64,000 nt of DNA from Dacryopinax spathularia (lineage: Eukaryota > Basidiomycota > Dacrymycetes > Dacrymycetales > Dacrymycetaceae), in contig JBBPFI010000005.1 of assembly GCA_037974965.1 (NCBI GenBank), positions 124,001-188,000 of the forward strand. The letters run 5' to 3'. Below, piece by piece: positions 1 through 64,000 of the stretch. The notes beneath the pieces were generated by a model that worked only from the letters and a program-made list of their open reading frames with translations, made no database searches and was not told the origin of the DNA. The translations under genes and the position numbers were made by a program. Each line of letters begins with the position of its first letter. Positions within the stretch are counted from its first letter, which is position 1.

Positions 1-1003
1 GCCCCGGACTTCTACCACCTTCCCAGTGTGCTGCCGTTGTGGGAAGACCGGACGACGCCCATTACGCACAACGACTTCCCTGATGTAACCATCGTCACAC
101 AAGAACTGCGAGCTCGCCTGGCGGAAATACGCTACTCGCTACAACTGCTCTTGCTGCAGAGTTCGCGAGATACACCCACGGCGCAGGCGAATACAAAGGA
201 CGTGGAGAAGTCAAAGACCGTGGACGATGGCCCGCTCGGAGATGGTGAGGTTCTTGATGCCGAAACGGGCGAATACCAGGAGCTACCCGATCTCTTCCGA
301 GCCACAAGCCTGTTTGCCTGCACTGCGTGTCGAGAACCCCTGGTCTGGCCGCGCCTTATTGGTCACCAACATGCTCCTTTCGGGGGCTGGCCCTCCAGCG
401 ATTGCGCGACAAACCGATTTACTACTTCCAACATTTGCGTCATCCCGTCGCACGCTGCCATAATGAAGCGTATACTGGCCGATTTCAATCTGCCGGAGGA
501 CGCGGCTCTGGGGGAAGTCAGTAGAGAAATCTGGTGTAGTATATGCAAGCGGTATTGTGGCCCTTGGAACAACGCCGTAAGACCTTCAAATAAATGCTGG
601 AGACGATATCTGATACAACCTCACCAGCTCCAGCATGCGTACAGCCGACACCTACCAGTCACGGAGACGCGGGAGCGGCGGGATGCGATGCGCGAGTTCG
701 CGCCCGAACTGCCTCCTAGCGGTCTGCAGCGCGTATTCTACGACAAGCGAGCAGCCAATAAACCAGCGCCATCGACGTCCACCTCAAACACCTCTGCGCC
801 TATCAAGATGATCAAGTGTAAACTTTGCCCGCGTACTAGCAGTGCTCGTCTATTCTGCGACGATGGCATACGCTCACATCTCGCAGCTAAGTGTGTGGTA
901 TCTCACCAGCACTTGTATCCAGTAACTGATACTTTCCCCTCGCAGGCACCGCATTCCCGCTGCCGAGATGGAGGAACATATTATTCGTCCCGTGGCTTCG
1001 TGA
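1..1003 (+). CDS. 5'-truncated hypothetical protein with C-terminal C2H2-like zinc finger
   Basis: The reading frame is open to the left edge of the window, so the start is missing. An intron at 891-945 (GTGTGT...CGCAG, 55 bp) joins in phase to a short last exon that stops at 1001-1003. Splicing matters: the last exon supplies the second histidine of a C2H2-like finger (CKLC near 820, then HLAAKH across the junction). Two further CxxC pairs are visible upstream (CTACREPL, CSICKRYC), so the protein probably binds zinc at several places. The tail ends EEHIIRPVAS. I do not recognise a named family; proteins of this layout are common orphans in basidiomycetes. Unspliced, the frame would run on to 1188 and lose the finger. 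Function unknown, possibly nucleic-acid binding by inference only. Confidence 0.6.
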
Positions 1004-3300
1004 TTGCGTCTTGCATCTATATGCTGTGCAGGCAGGTCACGATGGTCCAACTTCTTCGCCCATTGCTTGTTGGTTTGTGTTTGATCGAAGAAAGGGGATT
1101 TGGTGACCTCATTCTTACTCTCAACTCCCTAGAATCAAGACAAGGCATGGAACGTTTTTCCGCCCAACGTGTGATTTGCGTTAAATAGTCAATCACTCAC
1201 TTGTCAGCGTTCTTCCTCTGAAATATGCCCATCATCGCAAAAATCAACTTTAAGCCCAGTATCCCATGACTATCATCTACGCTGCCTTCTGCCCCACAAG
1301 ACTCTGGTAGACTTTGATCCTGCCATGCGCCTCGCTCTTGACCAACACGAAGAGGTTTTCATCACTGAAGGCACACTGCGCCCCTTTCTCACCAGTAGAA
1401 TCTTCTCTGTACGAAAGAGCAGGTGGTTTGCTGAAGGCAAAGCTCTGTGACGTAATGCCCGTCCTTCCGCACTGCAGGTCACCAGGTAGTGAGTGAATGA
1501 GGAAAAGAAGAGGGCTCGTTTGGGACCACTTGCAGGGGAATGCGGTAGCTTGGCTAATTGCTCACCTTCAAGCTACGACGTTGACGGCTATCATGCTCCG
1601 TTTTGCAAGGACGTTGCATCCACGACATCCTAGAAGCAATTTTGATAGCACACTGTTCATACCTCGATGTGGACGCTCAACTGCCATGATGAAATCTATA
1701 TGGATAGCAATGCAAAGTTGTTAACAGAATACCTCTGATACATGGGAGCGATCGCAACAAGCAACTATTACAGTACACACTGCCAGTTTCTTCTGGGACG
1801 GACATCCCAGCCAAACCTCGGATGCTATAGGAAGCCGTACCAAGTCAACGGCGGCCAGCGGAGTGGAATCGCTGTTTCAGCGCGTTGTCATGCCATCTCC
1901 TGTCGAACGGAAGAGGCAGAGATGACTCAGGCACGTTGACCGCAGCTTTCCGAGCAGTGCCTCGCACGTATCGGGTGAAGTGAGACCATATGTCGAATCA
2001 GACTCTCAGCTCTCTGGTTCTGCACTAACTGAATCCCAGGTGTATGTCCGAACAGTAACATGGTAATGTTCAAGTCCAAGCTTTGTGCGGCCGCCGCCTG
2101 TTGAAATTGGGGCATAGAAACGACCAAACCTCGGATCTGACCGACGTTTGGATGAAGCCTTGCCCGACGGCCGAGGTTCACGCGACTGAGTCCAGGCGAC
2201 ACAGTTTCCTTTTCAGGCTATTACCAGTTCACCGGAATCCAGCCACGTTGCAACCACGAACAGTCCAAGAAACTGGTGATCGATGAAGATCAAGGTCGAG
2301 AAAGGCAGCTACTCGATTTGGCAGCGGTTTTGCCAGCAAAAGCGGCCCAAGATACGGGAAGCAATCTTGTTCCAGTTCACGGGTGATGACCGCATGATGG
2401 CGGAAATGATCAAGAGAGGCCGAGGTGCCGAGCATGCCGAGTCAGGCCGTATCGGGCGGAATTTCGACAGGGGTAAGCGATATGAATAGCCCCGTCCAAG
2501 GACGTTCGTTTTGGAAATTGTTGCTGGAGATCATGGGCAGGTCCGTATCGAAGAGCTTAGTAAGGTACTGCGCCGGCAAGTACATGTGGACCGATGCAAG
2601 GGATCATGATCGAGGCCAACTGAGATTTCGGCTCTTTATCGCTGTTTCTATGAGACAAGCTGCCTTCTGCTCGCTTCCGCTTTTGTGGATGGGAAATTGT
2701 AATCTTGACCAACCGTGGTAATCTACTTCTTTCTATTGCCCGCTGTTCAATCCAAGTTTGGTGATAAGACCGGCGTCGTACGAGAGCTGTGCGAGCCTGT
2801 GTGCCTTTCTGTCGATTGCCCCAACCTCCTGTTCCTGCTGCTCAACTCTCGGCATGGATGCGCAAAACTTGTAAGCCTGCCCTCACTCAGCCACAGAAAA
2901 TCGTGCTTCTTTGTGCTCCCTGAGAAAGAAAGTATCAAAGCAGACCCTGCGGAGGAGCTTTCCCGCCCCTGCGTGAGAACCCAGCTTCCAAATATAGACA
3001 CGTGCGAAAGAAGGGACAAATGCGGCCCATGTGACTGGCTCAACTCCGCGGTATCATCGTCCCCTAGCCTACGCATCGCCGCGGGGCCCGAGACCGGACC
3101 GGGGATAAGCATGTTCCTGCTTAAACCCATGATAGGAGAACAGCTTCTGACCGAGCTCCTAGCAACAATTGTGTAACAACAGTCCGAGACATTGAATTCC
3201 CCATTCCCGGTCGCTTTTCCACCATGGTTCTTCCTCATTTTCCTGATTCTTTTCCTTCCCCACACCCTTCCTCAGGGCCTCAGCCGCCCGGCGAGGCAGC
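1004..3300. other. No confident gene; scattered coding-like segments
   Basis: No long spliceable frame was found. Two short plus-strand stretches look coding-like. One is near 1287-1450 (reads LPHKTLVDFDPAMRLAL). The other is near 2218-2390, preceded by a good acceptor (TTTCCTTTTCAG) and reading CNHEQSKKLVIDEDQGRE before a stop. They could be remnants of a decayed gene or exons of a small gene that I could not join. A 153-aa plus frame (2715-3176) and a 172-aa minus frame (2747-3265) overlap each other and neither shows a known motif. Confidence 0.3.
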
Positions 3301-6300
3301 CGGATCAAGCGCTATCTCCCCCATACTGCGGAGCTCCAGGAGGGGGTGGGGTCTGATGGCCCTGATACTGCAGATCTGACAGGTTTTCGTCAGCTTTCCA
3401 GAACTTGAAGTCCTTTTCCGCGCCGGTGCATCAGGGAGCACATCACTGCTCCTGATGCGATGTGAAAGAAGCCTGGAAGAACCAGGTGGAGGGCCAGCGA
3501 GTGAGGCTCGTGAAGAGATGTAATGACACGTAATCCCCTTCGTGCATCACCTAAACTTGCTGGCTTGCAAAATGGAGCCATGCGGGAGGCGCGTAATCCC
3601 TCTCCCTCTCTCCCTCTGCTGTGCTTGTTCTAAGGTCGCGTGATACTGCAGCAGGTCGGCCGGATGAACCACCATCAGCCGCGGGGGATCTCCGCAAGAA
3701 TTTCACAGAGAAGTTTATATGAGGGAGGGGAGCCGAGTTCCCAGGTGTAGTGCGGTGGACAGGCTTATGTATGGCTGCAGGAGTGAATGGTGTCGTAACG
3801 CTCTTTGAATAGCGAGAGGCTATTGTGCCACAACACGTTGTCCCCTCACACCCAAGGCTCTTCTTTCCCGCCGCCCGGCCGCCGCATGCTCCCCCTGCAC
3901 TGCAAAATCCCAGTCCTTTGTCGGAGACCCAACCCCCCTGCCAGCGCAGACCGGGCCAGAACGCGACAGAAGACCAAACAAAACAATGGCCATGCCAGCC
4001 AATAGCAGCGCTAGAAAGAGCACAGCCACGCCCGATCATTCGTGTACCCTGAGCGCGCGTGATTGCCGTGGGATTGGGGCTCAGCAGAGGGGACACGAGG
4101 CTTGCCTCGTGTTTTCCCTTCCTTCGTAAGTTCTTCGTTTGTTGTTGACAGCTTCTTCGGCTTTCTTGGTTCTTGCGCTACGATCGCTTGAAGAAGAAAC
4201 AACATGCGGGGCCGCGGTTTTGCACGGGCAACAACCGGGCGCAGGATGACGACGGCCACGGACGAGAAGATGATGAAGGACGATAATCGGTCGGCGGATC
4301 AGCCCGTTCTCCGCTCGCCTCGTGCAAGAAGCACGGGCGGATCGATAACATCGATCGGCCCTTCTCGGCTGCTATCAGATCAGTGGCGTCCATCACATCC
4401 CATCAGGCATCAGTCAGTCCCGTCAGCCCGTCAACTCCTGTCCATGTTCCCGCTCAGGGTCGTAGGATGGGTCGACTTCGTTTGATACATAGAATGGGGG
4501 CGGATGGGGATCAGGTTTGTGCGTTTTCTTCCTTTTGATGTGATGGGAGCAGATAGGATGGGTGATGATCAGTTGATGCAGTTGATGGAGATGATGGGAG
4601 GAATGAAGCCGGGTCGGTCCGAGCGCCCATGCCATGCCCATTTGAGGTGCCTGGATTGGTCCGTTCTGAATGGGAGGCGAGAGCGATCGCGTTCCGTTAC
4701 GGAACACACCGACCCGTCCAACACGCCCGTGCGGCTGATGGGGAACCGAGCAGCGTCCGTCCGAAGAAGAAGAAGAAGAAGAAGAAGGAGCAGGCAGCAA
4801 AACGAAGATCTTTCAAGTACTTTCCTTGCCAGCGCACCAGTGACATGCTTCTGTACCCAAAGGCATGTTCCCCGTTTTCACGTGCACGAGTGCCCGTTCG
4901 CGAGGAGGAGGAGGTCGGAATGCGGAATGCCCTGGAAGAAGCTGGACTTGGGGAGCTGGCGCTGAATGGGCGATTCGGGAAGATCGTTCTGGCTTCTGCA
5001 TGCGCCTGCGCCTGTCCCGCCCTTTCTTGTCTGCTTCGATGGTTCGGGGCTCAAGGCTTCGGATCACAGCATAGCATCAAAGCACGAAGAACGAAGTGTT
5101 GAGGAACCCGGGAGGATGCATCATTATCGCGTCACGCCGTGCACTGCCTTACCATCAGCATCAGCATCAGCAATCAGCAATCAGGAAAATCACCCCAGGG
5201 CAGAGGACGAGCACGGGCCTCCGCTCGTTGGGGAATTGGACCCGAAGGGGCAACGCCCGCTCGCGGTACAGAAGACGCACTCGCCACGCCACGCCTCGCC
5301 TTGCGCCGAGCTGTCGGGGCCAGGTCCTCTCCGCGCTTCGTTGACATTCTTGCTCGTTCCCAGCTGCCTCGTTCCCTCCCGTTCCTTCTTGCCTTCCTTC
5401 CTTGTAAGGCTTGCCACCGCGGGGAGAGAGGGGGGGAAGGAATCGGGGTTCGCAGGCTGACTGGCTGGCTGGGAGGAACGATGGAAGAGTCGAGGAGGGG
5501 GAAGAAGCATGCGACGGATTGTTGTTCCTCCCTCCTGCTCCTCCTGACTTACTTGCTGCTATTTGCTGCTGTTGCCTGGGGGGGAACAGGGCACGGACCA
5601 CCGACCTGGCTGTTCGTTCACACTACCTTTGGTCTGCGCCGCATCAACGCTTGCCGCCCGTCTCCTCTCTGCCTCTGCCCTCCTCCCCCGCTGCTCTGCG
5701 TTATCGTATCCCGCCCTCCTCCTCCCCGCGTCCGCCTCGTCTCCTCCTCGCGTCGCTCACCCCGTGCAGCCCCCACACGGAGAGCGACCCGCCCCTCACT
5801 GCCCACCTGCTCGGTTCCCACTCCCTCGGTGCAGTTCGCATCCGATCGATCGATCCGCTATTCCTGACCTGATCAACCAACCCAACGCACAACAACTCTC
5901 GCACCATATCGCTCCTCCCTCGGCCTCTCCTCGCATCACCCCGCTCTCCCGGAGCCCGGTACATACCGCGCGCGGGTTCGCCGAGATAGGCAATCGGGAT
6001 ACGATACTAGTTCGACTCCGCCTCGCGGCCAGCAGGACCGACAGCCAGGGGCGCAATCGCACTTACCGGCAAGTCGGGAACTCCGGATCCAAGCGCCGGA
6101 AGCCGCGCGGTCGCAGTAGTACAACTGCACAGAGTTCATCAATTCCTCTGAACCAAACCGACGATAAGCGAGTAATAGTGCCACCGCCTCGGTGGGTCGC
6201 ATCTCATACCGCGTGCATCGGATCCCGTCTTTGGTCAGGGACACAACGGACGGACAAACGGCGGACATCGCCGACTATCAACGGCCCAACAGTGTCCAAG

Positions 6301-6409
6301 CAAAGCAAAGGAGTCAACTTATCGCACCCAAAGACCTACTTAGGCAACGACGAGTGTTTACTGTTTACGGTCAACAGAAGCAAATTACTGAAGTACCAGG
6401 AAAGAAAGG
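3301..6409. other. Long upstream region of the FYR-domain gene
   Basis: No gene is supported. The stretch holds simple-sequence tracts: a GAA run near 4763-4788, a CAGCAT run near 5155-5175 and long CT-rich pyrimidine tracts near 5640-5760. Pyrimidine tracts of this kind are frequent near fungal transcription starts. Part of this region is therefore probably the promoter and 5' UTR of the gene starting at 6410. Many overlapping open frames exist on both strands, but they are low-complexity (P, R, S rich) and unconvincing. Confidence 0.35.
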
Positions 6410-9400
6410 ATGAGCAAACCACGTCGAGCGACCGCCTCCCTCCCACCGGTCCAGGGACCCATCGGCCCTCCTCTCCCTCTCCCCCTGCCAAGGTCAACAG
6501 TATTCAACATCGCCAATATCGGGAATAGCGATCCCGATCCCCTCACTTCAACGACCGGGTCCTCAACGTCCACTACGGCCTCGCCGACTCATTCGGCGAG
6601 TACGATTGCTGGTGCTGCGGCGACGAGGACTGCGGGTGCTGGAGGTGGGACGATGCCCCCGCCGGGATTTGGAGTCTCGCCGGGGATGATGCATTGGCAT
6701 AAGACGTACGGAGGGGGTGCGGTGTTCAAAGATGAGCCGAGGGGAAAGCAGGAGACGCAGAATCGTGACCGTGAGCCTCAACCAAGGTCGTCGATTCCAA
6801 ATGCATCGACAATGGGATCGCGGGAAACGCGTCCTCCAACTACGAGCGCCGCAGGACCGACAGCGGCAGCGGCGGTACCACCGCCTCCTCCTCAAGCAGA
6901 GCCTATGCCAGACCCGCCCTCCCCTTCAGCGCGCTTCCTCTCACCCTCAAACCGCCGCCTCCCGCCTCCCCAACCTCAAGCCCAACCCCCACCAACCCTC
7001 ACGCGCACCAACTCCTCCACCTCCTCAACCACCTCCATGCCACCACCCCACCTCCCACACTCCCACTCCCATTCCTACCCCCTCCCCCGATCCTACCCTT
7101 CCCGTTCACAGGACACCCCCACCCAACCAAAACCGTGCGAATACACCCCCTATGTCTCCCCCAGTATCATCCCCCTCCAACCTCCTCCTGCTCCCGGAGC
7201 AGTACCAGGACCAGCGAAAGGAGGTATGGGGGGAATGGGGATAAAGACGGCTCCTCATCCGGACGTGCATTCGCATCACGTTCGCCGGCAGGTGGAGCGA
7301 GTGGAACTCGAGCAAGAAGAGAGGCGGAGGAGCGTGCCTCCCCGTCCAAGGGAGAATGGGAACGAGGGGAGCGAGGGTCCGAGGAGTCCGGAGATTGTGA
7401 GGTTTACGGGTCACTTAGGGGTAGAGGAGAGGGGGTATGAGAGGCCTCTCCAGGCTGGGCGAGGAGCAGGAGCAGGAGCAGGAGCAGAAGGAAGAGACAG
7501 ACAGGAGAGAGAAGCCGGGTCGGGCTCGAGCGCGGCTAATGTCAATATTCGGGATCCGCGTGAGGGTTGGGAGGCGTGTTGCCCTTGGGACCGACCGCCG
7601 CAGCCGAGCATCAAGGAGGAGGTGAAGGGGAAGGGGAAGGGGAAAGTGGCACTTTCTGCAGTGCTCGACCCTTCGCCTCCGCTTCAGCCTCAGAGTCAGC
7701 CCCAGCTTGGGCCTGCGATCTCGCCAACTCTGTCGCCGCCTCTCGAGCGGCAGCACACGGCAGACGACACCTCGGTGCTGAGGGAGAAATACGAGAAACT
7801 AAAGAGGGCTTATTTTGATGCTATCCAGGTCCGTCCTCCCTCTCTCGACTTAGCTCGGTTGAGAGTGAGCAAATTGCTAATGGTGGGGTTGTGTAGGGAC
7901 GAGATGAGGCGACGAAACAGCTGCAGGGTATGGTGGTACAGAATGCGAGGTTGAGGCGGGAGAAGGAGTGAGTCTAATTTCTCCGCCATGTCTTCCTCTC
8001 CCCTCCTTCTTCTGTCTTTCTTCTTTTTTTCTCGTGTATCGTGGTTGTGAGAACGAAGCTGACGGCGACGTAGTGCGTTATTGGATCAGCTAGCAGAACA
8101 TGGGATCAGGCTCGAACGGCCTTCCTCAGCAAGGACCTCCTCCGTCAGCTCAGCCGCGCTCCCAAGCCCGACAGCTCCAACAGTCACAACAAGCCAACCA
8201 ACCGACCTTTCGCGGCCCGCTCTCGCTCTCACAAGCACACAGAGCAGCGCCCAACCCGACCTTCCTCGGGCCTCCATATCTCCTGTGACCTCCACTGCTC
8301 CTCCCGCCGGTGGGTTAGGTGGGAACGCGTACGACCGCCCGCCCCTCCCTCGGCCCTATTCTACTCCGGACGCAAGGAGGAGCCCGGCCGTAGACCCTAC
8401 CCGGCCGCGCCCTCCTCTCCGGAGCGCAACGACCAGCAGCACAAACCCAAGCACCAATTCAAGCACGAACAACAACGGAGGGAAAGGACTATGGATCCTA
8501 CCCGGCGTATCAGAGCCTGTCCGTTCGTCCGAAACGGTGCTACGGACGGAGCTTGCCCCAGGTACGGGTATGAACATGCGAAGCGAGACAGGCGTGGGAA
8601 CTCTACCTACGCGCAAGGCGTCTGATGGTGCGAATAAGGACCGAGCTGGGGCTTCCCACGCCTCCGCTCCGCTTTTCGCTTCGGTGCCTTATGGAGGAGG
8701 GAACGTGCGCTCATGTGCGGGAGGGAGCTACGCCGAGTACGCACCCGAACATAGGCAGGAAGGGGCTTTGGCTTTGCTCTCGCCTGTAAATGGGATGGGA
8801 AGAAGGTCGCCTCCGGCTGGTTCTGCTGAGAGACCGTTCGACCTCATGGAAGAAGATGAGGACGTACCCCCGGCTCGCCTAGCGCTCCCAGCGGTTCCTC
8901 CAGTATCTGCTCCTATACGGACCACAGCTCCGGAAAGCGCCAAGCCACCAGCCCTGGCACCGCTGCCCTTGCCGGTTACGCAGCTCGCTTTGCTTAAAGC
9001 GAGGGAGGCTGCCCGAGCCGAACAAGATGCTGTGGGTGCTCAGGCACGCGGTAACCAGGCACCAAATTTCGGTCCGAGCCTCCCCGCACCTGCAGATCGT
9101 GGAGTTCCATATGGTCCTCCTCCAAGCGACGCATCCCGATACCCTCAAACTGGGCCGGCTTCCCACCAGGCACCGCAATATTCACAGGGTTCGCGGCCGG
9201 CCTCCGGCACCCCACCCGGACAGGAAGAACAGTCCCAGTTAATGGGGAACACAAACGGGAAACGACAGCCCATGGTGAGGCCCGAGAATGAGTGGGAACA
9301 GCGCTATGCGAAGCGTGCGAGGTTGAGCGAACGAGATACGAGCGTTACGCGTCCTCCCAGCCAGGCGACCCCCCCTGCCGGCATAGATCCGGGGAGCCGA

Positions 9401-12276
9401 TCAGAAGACGACGTGCAGATGCAGGACGTGGCTGGTGGGCGTGCCTCGCCCGCTGGGCAAGAGGCTGCACCGGTCCAGCATCAATGGATGGGAAATGACA
9501 GCACGGTCGGTCTTCTTGCCCTTCGCCATGCGCAAGGCTTGACAGTAGGTGACCAGAGTCCTTCCGGACCTTCTCAGGCCAACCGCGTGGTCCCGCCTTC
9601 CGCCGCACAGGGAGGACCTCGTTCGCCTTATTTGTTGCGACCGACGACGCCTCATCTCCCTCAGACAGGTTCGCATTCAGTAGGATATAATGGGGCCGTT
9701 TCACCTGAGAAAGAAACGGCGGTACGCCAGCAGGAGCCCGGTCCGCCCGAACAAAGATACGACCCTTTGCCCCGAACTCTGCCTGTTATGCCGCAAGCAT
9801 CCCATGTTCCGCCGAAAGAGAAGATGACGTACGGACCACCTCCGCCGCCGAGTACTATGCCGCTCCAGCGCGCGCCGATGAACCCACCTGCATCTCGCTC
9901 GGTCGAAGACAGACAAGCCACCGACATCCGCCAACAGGCCAACACGACTCGGCACTCCGACGATAGGAACAGAGCGCGCTCGCCGCCGGTTGACCTGCCT
10001 GTACAGGGAGATTCCCTTCCAGTAGGTGCTCCACGGTTGGTCAGTGGACAGTTCTCATTGCCTCCCTCGCAGCCGGCGCAGCCAGGTGCGCACGCCATGT
10101 ACGATACCTGGCGAGAAAGTGCGGGACAGCGGCCAGCATACAGGGATTCGGCTCAGGCAGAGGTACGCGTGAAGCAGGAGAGTCCGACGGTGGAGAGGTT
10201 CCCCTTCCCCTTCGGTGTCATGACGCCAAGGACCGAGCAGGGCCTGTCTGAGCCTACGCCGACTCAAGAAAGGCCACCGCCGGACCTCTCCGTCGCTCCG
10301 AGGCACCATCCTCCCATGGTACTCCACACCTCGCCCCAGCCTCAGTCCACTCCTTCAGCTCCGTCTTCTGTGCCCGTTCTTCCCTCATACTCACAAGCGC
10401 GAGCGAACCCCGCAAACTTGCCCATTCCAGCCGGACCTGAGCCCACCCAGCCGACCAGGCGGCGCTATATGGTATCTCGGGTGCCTTCCGATCGACACAT
10501 TGTCGCTCATCCTCCGGCTTTCCAGCTCGGTTGGGAGGACATAATGATGCCCTCGTACTCCCGAGCGCCTATTAAGCACGGAGGTCATAATGCCAGGAGG
10601 GTTCAGCCACCTGTCATGATGGTTAACCCTCAGCCAGCTGCCTCGAGGGACACGCGGCCTTCGCCGAGTTCTGCGACTTCAGCGGCGACGAATTTCAATT
10701 TCCAATCCAATCTGCCGCCTCCGCCGCAGCTGCCTCAGCAGCCAACCCCTCAGCAGCAACCTCAGCAGCAACCTGCTCAACAGCAACCTGCTCAACCGCA
10801 ACCTGCTCAACAGCAACCTGCTCAGCAGCAACCTTCCCAGCAGCAACCTTCCCAACAGCAACCTTCCCAACAGCAACCTTCCCAACAGCAACTTCCGCAG
10901 TCGCAACCAACGCAGTCGCAGCCTCCTCAGCCGCAGCGGTCGATCGAGGAGGAATATCGCGCAGAGAGGGACAGAACCTGGGAGAGGGACCGCGAGCTTG
11001 AAGCCGAGCGATACCCGGACCTTGGGCGGCCGCCTGCGCTGAGCAGAGAAGAGCGAGAGGCCCGTGAAGCATCACAGGCGCAAGGTGGCCCACAAACGCC
11101 TACTCAGCCATGGAGTCGGCAAGACGAGGCCGAGCGTGCAAGGCTGGCGAAAAAAGGAGACGGAGAAGGATTAATGATGGGCGACTGGCGTTTCAAAGGC
11201 AATCGGGAATGGGAAGTTCACAGGAGCAAGCCCCGCAGGGAGAGGGACATCAAGATGGAGTGGCATCGTGGAGATTTGGGCTCGTCCTCTGGTGGTGAAG
11301 GCCAGTCACCGCGTGTTTCTGGCTCCGAAGAGCCCATGCGTCCGCAAGAGCGCCCACAGCTGGAGCGCGTACCATCTGGGCCTGGCATTGTCACTCCTCC
11401 CGGGTGGTGGAAGCCGCACGAGGCACGACCACCGCCACCTGAGCGGCCTGTCAGTCGACCTACTCTGAGCGTTTCCACGACTTTGTCGCCCATCGCCAGA
11501 CGCGCTGCGACACCTGCTCAACCCCAGCCTCAGCACGTACAACCCGCTAGCACGACTTCGACCACTTCAACACCACCCGTACCGATACCTCGCCGCCTTC
11601 CCTCTCGCTACTGGGTCCCCGTCATCCCCCGCCGCCCGGATGGAGCACCCATACTGCCCCTCAAGATCGGGAAATGGGAGCTCAAGTCCCTCGGCGAGAT
11701 CGTGATCCGCGACGGCTACTGGAACGAGCGGCACATCTGGCCCGTCGGGTTCGAGAGCGAGATCAAGTATCTCTCAATGAAAGACCCCCGCGCAGAAGTC
11801 TTCTACACCTCTCGGATCCTCGCTTCTCACCCTGCATTCCCTCGACATCAAGGGCCGGTGTTCCAGGTCATCCCTGCTGACCAGCCTGGGACGCCAATCA
11901 CGCGGCTTAGTGCGAGGGATGCGTGGCAGGAAGTGGCGAAGCATGCTGCTAGGGTGAGGGACAAGCCTCCCAACCCGCACGTGAGCGGGACGGAGCAGTT
12001 TGGACTAGCGAGCGCAGTGACGAAGTACCTTATCCAAGGGCTCCCGGGCGCAGAGCAGCTAAGAGACAAAGGCTACAGGTGGGAAGATATCGCCGAGGAT
12101 CCGTAAGTTCCCCCCCCTTCATCCTCATCATACTCGTGCGTGAGCTGATACCGGAAAGCAGGAAACAGAACTTCGGACGGGTGATGCCTGATATCCCCCA
12201 CCCACCATCAAACGACACTAACGACGACTACGTCCCCCCTCAGCAGGAGGAAGAAGAAGACGTGACGATGAACTAA
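6410..12276 (+). CDS. Large Q/P-rich nuclear protein with coiled coil and FYRN-FYRC domains (TBRG1-like)
   Basis: Four exons (6410-7828, 7897-7967, 8074-12102, 12162-12276) give 1,877 aa with all phases consistent. The N-terminus is disordered (S/P/Q rich). A charged helical segment spanning introns 1 and 2 (LREKYEKLKRAYFDA ... ARLRREKDALLDQL) looks like a coiled coil. About 1,100 low-complexity residues follow, including a QQQPS-type repeat. The C-terminal roughly 160 residues match FYRN (IGKWELKSLGEIVI, IWPVGFESEIKYLS, DPRAEVFYTSRIL) followed by FYRC (GPVFQVI, PITRLSARDAWQEV). FYRN-FYRC pairs occur in chromatin regulators: trithorax/MLL, KDM5-type proteins and TBRG1. Coiled coil plus FYR without SET, JmjC or PHD domains fits TBRG1-like proteins best. 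A role in chromatin or transcription is inferred. The acidic tail ends EEEEDVTMN. Start ATG at 6410 is the first in a long open frame; the 5' UTR is undefined. Confidence 0.8.
10740..10905 (+). repeat. In-frame 15-bp minisatellite encoding QQQPx repeats
   Basis: Imperfect 15-bp units of the type CAACAGCAACCTTCC repeat about ten times inside the FYR-domain gene and encode QQQPS/QQQPA units. The unit length is a multiple of three, so copy-number change would not break the frame. This is a likely length polymorphism between strains. Confidence 0.85.
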
Positions 12277-14291
12277 CGCCCAAGCCTTTCAACGGTGACC
12301 AGAGCACAAGATACCCATACCCATCTGCAATAGCGGTTGAACGGGGGTTCAACACCCGCACCCTGAGCTGAATTTTTTCTTTCTCCTTTGGTGGTACGGC
12401 TTTACGAATGAAACGTTGACGATTGTTGTAGCGCTAGAAACACTCAATCGAACTTTGTTGAATTTGTCTGCTTTTCCTCAATCTCCCCCTTCATCATTGA
12501 CCACCACGCTCAGCATCAGCCCGAACCATCCTGCTCATAGAGGCCTCCCACCTCTACGAGCAGCATGCGCCTTCTTCCACGGAGAGAAGGCATTCTGAAC
12601 CTCGTTCAGGACCACAAAGGGCAAGAACAATCTCAACATTCCCGGAACCTCTCTCGGGTTACCGTGGAAATTCTGTGCCCCTTCAAGGACCCGAGCACAT
12701 GCGAGGCCCGTGCGGCGCTTGGGTAGTATATGGGGCAAACATCGAATATTCCCTGTCATTCTTCAATGAAACTGCATCTCCCAGAAGCCGGGACATGCGA
12801 GGTGATCGGCAAGCTTCTGCGAATAAGCGTCCTCTTCTGTCCACAGCTCGAAGGGAAGCTTCCTCCTCCTCGGATCATCCGACCTTCTGCCCCTATTTCC
12901 TCGATGCTTCGCTAGATGATCCACCCGATGCTGAATGTGACAGGAAGAGGAAAGAACAAAGGCGGTTCTTCGGGACCGGGAAGTGGCTCGCTCGGAATGC
13001 TGATCTTCCGCTTGCTCGATATGCTTCGGAGGATGATGGCATTCTTCGCGGAATTGGTTGTAGCGAGGAAATGGGCTGGAGGATCAGGAAAGGAAGCGGG
13101 CGATCATCCTTCCAAACCGTCGTTGCCGCGAGACGTATGCCCATTGCCCACTTTGCAAGCCTCTCATTCGGGGAAGACATGATGATATTCTTCCTTCTCC
13201 CGTGAGTTACCGATCTTCACCCTCGTTCGGAACTGAGCTCGGCAGTGAGCGAGCGATCTGTCACATATAAATATCTCCTGCTCTTCCATACCATGGCGTC
13301 CCCCAAGCTGACCATTGGTTGGATACGCCTATCGCACCGCCCGCCGACTGTCGTCGACCTCGTCCCACTGACACGGCGCCGGGCGCGACGTGCGCGGTAT
13401 ATCTCTTCGAACTTGCGCTGTCCTGATCCGTGCTGTTTTCCGCTCTGTCTATGCCTGGGTCACTGGCCCCTGTTGGCTGCAGCTTGTGATCATCACCCTA
13501 CCTACCCAGTGGGTGATGGAGACTCGCAAGAAGCAGCCAGACCCGCCCAGCTGACGTTCCTCTCTCTGGCCCACGCCGACTGGGAGGTAGGAACGGCTGG
13601 CGGCTGACGGCGTGATCCCCGTTGTCCTCACGATACAACGGCAGTGTTGCATTATATCGTGTGGGCAGCTGCAAGGAGTCCGCCTTTCTGCTGTATCCCG
13701 TCTTTTTTGTGGAACCGTTCGTGATCGTGCTCTCGCTTGTCTGGCTTGAGGCTACCTGCTTAGGCGTTCTCGTGGAGCTTCTTCGCTGTGGACTTGGCTG
13801 CGGTTCTTCACGGCTTAACTCTCCTTGGGTGTTCATCATCAGGCCCTCGGTCCATGTGGTCGCGTGCACCATGCCCTTGAGAATATCAGAAAGGCAAGGC
13901 GGCTCCATCCCGCTTACCGTTGGTTTGCGGTGAATGAGCAAAGTGATCGCCTTTCTGTTAAATAATCTCGGGCGGCATCTATCATTCGGCGGCTTTACTG
14001 TCAAGTGAACAGTGTGCAGCTTTCTGGTCTTATACCGGAGGGTGGATGGAGTCCAAGGTATGTAGGGATCTTGGTGCGTCGTACTGTCGAGCTCTGACTG
14101 GGACGGGTGCAGTAATTCGACGGCTCCCTTGGCCTGACTTCGATCAGCGATGTTGATACTGAGATGTATTTAACTTGCGGCTGGGAAATCTCGCTTCGTT
14201 GTTGGCCAGCAGCAGAAGAGGCTGCCCTTTCCTTTCTTTCAGCCCTGAGGCCAGTCCAAAAAGACGCTACAATAAATCGATAGAATACACG
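12277..14291. other. Intergenic region between FYR gene and giant transposon; no confident gene
   Basis: Short overlapping frames exist on both strands, such as 12675-13205 (+) and 13498-14004 (-), but none shows a known motif or convincing introns. A TATAAATA box near 13266 precedes an ATG in good context at 13293 (frame to 13607, 104 aa, R/C rich). This could be a small gene, but I cannot support it further. Confidence 0.3.
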
Positions 14292-14296
14292 CTACT
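14292..14296. repeat. Left target-site duplication of the giant transposon
   Basis: CTACT directly precedes the left terminal inverted repeat. The same five bases directly follow the right inverted repeat at 40665-40669. A 5-bp duplication fits insertion by a retroviral-type (rve/DDE) integrase, a class that makes 4-6 bp staggered cuts. Confidence 0.9.
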
Positions 14297-14321
14297 TACG
14301 GAAACGCTAAGTGAACAGGTC
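14297..14321 (+). repeat. Left terminal inverted repeat (25 bp)
   Basis: It matches the reverse complement of 40640-40664 exactly, and 62899-62923 directly. Identity to the right end stops sharply after base 25. A partly similar motif (CTAATCAGGTCCC) follows just inside. Confidence 0.93.
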
Positions 14322-14727
14322 CCTAATCAGGTCCCGCCTTGCGTGGACCCCGAGTGACTACAGTGCAACCCTCCCGTCATTTTTTACCATATAATCCCTT
14401 CCGTGTCCCGGCATCTGATTCTATTTCCTTCCACTCGAGTGTGCCTGACCACGCGCCCGATCCCCATTGTCATTATCATTCCGATAATGTACAACCCTTT
14501 CTTCCTTGGCCGCCCTTCCTACTCACAAATTTTCTCAAGAACGCAATGCAAGGTGGACAGAAGCTCAGAAGCATTCTGCGAGATGGGTCTGCTTGCCGCT
14601 CCACCTTGGTCAGTCTGACTCAAGGCACTGCACGCCGTCGCCTCTTTATTCAACCACAAGCCGTTCCCCCGCCCGACTGCGTCCTTGACAGCTCTGATTA
14701 CTCCGACCTCTCCTCGAACTTCAACTC

Positions 14728-16978
14728 ATGGCTTCGCTATACGGTACTTTGCCGACGGACTTCCCTGAATGGCGTGGAGACAGGCTTGCCGCGGTGTTGT
14801 CCGTTGTGCAGCCTATTGTCCAGGGCTTCGATCAAACCGTGGGCCCGCAAGCGTCTTCCACTCGCGGATCTGACAACGACGACACCGTCTTCTGCAAGGC
14901 GCTATGCCTTTGCTTGTCCTGGGGCAGCGACGGTCAAGAATCTTCCGCCATCCCAGCTGTGGCAATGGCCGGCGTGCGTCCCGGCGACACGATTCCTTCC
15001 ATTAGCGCGCAGGCGCCTACCTATACCCCGGGCGAATCGCTGCGCCGTATCTTCACCAATCGACCGGACCTCCCGTATATCTTTGGACCTCATAGAACCG
15101 AAGCGCTTCTTATATCGCGCAACACCACTTGCTCCAACCCGGAACCTGGCCGCCCTGCCGGATGGTCAGTTCAAAACCTATGGATGCTTCCGAAGGCAGA
15201 GGCTCGCCAACTTGTTCGAAGCATCAACAGCTCGTAAGTCCTCGCCATTTTGACTCTATGACTATTTCCAACTAGCCACCAGAGCCATTATGACTTCTCG
15301 TGAGACCACTGCTTCCACCTACACCCGTCGTCTACTGTCTCTCCTTCGATTTCGTGACACCAACCTGCAGTACGCCGTCGTCATCTTTTTGTCTTTACCA
15401 AGCTCATTTCGAGGTCCTCCGTAGATGTATCCTGCGGTATACCCTTCGAAACAACAACCAGAAAATATCTGATCGCCTCAACTCGCTCGACCGTGTGCTT
15501 CGCAACGTACATTTACGCGCGTTGCTCGAGGAATTCTCGCTCTGTTCGTACTCGGGCTCGGGACCCGATCCTATCGTCGTCCAACTCCATAAGCAGCACT
15601 CTTTATGGACGTACATCAATCACCTGGTCTCTCAAGGAATCCGCGTGCGCAACTACAACATAGAATTTGGTCGTTTGAGGCATCCGAGCATGCCGAACTG
15701 CGTTCTCCTCACTTTCCACAACGCGCCTGTCTGGTCCGCGCTCCTGAGCCATATGCTTGGCCAGCTCCGCCTTTGCAACACGACGATCTACCGTCATGAC
15801 GCGAATTCACCCGCGTTGTCTCCCACCGACTTTGAGAGGAACATGAATGCGTTCCTCTACCACCTGGCAGCGCTATCTTCCCTCTTCTATCGGCCGGCCC
15901 AGTCCAGTACAGGTCAAGCCTTCGGGCTCGTGGACATCCTAACTGTGCTGCTGTGCAGTCCCGACTATGGACTGGCCGCGCACTTGAGTGAGTGAACATC
16001 CCTATTGAGATCGTCACACTAACCTGGAGACATAGATGCGAGGGGTAACCCTGCCTACGGCTTCGAGACTCAAGACGCTGCGGAAGGCCCTCCATCCTCT
16101 GTCCCGTCAGATGGGGTTGATGATGAGGTACGATCAGCGATGGCCGACTCCCTCTATGAAGACGATGTGCCCGAGGTCGGTCCCGTGATCAAGGACTTGC
16201 TATACAATGTGGCCGCCTTCTTCGAGGCTCCCCGGATCTGTTTAGCCAAATTTAGTGCGGCGACGAAGGACCCGTGGAAGCCGACGACGTGGTACATTAC
16301 TGCTCAACGCATGCCTGCTCTCATCCTTACGCCGACCGAGCGGGATCACGTTGTAGCATGGCTTGAAAGGATTACCGACCCCAACTTCTTTCCCGATCGC
16401 GACCGCCAGCTTTCACTCAATGCGGCGCTCTTCGAACAGTTCCAAAGGCACGCATGCACAACGGGATTTTGGATGAGTGCCCACTGCAAGACCATCCTGA
16501 TGATGATCATGCGACATGCGGCTTCCTCTCAACGGATTTGTCCTGCTGCCTGCACGCACTTGGACCGCCGTTGTGACTTATACAGTGCGGTCGACGCCGA
16601 TGCTGGCCTGTGTAACGCTCTACAGGTGCGTCCACATCGTACCACCTTACCTGATGGTGCCCTGAAGCCTTCCAGCGTGCATTTCCATTGGCGGTTTGTG
16701 CCAAAAAGTCCTGTTGCAGTTGCTATTTCATGGCACACTACGGTCCAGGTTTCACGGTCAATACGGACGGCACTCACGGTCGCCTCTTCAAAACCCTTCT
16801 CTTTGGCGCAACAAACGCCCTGGCGCTTGCGTTTGCTACCGGTTTGTACAACACGATCATCTACAACGATGTCGGCAGCATGAGCTACCAGAGCTCACCG
16901 AATCGCTCCGCTGAGGTGGGCGAACCGCCAGCGCCTGCTATGACCCTCGGCAGAAGTGTGTACACTAACATCCATTAG
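14728..16978 (+). CDS. Transposon orphan protein A (unrecognised)
   Basis: A multi-exon gene in the left arm. Supported exons are 14728-15233, 15283-15369, 15425-15987 and 16036 to about 16620, then an exon resuming near 16720 and reading to about 16977. Phases agree at the first three introns (GTAAGT/CCAG, GTACGC/GTAG, GTGAGT/ATAG). The donor of the fourth intron (around 16620) is uncertain, and the 3' end may continue past a further small intron (downstream frame reads NAVPMYDINLSYFSVKCN). The product is about 600 aa, globular-looking, with no repeats or signal peptide. Start ATG 14728 (MASLYGTL) is chosen because only this frame splices onward. Recognisable stretches include RRLLSLLRFRDTNLQ, LNSLDRVLRNVHLRALLEEF and DLLYNVAAFFEAPRICLAKF. 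I recognise no family. The same gene starts in the second element copy at 63330 with two base differences over the shared part, so it belongs to the transposon. Confidence 0.65.
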
Positions 16979-17329
16979 CCACGCCTAATGCCGTCCCAAT
17001 GTATGACATCAACCTCAGCTATTTTAGCGTCAAATGCAATCACATTCTGCCTTGTACTGTATAACCACCAGGCTACGGGATCATTCCCCTCCTGTGTCAG
17101 CAATTTCCCTCGTAACAAGAATGTTCATGCAATCGTCGAACCCGAAAACCTCACCAGTCATAGTGCTGCGGAGTTCCTGGTGCGATCGCTTGAGCTGAGG
17201 ACAAACGCTGTCAGCGCCCTCGTTGGTAGACATCGTGGACGGGTAACTCATCTTCTACGCTGTGTGGCAGGGTCGATCATGCCGTGCCCCATCGACCTCC
17301 TCTACTCTTTCGCACGCAGTCGGCACGCT

Positions 17330-18292
17330 CAAGCAGGGTGGGACGCACCTTGCAGTATCATCCGCCTCGAACCGTGTAGGAGGATACGAGCGGTGCGGGC
17401 GTCGTCATGCTCTATCATCTTGTCAGTACTGTGTGGGCGGGCTCGTGCAGGGTGGGACGCAACTTGCACTACCATCCGCCTCGAACCGTGTAGGATCTGT
17501 CGTGCGATATGGGTGTCGTCACGCTCTATCGGCTTTTCAGTACAGTGTGGGCGGACCGGAACAGTGTGGGACGCACCTTGCATTATCACCCGCCTCGAAT
17601 CGTGTAGGAAGCGTCGAGGAGTGCGGGCGTCGTCATGCTCTATCGGTTTTTCAGTACAGTGTGGGTGGGCTCGTGCAGTGTGGGACGTACCTTGAACTAC
17701 CATCCGCCTCGAACAGTATAGGATCTGTCGTGCGATATGGGCGTCGTCACGCTCTATCGGCTTTTCAGTACAGTGTGGGTGGGCTCGTGCAGCGTGGGAC
17801 GTACCTTGCACTACCATCCGCCTCGAACAGTATAGGATCTGTCGTGCGATATGGGCGTCGTCACGCTCTATCGGCTTTTCAGTACAGTGTGGGCGGACCG
17901 GAACAGTGTGGGACGCACCTTGCATTATCACCCGCCTCGAACCGTGTTGGATGCGTCGAGCGGTGCGGGCGTCGTCATGCTCTATCATCTTTTCAATACT
18001 GTGTGGGCGGACCGGCAGAGAGCCGGGATGCACCTTGCAGTATCACCTGCCTCGAACAATGTAGGATGCGTCGAGCAGTGCGGGCGTCGTCACGCTCTAT
18101 CGGCTTTTCAGTACAGTGTGGGTGGGCTCGTGCAGCGTGGGACGTACCTTGCACTACCATCCGCCTCGAACCGTGTAGGAGGCTACCAGCGGTATGGGCG
18201 TCGTCATGTTCTATCACCTTTTCAGTACTGTGTGGATGGGCTCGTGCATGGTGTCACGTACCTTGCGCTATCATCCGCCTTGAGCAACAATG
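17330..18292 (+). repeat. Left subterminal satellite array, 114-bp monomers, about 8 copies plus a partial
   Basis: Successive copies of the block beginning at GGGACGCACCTTGCA recur exactly 114 bp apart (for example 17571, 17685, 17799). Each carries conserved words such as CCGCCTCGAACCGTG, GCGTCGTCACGCTCTATC and TTTTCAGTACAGTGTGGG. Because 114 is a multiple of three, several frames stay open through the whole array on both strands (343 aa on plus at 17262-18293). The array lies about 3.0 kb inside the left transposon end. The same satellite lies in reverse orientation about 3.1 kb inside the right end. I read it as a structural element, for example for transposase binding or pairing, rather than as a gene, but translation is not excluded. 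Confidence 0.92.
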
Positions 18293-18571
18293 ACTGGGGC
18301 GAGCGTTATCAGCCGGCACGGTAAGACAGCCCTAAGCGTGTCGTGTGGGAGGCTTCGGACGGTAGTCTACTCACCCGTCGAAATTTACAGCGCACCATTT
18401 ACTAACTATGTTCTGAAGGCGCGTACACCAGCCTCTAGGCTCCCGTTCGAGGCCCGACGTGACAACCCATTCACAAATAAGTCTGATTATTAAAGGAGTC
18501 GTGCACTAATGGTGGAAGGGAAGTTGTTGTCGAAACGAGAGTAGTTAGGCGGACTGTCCCACGCGGCTTTG

Positions 18572-21187
18572 TCAGTCCATGGCTGGATCACACCCAGGCT
18601 CCTGAGCTTGCTGGGACTCTAACTCCTCCAGCCCAGTGCCCTCAGCGTGCGAGGTCCCTTTCTCATTGTCCTGAAGATACGTTCCGTCCTCCTCCACGCC
18701 CCGCTGGATATCGTTGGTACTGGAGGGAAGCAGGAAGGCGACACAATACTCGTTGCAGACGTGTTCCTCCGGAAAGTTGGCAAAGGCTTCAGGCAGATTG
18801 CCCCCCCCGAAGATACCCCCCTCGATCTTTCTGTGGCATCTGTTAGTACGATCCCCCGTGACATTAGTTCACCTACGGGCTGGTCATGATCTGAGGGTCG
18901 GTTAACAAAGTATTGCTCCCTGAGGTGCGTCAGCCCCAGGCTACTTCTGTATTGTGTACACACTTGCCTTGGTAATCACTGACATACACCAAGCCACCCG
19001 TCTTTTCGTATTGCAGGTGCTGCGTGAATGAGAGGAAGCTTGCAATGCGACCCTCTTCCCCCGAAACTACTTGCGGAATTGCAGATGCGTTGTGCATGTA
19101 CTTTACAAAGCGGCCTCCGTGGGTGGCGGCAATCACCTCTTCGATGAGATAGGCTTGGCTCGATCTTTTGCTGGATTTGCCAATTCGAAACATGCCGCAC
19201 TTCACGAAGCGCAAGCGCGGGATGAACAAATCGCGGAGGGGATCCTCCTCGTTGGAGTTCTGTATCGCGACGTCGACACAGGCATAAGCCAGATCCAGCA
19301 GCGACGCGCCCCACATCAGGTTGGTCATCTCTCCGGCCAACTTGGCTTCTTCCTTCGCCTTCGTAATCCGAATCCCCCCGTCGGTCCAACGTTTCACGGC
19401 AACCTCGCAACCCCCGTTGACGGAGAACGGCCCCATGTCGCCCGACGAGCTTGTGTCCCCGCGCATATACAACACAAGCGTACCCGGATGTGTAGTTTTG
19501 AAGCTGCCAGGCGGACCTAGCATCGACTCTATGCGCTCGTCCACTGTCAACTCCGCGGTCCACCCTTTCAGCATCCAGTCGAGGTTGATTCGGAACTGGT
19601 TCCGGATTAGCGTAGAGAATTTAAGCGTCGGCGCGATGATGAACAGGCCCATCTGACGAAAGACACCTGCATATCATCTCAGCAGCCAGACGTGGGGACA
19701 AACCGCAGCCGTACCATCTGGCGCCCGCATCCCAATGATGTCGGCCCCGCTGGTCACGAGTGCAGCTCGGATGGCGGCCCTCTCAGGTATTTCATCATAC
19801 TCCGTGTCGACCTGCGTCCCTGTCGGCTTCACCTGCCGGGAAGCAGAGGTCTTCTTGGTTGGGGGTGACACGGGAGGACTCGTAGCCTGCTCATTCAACT
19901 TTAGAAAGGTCCATGCGGCTTGAAGAAAGCTCACCGAGCGACCCTCTTCCGGCTTGTTCCGCTTCCTCGTGATGTCCATGACGCTCCGTGTCTCGCGCTG
20001 CCCGTCTGTTTGGGTGAAGGAAGGGGATGCGGTCGCTGTGCGGCCAGCTGTGGGAGCAAGTCCAGTTATCGGCACCGTCACCAGCGCTTCCAAGTGGTTT
20101 TGGACGGCCGACCATAGCTCGTACGACATCTCCAGGCGCACATCGAATTGCTTGGACTTCAAGAAGATGGGCCCGTTGGCTCCCTTTGCTTTTCCTCCCT
20201 GCCGACCAAAACATTCGCTGTAAAAAAGCGGCTCTGTGGGTGGAAACCTGTCGTAGTCCGAGCCATTCTTGCCGCGCAGCTTGAAATCTCCCATCTGGAA
20301 CGGATATCCCCTGGTCTGCTCCAGGAGCGGCCGCTGCAAGATCGAGAAACACGTGCTTTTGATCTGTGGGCCCGTGCTACGAGCCGGCATCACTTGCATA
20401 TCTTCTAGGTTCTGATTAGAGAGTCAGTATGAGCGCGGCAAACGTCCACGGACCACATCGGCCAGGCTGACCTTAAACAAGTGGGAACCCGGCCGACCAT
20501 GCTCCACGAAATGGACAGCGAACTTTATCCTAATAGTCTCGGGCTCCACCGGGGCGTAGGCTTTAGATAGGAACCGTTGGCGGTCGGCCTCGTAGTGTAG
20601 ATGATTCGGCGTGTAGCCCCGAGTGCCGAGGTGCCCAATTGTAGATGCACGGGAGCCGCTGGGCCATATTGCCGAAGGAGTCGCAGCCCGGTGAATGTCC
20701 CGCACGACAGTGCCGAGCGCCTCCACTCTTGCTGGACCTGATCGTTTCAGAGTGGATCATCAGTCCTGAATGCAGGATGTCACTCAAATATATGCTTACC
20801 CCCTCTTTTGATCTCCTCGTTGATGCGACGTATCCCGGCAACGTCTGGTTGAGGCATTCGTGGGGGGGCCGCGTGGTTTAAGTCAGTCCTCGCGCGGGTA
20901 TCTCGAAGCGCGGTTCGCTGCACGGTGGCTCCAGCCTTTTGTTGGTAATGCTCCCAGCATTGGAGACAGACCGGTTGGGGTTCGTTGTGGGCATTGATCA
21001 GTTGATACTGCTGTCCACGTGCGATATAACCATAATGGGCGGGCGCCACGGCGGGGTTGGTGCTCCCTGCCGACAAGCAGCTTTCGCGTCGACGACAGTA
21101 AAGAACCTTATCGGCAACTTCAGTGAGTCCACCAGGTGCAAGAAGCAGTTTGCTTCCCGCCCCTGTCGTACCGCTGGTAGTGTGCAT
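18572..21187 (-). CDS. Alpha-type (atypical) protein kinase with basidiomycete N-terminal region
   Basis: Multi-exon, minus strand; start ATG at 21187 is tentative. The N-terminal part has a cysteine-containing module (VLYCRRRESC, VCLQCWEHYQQKAGAT) of the type found upstream of alpha-kinase domains in mushroom-forming fungi, followed by a variable linker. The kinase domain reads CEVAVKRW (ATP lysine near 19394), RFVKCGMF, AYLIEEVI, GGRFVKYMHNASA, FLSFTQHLQYEKTGGLVYVS, then LTDPQIMTS after an intron. It ends with GGIFGGGNLPEAFANFPEEH and HVCNEYC, the C-x3-C zinc module of alpha-kinases. The stop is at 18572. All core motifs seem present, so an active Ser/Thr kinase is likely. It lies inside the transposon, divergent from the integrase. 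Alpha-kinases are strongly expanded in Agaricomycetes; carriage on a mobile element is one possible reason (inference). Extra N-terminal exons may exist in 21190-21980. Confidence 0.8.
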
Positions 21188-21968
21188 TGCAGTTGTGAAT
21201 GAAAGGAGGACGGTGATGGAGAGGGGTTGACTGAGGCAAAAGATGGGCTGGTCGAGGTGAGGGGGATAGTTCGACCGCTCTTTCCTGTATCACAGAGGTT
21301 GGGGCAAAGACGTTTTGTGTCGTGGAGGTTGAGGCCAAGAGGTCCACGACTTTTTCCTGTATCACAGCGGATGCAGCTGCTCCATTTTTCTTGTCGGGTC
21401 CGCCCGATATTGACCGGCTCTGCAGCGTCAGTATTGCACATCAGCTCTACCGGTTCCATCTCTCCACTGAAGATGCTTCTCTTGTGATTGATTGAGGGCC
21501 GACCAACGGGCAAAACCTCTAGAAGAAGGCTCCTGTATATCATGCCGTGCTGTTCAGCGGAATGCACAGGGGTTCAACCGACTCACGCATCCCGATTGGA
21601 GGTGCCGCCTTTCTTCTATCCACACCGCCCATCGTGATGGGTACTCGGATCCCGCGATTTGACGGCCGCAAATTATAATGGTAGTAGCCTCGAATTGGGT
21701 GGATGCCATCAGCACGGGTTCGTTGTGACTCGCGGCGATTGCTTAGCCGGCCCGGCAGCGTCGGCATGCTTGCCCTCATGAGGTAATTGTAGGAAGCGCG
21801 CCTCCGCGGAGGCGGCAGCGGAGGAATTACCTCGGCCCTCATACTATCCCTCTCAGGGTCTGCACCCCGTATGCCCGCCTCGTCACCTCCTGCTTTCTGT
21901 TGGGACCTGCAGGGTATGGCTCTCGCTTGTCCGTCCCGCCCACAGCAACTTGTCTCCCTCCTAGCCAT

Positions 21969-23802
21969 ATGAACATAGCGCAGGCCTCACCCAGGGCGCG
22001 GCCGGCCCGTAACCGAAACCAACATAGACCCAGTGGTATGTGGTCATTCGCGCTTTCCAGCCCCTTTGACCTGTGTCGACAGTGCCCGACGACGTACTGA
22101 ACGAACTGATCAGGAAATATTACAAGAGAGGAATGAGAGATAGCGAGATTGCTGACGCAATCAAGCTGGATGTGCGTGCTGTTGAACGTGGTTGGACGCT
22201 TGGGTGCGCCGCCTTCCTTATGTTGCCGTACCGGAGGGCTCACCATTGCGACTAAGTGCTTGGACTATTCGCCGGCGAAGAAAGGAGCTGAATCTGCTCA
22301 GCGTCCGTCAACAGAAGCACGATTTGGAATCCATACGGCCGCATATTGACCTTGTACGTCACGAGTATGGACCAGGTGGAATGAAGAGAACTGCGGACTG
22401 GCTAAGGCTACATGATGTTCATGTCTCAGAGTGCGTACTGTCCTGTGACGTATTCGCCAACCGACGTCTTCTCCCCCAGGAAATTAATCGGCAAGTACAA
22501 CGCTACCTTTCATCCCGATGAAGTCGCCCAGCGGAAGGCTCATCGTTTCGCTCGGAGACATTTCAGCTCTCCGGGCGTGTTCGCATTCATCGCAGTGGAT
22601 CAGCATGACAAGTGGGGGAAATACGGCTTGTGGCTTCACCTGGGGATGGAGCCATTCTCAGGTGCTATTTTATGGCTGAAAATTTGGTGGACCAACAAAA
22701 ACCCTCGGTTGATTTTCAGTTATTACTTGGAAATGGCACGGAACATTGGAGGCACGTCTGGTCCCGTTTGCAGATACGTGCTTGCTCACGCTCGCAGGCA
22801 TACCTCTTCTTACCCAGAGCGATCCGGGCAGCGAAAACAATGGCATTGCCAACGGTCACAGTATGATCCGGCAGAAACTGGATCCCACGCTCGTCGGCAC
22901 CTCACAGCACGTGATCAAGCGTGGACACGGTAATATCAAGCCCGAGGGCAAGTGGTCCCAGCTTCGTAAGGAACTCAGCCCATCATTCAAAACTCTGTTT
23001 CAAAAGGGTGTCACCGACGGATGGTATGACGCCGGGGTACCTCTGGATAAGTGCGCGTGGGGCACTGGGAGACATGCACATGATCATTGATGTTCGGGCA
23101 GCTTCATTTTTCGACGACTCGCTATACCCTTCATGCAATCTCGCCTCGATGCTTATGTGCAAATGCACAATAACAGCAAGCCTCGGGCCGACAAGAATAA
23201 GATTATGCCGATAGGTATCCCACAGGATATCCTCGACCATCCTGAACGATATGATAATGCTCGAGACTATCGAGTGAGACGGTCTAGCCTCTTACTCAGG
23301 CTGGTACCCTAACAGCCTTCGCAGATCATGGTCACCGAGGACGATCTGGCCTCCGTCGAGGCGCTTTATGCCCCTGCCGATCACCCTGTCTTTGAACTGG
23401 TGCCGCCCGCTTTCGAGAAAGAATTCCATACCCATTACCGAGGTATGCATCCCGACGAAACGGCACGGTGATGAGCCAGCTGAAACTCGTTTAGCCTTAG
23501 GTTCCCCCCCCGTCTCCAAATCGAACTTTTGGGAACTATACCACCATCTACGGGCCCGCTTCCTCGCCTCCGACCCAGATCAGTCCCTTCGGACCACGTT
23601 GGCAAACCGAACCGCAGAAGAAATGCTTCTTAATAACGAATACCTCGATCTTCTACCAGATGTAGATCTTCACAGCGAGGAGGAAGGCGTTCCAGTCCTG
23701 GGGATGCACATCGGCGGCGTCAAGCACGATCTGCCGGTTGCAGGCGGTCTCGTTCCCGAGGTCCACGACTTGTTCCAGCCCCTGTTGACTGATGGTGTAT
23801 GA
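21969..23802 (+). CDS. DDE/rve-type integrase, likely transposase of the giant element
   Basis: Spliced from ATG 21969 (MNIAQASPRARP); intron 22036-22082 joins in phase to VPDDVLNELIRKYYKRG, an HTH-like segment. Later exons read LSAWTIRRRRKELNLL, HEYGPGGMKRTADWLRLHD, then the catalytic core: FAFIAVDQHDKWGKYGLWLH (first Asp), WWTNKNPRLIFSYYLEMA, GIPLLTQSDPGSENNGIANG (second Asp) and NIKPEGKWSQLRKEL (candidate Glu, about 40 residues on). After two more introns come FRRLAIPFMQSRLDAYVQ and ADHPVFELVPPAFEKEF, typical of the integrase family widespread in basidiomycetes. The C-terminal exon reads FWELYHHLRARFLASDPDQ and stops at 23802. All blocks are open and catalytic residues intact, so the enzyme is probably functional. 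It is the only recombinase recognised in the element and agrees with the inverted ends and 5-bp duplication. The acceptor of intron 2 (near 22225) is unusual and the last 40 residues are uncertain. Confidence 0.85.
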
Positions 23803-24133
23803 TCCATCGTTCTTCTGGAGGCCCGGATGTCTGTACTGCTCGTCAATCTCCTGTAGAACGCCTGCGAATTTTAACGTTGTGCTTCCCCAGCAGCCGGGAC
23901 GGCCTTGCGTGGTTTTGGTCCCGCCGATCGTGTCATTCCAAAGAACTGGATGCGCCCTGCTCTTGAGAGATTCATTTACCAAGGTAGCGGATGATGGCGG
24001 TAGCAACCACGTAAGGCACGCGTTTGCTTCCGCCGTTCGTGGTTTGGTTCCCTCGCGGTCATCGCCCGCCGATCATCATTGCTCGTCTTCTTTCTACTCG
24101 GCGATTACCATCATGCCAGCGTCTTCTACCTTG

Positions 24134-26263
24134 ATGGAAGCCGAGCTTTCGATGGCGGCCGTGAAGAGTGCGCATTCACGAGAAACGAAGGTGCGGCTGC
24201 TAATGGACATCTGTAGCCATGGTGAACGTTTTGACATGCCTGGTCCGCTTTGATGACCACATGGAGCTGGTCATGTCTCCGAACGCTGTGAAAACGTTGC
24301 CAAATTGCTACGTATCGCCTCACTGATATTCGTGCAGATGTCAATGTCCGCAACGAATCCGGCTCTGTCGGCTTACGCCCGTTTCGATGTCGACGCCTCG
24401 TTCTTCTTGTCTTACTCACTGCCACCCATGGAGCGGTCTTCTCCTGCCCTTGAGCCATCGCGTGTTGTCAAGGTGCGTTTGAAGACCCAGTTGCTCCTGT
24501 CCCACCTACGACACCGCAATCTCGCCCGCGGAGTCTCCTGCGCCAAACTGAGTATCAAGGAGCCGCTGCCCGCGTCCAGCCAAAATACCCAGGACAGCGA
24601 GGATTCCGACGACGACCAGGGCAGTATCGAGAGCCGCTTAATTCTGACTTTTGTCTGTGACCACGGTATGTATAACCCTCGTCGTCCTCCATTCTCCTGG
24701 TATCGTTCCAGGCATTGCTGACTCATACATGCGCCGAATAGGGGTAGTGAAGAAACACCGCTTGTGGCTGGAGCGCACGGTGGAGCTGAACGCACCGAGG
24801 GACGCTGACGACCCTGACCTCAAAACCGTCGTCTCCAGTAAGGAATCGATATCGCGATTGTTGTCTCATGTTCAGGTGGCCGCTACTCATGCCGACGGCC
24901 AAGTCGCTTTCTCCTTGAACCCTACTGGACTTAACGTTCAAATTTTGGCGGGTAAGTAGCATATACTACCGATTGTCGACCGCCTATCCTTTCGCCATAG
25001 ATAAACGAGAGATATTCACGGAAGTGCATGTCCATGCAGCTGACTTCATCCGCTATCAGGTGGGAGACCGGCCGGTGTCCCTTTCGTTTCATATTCGAGA
25101 GTTCGCGGTGTGTATAGATTTGCGCGCCCCGGCTGGATGCTAATCCTTCGCTTAGGCTGTTGTGAAGTTAACGAACGCCATGGACAGGGACTTGGTGCTC
25201 ACCCTGACGGAAGCCCCCGCACCCCTGGAACTCGTGATCGCTCTGCGCGTGGGCGAAGAAGCTATCGATGATTGCTGGCAATTCAAAGCCTTCATCGCTA
25301 CTAGCGATTGTCTGGACTTTCAAGCCCGGAAGCGCAAGAAACGCACAGCGCTCCCCTTGGCACATGAGGCGAAGAAGGCCGCGACGGTCGCCAACCACGC
25401 TCGATCCTCTCCTCATGCGGTATCTGGAGCCGAGGATCACAACCAGGCGGTGGCAGCTCGGGGCGCCATTAGCCTTCCTGCAAATGCTGATCCTGTCGTA
25501 CCCGACTCTTCGCTCTACGCCACCGACGGCGACCAACGACTAACGGCTGCCCACTTAACGGACGATATCTCTGCCAGGTTGCCCCGTACTTCTACTTTGC
25601 CTACTATTCTGGCTGACAACAACGGGTATCGTTCCGGTCCTTCTTGTCCTCTGCGTGCTGTCGATAACCCTATCGTCCCTATCATCCCGTCTCCCCACCG
25701 CGGAGATCTACCTGCTCGTGTCGGGTCTCCGGACCGGAATGTCTCCTCCTCTAGTCCCGCCTATTCTGACCAAGCTTCTGATTGGCGACGCGGCGATCAG
25801 GTCGATGATCCGCATAAGCTGGAGCCAGCAAGCGTCTGTGACTCGAATTTTCTCCCTGACCTGAACGCCACTACGGACAGTCGTCATCATGCAACGAATC
25901 AGAATATGATTACCCCGAACGCCGTCCAAGATATCTTTGAGAGGACGGGGCTGTGGCTAGAAACGGACGATCTTTCGGGCTTGGAACGGCCGTCGCCTGC
26001 CTTGTTCAAGCCCGCTCCTGGGCGCGTCAAACTGTCTGTAACACCTGAGTCGACGACCCCCCGTGAGCAAGGTGAACCGTCACTTTCCTCGTCTGCCACT
26101 CACAGGTCGCCCCGAGAGATGGGCACGTCGTATGCCGGGAGGGACCAACTCCCTGAGTTCCCGCGCACCCCGAAGAGTTCTACTTCCAGACAGGTACGAC
26201 GGTGTATACGCAAGGCAGAGCAGCTGACTTCTGCAACAGTTCACGCCATTGTTTGAGGACTAG
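24134..26263 (+). CDS. rad9: RAD9-like checkpoint sliding-clamp subunit encoded in the transposon
   Basis: Seven exons (24134-24167, 24217-24287, 24338-24665, 24742-24951, 25001-25107, 25156-26193, 26240-26263) join with consistent phases into 603 aa. The N-terminal roughly 300 residues follow the RAD9 PCNA-like fold: MEAELSMAAVKTMVNVLTCL, HMELVMSPNA, SATNPALSAYARFDVDASFF, KVRLKTQLLLSHLR, LTFVCDHGVVKKHRLWLE, PVSLSFHIREFAAVVKLTNA. A long disordered S/P-rich tail follows, as in RAD9, and the last exon ends FTPLFED, like the conserved RAD9 C-terminus. RAD9 is one of three subunits of the RAD9-RAD1-HUS1 clamp, loaded at DNA damage to activate the ATR checkpoint. No RAD1 or HUS1 partner was recognised in the element. 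The gene lies between the integrase and orphan B, wholly inside the mobile element, with no stop or frameshift. It may be a captured copy or the host's own gene swept up; the window cannot say. Confidence 0.88.
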
Positions 26264-26605
26264 TTTTCGCGTCAATCCCGGGTCGAAATATGGGAATGGC
26301 TCTCGTTTGGCAATACGGGACCTCTGGCAAGTGGGAGTGTGCATTGTACATTAATGATCCTATCCTTCCAACCGAATAGTACACAATGACTGAGTCGAGA
26401 TGGGTCACACCCCAAGGAGCGACTGAACCGTGCGCCTGAGCATGGCGAAGACCTCTCGACCTTCTGAATTATTCAACCCAAAAGGATAACAAGGGTATAT
26501 ATATCCCAGCTGCTCGCAGGTGGCCGGGCGATACCGGCGCGGGAGTCGCAGGTATTCGCAGACGGCACAGGGTCCATTGGGTTTTGTCGGTGACTGCATG
26601 CATCG

Positions 26606-28524
26606 CTAGAATTTTCTCAGTGAGCGAAATATGGAAAGCACGCGAGCGCGCACCTGCAGGGCTCGAAGAGATGCAGGATGTAGCATCAACTGGCGATATA
26701 GATTGCATCGCCCGTCAGCGTGCGAGCATTGCGCCACGCATGTCGGCGTTGCGCTGGAGAGATCGCGTATAGCGCGAAACACGGATTCGGGATGTATGAA
26801 TGCCGCGGCGTTTAGGCAGTGCTGTGCCGACAACGACACCCCAAAAACCGCTTTCTGTTGTTCGCCTACGTGTCTGGTGATCGAGAGCGACGCCACTTTG
26901 CGCGTCATAGGGCGTGATGCTTCCGACAGCGACGTTGCAGGGAACGTTGCTTCCGGGGGAACATTCTGTCCCCGGATGAGCAAAAACGGCAGACCGCTTG
27001 GTCTCACGTCCTCGGGCAGCCGGCGGTACGCGCTAATCATCGTCCGCGCGGCTTGAACCCAGAATACAAGGCGGCGGAGGAGGTCCCCTAGGGAAGGTGG
27101 GTTGATGAGACCCGCCGCGTCTACATGAAATGTCAGGGGGCTGTAAGCATCGAGGCACTACAAATATTCCTTACAAGCCTGCTTCCTCAAAAAGCTGCGC
27201 AACCCGATGCCTTCATTGCGCAACAACTCCTCGAATATAGCGAAGTATCCGATGTGGCCGCGGCCGTTCGGAGGTTGCCAGTGGACCGAGGCCCAGAGTA
27301 CTTCCAGATGAGATCGAAGTCGAAGAAAGGCGTCCCTAATTTTGAGGCTCAGGTCGAGATTGGGGGAGACACCACCAAACCGCTCGCCACCGGCTGCCTT
27401 GATGCATTTCTGAAGCGTTTGGGATTGCTCGTAGAGGGCAACCAAGATGCTATGCAACATGAACGCCCAACCGGCATAGGTGGCGGGTCCGAACACCCCG
27501 CACATCGACCCGCCGCGCGTCTGCAGAAGCCCCGCCCAGGCGCGCGTTGCTTGCGTATCTTTGACCGCCTCCGCTTCCTCCTGCTTAGCCGCAATGTAGT
27601 CAAGAGTAATTGGATGTAAAGTCACATAACGCGTCTTGCCGCGTGAGCCCTGCGAGGCCTGTAGGTTCGTCCATCGGTGGAGCCAATCCAGCACCAATTT
27701 TGACTCGAGTACAGGCAGGGTAATCTCGGCTATATTGTTCCAGATAAGGTACTCCACCACTCGCCTGCAGATCGTCAACCCTGTGTTGTCCACGTGGTGC
27801 GCATATATTTGTACTTACGATGTCCATGCCATATATGCCTCGTCAGCTGATGCATACCGGTCAAATAGAGGGCCGTGACCTAATATACCCAGTATATTGC
27901 CGACTAAGGTCGGCGAGTCGGCCGTGAAACATGACTCGATGCTACGAGGGGTGAGTGGGAATGGCTCGAGCATGATGAGAGACTACCTCTGTTCTATTCG
28001 GATTTGCAAGTCCCGATACTGGCTGCCAACCTCGGTAAAACGGTGGACGTGCCAGTCGACAACCGGCCAACAGTGGTGATACATGTTCCCCTCCTGGTTG
28101 ACTAGGTAAGTGAGAATCAATGCCCTATGCAACTTCCCAGTGAAAAAGGCTCACATGTCCGGGCGTCGGGGTCGGCGGGTCCCAGAGGACAGCCTGCTGC
28201 CACTTCCGGAACGAACTGCACGGCTGCAAGCCAGGATGGCTCACTCATTTGGATTGAAAGCGTGGCACATGCTTCTTGAAGCATTGGGTTACGCCTGTCG
28301 CGTTGAAGGATCCAGGCAATGATATGTAGGGCGGACGGGAACTCCGAGCCAGAGGTTGAGAAGGGATGGTCATGCGGCGTGCTTGACAATCTCGGTTGAA
28401 TTTCCGACTCCTCATTGCGTTCACCAAAGCGGCCTGAATGCAAGGACGCCAGGAGTGAGGAGAGCGCCCATATGGATAACTGAACGGAGGAACATGGGGT
28501 GGCTTCCACCGCGATCTGCCCCAT
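26606..28524 (-). CDS. Transposon orphan protein B (unrecognised)
   Basis: Minus-strand multi-exon gene. From ATG 28524 (MGQIAVEATP), exon 1 runs to 28155 and intron 28102-28154 joins in phase to NQEGNMYHHCWPVVDWHVHR. Further introns lead to SPTLVGNILGILGHGPLFDR, then RVVEYLIWNNIAEITLPVLE and WLHRWTNLQASQGSRGKTRY. After another intron (GTAAGG...CATGTAG) follows AAGLINPPSLGDLLRRLVFW, ending near 26606 or slightly beyond. It is about 570 aa, mixed helical, with no membrane segments, signal peptide or metal-binding motif. No family recognised. It is transcribed in the same direction as the downstream-lying PIF1 helicase gene. Exons read cleanly without stops, so it is probably functional in the element. 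Confidence 0.6.
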
Positions 28525-28973
28525 TGGAGGGGCTACCGGCGCGGCCCATTGGACGAGAGGATAGCAACGTGAGTGCCTAAGAGCAAGAGTTGCAGGGACG
28601 ACAGCCTGTGGTTCGTGTGAAAGGAGTTACGGCGGGCCAAGGTTGGCCCTGCCGTGGGGCGAGGCAGTTACCCCCCCCCCCCCCCTCCTGTGTCTCAGGC
28701 CAGCGCATGGCGATACCGCGCGTAATACACGGAGCCTTTCTCTAGATTCTATGTTCCAGAAGCCGGAAAGCACAGCCACTGAAATAGGCAATGGGTGTTC
28801 ATGACCTTTCTATATATGGTAATGGTACCGGCTGCGCACAGACAGAAAAGGCATTATTGGTCAGGCGGTGACCGATAGGCAGAGGAAGCACGGATTCGCG
28901 GAACCGAGATGGTTACAGTGACCCTAACCACCGTTTCACGTCGGGATCTGTTTTGATCTACAGCCCAGGCCTA
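28525..28973. other. Spacer between orphan B and PIF1 gene with a 15-C run
   Basis: About 450 bp without a gene. It holds an uninterrupted run of 15 C at 28671-28685. It should include the 3' end of the PIF1-like gene and the promoter of orphan B, both minus strand. Confidence 0.5.
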
Positions 28974-31346
28974 TCAGTTCATAGGTGCTCCCCGCCCAAC
29001 GAAGGAAGGGAGACATGCCAATTTCGGCGGAAACTCTTCAACTTGGAGCCCGTCAATACTAGTAGCCCGGGTCAGGATGGTATAGATATGACCTGGCACG
29101 ATGTCAGAAAAGCCTCTCCCACTACTGGTATACGTACCGGCTTCCCACGCTCGACCGGGTTTCGCTATGACCCAGTCCAGGCTATGTCCCTGCATGGCGT
29201 GTACGGTTCCAGCATACGCAGGGACAACGTCAACCTGGGCGGCAGTGACAACACGTATCATGATACGGGCTGAAAGGACTCACTTGATGGCGATGCCCTA
29301 CCATATCCCAACGGAGTTGCCCGCTGGAATCGCGGTATTTGTCGTCTATATTCCAGTCCCGAGAACGAACAAGAGCAATTTTGGCCGGTCGGCCCGCGAT
29401 CTCCACGAATTCGACGATAGGATATTGAATGGAGCTGAAATGTGGATCGCGTGGATCGTCTGTAAGTTTCTGAAAAGCCACCTGCGTCTTAGCGGTGAGT
29501 TCCTCTGCGGTGAAGTTGCCGAGATCCGCCTCTCTCTCCATCCAATCGTCCACCGTCACAAAACCCCGCACATAGCCGAAGCGACCCTTGACAAGCTCGG
29601 CATCTTCCTGCAAGTTGCGTTGCAGCCGGACCCATGCACCGACTTTGAGCGTGACCAAGGACGGCGCGCCGCTACGAAGCAAGAGGTCTCGAGCCCTCTT
29701 TTTGGTGATCTCAGTACTCCAAATCGTATCCTTGGCCTCGTAGTGAAAAGGATGCCCTGGAAGTCTTTTGAGGCAGGTGTTATTGATCCGGGCCACGTCG
29801 TTCAGGTGAGTGACGCTGCGAAAAAGGCACATCAATACGATGGTGGTACGACGGTGTGCTACTTCGCCGTTCAGAGCTTACGCACATGTAGACGGCTTCC
29901 GTATCAGGAGGAGGATGGATCTCGCGCGTGAGGTAGGCTAACAGCTTAACCGAGCTTTCAGACAGCTTCTCGTTGCGAATATCTTGCAATAATCGAACAA
30001 AAGCTAGGTAAGTTCAGACCCAGCCTGATGTTAGCGTGGTACGGAACTGCGTACACGGGTCCCGCTGTTGGTACACTTGGGTGATAAACACAGTGTTCTC
30101 CTGGCTAGGAAACAGGGTGCCCCAACACCGCGCGTCGAAGGCGTATTTCCCGTGTCTTTTACCGTATTTGTTCACAGGGGGCAATTGAAAGAAGTCGCCA
30201 GTGAAGACCACCTGACAACACATGAGACAGCTCGGGGGAAGTGAGGGCCAACTGACTTGAATGCCACCAAAAGGCCTATCACACTTCCGTACTGCCCGAC
30301 CCATGCGCTCAACATAGTCCAACAGCTCTGCATCCAGCATTGGAACTATTGGAAATCAGCAGATTACAAAGGCCTCCACCCGGCGGCGTACATACCTTCA
30401 TCGACCACCAGAAGATCCGCCTGGGTCCATCGTCCCACGACTTCCTCATCCCGAAGGATTCGATTGCGCTTGTAATCGAAGTCGTCTTCCCCTGTACCAA
30501 TACCCGCCCATCTGTGAAGAGTTTGACCACCGATGAGGAGGGCGGCCAGATTAGTTGTGGCAGTCACGGCCACACGGCGCCGCGACCAATGACTGCTTTC
30601 GCATAAAAGCGTGATTTCCTTCACAAGACTGGATTTTCCGCATCCTGAATGCGCACGGATTAGCCAAGAAGCTGTGCATGAAGGGTTGTAGGCATACCGG
30701 CAGGACCTGAGAAGAAGACGTTACGTCCCGAACGAACTAGCTCTAGTATGTGGAGTTGCTCGGAGCTCCAGACGATGTTTTCGGGGGGATGTGCAGGGAA
30801 TCGTCTGGGTATTGCCAGCGGGTCATGTGGTATGGGGCTCGGGCTGTCCGCAGCATCGTTAGGAGGGGCCTTCATGCCCGGCCCAACGGAATGGTTGCCA
30901 TCGCCGGGAGACGTGAGGCACCCGGTGTTCGAAGTGTCAGTTTTCGGCTGCGTATGAGGGCGTTCTGTGAACACCAGCGTCTTTTGCGAAGAACTGGTAG
31001 AGGCAATGGCTGGGGGTCCTTTCGCGTTGGCGTGACCAGTAGCGATTGCCACGTCGAGCGCCGCTGTGCGAGCCACACCTGGCGTCTGGCGTCTGTTTTC
31101 AGGCAGTGCTGTCCCATGTTGCTTATCCCGATTCGGTGCCATGACGGACGATGCGTGCGCTGAGGGTACAGGCACAAGATACTGTTGATTGTTCACGGGG
31201 GGTCGGGCAAAGTCAAGCGGATTGATCAGTGACATGGAGCTGATATCTCGGTAGAGCCGGTCCATGGTGGCGGCGAAATCCGCCCGCCAGTAACGATCAT
31301 CGTCTTCATCGTCATCCCCGTCCAGCAAGTGATCATCGATAAGCAT
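28974..31346 (-). CDS. PIF1-family DNA helicase encoded in the transposon
   Basis: Multi-exon, minus strand, from ATG 31346 (MLIDDHLLDGDDDEDD) to the stop at 28974. A disordered acidic N-terminus of about 200 residues precedes the helicase core. Splicing out 30645-30697 creates the Walker A motif GPAGCGKSSLVKEI; unspliced it is broken. Further motifs in order are VTATTNLAALLIGGQTLHRW, LLVVDEVPMLDAELLDYVE (Walker B), VVFTGDFFQLPPV (motif III), YAFDARCWGTLFP, VTHLNDVARINNTCL, AYAGTVHAMQGHSL and YTILTRATSIDGLQVE (motifs V-VI). These are the SF1B PIF1 signatures. Walker A has Cys where PIF1 proteins commonly have Thr before GKS. PIF1 enzymes unwind 5'-3' and help replication through obstacles; here a role in copying or resolving the element is inferred. 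No HUH/Rep domain is fused, so it is not a Helitron RepHel. Confidence 0.85.
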
Positions 31347-31623
31347 GGGTAATATGTGAAGCACAAGAGCGACGGGAGAGCCGGAAAGCGCACAGCGACA
31401 CGATGATCGAGAAGAAGTTCAAGGGGCGAGGTCCTAGTAGCGGAGGCGCCCAAGAAGAGACGCGCATAACAGGCGCCCGAGTGTAATTGGATCCGATGCA
31501 CGCCGACTTCGTCACAGTGGAGAGTGAAAAGGACGACTATTGAGCCATACTTTGTACGGTCGTACGTATTCAAGTCACACTACCTGGGTCAACCTCGCGC
31601 ACCTCTCGATCAATGCTCTACTC

Positions 31624-34600
31624 ATGGGACCACTTCCTTCCCAGGGCCACGAGAATAAGCAACTCTTCGAACCGGCGAACAGTGCGGTCATCCGGGCTAG
31701 TGCGGATCCGCCAGCCGACCTGGACGGCGAAGCGGTTCGACGCAAGATAACTGAAGTACTCCCAGATTTCGTGCGAAGCACCCTCGACGTTCTTAAGCGG
31801 TACTGGAAAGACAGGGACAAGGCTCTGACGTCGACCGCCGAGCGCTTGGAAGTACTGGAGAGGCAAAGCAAGAGATTGGTATGCCGCATGGACCAGAACC
31901 GTGGCTGCGTTGAACTGAGGAGATCCAGTCGATATATGCGCGTTTTTACTTCTTCACTGGGCTGTCGACTTCCCATCCCCATGCTCTGGTGGACGCGCTA
32001 CACTACTGGTGCCAGAGTGTGAACTTAATTTGGCAGTCGGGCGACCAGAATGGTTTCCATCGATGCTACCGAGGTTTCGACATTGAGAAGATGCCGCCAA
32101 ACTATTTCAGGAGCGTCAGCTTCGTGAAGGCCGCTCTCCTTCCTGCCTCCCCGAAACCGATTGACTTTGTGGAAAACGATGGTACCATCGATCTGTGGGT
32201 TACGCATGAAGGCTCGGCACAACCGGTGAAGGTGGCGTGGTCCGGGGTGCTGCGGATACTATTCGGTCAGTTCGTCACAGGCATATTGGGCGAACTCGGT
32301 GCCTCGCCCTCTATTCCGGACAAGCGCACGCCAGAAGGAGTGAAAAGCGTTCAGACCTGGCTGGACGCCGCAGCCGCGCTGTGGGTAAGCGTAATACCGA
32401 GTCCCGCACGGGCTGCTGAATGATGCTTCCTCAGGCGGCAAGCACATTGGCGGCAGAGGAGCTACAAATTGGAGCGTGGCCCGCATGGATGCAAATTATG
32501 CTCATCCAACATATGAACTACGCCGCCGAAGCGTGCGCACTGATGGGAATGGATGTCCACAAAACACTTATCTTTGGGCCAAGAATCCCGCCGAGCCTGC
32601 AAGCTTACGTCCTTGGCCGGCGGCCCTGGCTGTTTTCCTACCTCCCGTCTTCCCTGCAGTCCACTCCGAAGCAAGGGAGATGGTGGGAAGAGGACCGCTC
32701 TGAGCTGTTTAGCAGGCAGCTCGAGTACTGTCAAAGGATGATCGACGCGGAGCTGGGAGCTAAGCTCGTACAACCCGCACGGCCAGAGCCTTCCTGGGAG
32801 ACCTGTGGTGGTAGTCCCGTATCGGTGGAGCTTTACTTATATTACGCCGCGGAAGATACAGTAAGCACGCGCAGTACAGCAGAATTGGCTTGACACTGAC
32901 TGGCTCCTCTCAGACCGCATATCTTCTGCAATGTTACATTGCAGGACTCGAGCCGCCCGCGCCGATGATCAACAAGATCATCAAGACACTCAGTGACCTG
33001 AAGAAGGTGCTCGAGCTCTTACCCAATACTCCTTCTGCAACTCTGGCAATACCGATTCCCAGGAACATACTGCCGAGAACTCAAGTATCTCGGACCTCCA
33101 GCGATCGTTGCAAGTTTGTCCGTGGAATAGGAAGGAAGGGTTTGAAGGACTCGACGGAAGTGATTTGGAGAGAACGAATGACGGATTTGGCCGTCCACAA
33201 GTCTCGTAGCTTGCCTGTTGATGAGTGGGCGGAATTGGTGAACGAATACGTGGTTTGTAACTGCATTTCACACCATTCTGCTCGCTCAGCGAAGGAACAG
33301 GGAATCTTCTACGCCTTGTATTTGCCTCAAGAGTACGCGAAGTATCGTCGTCATACCCTGGTTCAGAAGATGCTTCATCGGGTGTACGTCCATTTCTCAG
33401 CCAACGGTTTGATGGCACTACGAGACTTCATCAATGTCCGCAATATCCCCGACTACGTGCGGAACGAGAGTGCCTCAGCATATGAGCAGACCGTGGAACA
33501 GCAGGATGAGGAAGTGCGCGAATACGTCAATCGGTCCATCCAGCTCTGCACCACGTTGGGTCCGGACGGGCAGGAAGGTCCGGGGAGTAGGCAAGCGTTC
33601 GTGCCTGACATGGACACCCATAGGAATGCACGGGGGCAACCTATCAATATGACGGTACAACGACCTGGCAATCCAGTCCCTGCACGTGCTGCGGCTCCCT
33701 ATCGACTGTCGCCGCGAATCGAAGGGCGGGACGCAAAGCGGGATGGCACACCCCCACGAGTAAGCGTGCCCAAGGCTCATAGCCCTATAACATACGAGAA
33801 CGCCATGGTTTGGGATGTCGATCTACCATCTACGGGGGACGCCTACTCTGGACATATCGACGAAAATCACTGCCCGGACCCCACGGGCCAGCGCGATGCG
33901 TTGCAGTCGGCGGAGACAGTGGCCGACTCTCGCACTGACATCGCGGATGAACGCCTGGGGCTCCGTACTGTGGAGAAGGTGGTGCGATGGCTGGACGAAG
34001 TAGAGGAGGGAGAGGGAGACCCCGGACCCAGCTCGCGCACTCGGTCACGTACCCGCTTCATCAAGACCAAGGGGCGATCAAATGCTCACACTGAGGGACA
34101 ATCCGACGCTGTGGAGAGGGAAGGACCGGAGGGGACTGGCACCAGCATCCATGCGCCCCCGGAGGGGCATGTCGTTCGGGTACGCGCGAGCGGTGCGAAG
34201 CCATCGCTGAAAGGGAAGGAGCCGGCACACCAACAGCCGCGGGAGGGACGCGGAGACGTCCCGTCTCTACTGGACGGTGATGGGGAGGGCATTACGCGTC
34301 CCTGGGATAAAGTTATCCGGTCTGGCTCCGTACGGAACAAGGGGAGTAAACGCGAACCACTCGACCGTCTCATGGACGAGGAGGAGGACATACACTGGGG
34401 TAGTTCGGACCCAGCGGAACCAAGCGAGCAAGACTCCACGGCAGACAGTCATGAGGCACCCATGGACGGTGGAACAGGACTGACCGTCCTTGACGATCCG
34501 CTACGCAGGCGGCTGAAATGGTACTACGACGGCAAGAAGACTGATTTTGAAGTCCCGATATGGATAGCGTTCAAGTCGGCGAAAGCCGTCGTCAAGGTCG

Positions 34601-35316
34601 ACTATTACAAGGACGGGATGCATGCGGGTCACTCATTCGGCCCTGTCTACGTGGAACCGGATAAGGTATCGACCGGGTTGATTAGGGAATATGGCTGGGT
34701 GGTCACGGCCAGGCCTGGGGAATGCAGCATCGTGGTGAGTTGGCATGCCTGTCGCGGTGCCCATTTGTTTACGACCGGTAGTTCTCCCACGGTCCATATC
34801 GTTGTCGCGAATGCCAAGCAACATATCATCCATTTGATCCGCGCCCACGGTCCGCACGCAAAGATGGGCGAAAGTCTCGACTGAAACCCAGGCCGGAGGT
34901 TCATCCCGGATTTCACGTGAGGAGGAACCCAGTACAGGACAACGACGAGGAGGTAGCGGAGGTGCCATGGTACCGAATGACGGAAATTTGTGTCTCGATT
35001 CCCTTCGGCAAGTGCATCTCCTGTTCCGACCGAGGCCGCACATGCGAGTATTGCACCATGAATACGAGGGACAGTGCGTGGCGACTCACGAGCTCGGATC
35101 ATGACTGACTTACTCACAGTCCCCCGACATGTTTGGTTCGAGCCTGGGGAGAAGTGGGCGGGTGGGAAGGAGCCTTCCCGGGCCGAGATGTATGAATGGC
35201 TATCGAAGCTCCAAGGTTGGACGTTGCCGAGGCCACTGACGAAGCATCAAAAGGAAGTGGAACGGAGGAGCGGGAAATTGGTTAAGCCTGAGGACGAAGA
35301 GATGGACTCAACATGA
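31624..35316 (+). CDS. Transposon orphan protein C (large, unrecognised, C-terminal CxxC cluster)
   Basis: Starts at ATG 31624 (MGPLPSQGHENK), divergent from the PIF1 gene. Exons 31624-31878, 31929-32384, 32435-32860 and 32914-34734 join in phase. Then a less certain acceptor near 34900 leads to GFHVRRNPVQDNDEEVAEV and a final exon ending at 35316. About 1,100 aa. The N-terminal half is globular and helical (FVRSTLDVLKRYWKDRDKAL, WCQSVNLIWQSGDQNGFHRC, FSANGLMALRDFINVRNIPD). The middle is a charged disordered region (residues about 500-850). The C-terminal region has GKCISCSDRGRTCEYCTMN, a CxxC-x6-CxxC cluster probably binding zinc. No family recognised. Gag-like or DNA-binding roles can be imagined, but nothing in the sequence shows them. 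Confidence 0.6.
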
Positions 35317-36034
35317 GATTCCTTTCAACGGCTCGCCTCATTAGAGTGTACATGTACGAAATGGTCAGTATTATACAACAAACAAATACTGTGATGCTAC
35401 CGAGATGGCCGTCTAAGCGGGTAAGCACTGTGCACCAATAAGTAGTATCAACCTACCCCCCTCGCGCGTGAAAGGCATACCACAACGCCAATGAGCGCCC
35501 ACTAGAAACCCTTCGGTCTTTAATCAATGACTGCACGCCGTAGCTTGCTCGAGGCAAGCAACTAAATATTCCAAAAGATTCGACCACGAGGCACTGCTGG
35601 AACGGCTGCTAAGGTACGTGCACGACGTTCCACACTACCACACCATGGTAAACCTTGCATATAGTCCGGCGCCGCCGGGATAGCGTCGTACCGCATGTCC
35701 CCATCGAGGAGCTCTAGTGTCCGCCCTGCTGAATAGCTGGCGACGGCATACAGAGGATGGGATGCAGCCGTCCCCGCCCGTACAGCTTGGCACGTCCTGT
35801 ACGAGGCCGCTCGCGCGATACCGAAGAAGACTTGCTTATGGAGTCGCTCTGATATGCTCAGGTACGTCCCACCGGTCACGATACCGCCCATACCATCACG
35901 ATGTTCCCATATAGCTCGAGGACGCTGTCATGATACGGCAGGTACGTCCCACCCTGCCCTGCCCGAGCAAGTCCACGGAATGCTGACGAGCCCATAAAGC
36001 GGTACGACGCCCACACCGGTCGACACATCATATA
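35317..36034. other. Transposon spacer before the right satellite array
   Basis: No gene or repeat recognised. Its last part (about 35930-36034) has short words shared with the satellite (GGTACGTCCCACCCTG, GACGCCCACACCG), so degenerate monomers may extend into it. Confidence 0.5.
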
Positions 36035-37560
36035 CTAGTGTAGGCGGATGATACTGCAAGGTGCGTCCCACACTGTGCCGGTCCCGCCCACACTTTGCTG
36101 AAAAGCCCATAGACAGATCCTACACGGTTCCAGGCGGATGGTAGTGCAAGGTGCGTCCCACACTGTGCCAGCCCGCCCACACTGTACTGAAAAACCGGTA
36201 AAGCGTGATGACGCCCATACCGCTCGTATCCTCCTACATCGTTCGAGGCGGGTGGTACTGCAAGGTGCGTCCCACACTGTTCCGGTCCGCCCACACTGTA
36301 CTGAAAAGCCGATAGTGCGTGACAACGCCCATATCGCAAAACACGACCTATACTGTTCGAGGCGGATGGTAGTGGAAGGTGTGTCCCACACCGCACGAGC
36401 CCGCCCACACTGTACTGAAAAACCGATAGAGCATGACGACGCCCGCACCGCTCGACGCTTCCTACACGGTTCGAGGCGGGTGATAATGCAAGGTGCGTCC
36501 CACACTGTTCCGGTCCGCCCACACTGTACTGAAAAGGCGATAGAGCGTGACGACGCCCATATCGCACAACACGACCTATACTGTTCGAGGCGGATGGTAG
36601 TGCAAGGTGCGTCCCACCCTGCACGAGCCCGCCCACACAGTACTGAAAAGATGATAGAGCATGACGACGCCCGCACCGCTCGTATCCTCCTACACGGTTC
36701 GAGGCGGATGGTAGTGCAAGGTGCGTCCTACACTGTGCCAGCCCGCCCACACTGTACTGCAAAACCGGTAGAGCGTGACGACGCCCGCACCGCTCGACGC
36801 ATCCTACATGGTTCGAGGCGGGCGATAATGCAAGGTGCGTCCCACACTGTTCCGGTCCGCCCACACTGTACTGAAAAGCCGATAGTGCGTGACGACGCCC
36901 ATATCGCACGACAGATCCTATACTGTTCGAGGCGGATGGTAGTGCAAGGTGCGTCCCACCCTGCACGAGCCCGCCCACACAGTACTGAAAAGATGATAGA
37001 GCATGACGACGCCCGCACCGCTCGTATCCTCCTACACGGTTCGAGGCGGATGATACTGCAAGGTGCGTCCTACACTGTGCCAGCCCGCCCACACTGTACT
37101 GAAAAACCGGTAAAGCGTGATGACGCCCATACCGCTCGTATCCTCCTACATCGTTCGAGGCGGGTGGTACTGCAAGGTGCGTCCCACACTGTTCCGGTCC
37201 GCCCACACTGTACTGAAAAGCCGATAGAGCGTGACGACGCCCATATCGCACGACAGATCCTATCCTGTTCGAGGCGGATGATACTGCAAGGGGTGTCCCA
37301 CACTGTGCCAGCCTGCCCACACTGTACCGAAAAAGCGATAGAGCGTGACGACGCCCCCACCGCTCGACGCATCCTACATGGTTCGAGGCGGGCGATAATG
37401 CAAGGTGCGTCCCACACTGTTCCGGTCCGCCCACACTGTACTGAAAAGCCGATAGTGCGTGAAGACGCCGATATCGCACGACAGATCCTATAGTGTTCGA
37501 GGCGGATGGTAGGGCAAGCTGCGTCCCACACTGCACGAGCCCACCCACACAGTCCTAAAA
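36035..37560 (-). repeat. Right subterminal satellite array, 114-bp monomers, about 13 copies, inverted to the left array
   Basis: The GTTCGAGGCGGATGG word and its variants recur every roughly 114 bp, thirteen times. Read on the minus strand the units are the same as in the left array, including TTTTCAGTACAGTGTGGGCG and CCTTGCACTACCATCCGCC. Two or three monomer subtypes alternate (ending GGACCGGAACAGTG or GGGCTCGTGCAG). Frames of 506 aa (-) and 451 aa (+) stay open only because the period is divisible by three. The array mirrors the left one at nearly the same distance from its end. Confidence 0.92.
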
Positions 37561-37871
37561 ACCCGATTAAGCGCGGAGTGAAGTCGGGTACTGCACCAGG
37601 CAGCTGATATGATAAGGTAAGTCCCACCCTGTACGATCCAGACCACCACGCAGACCGGAGGATCCGCCGCTCATACGGCGGTATGGGCTCCAGCGACCTT
37701 GACCGCGGTCGCTGTGCTCAGTACATCACAAATTCCGACAAGGCTCTATCAAGAAGCAGAAGCGCCTCTAGCCCAGATCATTCGGCCTCAGATGGTGCCA
37801 CCCTCATAACCGAATCAAGCCACAAAATGTCAGATTGCATGGAACTGTACAGATCTGGTTGGGCGCCGGCA

Positions 37872-37879
37872 TATATAAA
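37872..37879 (+). promoter_or_regulatory. TATA box upstream of the small helical-protein gene
   Basis: TATATAAA lies 115 bp before the ATG at 37994, in a stretch free of other features. The position is plausible for a fungal core promoter with a short 5' UTR. Confidence 0.45.
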
Positions 37880-37993
37880 GGGTATGGCCCCTGCATGAAT
37901 CGCTGGGAGCCTTCCCTCCCTCTACCGCCCAACATATTGCTGAAAGGAGAGTTTCCCGCCAGATCCAACGACAAGTCCATTTGGTACGCCTGA

Positions 37994-38389
37994 ATGACGA
38001 CCTTGGCCTTCTACGCCGTACAAGCACGATGCCAGGACGCTCTACATGCACTTGGTATGTGCCGTTATAGGTATATTGAGATCAACTGACAAGAAGCAGA
38101 GCGGCTACAAGCGACCCCTTACAACAGTTCTACGTATTCGCAGCTGAGTCAGCTTTCTCAGTTGATCGAGGAGGAAGGCCAGGTCCTTCATCAACGCCAT
38201 GAAGAACAGTGGGCGACAATCAGGCGGCGCATCTACGGGGATAGCACACGGGACGCGGCCAAACTGATTGAATGCCAACTACGACTGCTCCTCGCTCAGG
38301 AGCGCGAGATAGCGTTGCTGGTTCGGCAGTGGGAAGATGACTTGGCAGCTGTATTGAGGAGCGAGCGGGCAGACAATTTATGTGGTTAA
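37994..38389 (+). CDS. Small helical protein in the right arm of the transposon
   Basis: Two exons (37994-38054 and 38100-38389) separated by a 45-bp intron (GTATGT...AGCAG) give 116 aa in one frame. The product starts MTTLAFYAVQARCQDALHAL and continues QLSQLSQLIEEEGQVLHQRH and LLLAQEREIALLVRQWEDDL. It is rich in L, E, Q and R with heptad-like spacing, so mostly alpha-helical and perhaps a coiled coil. No family recognised. It lies between the right satellite array and the F-box gene, on the same strand as the latter. The clean intron and conserved phase favour a real gene. Confidence 0.6.
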
Positions 38390-38588
38390 GCAATGTACAA
38401 GCAAGTGGACTGGATGCGAGAGCACAGAGCTTTTGATATATACCCATACATCCAAAATGGATGGAGCTGAGAGACGTACAGCGACAGCACTTGGGTCAGA
38501 CGCACGTGATGCTGAGTCGCGTCGTACCTCTCAGAGCACGACGACTACGGTGTCATCGGACAACGCGCGTTGTCTGTAGTCCGACACC

Positions 38589-40172
38589 ATGGCGAACACC
38601 ATGGCAGAACAAAGCAGCACTCACAAAGTACTGGGCATCCAAGAGCTACTCGAGAACGTGAGTTTCTACCTGACGGCCAAAGAACGGATTAGCCTGGGGC
38701 GCGTATGTCGGTCGATGCGACGCGTGTTAGCTCAAGCATGGGAGGACGCCGATTTCGTGCATATATGCGCCTTGGTCCATGCCATGGATCAAAACGTCGA
38801 CTGGCTGGTAAAGAATGTCATTCGGTGATTAGTCGACTTGCTGATTGCGATTAAGACGGAAGGAAGAATCAACGCTTATCGCTGCGCAGTTCGTGTTCTG
38901 AAACTGGAGCCACAGACGGTAGACAACGCCGTCCAGCAAGTCAAGATGCTCATTCGGATCTGCAAGTGGGCTGGCGGTCGCGAAATCTTTCCCCATCTAC
39001 GGGAACTCTCGCTTACTTGCAATGACTGGACGGGAATGAGCGCTGCGGTGCGGTGCTTCTCTTCGACCCTGCGAAGGCTGGAGGTTGAGCTACAAGTTCC
39101 TGCCATTGGGAGATCGGAGCGCTTCAAGAACTCCATGTGTGTCATGCTATCGATGCTGCCGGACAACAGCCCCTACCTGGAAGAGCTCGCCCTTCGCCGG
39201 AGCGGGGAGAATGGAGCGGCTCATGTGTTACCTTCGCTGGCTTTTCTCTCCCGACTCTCGGTGCTCAGGCGCTTGGTCTTGGACTGGGCATTTGTGTGCA
39301 CGGATGCACTGGAGCGCCTGGCGATCTCGAGAGTAACGCACCTGGACGTAGTTGGCGGAGATGACGCCCATGACTTCGGACTGTCCAACGTTGTGATGCG
39401 CGAGGCTGAGGCTGAGCTAAGCGCTTTGGAAGTCGTGCATCTTCGTGGCTCGATGACGAAGGCGAACGCCCTGCTTCTCACCCTTAACGCTGCACCGAGG
39501 TGTCTTAAGCTGGACTTAGGTGAAAAGGATGGTATGCTGTCATACGTGCAGATTGCTGGAACGATATCCCTCTTCGCCGAGTCTCTGCAGCTTGTTCACA
39601 TAGGTATACGGGGAACCTCGGATAAATCAATAGACGTGCCCATGGACATTGGCACACTCCTACCGCTGGCCACCTGCAAGAACCTCAAAGACTTTTCGAT
39701 CGACTACGATAGCCCCCAGCCGATAACTACTATGAACGAGACGGTGTTGCATCTCACAGCGGGCTGGAACCATCTCGAACGCTTTCGTGCAGCGTGGGGG
39801 AAGGAGGCAAAGACCCGGCGACTTTTGGTCTCGGGCATCTCTAGTTTCTTCATAACGGATATCGCCGAACTGACGCATACCTGCCCGAATCTGCGAATCA
39901 TGGAACTGACATCCGCAGCATTCGAGGAAGATATGGAGTGGCCCCAGCCGGCCGCAGAAGACCACAAGCTACGCCTGCTCTTGGACGATATCGTTGCCGA
40001 TGAGATGTACCTCGCGAACACCATGGACCGGATTTGGCGCGGACTCGATATTCGGTTCACCGGAAGCACGCCGTGGGTCTTCACTGCTGCGAAAGAATAC
40101 AACAAGCGGATCCATGCGGCGAAGGACAGGATCAAGTCGCGTGCACGTTTGCGTTTGGGGCGACCCGCATAG
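38589..40172 (+). pseudogene. F-box/LRR protein gene with one in-frame TGA
   Basis: One continuous frame from ATG 38589 to the stop near 40170 encodes about 527 aa, interrupted only by TGA at 38826-38828. The N-terminus is F-box-like (VLGIQELLENVSFYL, ERISLGRVCRSMRRVL). The rest has leucine-rich, irregular repeats (FPHLRELSLTCNDW, LEELALRR, LRRLVLDWAF, LEVVHLRG), ending RARLRLGRPA. Around the stop the reading is VKNVIR-stop-LVDLLIAIK; a Trp codon changed to TGA by a G-to-A transition would restore sense. No GT-AG intron of realistic length removes it. The gene is the last before the right inverted repeat. F-box proteins are substrate receptors of SCF ubiquitin ligases. It is either a recent pseudogene, a strain-specific null allele, or a sequence error. 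ATG at 38838 could still give a truncated LRR protein. Confidence 0.7.
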
Positions 40173-40639
40173 TCCTCCAGAGTACTTTACTGCAACTGCG
40201 AAGGGCGATGAACCGTGGAATTCGAATGAATTATGGCGTATCGTAGTTAATGATGTTCAAATACCAAAGCCGAATAATGAGACAAGGTGACAAGCTCGAC
40301 GTCCCGGGTGCAAAGCTCTGGAACTCGTGGGCGGATTGTGCCGAATGCTTCGGGTGAGGCATCGAACTGTTGCAAGGATAATGTGATACAAAAAGGCCGG
40401 CCCAAACATCTGCGGTAGTGTTGTGCAGGTGTGGTAGGATACAGAGGCTAGAAGGAATATCCGTTTCGTTTCCGTCCGAGTTGGGCTTTGTTCGCGCGAG
40501 ATCCACGGCGTGTGTAGGTCCGCGGACGTATATTGGGAATGGTAATTACTGGCCGGTCACTGCTCATGCAGCTTCGTTACTGGTTTTGGGGTCTCAGCGG
40601 TTGTGTTGAGGGTCCTGTTCACTTAGCCCCGTGCAAATC

Positions 40640-40664
40640 GACCTGTTCACTTAGCGTTTCCGTA
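40640..40664 (-). repeat. Right terminal inverted repeat (25 bp)
   Basis: Exact reverse complement of 14297-14321. Just inside, at about 40611-40628, a second copy of the CCTGTTCACTTAGC core is present in direct orientation, so the right end carries the motif twice. Confidence 0.93.
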
Positions 40665-40669
40665 CTACT
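40665..40669. repeat. Right target-site duplication of the giant transposon
   Basis: CTACT, identical to 14292-14296. It lies 57 bp from the stop codon of the neighbouring prp6 gene. Confidence 0.9.
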
Positions 40670-40726
40670 GTATCCAAAGCCCAAGTGTAAAAGAGAATCC
40701 ACACCTCCCACCCCTCACCCGTGACT

Positions 40727-43700
40727 CTATACCTCCGGCAGCTTCTGCACCACAAGCTCCAATATCTCAGCCGTGCTCTTCCGCGCATTCTTCATGTCCT
40801 TGGCCACACTCTGCCATATCTCGCCGTGGTGCGGCTCGGCTGCTATTGCCCTCTGGACTACCGCTTCGGGTTTACAGCGCTCGATCGCTTCTGGATTTTG
40901 CTCTCCCTGCACGCATGAACCGTCAGCCGATGCCTCAAATTGAGGAGGAAAGGCGAGAGAACCTACCTCAGTCCCATACTGCCGCGCAAACTTGACATAC
41001 CACGCCCATGCATCCCCTAGGTCGGGGTTGGCAGTCACAGCTCGCTCGAACCACTGCCGCGCCTTGAGGATCGACCGGTCGGCATAGAACATCCGCGCGA
41101 CGGAGAGGATCACGAGCGGGTCGTCGTTGCATTTCTTGATTGCGTCGACTGAGATACGTTTTCGAGACGCGCGCGGCTCGGCCCAGATGGCCATTGACCA
41201 GAGAAGGCCTGAGGTCGGGCATTCTTGCAGTGCTGCGAGAGCGTCAGTGATGCTGTGATAGTATGAAATAAAGAGAGAGAAACTCACCCTTGGCAAGCAA
41301 TGTCTTCGCCTGACCCTGCAGCCCCGCCCTCTCCTCAACCCTAATACTCTCCGCCCACAGCTCCGGATTCTTCGGGTTAACCAGCCTCGCCCGATCCAGA
41401 ATACTCCTCGCTTTGATCGTGATCCCCGCCCTCTCCTCCAGTCTACTTGCCAAGATCCAGAGCGTGACACTTTTGGGACACTTCTTCCTCCCCAGCTCGT
41501 ACGTCTCCCTGGCCTCTTTGATCCGGCCCATGTCGTCAGCCAGGATCTGGCCTTTGATCATGTAGAGCTTGTCGAACGTGTCGTACTTTTTGAGCGCTTG
41601 GTCGACGATCTCGAGCGCCTTCTGGGAATCGCCATGCTCGCGCTCAAAGACGGCGCTCTTCATCCATATCCTTTCCGTGTCCGCTTCCGCGCGCGCCTTT
41701 TCAAGCACCTGCCGAGCCACATCAACCTCGCCGTTCTCAGCCTCGAGCTTGACAGCAGCAAGCCAGATCCGCTCGCTCCTAGGATTAGCGGCGAACGCTT
41801 CTGCCAAAACGCGCCGGGCGGTCGGTACGTCCCCAGCGAGCCATTTCTCCTTCGCGGCCATAAGCCAAAGCACCTCCGCCTGCGGGCAGTACCTGACCGC
41901 CTGGGCAAGGATCTGCTCCAGACTTTCCCGGGTGCCATGTTCCTTCTCCAGATCCGCCGCTCTCCTCCACAAACTCGCCCTGTCCGGGAACACCTTCAAT
42001 GCGTAGGCTAAGACGGCCCGAGCGCACTCTACGCGACCCCGCTCAAGGAACCGCTCGACGTCTTCGAGCCACGTGTCGTACCGGTCTTCTTCCTCGATCT
42101 CGAGCGCGACCGTAGCCCGGATTATCGCGATGGACGTCTTGACCGCCCCCTCACTCTCGGCCTTCTCGGCTTCCTCCAGCCACATATCCCTCTTCAGCAC
42201 GAGCCCGGCAGCGCGCAAGCGAAGGACGGCCTGGGCCATCATCCGATCTATTGCGGTCTGCTCTTCGCCTTCCTGCTCCATTAGACGACAGGCGGCGATC
42301 CAGATCTCGTGGCTTGTTGGCACGGCTAGGCGGGCGCGGTTGATGACTTGTCTTGCTTTTGCGGGTGTTTCGAGGCGGGCGAGGGCGAGCCAGAGCTCGA
42401 CGGAAGAGGGGATGAGCTCGACAGCTCGGGCGAGGAGGACCCGAGCGTCAGCGGGGGAAGTCTCCATGTTCACCGCTTCTTTCCACAGTCTCACGGAATT
42501 GGGGATGTGCTCCAGCGCTTTTCGTAGAACGCGTTTTCGGGCTTGGGGGTCTTGTTCCAGGTCGGCGGCAGTAAGCCAAATCTTCACGCTCTGCCCCACA
42601 TGCTGGACCGCCTCCGCCAAAATCACTTTCGCGTCGGCGGGAGCATGCAACCTCGCCGCCTCGAGCCATACATCCTCAGACTTGGGACACATCTCGCACC
42701 CCTGTTTGATAAGTTTGCGGGCTTTGACCATATGCCCCGCATGTTCTTCCAGCGCTGCGGCGGCGATCCAGCCGGGGGCGTGCTTGGGGTTGGATTTGAT
42801 GAGCGAGTCGAATAGGGAACGAGCTTTTTTGATGTCGCCGATCTCGGCGGCGGTTTTGTGGATTTGGGAGTCTAGGGAGGTGAGGTAGCCTTTGGGGTCG
42901 ATGGAGGATGAGAGGCCGGAGGTGGTCGCTGTGCCCGAGACCTACAACGCACATCATCAGTATACATGTCTACATTCCGAGAAGAGGAAGGGAAGGAGGG
43001 AGGAGAAGTGGAAAGAGGTTGGGGAACGCACCTGATCGAGTTTGAGGGAAAGGACCTTATCCCTCGCCGCGCCAATATCGACCAAACTCTGCACTCCCTC
43101 CCCCGGCGCGGGCGTCACCCCTCCAGAAGCCTGCACACTCGCATCAAGCGCGTTCACATACTCATTCCGATCCCTATTCCCCACCAACACGCTATCCGGC
43201 ACCGCGTACGTCCTTTCCCTGCCCGAGCCGAGCTTGCGTTTCTTGCCCGTGAGGTTGGACACTTCGGGCAGGTTCTCCCATTCTGCGTCTGAGACGGCGG
43301 AGAGACCGCGTTTGAGGTCGGCGAATTGTTGTTGGATTTTGGGCTGCGCGGTCCGGAGCGCGGCGAGTTCTTCTTTTTCTCGGGCTTCCCTGGATGCAAC
43401 AAATCAGCACGTCCACCCACACCATAGCGAGTAGGAAGACGGCAATAAGAAGAGTAAAGGTGTTGAAAGGGAGACCCACCTCCTTGCCCTTCTCCTCGCG
43501 TCCATCCTCGCATCCACACTCTCATAAATCTTATCGGCCTCCTCATCATCCGCCTCATACACCCCTCCCGCAAACAGTCCAACCTCATTATCCGGATCCT
43601 GGAACTGCTCCGGGTCCACCTCACCCTCTCCGTCCTCCCCTCTCCTGGCTTGGGCCTCGGCGATCTGTTCTGCTGAGGGACCTTCGCGCGCGGGACCGAT

Positions 43701-43808
43701 ATCGGAGCGGGTTGTGAAGCCTGATGCGCCGCGTCCTAGACCTGCGACGTAGGCTGCTGGGGCGGGCATGGAGAGGAAGGCGAGTTTGTTGGGTTTGTCG
43801 GGCGGCAT
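40727..43808 (-). CDS. prp6: Pre-mRNA splicing factor Prp6 (U4/U6.U5 tri-snRNP, HAT/TPR repeats)
   Basis: Five exons (43808-43480, 43389-43032, 42941-41288, 41232-40967, 40906-40727) give 928 aa with consistent phases. The start MPPDKPNKLAFLSMPAPAAY followed by GLGRGASGFTTRSDIGPA is the conserved PRP1 N-terminal domain. From about residue 270 on there are repeated HAT/TPR-like helical hairpins (KARKLIKQGCEMCPKSEDVW, ARRVLAEAFAANPRSERIW, ARSILDRARLVNPKNPELW). Length and architecture are as expected for Prp6/PRPF6, which bridges U5 and U4/U6 snRNPs in the spliceosome. It shares a 300-bp divergent promoter with the ING gene. The giant transposon is inserted just past the stop, in the presumed 3' UTR or terminator. 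Confidence 0.93.
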
Positions 43809-44108
43809 GGTGGGCAACGGCTACAGGAGGGAGGAGGGTAGAAGGGTATACGATAGAGGGGTGGGTCGTCAGTGACGAAGAGTGTATGCTGCTGGTGGTG
43901 CTCGAGGAGGACGTGGTGGTAAGGGATGAGTCGCGAACGCCACTTTTCTGGCTTATGTAATCATTGGGCCACTCGGCGACGGGCGGCGGGCGAGTGTCGC
44001 CCCGCGTCGTTGCCTCTGCACCTCTCCTCATCGTCCACCGAGTGCTGCTCACCAACGGCAGCACCGTACGACCATCAACGAAGAGGTGCATATATCCAGC
44101 GAGCGAAG

Positions 44109-46140
44109 ATGTCAGTAACCCGAGCGCAACACGTCCACACCCTTCTCCACGCATACACCGACTCACTCGACACACTCCCATTCCGCATCGCGCACCATTT
44201 CTCAGACCTCAGAGAACTAGATGCAGTCCTGGGCGGGTCGATCCACTCGCTCAACCATCGCTTGCACAGGCTGATCACGGCGATCCACGACCCGAATGTG
44301 AGCGCGCGAGAGAGGTTCCTTTTGCTGAGAGAGGTGGCGGAGGATGCGGGGAAGTTGAGGATGGGGAATGAGGATAAGATCAGGTTGGCTGCCGCGGCGG
44401 TTGATGAGGTGCGCTCGACATCCCCCCTCTACCAGTACAACCATATTGTGCTACTATGTGCACATCCTATACCACTCCAACTCACCTATCCTCCTCCTCC
44501 CACTTCCATACATGCCCATTCATTCATTCAACCGTATGAGCCGGACCATTACTAACACGACACATTGGCGCAGATCGACACCCACATAACGCACTCCTCC
44601 CACCTCCTCTCCACAGCGCACTCCCTGAACCCCTCCATCCCACCCCTGCTCCCCCCACCAAGCATATTCCCGCACATGGCCCCTCTCTCGGAGAACTACG
44701 TCAAGCCCGTCGAAGACAAGCGTAAATCTCACAAGCGCGGCGCCGCCGCGGCGGCGGCGGCAGCCGCTGCAGCAGCAGCTGGTGGGGCGGAAGGAGCGAC
44801 TGGCGGGACGGGGAAGAGGAAGGGAGGGGCAGAGGAGGAGGACGCGGATGGAGGACGGGCCACGCCGAGTAAGAGACGCAAGCGTGCCGAAGACGGCAAA
44901 GAGGGGAGCGTTGTCTCCGGCTCTGGTGGGCCGGCCTCAGCTGCAGGTGCCGGAGGGCGACTAGATGGTAGACCAGAAAGGGAGCGCAGACAACCGGCTC
45001 AGCACCCGCTCGCACAGGAAGTGGGCGTCGAAGAGGTGCCCAAGAAGAAGGATCATAAGAAACGGAAAGCGTGCGTTCCTTCCCCCTCTCTACAACTCTG
45101 AAAGGCATTCATCTGACGAACGTGTGGCAGAGCCAGCCCACCCCAAACCTCCTCCCCCCTCCCCAACCAACCAAACCCCAGCATCGCCCACCCCCTCCCG
45201 CGTCAAGCCCTCCCAATCTCCGCCTCCCACCGCGCAAAACTCGAGACCACAGCCGACTCTCCCTCTTCCTCCAACGGCGGTGGCGGTGGCGGCGGTGGTC
45301 CTGGAACCAACACTCCCAACGGAACTGGAGCTGGAGCTGCAGCAGGAGCGGCGGGGACGGGGGGGATGGTCACGCGGACTTCTTCTCGGACTGCTGATCG
45401 CCGGCCTAGCGCATTGGCGTTCGGCAGCTCTAGGGAGGACGTTAGCGCCCATCCCCATTCCTCCCACTCGGCCCGGTTCGCACCCACACCCTCCACACAC
45501 TCCCCGCACGTCCCCTCTTCCCACCCGAACGCCCATCCGGCAGAAGGCGACGCTCATACAGACGGCATCCATACGGATGGAGAGGCTGGCGCACACACGG
45601 AAGGGGACGGGGATGGGGAAGGAGAGGGAGCGGAGACGGACGACCAGAGTCCGTATTGTTTTTGTCGGAAACCGAGTTTTGGGGAGATGATTGGGTGTGA
45701 GGACGATGATTGTGATTATCAGTGGGTGCGTACGCTTTCCCTCTCTGCCTCTCTACCTCTCAACCTTGTGTTTCTCTTCACCTCTCTCCATCTCCCCCCC
45801 CTTCATCCCACCTTTCCTCCTATGTTCCATTCCCTCCTCCCTGTGCTTCATAGGGATAGTGGGGAGGAACCTGTGCTATTACGTATGTCGTCCGGACTCG
45901 GCTGACCCACCCCCCCTCCGCGTGCAGTTCCACATAGGCTGCGTGAACGTCTCCGACCCAGACATGTTCGACAAATGGTACTGCGAAGCCTGTCAAAAAC
46001 GTACAGGGAAGAAACCGATCCTGAAGGGTCAGGGTGGTAAATCTGGGGGAGGGAGTAAGAAGAGTTCGGGTGCTGCGGCTGCGAATGGGGCGGTGGGAAA
46101 TGGAGGTGGGAATGCGAGTAAGTCGAAGAGCCGGAAATGA
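44109..46140 (+). CDS. ING-family PHD-finger protein (histone H3K4me reader)
   Basis: Four exons (44109-44408, 44574-45070, 45131-45725, 45928-46140) give 534 aa in phase. The N-terminal ING domain reads [20 protein letters not shown] and [12 protein letters not shown]. The middle is low-complexity, with an alanine run encoded by GCG/GCA repeats near 44740-44785 and a glycine run near 45280. The C-terminal PHD finger is [40 protein letters not shown], a complete C4HC3 set, followed by a K/S/G tail. ING proteins (yeast Yng1, Yng2, Pho23) guide histone acetyltransferase or deacetylase complexes to methylated H3K4; which complex this one joins is not shown. The last intron (202 bp) is long for this window and splits the PHD finger. 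Confidence 0.92.
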
Positions 46141-46364
46141 GGCGTGGGTCCCCGTTTGGGTTGGCTGGGAGGATGGTATATATTGTATCGTACATCCTGT
46201 ACATTCTGGATTCTGTCTGATTATGCATCGTGTTCTGCTGAATTTGGCAGCGAGTCGAGGCTGGTGCGCCTGAGGTAAGTACACAAGATCATGCTACATT
46301 GGATATTGAGTGTTACAACGTTCTACTACAGCTGGGCAATAACTGGTGGTCGATGGCGTCTCGT

Positions 46365-47396
46365 CTACCATGGGATAAACTCGACCTCCTTATTAACCCT
46401 CAACGAATCCATCGGCTTGCCCGTCTTCTCCGCATGCTCCCTCAGCCTAACCATCTCCTTCTCCAGCCTCTTATCCGTTATCCCCACCCTTGGGGACAAG
46501 ATCCTCTCCCTCTTCCCCGTGATCTCGTAATTCAGCCTATCGACCCCGAGTGCCTTAAGCGTCTTCAGCTCCACAAGCGAGTATTCCTCCCGATCCTCTC
46601 TGTCAAACTTGAATGGCTCCTTTAGGATCGCCGGTGGGTTCGTAATGAGCCTAACGTCGCGCCTCCAGTTCTTGCTCGCCGAGTGCAACATCAGCGGATG
46701 GAGCACGACCACGTCCCCCCGCTTGCCAGTGAGCTCGACGAACTCGTTGCATTGCGGGATCACGCTCTTCCAGGGGAAACCGCCGTATTGCGGTGAAGTG
46801 ACGCCCTCGGGGTGGGAAGCGAGCACCCGCGCAATGTGCGAGATCCCGTCTGGCGCTATCCAGGTTGCGCCCCCGCCGGGGCGGACGTCGGAGAAGAGGG
46901 CGATCATGAGGAGGGCTTGTTCGGGTGAGTCGAGGAAGTGCTTCATGGGATCGTAAGCTCCTACTCAGAGGTAGTGTTGAGGAAATAGGCGCACCACAAA
47001 CCAATCTCCATCCACATGCCAGCCATCAATATCATGCGGATCCTTCGGGCAGTCCTCAGGCGTCAACCCCTCCCTTCCCAGGTTCAAGATCAGATTATCC
47101 TTCCACTCCTTACACAGCGGGTCGAGCCTCTCCTCCCCACCCACAAGATCACACATCGCCCTCCACGCATCCGGAGCCACCTCGGCGGCAGGCAGACTAT
47201 GATGCCACGGCAGGTGCATGCGTTCTTCTTCCCAGGTGGACTTGTCGTTTGGGTCGTAGCCTAGCCGGACCCAGAGGTTGGACGTGTAGAGGTCTAGGTA
47301 CTCGGGCTTGATCGCGTTAGGGAGCACGATGTAGCCGTGCTCCATCCAGTGGTCTATTTGCTCCGGGGTGAGGAAAGAGTATTTGGGCTTGACCAT
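46365..47396 (-). CDS. Phytanoyl-CoA dioxygenase (PhyH)-like Fe(II)/2-oxoglutarate oxygenase
   Basis: Two exons (47396-46995, 46940-46365) give 325 aa. The start MVKPKYSFLTPEQIDHWMEH is typical of the family. Metal ligands are visible: DGWHVDGDWF (HxD) and, near residue 215, VVVLHPLMLHSASKNWRRDV (distal His and the 2-oxoglutarate-binding Arg). The intron acceptor is AAG rather than CAG or TAG, but the joined reading DWFVHFLDSPEQALL is exactly what the family predicts. The substrate is unknown; fungal members act on varied small molecules, and this gene is not next to any biosynthetic cluster. It is convergent with the ING gene (224-bp gap). Confidence 0.85.
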
Positions 47397-47952
47397 TGTT
47401 GCTTTGCTCCTGCGGTCGCTGGTGAACAAGTTATCGTCGTTGTTGAGTACGAGGTCTAGCGAGAGATAACAAGCAAGCAGTAGCAAGCCGATGTACACGC
47501 CTGTTGTGCATGGTATAACCGTGTCATTAGAACATCTCCGAGGTGCGGTGGACTTTATCCCAAACGTGGATTGACCTCCGAGATCGGTTGCTGGTTGCCG
47601 AGAGGGACAACATCGGCCCGAACTCCGGCGCAAGTCATTTCCCCGTGGGGAGCAACGGCTTTTCCTCGGCTCCGCGGTACCACGTGACCGCCAGCTTCGA
47701 ACATCTCTCGGAGAGACCGCCGTCGCCTTTCGGCAGTAATGATCATGGTAGTTGTTATTGAAGCTTATACAGAGGACAAGGGGAAAGAGATCAAGCTAAG
47801 GATCACCGGTCGTATACCAAAGGACGCCAGAGGGCGTAAAGATCGTGTCGCAGCAGAAGCGGGGTAACCGTATGAGTGGGAAGTGGCAATTTGCCAGGCG
47901 GAGGGGTAATGGAACATCGCTTGATGAGGAGTGAAGAGGGATATAGTGGTGT
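47397..47952. other. Promoter region of the PhyH-like gene; 3' flank of the zinc-finger gene
   Basis: About 550 bp with no gene recognised. Short open frames on both strands look random. It must hold the minus-strand promoter of the PhyH-like gene. Confidence 0.5.
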
Positions 47953-50900
47953 TCACGCCAAGTGGAGAGCTGCTAAGGTCAGTCTGGCAGTTTCTGCAAG
48001 AGGAAGATATGGGTGTTCCAGTCGGACTTTGCTGATGGTCTGCTCTAGCTGTTGCTGGGATGTGGTCGGATATAGAGACAAGAGATGGGAAGCCAACACA
48101 GAATCTACTGACGAGTTAGGCACTGCACCGGCGAAAGAGAATCGAGCAGCGTACCGCTGAAGTTCCAGTCCTTGGCGTGAGTGTCCGGACAAGCATCATC
48201 ACGACACCGACCACCGCTGGATTCGAATTGGCACAGCCGAGCAGATGGATTGAGGTTGGAAGCAGCAGAAATAGCCGCCTTCTTCACTGGCCAGTATTGC
48301 AGGGTATCGCTTGCAGGTATTGGTTGGGCAGCCTGGATATTAGTGCGGCGGAAGGAGGTTGGGGCATGAGAACGAAGAAGAGGGTATTCGTCGAAGATTG
48401 AGACATAAGGCTTGAAAAATCGGTACGTGCGCTGTGGGTGGAGCAGCAGAGGCAAGACATAAGCCGACCGTCCAGTTGAACGCGCGAGGTGCTAGGAGTC
48501 CATCCCATACCAAGCTAGATACATACCTCATTCACTTGTCCGCCTCCTGCGACGTCAATCTGGCTGGTCTGGAAATCAAACGAAAATTGTGAGCCATACT
48601 TACCGGAGATCAGATGCGACGGTGCTTGCCGTAGATTCCTCCACAGACTCGGTAACTTGTCGCTGATATCAGCCAGTTAACATAGCAAAAAAGGAGTGGT
48701 GCTCGCCTCTGTGTCCTCTCACGCCATCATGAACTTCTATGTTACGGAAGTACGTAACATGGACGAGCGACATGGTCAAAGTACACACCTTTGGTAGGTG
48801 CATCTACCGTCACTGAGATATCTGTCGATTGAGTGAGATACCGCAAGGCCGCATGATCAAGAAACTCACCTTCCGTCTTTACCTGATGATTTGCTGGCTT
48901 GGACTTCTCCTCCTCCATTTTGATATCAACGTCTGCGCCAGCTGGCTGAACCTGCTTCGGAGCGTTCGAGGATACAGCGGATTCCGGTTCCGGATGACTC
49001 GAAACTGCGGGTGGCGAAGCACGGCTCGGTACATCGGAGGTGGCAACCGAGTCTAGCGGAGTTGATGGCCTACTACCCGCAGCGCTTTGTGCCAACGCAG
49101 CTTTACGCGCCTTCTCTTCCAGGCGAGCCATGATACGAGCATATTTCGCTTTCTCCGCTTCGATCTCAGCCAGTCGACGCTGAGCTGCAAGTCTCGCGGC
49201 TTCGACTTCATCGTTAGCTTTGGTTGATGTCGGCGGTGCAGACGTAGATGCGCTTGGTGCTGAAGGCGACTTCGACTTGGCAGGTGCTTCTTCTTCGGAC
49301 TGTTCGTCTTCCGAATCAGATATGTCGATGACTAAAGGCTTGAATTCCTCCTGACGACGGTGATGATAGCTTCTTCGGTAGGTAGTGACGGGACGGGAGA
49401 GAACCGGGGCTTTTTCAGGTCGCGATACTGGTTGTGCATCAAGGTCGGTGACGACAGGTCTTCCATTAGGTCGGAAAGGAGGCTCAGATTCCACAGCGGA
49501 TAGAGGGGTCATTTCTCCAGACGTGGTCGTGGTTGACTCCAGGACTGATGGTGCTGCACTGAGTTGAGGAGCATCCCTAAGCTCGCCGGTGAATGTCTCG
49601 TCGAGATCCATATCAGAGCCACTTGAGGCAGCCGGCTTTGGTACCGGCCGTTCCTCCTCGTCCATATCCACATCATCATCATCAAGAGCGAATACCGCAT
49701 TCTCGATTTCACGCTCGTCAGCGAGATCCGTATCGTACGTATAGTTGCTGGGAGCTGGTGAGGGAGCTTGAGGTTCTGGTGCTTCTTCCGTCTTCAGAGC
49801 AGTAGCATTTTCAGTCTCGGCCAAGAGAGCCTCCAGATCGTTGTAGAACTGAGGGTCTGCCGACGGCGTGACTGGAGTGCTGCTTTCGCTTGCCGCGGGA
49901 GGCGTGGAAGCGGCCTGCTCAGCAGCGGCCTTACGGGCAGCATCCAGTTCAGCCTTCAGTCGCCTTGATGCCAAGGCAAGAGCTCTTCGCCGTTCCGTCT
50001 CGGCTGCGGTCTCTGGTACTGTTGTTGTCGTAGAGATCACTACCGGTGGTGGCGGCTGCAGTGAAGGCAGGAACTGTAGACCGGGAATGCCAGACGCATC
50101 CAGCTCCTCGAAACGATAGGACGCTACTGGAGGAGTGCCCGTGTTGATACGCGGCGGGGGCGGTGGATTCGCAGGCCGTATTGGGGGTTGCCGAGGTGCA
50201 GTCGGCACTTCGTCATAGGGCAGGAAGGTCGTAGGGATTGGAGGTGGAGGGCGACCAGAAGCTGACGCCCTCGGTCCAGTGGGTATCTTGCGCGGTGGAA
50301 CATAGGACGACTCCCCTATACTAGTTGTTCGTGGGCGGGATGTCGAGGCTTCTGACGGTGGAAACGGTGCAGCCTTGGTTTCGTGCACATACCCATTCCT
50401 TGGCGCGCTATCGGCGGTGTAACCCTTCGCGGTAAGGTGCCTCAAAGCATCCCTCGTGGCATCCAGGTCTGTTGGCCAGACAAACTCAGCAGGACTTTGT
50501 GGCGCCGCAGGGGCAGGTGGTCGGGACTGCATGGAGGCGAATGTAGGTGTCGTTGGTGAAGCAGATATTGTCGATGGTGCCGATGGTGGACCAGCACTTC
50601 GAAGTTCGCGAGGCGCCGTAGGCAAGACCGCGGGATAGTCGTCGTCTTTTGTAGGACGAGAACCGTATGTTCTTGGAGGAGGCCAAGGTCGTCGTCCCCT
50701 CGGCGGCGGTCTCTTTCCCCCCCGCGGTGCCGCCTCAAGACGCGGCGCCTTTGGTGGTGGCGGCGGTTCATCCTCCTCACTGATCTCGCCCTCTTCTCGG
50801 TCTGAGTCATCCTTCTTCGACTCCGCAGTCGGCTTAGAAGCTGGTTGAGAGCTTGATGTAGAAGTGTTCGTATCCGATATGGGTACAGCTGAAGTCGAAG

Positions 50901-51063
50901 CCGAACTAGAAGCAGCTTGTGCGGCGGCAGCCGCTTCAGCCGCCTGCATCTTCTTTCGCTTCGACAACAATGCAGCTTGCCGGAGTTGATCAAGCGACGT
51001 GGTCGCGGATCCCAGCGGTGGATCCGGAGGCCGTGCAGACATTGCAGTTGAGATCGATGTCAT
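47953..51063 (-). CDS. Red1/ZFC3H1-like zinc-finger protein (nuclear RNA surveillance, inferred)
   Basis: A long first exon (51063-48870) encodes a disordered S/P/E-rich protein: SLDQLRQAALLSKRKK at the start, an acidic DDSDREEGEISEEDE patch, and a coiled coil AEIEAEKAKYARIMARLEEK. A small exon 48812-48789 follows. Two or more small exons between 48680 and 48480 are uncertain. Then come the C-terminal exons: FFKPYVSIFDEYPLLRSH, the zinc finger LCQFESSGGRCRDDACPDTH (C-x8-C-x4-C-x3-H), and after intron 48108-48154, VDSVLASHLLSLY to the stop at 47953. That finger type is the putative zinc-finger domain of fission yeast Red1 and human ZFC3H1, scaffolds that deliver RNAs to the nuclear exosome. 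The function here is inferred from that domain alone. Confidence 0.65.
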
Positions 51064-51492
51064 CGCAAGCTATGCCGGCCTAATATACCCACGAACAGGA
51101 ACCAGTCACTATCGCGAAGATCAGCCCACACCGCCTTCATCGTCCCTTCAGATTGGACAAAGCGCACCAGTAAACCTACAGTCATACAAACCTATGTTAT
51201 GGATATCCTTAAGATGGTGGTTGTAAGTCGAGAGGTGGAGTGGACAGGACAGCGGCTGCCAACGACGACAACGATTAGGGGAAGCAACGAGGATCGGCCG
51301 TTATGGTGTTATACAATTTTGATTCCGCCATATTTCGTACATAACACGAATGATTATCACATGATTTGAATGGCTATCTTTACGATAAGTGCGTTCATCG
51401 CACCAATACCAACGGCCCCATTACGAGCTTGGGATTCGGGTAGCGCAGTCTTTACAAGCTACAAACAGTGATTCTAGAAATACAGAAAGAAT

Positions 51493-53733
51493 CTAATGCG
51501 CGAAGGTTGGTGCGGATTTCTTGCCGCTGGGATAATCCGAGTCCCTCGGCAGAGGAAGCGCACATGCACCCGCGGCGAAGCAGATTATTGTCGACGCGTA
51601 TATGGGAAAGCTTGGACTTATAGCCAGCAGCCATCCGCCAAGAAGAGGTGCCGCCATTCCGGCTCTGTGCAGGTCATGCTAAGCATTCATCCAAGCGCCC
51701 AGCGGATATTTTACGTACATTCGCGAGAGAGCGGATGCCATCCCTGTTGCGGAACCGCGGACCTGGGTCGAGAAGATCTCGGGTGTCATGCTGCAAGGTG
51801 GTGTGAGCCAGACATCGCGAGCGGAACAAGATGCTTCGCTTACCCGTAGAGCACGGCCCACATTGTTGTGGCTCCCAAAGAAATGGCCATGGTGACGGCT
51901 ATGACGGCACCTTCACTTTGCACCAGGACGAAGGCGCCGGTACACACCCCGGTGAACACCGTGCTAAGGAGCAAGCTTCCCTTCCTTCCAAGCCTTGTCT
52001 CGATCATCCATGCACCTAGCAGGGCACCCGGAACGCCGGCAAACGCGTAGAAGAGATACTGCTTTAAGGCTTGCGCTCGGCCGCCGCTCCCATTCTCGAT
52101 TGCACGACTCTCGAGTAACTTCGGAAGAAATACGTTGAACATGGTGTATGCTGGTGAAATGGTCAGAGAGGGTCGGAAGCAAGATGGTAGCACGCACACA
52201 GTGCGATGAGTGCCCATGCAGACCACACGAAGATGGTCGTTCTCCTCCATTCTGGCGTGAAGAGCAGCTCCATGCGCTCCAACCATCCGGCGATCGGACG
52301 ACCGATGATAGGCACGCTTCCAACCTTGGAAGGCTTCCGACGAGGAGGTGACTGGACGGAACGCTCGGGAAAGGGAGCCGGGGCGAATTGGGGTACTTGT
52401 TCTTCAACCGGAGTAACGAACTCATGCGAATATGTCAGGTGAGGATCGGGTGACTGGCTGGTAGAATGATAACCCCTGTCCGAGGTCCCGGAGGGCGTGG
52501 GGGCATGGCCGATCCCATCACCAGCAGGTTGGTCGTCCTTTTGATGCTCGAGATCTTCCGGATCGTCCGTGATATCATCGACTGTAAGGGAGTAATCGTG
52601 ACCGTTGAATGAGATGATCCTTCGAAGTGAGTGGACGGCTTCCTCGTGCCTGCCGGAGGCGACCAAGAAGCGTGGACTTTCGCGCATCCGGAATAGAACG
52701 ATACGAGCTACGCACATGCAGGCTGTCTGGTCATGGGGAAACCTAGATAAGCGCTCGTCTCGAAGGATGATGTTACGTGATCGCTCACAAATAAGCCCAG
52801 GATGGCAAGCATATACTTCCAACCGAGGTTCTGGCTGTTCACGTCACATGGTTGAGACTGATCCTCGGGACAGCTGTGACCGGGGATGAGGAGAGCACCT
52901 AAGATCGAACTGACAACAGCGCCCAAGCTGAAGAACACGGACAAGGCCGTAAGGAGATAGCGTTTCGCGTGGGGCACATTTTCGAGGAAAAGGGTCCCGT
53001 CCGTTGGCATGCTTCCCTGCGATCAAGTGAGTGATCGAGCGCACGTGAGCATGAATGTATCGTACGCCGACCGCAGAGCCTAGGAAGAAGAAGCACAGAC
53101 AAAGGCTGGGGTAGTTGGGCATGAGGGGGCATAGCAGTCCGAATAACGCGGCGAAGAACAGGGTTGACTGGAACGCAACCCGTCGACCCATGATGTCGGC
53201 ACCTATACCGCGATCAAGATCCGAGCAGATTATCGAGCGTGCAGGACTTACAGGTGCCCCAACCCACTGCGCCGATCATCATGCCGAAGAAGATCGAGGA
53301 TGACAGGATCCCTATGCGGCTGTCGGAGATGTGGAAGTGGTCTTGCACGCGGGGTAAGATCACTGCGACACCCTGTAGCCACATCTGGATAACATTTAGC
53401 GGGCGCCCGCGTATCCTCAATGGGGGAGAGTTACATTGTCCGCCATCCAACCTGGCCGCTCGATCAGGTAAATGTTTAGTCATATGGGCGTATACTGCGC
53501 ACCGAAACCGCATAGCGCTAGGAGAGACCATTGGTACCATCCTGGAAGCTTGCTTTAGCATGAAGCAGCGGGAAGCCATCCGGACCATGCTCACCCATGC
53601 CGATGCGATCTATGGTCTTGTCCAACGCGCTCCGGTCATCCGGAATGTCCTCCTCGTCGGCCTCCTCATGACGTTCTGAGTTCCCCGGTCGTTCATCCGC
53701 AAGTTCTTCACTTCTCACAACTTCATAGCTCAT
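51493..53733 (-). CDS. MFS transporter, SV2-like/general substrate type
   Basis: Multi-exon minus-strand gene from ATG 53733 (MSYEVVRSEELADE; acidic N-terminus) to TAG at 51493. Membrane blocks are evident: YQWSLLALCGFGA, IGILSSSIFFGMMIGAVGWG then DIMGRRVAF (motif A), FFAALFGLLCPLMPNYPSL, LLTALSVFFSLGAVVSSILG, YMLAILGLF, ESPRFLVASGRHEEA, a long polar central loop of about 130 residues, TTIFVWSAWALIALC, AMIETRLGRKGSLLL-like motif, TPEIFSTQVRGSATGMASAL and GMAAPLLGGWLLAISPSF. The PTDGTLFLENVP segment before TM5 is typical of SV2-like fungal transporters. About 12 TM helices are expected, located in the plasma or vacuolar membrane. The substrate cannot be told from sequence. About ten exons; junctions are not all fixed. 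Confidence 0.82.
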
Positions 53734-53877
53734 AGTCTCATGTACAGCGCAAGATAAGCAAAATAAGCAGAGCCAGTATGGGCCATGCAGCCCGAGATGG
53801 ATGTTACGGAGCGAGTTGTTGAGAACGTCCTTCGGCTCTCGCGCGTCGTGTATGCGCCATGCGGGACCTACGGCAAG

Positions 53878-54458
53878 CGAGAGGTGCATGGTTGGTTTTG
53901 GCCCCAGCCAACCTCCCTTGACGCGACTTCAGACCCTGGAGCGGATGCCATGGGCTCGCCCCCAGCCAAATCACCCCTAACCAGGGTCCTTTTCCACCAA
54001 AAAGGCCCCGTTCTGCTTCCTTGTCCGCGTCAAGGGGCACAGAGCCATTAAGGCTAGAGAGGCAGACAGTCAGCCCGGGCAGAGGCAAGAAAAATGAATT
54101 ACATTTTTGAATTACTTTGTACCGTGCTTGCCTCAGAGTGTTCTGTACACTTGTACATCTAAGGCCTCATGTAACTTTTCGCTTTTGGGGGAGTTTTTGA
54201 AAAGAATATTTGAAAATTTAAGAAGCGCTTTAAGTGCTTCATAACTACCATGTACTACTGATTTACCATAGCATAAGTTCCTTTTTTTTGCCCCTTAATG
54301 CGGACATGGAGGCAGAACAGGGCCTTTTTGGTGGAGAGGACCCTGCTTAGGGGCGATTTGGCTGGCAGGAGGGGCCCGTGGCATCCGCTCCAGGGCTGAG
54401 TGCGCGTCAAGGGAGGTGGGCTAGGGCCGAAAACCAAGCATGCACCTCTCGCCAACCG
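53878..54458. mobile_element. MITE-like foldback element with about 180-bp inverted arms
   Basis: 53878-54056 and the reverse complement of 54281-54458 are roughly 85-90 percent identical by eye, both starting GCGAGAGGTGCATG. They enclose a distinctly AT-rich 220-bp centre (about 54060-54280). Shared internal words include CCTCCCTTGACGCG, CCCTGGAGCGGATGCCA and CCACCAAAAAGGCCC. No coding capacity. Flanking duplication is unclear: CAA on both sides at most. The element sits in the divergent promoter between the MFS transporter and the MPDU1 homologue. It is most likely a non-autonomous DNA transposon or foldback element. Confidence 0.75.
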
Positions 54459-54638
54459 TACGGGACCGGCCCTATAACGGGCAACCGCGTCGTGGAAGCG
54501 CCCGCATTTGTCCGTACACGTCGTCCTTCCCGCCGCAACCAATATTTCCTGCTGTCTATCCTGGCACCATTCCCAGTCACACAGTCCACCGTTCCGTCTT
54601 CTGCAGCGACCGAAATCACGCCGACATTACACGGAGCA

Positions 54639-55687
54639 ATGTCCATAACGAAGCGACTCATCCCTAACTTCCTTCGTGATCCCGCCGTCGCGCTCATCGG
54701 AGAGGTGAGCGCGTCTCCTACCTCGGCACCCCACGCTGTGCACCGCGTTCGGATGACAGAGCGTCTGCCGATCTAGGAAGAATACTGGACGCTGACCGGA
54801 GACTGCGTAGGAATGCTATGTCTCGCTTGTCGAAGAGCTCAATGTTTTCGATACTCGCTGCATCAAGTATGCGGTCTCCAAAGGGTTGGGTGTGGGGCTG
54901 GTTCTTGGCGGGTCGATAATGAAGTTGCCTCAACTTGTCGTCAGTACGTCCCGGTCTTTCCCTACAATCCTTGAATACCCGGAACTTAGTGGAGTCCTCT
55001 CCGTTTGTAGTTCTTCGTGCAAGATCCGCAAGAGGAGTGAGCCTGGCGGCATACGCGTTTGAGACGCTCAGCTACTGGATCATCACCGCTTACTCCGCTC
55101 GGCAAGGCTACCCCTTTTCCACCTATGGCGAGAATTTCTTCTTGGGCGTCCAGAATGTCGCCATCACGCTCCTCATCGTTTATTTCACGCCCCGGTCGAC
55201 CCCGGCGCAGCTAGCCGGCGCGGTTGTTGCTATGGTCGTGGGCGCATACATGCTCCTCAAGATTCCCATGTCGTATCTGGCCATGCTTCAAGGCTCAACG
55301 ATACCTCTCACGTTCCTCTCCAAGGTGCCGCAAATCATTTCGAACCATCGCCTCCAGTCGACCGGAACCCTCTCGTCGTTTGCAGTATTTGCCGCTGTCG
55401 CCGGCACATTCGCCCGACTTTTCACCACTGCCACAGAAGTCAATGATCCGCTTGTATTCTGGGGGTATGTCGGCGCGGCTGTTCTGAACGTCATCATTGG
55501 GGTTCAGATGGCGATGTACTGGCGATCTGAAGAGAGACCAGCGATGCCGAAGTACCGGGAAGACCAGAAGTACCCTGTTGCTCAGGAACTCCAAGCGGCA
55601 CCGATCGGCATCCCGCCCTCTCCAAGAAAGGTTGATGCGGCCAGTCCTGGTGGATCGGGACGCCGCTGGACGAGGAAGCTGGATTGA
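54639..55687 (+). CDS. MPDU1-like PQ-loop membrane protein
   Basis: Three exons (54639-54704, 54811-54943, 55011-55687) give 291 aa with consistent phases. Two PQ-loop motifs are visible: SIMKLPQLVV near residue 60 and LSKVPQIISNHRLQSTG near residue 170. Around them are about seven hydrophobic helices (LAAYAFETLSYWIITAYSA, FFLGVQNVAITLLIVYF, FAVFAAVAGTFARLFTTATE, GYVGAAVLNVIIGVQMAMYW). SKGLGVGLVLGGSIMKLPQ matches the MPDU1 signature. MPDU1 is an ER membrane protein needed for use of dolichol-phosphate mannose and glucose in glycan and GPI synthesis; the assignment rests on the family match. The cytosolic tail is short and basic. Upstream is a MITE-like element. Confidence 0.88.
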
Positions 55688-55990
55688 GATAGCTGCAAAA
55701 CCGTTTAGGCGCGTATCATGCCTACAAGCTGTAATGAGACTTGGTCGGACAACATGTTGGCCATCAGACGCACATCAAACTGTCGCTTGCTTTCCGTGAT
55801 TCGGACCTTCCTCCATCTCCCTACGTCTTACGTGAATGAGAAGCACGTGCCCTGCGAGAGACCGTGTAATAGCCCTCTTCTGGAGAGGCAGTTTCCGGTT
55901 GGCGGCACCATAGGCTGCGCGTCTAAATGGCTACAGGCATATAAAACTGCCTGTTAATCCGTCGCAAGGGTCAGTCCAAGCTGCCCCACC
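55688..55990. other. Intergenic region with TATA box for the GNAT gene
   Basis: A TATAAA at 55940-55945 lies about 50 bp before the ATG at 55991 and is the best core-promoter candidate for the next gene. Nothing else was recognised. Confidence 0.45.
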
Positions 55991-56855
55991 ATGCCTCACG
56001 CCTGCTCCCCTGACCGCTGCCACTCTGACTCCACATCCCAGAGACCCTGTGCGTACAATTCATTTGGTCGTACCTGTGTCGTCATCACCAACCACTGCCA
56101 AGACATAGACCCGGTCTACCCTGTCAGCCCTCGTTGGTGCAAGAATATCGTCCACCTCAATACGTCGCATGGATTGGACTTTACTCTCCAGCCGTTCACC
56201 GTACCAGCGGCCCCGGAGGCTGTCGAGGAACTCCGCAAGATGCGGGTCAGTTGCGGTTGGGACGTGGAGCTCATCGATGAATGGCTCATCGAGATCAAGG
56301 AAGGTCAGCCGATCTCACCGACCTGCGTCCACGCGGTACGAACAGCGCGTGTTGATGGGGTTTTCCAGGCCGCCGCATACAGTGGACTGCGGCCCGGAAC
56401 GGCATTCCGATAGGCATGTGCGCCTTGAACATCTACTCGATTCACGACGAGACTCTGGCAAACGGCGTCGATCGAGCAGAGGTGGCCGGAATGTTTCTTT
56501 ATCCAGAATGGCGCGCTTTCGGCATTGGAAAAGCTATGATGACGTATATCGAACACGAAGCAGCTCGCATGGGCATGAAAGTCACGACGGTCAACACTCG
56601 GTGCGGCTTTCATGTTTCGGCAAAGCCTAGAAATGTCGTGCTTATTCTTGTCTCAACAGATCTCTGGGCCCAAGCCTCCAGCCATATCTTCGCCGCGGTT
56701 ACCGCGAATACAAGGCGCGCGAGATGAAATACTTACTGGACACCATTCTCGGCCTCGGACTCACCCCTGAGCACATGAGCGCCGCTTTTCTGGAAAAACC
56801 TCTTTCGGGCTTGTCCACGACATCTTTCCATCTAGACATTCATATGACCACCTGA
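55991..56855 (+). CDS. GNAT-family N-acetyltransferase
   Basis: Starts at ATG 55991 (MPHACSPDRCHS). The first exon ends after LIDEWLIEIKEGQ or slightly later. The next exon reads WTAARNGIPIGMCALNIY and then the acetyl-CoA-binding motif A: VAGMFLYPEWRAFGIGKAMM followed by TYIEHEAARMGMKVTTVNT. Here R-x-x-G-I-G-K takes the place of the usual Q/R-x-x-G-x-G/A. A final exon reads LQPYLRRGYREYKAREMKYL and ends at TGA 56853-56855. Small soluble enzyme of about 250 aa; the acceptor substrate is unknown. The N-terminal domain before the GNAT core is unusual for a minimal GNAT and has no recognised family. Intron borders near 56340 and 56640 are approximate. Confidence 0.75.
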
Positions 56856-59528
56856 AGGTGGAGGTCAGACCCTCGCTGGGAATTTCTGAAGGGATAGGGA
56901 AGCCTTATAGCTTTGGCTGAATGATCTGTTCTAAGAACGTGGTGCGAGATGCATGTAGACGTATTCACACTACCTTGTAAAGCTTGTTGGGCGTTTAACA
57001 GGGACCAAATCCATGAGGTGCATCCTGACGGATCGTTGCGCGCCGGTCATCTGAGTCGCTGGACTTGAGGCGGCATCGGGTTCTCATCGCCAGCTGGGAA
57101 CTAGATCATGGCGGGGAATAGCCAGCAGAAGGCAGGAAGGCTCCGAACCCCGGATTACCATCATCTGGAGCGCCAATCATAGCAAGATGCAACGTAAAAT
57201 CCCGATGGGGTGGGAGGGGTAGATACGCCCAGAACTGCCGAACAATGCTTCCTTTCCACTCTGGCGTTGGCATCTGATGCTCGACCGGCGGCGACCTGCA
57301 TTGTCAGCGTGAAGGGGCCCTCCATGGGATTCTGCCTGCAGGGCGATGACGGGAGATATTTCGGGCATTCACTAATGTCGTCAGAAAATCGGGTGTTGCA
57401 CCAGCTATTGCTCGGACTTGGCCAAAGCAACTGGAGTTACTCGGGCTGTGGGGCAACATGCTCCCAAACGTCTCACATCGGTACCGCGGCGTTTCGTCAG
57501 AGTGTGGGAGCTCGAATGTCGGAAGAGCGGTGTAGCACATACCGAGTCACAGCGCACGGCCGTGCACAGAGAGTCTCGAAATTGCTCTAAAAACTAAGCG
57601 GAGGTGCTGCGACCAAGGGCGGATGATAAAGCTACGCGTGTCCCATCAGACCAAGGAGGAAATAGGACCGGGACAATGAAGAAAAGGAAATAGGGTCCGG
57701 AGTGATCTGTCAGTTTCCGGTCAGACCCGTTTCATTTCGGACGATGATGGTCTCATAAGTTTTCAGGATATCTGGTCGACTCGGAGAAGAGTTAGGCTGA
57801 AAGTCGACACTACCGCTTTGGGGCACGGAGGAACAAAGGGAAGCAACTGCCACGCTAACCGTTCCCACCTGATTCGAATCCGGCCGCTTTAGATCGGGGA
57901 AGAGTGGAGAACGGGTCTGTGTAATCGGTTACATTAGCTGACCACATGGGTATCCCCGAGTTGCCAAGTCTAATTCAACGGCATTAACAAGGATCCGTGC
58001 TCTCCGGAATGTGTTCCTGTGCGATGGCCAAGACTGATCAAGTTGTGATGCCCCTTGGCGGAGGTGGCGCAGTGCTCTAGACAACGGCGCATTGCCATCC
58101 CCTCCGTATGCCACAGCTTTACTTTGACGTGACAGAACAAGACCGGAGAAGCGATGGAGGCGTGGTAACTCGCCTTCGGCTGAACAGGTTAGGGAAGTGG
58201 CCGATTATTCGCGTGTTACGGTTTCACCTGCCCTGCATCGTGTCGGTCAGTCCAAACTCGGCGTAGTACGCGCTCTGCAGTAACATCAGGTGCAAGGAGA
58301 CACGTAATGTATCATGAGGGTGCGACACCGAAGAAAGTAAGCCTCTAAAATCACCGATGGGAATATGCTTGCGTAAGGAGCCACTTCGACCCGAAACGAT
58401 CATTGTTCTTCCGGCTGATGAGCCCGAGCAGGTCGGAACAAAGCACGCACCACGGTCAGAAGAGGGAGGAGCAGCTGAGCAAACAACGCCTTGACAAGGT
58501 GTAGCACCGACTTCTTGGTCTTCTAGAGGAAATAAGGCACGATCTTGCTAGAAGACCCCGGCGGCCGGGGACAACCAATGTTCCAGAAGGCAACGCAGCA
58601 GCTTCGGCGCAGCCTTATTTTAGCTTTCTCGTAAGCATAGCCCTGAAAGGAACAGGTAGACCGATGCAGCCCGACATGGTAAATGGACTGGGCGGCCATT
58701 ATGGCCACTGCACGAGAAGTCGCTCGAAACGACGTTCGTGTGAACAATAGAACCACACGCCCGTCGAGTTCCGACTGACGCAATTCTTCCAACTCCCAAG
58801 CTAGTTCTCGCTTGTGATGTATAGCCGAGGGGAGATCGTGCATAGGGATGGCAGCTTGATTTCTCGCTTGCCGGAAGTCCCCGAGCGGCGAGGTGCAGCG
58901 TGTAATGCTCGAAAGTGCCCCAGGTGCCCCGGGCCCGAGTTTGCCGCGCTTTTCACAAGCATGAGAGCTGGCCTGAAATCCATGACCGTCTCGACCGATC
59001 GGAAAGTAGGATATGCAAGGGCAAGGGCGCTTTTCGGGCACGCCGCCTCATGCTCGTGAGTCGGCCCACTTCCAGACGAGCTCTTCTGCGTAGCTGGCAA
59101 GGAAATCTCTGTGAGATGACCGGCTTTAGTGTGCCACTTCGGTATTCTCGCTCGATCTTGGGCGCAATTTTCGCTTGCAGCAGCGTACAGTCCAGATCCA
59201 GAGTAAGACCGAGGGCGTGACGCTGAACGCAGAGGCGAGAGCAGAGCCTGCCTGCCCAAATACGAGAGACGCTCAGTCCTGGATCCGGGAGAGTGACCGC
59301 ATGCCCAACAGGACGACCTTCGCCTTACGGCATGGTCGAGCGATCCAGGAAGCAATATACGACACGCCGTCAGCAGAGCACGAGCAAGGGTGCGGCGTGC
59401 GGAGCATTAGAGACTGTCAATCCAAATTGAAGCAGCTCTCATCCGTTCATGCCTTCCAAGGCGATTGTCGCACATCCATCCCTTTCGGACTTCAGGCGAG
59501 AAGTGGGGTCGGTTTCATTCTTCAACCT
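56856..59528. other. Gene-poor stretch with no confident gene
   Basis: About 2.7 kb. A minus-strand frame at 58801-59355 (184 aa, R/S rich) shows no motif and no clear introns. The only structure seen is a diverged direct repeat whose first copy is at 59306-59397. No tRNA or other RNA gene was recognised. Confidence 0.4.
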
Positions 59529-59660
59529 TCATTTGACCATTTCACTTCCTTTCCAGCGTCGAACAGTCAACAATAGGACCTTCTCCTTACGGCATAATCG
59601 TTCGATCCAGGGAGCAATAGACGACATGCCGTCACCAGAGCCACGAGCAAGAGAGCGGCG
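59306..59660 (+). repeat. Diverged direct duplication, two copies of about 90 bp
   Basis: 59306-59397 and 59571-59660 are about 83 percent identical by eye, sharing TCGAGCGATCCAGG-like, GACGACATGCCGTC-like and CACGAGCAAG words. The spacing is about 265 bp. On the minus strand the second copy reads GDGMSSIAPWIERLCRKEKV. This looks like an old local duplication. Confidence 0.6.
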
Positions 59661-59951
59661 ACATTTGGAATCTGCAGAGTCCCGTTCCAGTTCGGAGTTT
59701 GGCATGGTACTGTTCGTTCCTTCGAGCTGAGCGATTATCGTCTCCTTATTCTTACCGAACCATGCCTCAATCGTCGTCTCTGTCTTTGCTGCACCTTCAC
59801 TGGGCACATTCCGTTTCTTCGACTCGCCCTCGACTGCAAGCAATTTACGTGATTCCATGTCCTTTGGCGCTTTCAGACGACGGTGTTCGCCTGTTGCGGT
59901 CCGTTCTGCCTTCAAACACTGGCATTTCCCGTAGTTACTCGATTCAAACAC
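59529..59951 (-). CDS. Possible small hypothetical protein or gene fragment
   Basis: A 140-aa open frame with natural-looking composition (KDMESRKLLAVEGESKKRNV, TTIEAWFGKNKETIIAQLEG). It contains one copy of the local duplication. No start context, intron or family could be confirmed, and it could be an exon of a larger gene now decayed. It lies just beyond the 3' end of the glutamate decarboxylase gene, on the same strand. Confidence 0.3.
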   Translation of the reverse strand: MFESSNYGKCQCLKAERTATGEHRRLKAPKDMESRKLLAVEGESKKRNVPSEGAAKTETTIEAWFGKNKETIIAQLEGTNSTMPNSELERDSADSKCRRSLARGSGDGMSSIAPWIERLCRKEKVLLLTVRRWKGSEMVK

Positions 59952-60051
59952 TCGGGATTCAAGAGCAAGACTTTACTCTGTGATACTCAACTGTCCTCAG
60001 TATGATCCACATCCCCTCCCCTCCCCTCCTCCACCCGAGCAGTCGCGCCAC

Positions 60052-62360
60052 TCAGCAAACCCCATGCGTCTTCCCATGTTTCGCCTGCAAACTATGCTGC
60101 TCATGATGATGCTTCACCTTCGCAGACCGATGCGAATCCTTCGCGTTCGTCTTGGTCGCGCGCGCAAGATGGTCGATCACTTCGCTGGGGGTCTTGTCGA
60201 GGAACTCGACCGCGTCCTTTAGGTCGCGAACGAAGACTTCGCATCGGTGGCGGGAGAAGTCTTCTCGGACGACGACGCGGAGGAGCTTGATCTTTTCGGC
60301 GTGGGGGGCCTGCGGAGAACGTGTGAGCTGTTTTCGGAACGCGAAGTCAGACCGGTGAAAGACGTACCATGGTGTAGGCAGGGACGATCCACCCTCTGCT
60401 CCTCAAGTGCCTCGCAATCGCGAACTCTGCATCACCGGGTCAGTAACATTCCACCTCTAACGCTCTCTCCCTCGGCAGCCAGGGAGTACAGAGATAGCGG
60501 AGCGAGAGACGAGGACGGCTGGGCCGGACGTACCATCATAGTGCTTCTGACCCTTGATCCTCCAAGCGACCAAAGGCAAGCCCTTCCCACCCATCTCGCA
60601 CATCAGCTCGAACGTCTTCCCGTCCTGGATCTTGACGACTTCAGAGGCGAGGTAGTCTGCTGTCTTTTGGAGCTGCGGGGCAACGGGTCAGCACCGCGAC
60701 AAGGGGATGTGGAGCGGAGAGGGGAGAGGGAGGGAGGAAGGGGGAGGAGGGGGCTTACGTTGGTCATTATGGCGCGGTAGCCACCCTTGCCGAGCCGGAG
60801 GAATTGGTAGTCTGTTCTTTCGTCAGCTGCCGCCACTTGCCAACGTCCCTCCGCGAGCGGGTAGTAGAGAAGGAGGAGGGAGACGTACACTGCCCAATAA
60901 CCTGCACTGCGCTCTTCGAGAAATTCAAAGTAAACGACACCTGTGGCGACCCCAGATAATTGATCGTGAACAATATTTCCCTGGGCAGGAAATCCGTGTT
61001 CCTCCATACTGCCCAGCCGACGCCGGCGTACGCGAGGCCGTATTTGTGTCCGGAGGCGTTGATGGAGCAGACGCGGGGGACGCGGAAGTCCCACATGAGG
61101 GAGGGGGAGACGAAGGGGGCTACGAAGCCTCCTGAGGCGGCTGTATGCACTTTGTGTCAGCGATGTTCCACCGCTTCTCGGGCTGCTGCTGCTCCGCCTG
61201 CTGCGGGCGCCGGCAGAGCAGCGAGCAGAAGAGAGTACAAAAGGAAGCTGGGACGCACCATCCACATGAATCCACACATCCGTGCCCAACACCCTATTCC
61301 TCTCCTCCAACAGCTCACTCATCTTCTGGATATCCTCATACCCACCCGTATACGTGCTCCCCAGAATCCCACACACCAAAATAGTGTTCTCATCCACCAA
61401 GTCGATGATCTCCTTCGGGTCGGCGAGGTATTTGCCCTCGGAGCAGTACCAGTATTTTTCTTCTACTTCGAGGTAGCGGGCCGCTTTTTCCCAGCAGACT
61501 TGGACGGCGGAGGACATTACGATGTTTGGGCGGTCGGTGGGCTTGCCGGCGGCTTTGCGCATGTCTGCGAGGAATCATGCCATATACGATATAAATGAGA
61601 GACAGAACAAGGCGGCAGCACCTGGTCAGCGAGAGAAGCGGGGAAGCAGGGAGGAAGGAAGGACGCACTCTGCCACCTCTTCTTAGCGGCCATAACGCTC
61701 AAAATGATCGCCTCGCTGCTCCCGATCGTGCTCACTCCCACCGCCTCAGAGTCCTTGTCGTCCAGGGGAGCGTGGAAGAGACGGGCGATCATGTTCACGC
61801 AGCGGGACTCGATCTCCCCGAGGGCGGGGTATTCTTCGAGGTCGATGAAGTTTTTGGAGAGGTCTGCGGGACGTGGCGGGGTTAGCACGCGCATATATGA
61901 CGAAGTCGGTAGAAGGGGAATGAGGTAGGGCAGGGGCAAGGGAGGGAGGGAGGGCATGTGGGAGAGCAGGAGACGGGGAGGACGAAGGAGGCGTGGAATA
62001 GAATGAAGGACGGGTACGCACTCTCCACCATGAGCTTCTCGGCCTCCTCTTCCATATAAGTCGTCACAAAGCTCGCCAAGTTCAGCGCCGGGTTGCCGTC
62101 CTACCCGTCCCACCCAACAACGTCCCATTAGCCCCTCTTCCCATCAACCCCAGGTTAAGTAAGGCGGTACGAACCATCAACAGCTCATCATGCACGAACC
62201 TCGCCGCAAGCCGAGCCGGCATCTCCTCCTCGGCCATCTCGAACCTCGGAATCTCGGCCGCAGCGAGCGCAGAGCCATAGACGGTCGTGGAGACGTAATG
62301 GTCGTGATCCGGGTTAGCCTGGGTACGCTCGTCGGCGGGGACGGTGCTGAGGAATCCCAT
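60052..62360 (-). CDS. gad: Glutamate decarboxylase (PLP-dependent)
   Basis: Multi-exon minus-strand gene from ATG 62360 ([17 protein letters not shown]) to TGA at 60052, about 540 aa. Blocks in order: [149 protein letters not shown] (PLP lysine after His), [20 protein letters not shown] and [18 protein letters not shown]. These are diagnostic of group II glutamate decarboxylases. The enzyme turns L-glutamate into GABA and CO2, consuming a proton; in fungi it feeds the GABA shunt and stress responses. The C-terminus is His/Lys rich ([17 protein letters not shown]). About nine exons; some junctions are approximate. A giant transposon copy starts 539 bp upstream of the ATG. Confidence 0.92.
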
Positions 62361-62898
62361 GGTTCGTTTCGTATATGCTGGTAGTACTGGTAGTGCTGGT
62401 GAGCAGGGGCGAAGGGGGTAGGGACGTGAGTGTATGCGGGCAAGGGACGGGCTGATGGGGCGAAGACTGGGGAGGCGGACGAGGGGGCCTTTTATTAGGT
62501 TGGAGAGGGGGAGCATGTATCCAGGGGAGGAGCCCACACGCGGGGGACACGCGGTGCACCTAATTCCAGACCACTAGCGTAACGGCGTGTGCGGTTGATG
62601 GTGCCGCAGCTCAGTACTATTCCCAGTCCCACTTCCCCACCCCTCTGTGTTATATGCGCTCCTTGTTCTCCCCACTCTAGCTCCAAATCCGGCCTACCAA
62701 TCCCCGCTCCCATCCTACACACGCGCCCTCCTCACCGTTAGTGCATGGAAAGAGGGTATATTTATCCCGCCTTGACCTCATCCTCATCACCCATCTGGTG
62801 GTCGGGCAAGAAGACCCCAAACCCGTTGTCAGGACCCTACGAAAGCAGTGACATCCACGACACAGACGCAGACGTCATCGTGCAACTGGGGCGCTGAA
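62361..62898. other. Remaining 5' flank of the glutamate decarboxylase gene
   Basis: About 540 bp between the gad start and the transposon end. On the minus strand a GGGATAAATATACC word near 62757-62770 resembles a TATA box but lies about 400 bp from the ATG. No gene recognised. If the gad promoter extends farther, it has been split by the insertion. Confidence 0.4.
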
Positions 62899-64000
62899 TA
62901 CGGAAACGCTAAGTGAACAGGTCCCTAATCAGGTCCCGCCTTGCGTGGACCCCGAGTGACTACAGTGCAACCCTCCCGTCATTTTTTACCATATAATCCC
63001 TTCCGTGTCCCGGCATCTGATTCTATTTCCTTCCACTCGAGTGTGCCTGACCACGCGCCCGATCCCCATTGTCATTATCATTCCGATAATGTACAACCCT
63101 TTCTTCCTTGGCCGCCCTTCCTACTCACAAATTTTCTCAAGAACGCAATGCAAGGTGGACAGAAGCTCAGAAGCATTCTGCGAGATGGGTCTGCTTGCCG
63201 CTCCACCTTGGTCAGTCTGACTCAAGGCACTGCACGCCGTCGCCTCTTTATTCAACCACAAGCCGTTCCCCCGCCCGACTGCGTCCTTGACAGCTCTGAT
63301 TACTCCGACCTCTCCTCGAACTTCAACTCATGGCTTCGCTATACGGTACTTTGCCGACGGACTTCCCTGAATGGCGTGGAGACAGGCTTGCCGCGGTGTT
63401 GTCCGTCGTGCAGCCTATTGTCCAGGGCTTCGATCAAACCGTGGGCCCGCAAGCGTCTTCCACTCGCGGATCTGACAACGACGACACCGTCTTCTGCAAG
63501 GCGCTATGCCTTTGCTTGTCCTGGGGCAGCGACGGTCAAGAATCTTCCGCCATCCCAGCTGTGGCAATGGCCGGCGTGCGTCCCGGCGACACGATTCCTT
63601 CCATTAGCGCGCAGGCGCCTACCTATGCCCCGGGCGAATCGCTGCGCCGTATCTTCACCAATCGACCGGACCTCCCGTATATCTTTGGACCTCATAGAAC
63701 CGAAGCGCTTCTTATATCGCGCAACACCACTTGCTCCAACCCGGAACCTGGCCGCCCTGCCGGATGGTCAGTTCAAAACCTATGGATGCTTCCGAAGGCA
63801 GAGGCTCGCCAACTTGTTCGAAGCATCAACAGCTCGTAAGTCCTCGCCATTTTGACTCTATGACTATTTCCAACTAGCCACCAGAGCCATTATGACTTCT
63901 CGTGAGACCACTGCTTCCACCTACACCCGTCGTCTACTGTCTCTCCTTCGATTTCGTGACACCAACCTGCAGTACGCCGTCGTCATCTTTTTGTCTTTAC
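62899..64000 (+). mobile_element. Second copy of the giant transposon, left end only (runs off the window)
   Basis: 62899-64000 matches 14297-15398 with only two visible base differences (T/C in a codon near 14805/63407 and A/G near 15026/63628), and has the full 25-bp terminal repeat. The five bases before it are CTGAA, the predicted duplication for this insertion. The rest lies beyond the window, so completeness is unknown. Confidence 0.92.
63330..64000 (+). CDS. Transposon orphan protein A, second copy, 3'-truncated by window end
   Basis: Equivalent to the gene at 14728. Exons 63330-63835 and 63885-63971 are present with the same splice sites, and the window ends inside intron 2. Two transitions separate it from the first copy: one in a synonymous or alternate-frame position near 63407, and one changing the TYTPGES segment to TYAPGES near 63628. 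The near identity shows both copies have diverged little since their last common ancestor. Confidence 0.65.

Follow-up and report, generated by a model that had tools for sequence, protein, structure and literature searches.

IS3EU (IS3EU/GingerRoot) DNA transposons are an established but little-studied group, and the parts of the literature consulted characterize them through the termini and a small number of genes (PMC12730594, PMC10045372). Their termini are of the form TA..TA (PMC10045372), the target site duplication (TSD) is usually 6 bp, the transposase has no HHCC finger and its first catalytic D lies 100-300 residues from the N-terminus (PMC12730594, PMC10045372). Among them, the TET+ IS3EU elements of rust fungi are described with TAYGG..CCRTA ends, terminal inverted repeats (TIRs) of more than 30 bp and an alpha-kinase gene opposite to the transposase (PMC12730594). 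The related element Styx of Zymoseptoria is 7.9 kb long with a 6-bp TSD and is able to move, its four ORFs coding for a transposase, proteins with GATA and CCHC motifs, and DUF3577; its authors favour a non-replicative mechanism, and the words helicase and alpha-kinase are absent from the main text of that paper (PMC10853768).

The window analysed here is a stretch of 64,000 nucleotides from Dacryopinax spathularia (contig JBBPFI010000005.1, positions 124,001 to 188,000) and contains an element with TA..TA termini, the TAYGG..CCRTA motif and a DDE integrase-type transposase without an HHCC finger, all as in the IS3EU descriptions consulted (PMC12730594, PMC10045372), together with the opposed alpha-kinase described for the rust TET+ elements (PMC12730594). 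It differs from these in its TSD of 5 bp instead of the usual 6 bp and in its exact TIR, which is 25 bp in the window copy as against more than 30 bp in TET+ IS3EU (PMC12730594). The element seems to be an unusually large IS3EU-like transposon, a label that sets it beside IS3EU by published traits and PF24764 similarity. An earlier note on this DNA had held that the element fits no known class and represents a new one, which was too strong given the published IS3EU features it matches (TACGG..CCGTA, D-D-E and alpha-kinase). IS3EU is absent from the classes weighed in that note.

Termini, target site duplications and copies

The window copy (copy A) spans positions 14297..40664 (26,368 bp). Its 25-bp TIRs, TACGGAAACGCTAAGTGAACAGGTC, lie at 14297..14321 (+ strand, starting TACGG) and 40640..40664 (- strand), and are flanked by the TSD CTACT at 14292..14296 and 40665..40669 (both + strand); the inverted ends and the 5-bp duplication are both exact, just as the earlier note had read them. 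The left end of a second copy, B, with the TSD CTGAA, occupies 62899..64000 (+ strand) of the window, the whole copy being at C5:186899-212865; the earlier note does not mention it.

The genome (29.2 Mb, 24 contigs) was searched with the TIR 25-mer, allowing up to 3 mismatches. This gave 12 matches (11 exact, one with a single mismatch) forming six convergent pairs, while the reversed pattern used as a control gave none in the whole genome. All 12 ends begin with TACGG, the single change lying at a later position in one end of copy D. In order, the six copies (A-F) are 26.4, 26.0, 26.4, 26.8, 26.3 and 47.7 kb long and have the TSDs CTACT, CTGAA, GCCGC, GACTC, CCGAG and CGTCT, all exact, all 5 bp and all different; extension to 6 bp occurs in none of the six. 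Other copies might have shown different ends, but all six agree, so that the complete integrase-type element proposed from the window alone is borne out. Copies A and B share 99.1% and 97.1% identity across two long blocks, and in the other four copies, on three other contigs, the DNA core blocks are about 69-80% identical to copy A.

Gene content, selection and paired arrays

Eight genes, intron-rich and present in all six copies, were recognized in the element. Pfam was run at E<=1 on seven models spanning them, and matches above the Pfam cut-offs were obtained for three, namely g6, a PIF1 helicase (28854..31346, - strand, 3′ end approximate; PF05970, E-value 1.6e-29) with Walker A/B and C-terminal helicase motifs, g4, a RAD9/PCNA-like clamp protein (24113..26256, + strand, start codon and long poorly conserved tail approximate; PF04139, E-value 1.6e-16), and g2, an alpha-kinase (18490..21632, - strand, outer exons approximate, conserved part 18620-21214; PF02816, E-value 1.3e-14). 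All three had been named in the earlier note. The Walker A of PIF1 is found in all six copies and is split by an intron in C and F. The Rad9 match of g4 scores 61 bits (cut-off 25), with a scored model that was fused with the integrase, and a PDB search with g4 gave PCNA at E-value 0.00017, no single stretch passing alone. The PIF1 and RAD9-like genes may reasonably be supposed to serve the element in replication or checkpoint control, as the earlier note proposed. PIF1 is known for roles in break-induced replication.

The integrase/transposase g3 (21969..23802, + strand) has eight exons and 497 amino acids with the catalytic residues D161, D218 and E259. The D-D-E is present in all six copies and aligns with that of canonical PF24764 integrases, and PF24764 matches all four integrase members scanned, with a best E-value of 3.6e-7 in another copy; the integrase of the window copy is weaker and remains below the cut-off (E-values 0.0023 and 0.00055 in two scans; 20.1 bits against 26). 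In A and B the first catalytic D is residue 161, and in C-F, whose models are longer, it falls at residue 202-244; neither an HHCC pattern nor a CxxC is present upstream of it in any of the six models. A profile search of IMG/VR with the integrase gave no relative. The alpha-kinase gene is opposite to the integrase in all six copies. Genome-wide, an A-like integrase lies 2.9-4.0 kb from 11 of the 17 alpha-kinase loci (three being copies A, B and E), with nine of these pairs in opposite and two in the same orientation.

The remaining genes are g1 (14728..16954, + strand, about 700 amino acids, 3′ end uncertain), g5 (26405..28524, - strand, six exons, about 620 amino acids), g7 (31624..35316, + strand, seven exons, 1139 amino acids) and g8 (37994..40172, + strand, 630 amino acids). 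The first three correspond to the large orphans of the earlier note, to which a fourth is added by g8, which has just an F-box match below the Pfam cut-off (E-value 0.0025). Seven pieces of g1, g5, g7 and g8 had no match in PHROGs and NCBIfam, and no relative of g5 or g7 outside this genome was detected by sequence. Genes g1 and g5 are distant homologs of each other, with the signature HCE..CxxC in five of six copies of g1 (copy A reads HCK) and HPE..CxxC in all six of g5. HxE...CxxC is presumably a deaminase-like zinc/catalytic motif, as in OTT_1508-like deaminases. Deaminase families of Pfam match g1 weakly (E-value 0.03-0.18) and g5 not at all. A search of the whole genome with the PF14441 profile gave nothing above the cut-off, which weakens the deaminase reading of both genes; one match (E-value 0.09) lies at C1:484671, where no copy of the element is found. 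AlphaFold models of the g1 C-terminus (mean pLDDT 33.7) and of a g7 relative (52.5) were too poor for use.

All eight genes are under purifying selection, with dN/dS of 0.05-0.29 in pairs among copies A, C, E and F. The C-F pair was set aside as too young, as were comparisons with D, most of which are saturated. The integrase (0.05-0.08), PIF1 (0.09-0.12) and alpha-kinase (0.12-0.15) are followed by g7 (0.17-0.18), g5 (0.16-0.21, with models that can include a PIF1 tail), g8 (0.19-0.22), the clamp (0.19-0.24) and g1 (0.11-0.29).

Two arrays of 114-bp repeats are located at 17333..18280 (+ strand) and, inverted with respect to the first, at 36112..37567 (- strand); the left one is modular in steps of 19/38 bp with GGGAYGY mostly in phase. 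The earlier note does not mention these arrays. Both are found in all six copies. In five copies the distance from the left end to the start of the arrays is 2.9-3.4 kb and that from their last repeat to the right end 3.0-3.7 kb, copy F having a large insertion on that side. Left and right arrays within one element are 82-96% identical, a sign of concerted evolution of this inverted pair close to the two ends of the element. The arrays enclose a core of six genes, whose orientation is reversed in two of the six copies (C and F), probably by one event as C and F are close relatives. The arrays are open in several frames and were considered as coding sequence, which was rejected since stops interrupt the matches in copies E (6 and 10) and C (8).

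Genome-wide recurrence and possible mechanism

Exon matches were merged by hand to loci, giving 90 places for PIF1 (from 104 matches; 42 with an open frame below 450 amino acids, here called short-frame), 35 for g7 (from 64), 17 for g5 (from 52), 19 for the integrase (from 78), 22 for PF24764 (from 32), 17 for the alpha-kinase (from 19) and 29 for KDZ (from 52). Newly described here is the occurrence of orphan g7 at 35 loci of a single 29-Mb genome. At 31 of these loci a short-frame PIF1 match lies no more than 20 kb away, as against a mean of 2.5 and a maximum of 9 in 2000 random trials. Each of the 17 g5 loci likewise has g7 at a distance of 20 kb or less. With a search by one protein and one Pfam family, an integrase was undetected within 20 kb at 18 of the 35 g7 loci, suggesting that the g7 module may not depend on a g3-type integrase, and short-frame PIF1 is absent within 20 kb at 8 of the 19 A-like integrase loci. 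For a sister element at C3:1.63 Mb, no ends were found in two 2.2-kb flanks. Sister families also comprise the twin pairs C7:107-113k / C2:2955-2960k and C4:928-939k / C8:808-819k.

Taken together, the data are probably best explained by an autonomous 26-kb, eight-gene IS3EU-like transposon. The integrase g3, as the likely joining enzyme, would recognize the TACGG...CCGTA ends and join them to the target with a 5-bp stagger, as read from the anatomy of six exact TSDs. The two inverted, iteron-like arrays flanking the core probably bind a protein of the element and recombine together; such recombination would account for the way the arrays evolve in concert and also for the inverted core of two copies. 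More tentatively, PIF1 and the clamp may help in copying or repairing the 26-kb element, either while strand transfer takes place or afterwards, in a long-tract synthesis resembling break-induced replication, for which a host polymerase would be needed as no DNA polymerase was found in the element. For the alpha-kinase and the weakly matched F-box protein, an effect on signalling or silencing in the host is more likely. A stronger version, by analogy, is unlikely though conceivable: a replicative DDE transposon that would copy itself with its own helicase and sliding-clamp-like protein, using the arrays as synthesis or recombination sites in a 2-micron-like strategy, and that would belong to a large superfamily with a core of PIF1 and g7 and often g5. 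The 2-micron and iteron systems serve as analogies for paired inverted arrays.

It is quite possible that the element is instead a plain cut-and-paste IS3EU-like transposon, in which PIF1, clamp, kinase and F-box protein would only manipulate the host, damping its damage-checkpoint response to the break made by excision and countering silencing. Styx, as described, moves with 7.9 kb and four ORFs by what its authors hold to be a non-replicative route (PMC10853768), and TSD and TIR anatomy cannot separate this explanation from a replicative one; however, few of the genes are as constrained as PIF1, and it is found with g7 again and again in divergent elements, which is more than expected of disposable host-manipulation cargo. 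Somewhat unlikely is that g5, PIF1 and g7 form a module of their own, captured by or exchanged among several mobile elements with the integrase element as one carrier. Sixteen of the 18 g7 loci without a detected integrase carry short-frame PIF1, and the three genes occur together at C2:685-694k, yet all eight genes are together in copies A-F, and divergent integrases may have escaped the narrow search. KDZ elements were tried as carriers of these integrase-less loci and rejected, none of the 29 KDZ loci being within 30 kb of g7, so that no other carrier was identified.

An integrated virus or a relative of the Polintons/Mavericks is very improbable. The integrase, inverted ends and large size would suit one, and capsid genes could in principle hide in g5 and g7; against this, none of the seven models spanning the eight genes matches Pfam polymerase B, capsid, HUH/Rep, tyrosine recombinase or KDZ families at E<=1, including the orphans, for which the earlier note had regarded such a polymerase or capsid match as the mark of a Polinton relative. 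Divergent members of g1, g5 and g7 likewise have no polymerase B or capsid match, the pieces tried have none in PHROGs, and the weak generic AAA and viral-helicase matches seen fall within the PIF1 protein, while intron-rich genes, the TSD of 5 bp and not 6 bp, and the IMG/VR result also speak against it. As for a segmental duplication or assembly artefact, copies A and B do share their orientation, with 22 kb between them and 99.1% identity over 21 kb, but they differ in TSD and four diverged copies on three other contigs share their ends; six independent TSDs refute this reading, whose chance is negligible. Paired ends, distinct TSDs, eight recurring genes and purifying selection mark a real multi-copy transposon.

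Comparison with other large or helicase-bearing elements

Starships are giant cargo elements of fungi. The element differs from them in having a DDE integrase with TIRs and TSDs, and no Pfam match to a tyrosine recombinase (captain). With Helitrons it shares a PIF1-type helicase, here a separate, intron-split gene, but it has TIRs and TSDs and no Rep/HUH match. It is distinguished from KDZ elements by the lack of PF18758 among its Pfam matches. The Polintons/Mavericks are alike in their large size, inverted ends and integrase but, as far as the descriptions consulted go, differ in their 6-bp TSD and in the polymerase B and capsid not found here. No report of the same gene set was found in the open-access PMC literature, Repbase entries and supplements being outside the scope of that search.

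A giant IS3EU-like element with eight selected genes, a helicase and a RAD9/PCNA-like clamp among them, suggests that part of the machinery for DNA synthesis or damage response is supplied by the transposon itself in some eukaryotic DNA elements. With six copies at hand, and with the conserved pair of arrays and the inversion of the core, this idea is open to direct test. Styx, as far as its description was consulted, is likewise a fungal transposon of several genes, and its DDD/E transposase is IS3EU-related, but with 7.9 kb, four ORFs and a 6-bp TSD against 26 kb, eight genes and 5 bp here. From TET+ IS3EU the element is set apart by its paired inverted arrays and by a Pfam scan without a TET/JBP match. 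To the IS3EU elements, as published in the descriptions consulted, it adds a size of 26 kb, a PIF1 helicase, a RAD9-like clamp, g1, g5 and g7, and a gene with a weak F-box match.

Ends, copies and surroundings of the element

Both 25-bp ends of the 26-kb transposon at 14297..40664 of the window (copy A) are exact inverted copies of one another, each flanked by CTACT. With up to three mismatches allowed, 12 such ends were identified genome-wide, forming six convergent pairs and hence six elements (copies A to F), and a whole-genome scan with the reversed end pattern as a control gave 0 matches. All six copies have an exact 5-bp duplication, different in each, and none of the six extends to 6 bp. 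The complete element with inverted ends and CTACT duplication proposed in the earlier note is thus confirmed in copy A and recurs in six copies.

Copies A and B lie 22 kb apart on contig C5 in the same orientation, with 99.1% and 97.1% identity over two long aligned blocks; the left end of copy B, nearly identical to that of copy A and oriented like it, occupies 62899-64000 of the window. Copies C and F share 95.7-97.2% identity over three long blocks, the core blocks of C, E and F have approximately 69-80% DNA identity to A, and copy D aligns with A over a single block of 0.8 kb (71%). The left end of copy E (L030:1008-3676), which includes the orphan gene g1, is nearer to that of A, with 86% DNA identity and a g1 dS of 0.37, most of the remaining element having a dS of 1.0-1.3. 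This closer left end reflects one end having been exchanged recently between families. Copy F (C8:1216261-1263962) has some 21-23 kb of extra DNA between g1 and the terminal repeat; part of it is a 2092-aa PIF1 frame, perhaps of Helitron type.

Flanking copy A in the window are a 1347-aa frame with FYRN/FYRC domains (8063-12106), which contains a short 15-bp tandem repeat, CAGCAACCTTCCCAA, at 10751-10908, and a HAT/TPR-repeat protein (41244-42941) resembling pre-mRNA splicing factors. There is also a 775-aa open frame (48742-51069, minus strand) that matches no Pfam family at E<=0.01.

Gene content and selection

Splice-aware gene models, steered by conservation among the copies and with approximate gene ends where conservation stops, gave eight genes, all present in 6/6 copies. 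For the integrase (g3), PF24764 (rva_4) matches all four members scanned (best E-value 3.6e-7), the window copy scoring under the curated Pfam cut-off. In an alignment with canonical PF24764 proteins of the same genome, D161, D218 and E259 of g3 fall on the canonical D-D-E, with a D218-E259 spacing of 40 residues against the canonical 34 (counted by eye). No HHCC pattern was found upstream of the first D in any of six integrase models.

The PIF1 helicase (g6) carries Walker A/B and C-terminal helicase motifs, g4 matches Rad9 (E-value 1.6e-16) and weakly PCNA, g2 is an alpha-kinase, and g8 has a weak F-box match below cut-off. Genes g1 and g5 are homologues (hhalign probability 96.8, 431 columns), and both contain HxE...CxxC, a putative deaminase-type signature for which profile support is at most suggestive in g1 and absent in g5. 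As copy A g1 reads HCK where HCE is expected, it may be inactive. For g7 nothing exceeded threshold in Pfam, PHROGs or NCBIfam, nor in PDB, searched with one relative.

Comparisons between A, C, E and F other than that of C with F give dN/dS values of 0.05-0.29, with the strongest constraint on the integrase (0.05-0.08) and PIF1 (0.09-0.12); those involving copy D are mostly saturated. Values for the young C-F pair are higher (0.27-0.71). The 669 substitutions between C and F include 250 CpG transitions with T or A in F and 35 in the opposite direction, an asymmetry consistent with methylation-linked decay of copy F.

Arrays, related loci and mode of movement

A tandem array starts 2.9-3.4 kb from the left end in all six copies. 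Each also has a second array, inverted, which stops 3.0-3.7 kb short of the right end in five copies; in copy F the distance is 26 kb because of its large insertion. The repeat period, always a multiple of 19, is 114 in A, B and E, 152 in C and F and 76/38/19 in D, and a GGGAYGY motif recurs mostly in phase with it. Within an element, the two arrays match each other at 82-96% identity. Across families, those of A and B have about 71% identity to E over up to 428 bases and do not match those of C, F or D; C and F have short stretches in common with E, and the copy D array matches no other copy's. Gene order reveals that the six-gene core enclosed by the arrays is flipped in C and F compared with the other four copies, most simply by one event since C and F are close relatives. 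The breakpoints lie in the array-holding intervals, and the inversion is consistent with recombination between the inverted arrays.

The genome was also searched with g7, g5, integrase, PIF1, Rad9 and alpha-kinase, exon matches being hand-merged into loci and clustered; the counts are lower bounds. Six of the 35 g7 loci are copies A-F, and 31 of the 35 lie no more than 20 kb from a short-frame PIF1 match (2.5 expected by chance under random placement on nine contigs); g7 is near 17/17 g5 loci. An integrase of either type (A-like or PF24764) lies within 20 kb of 17 g7 loci and none was detected within that distance at the other 18, of which 16 retain the PIF1 match. The 19 A-like integrase loci comprise 11 with short-frame PIF1 nearby and eight with none, and six of seven Rad9 loci, one being copy E, are within 20 kb of g7 or PIF1. 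An A-like integrase lies 2.9-4.0 kb from 11 of 17 alpha-kinase loci, in opposite orientation in nine, so transposons may largely account for alpha-kinase expansion in such a genome. The locus C2:684900-694300 combines g5 and PIF1 with a g7 frame that is long and uninterrupted, and no integrase was detected within 20 kb of it.

The ends are of integrase type and have a 5-bp stagger, the element has inserted six times, and its genes are under selection. In the mechanism we propose, the arrays would serve as protein-binding and recombination sites, PIF1 and the clamp would drive long-tract synthesis using host polymerase, and the kinase and F-box protein would act on the host. The main rival is a plain cut-and-paste transposon, in which the additional genes would be accessory and serve host manipulation.

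Comparison with IS3EU

In the open-access full-text literature searched, no transposon with the PIF1 and RAD9-like gene set was found described. Rust-fungus IS3EU elements are reported to end in TAYGG..CCRTA, to have TSDs of 6 bp and to carry an alpha-kinase gene that runs against the transposase (PMC12730594); complete IS3EU families are described as always having TA..TA termini, as a rule with TSDs of 6 bp, and as lacking an HHCC motif (PMC10045372). The present element shares these termini, the opposite alpha-kinase and the absence of HHCC, but differs in its 5-bp rather than 6-bp TSD and in its exact TIR of 25 bp, not over 30. As hAT lineages differ among themselves in TSD length (PMC12730594), a 5-bp-TSD lineage of IS3EU is plausible but unproven. 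Set beside these published descriptions, and given the features shared except for TSD and TIR length, the element is probably best filed as an IS3EU-like variant and not as the new class proposed in the earlier note.
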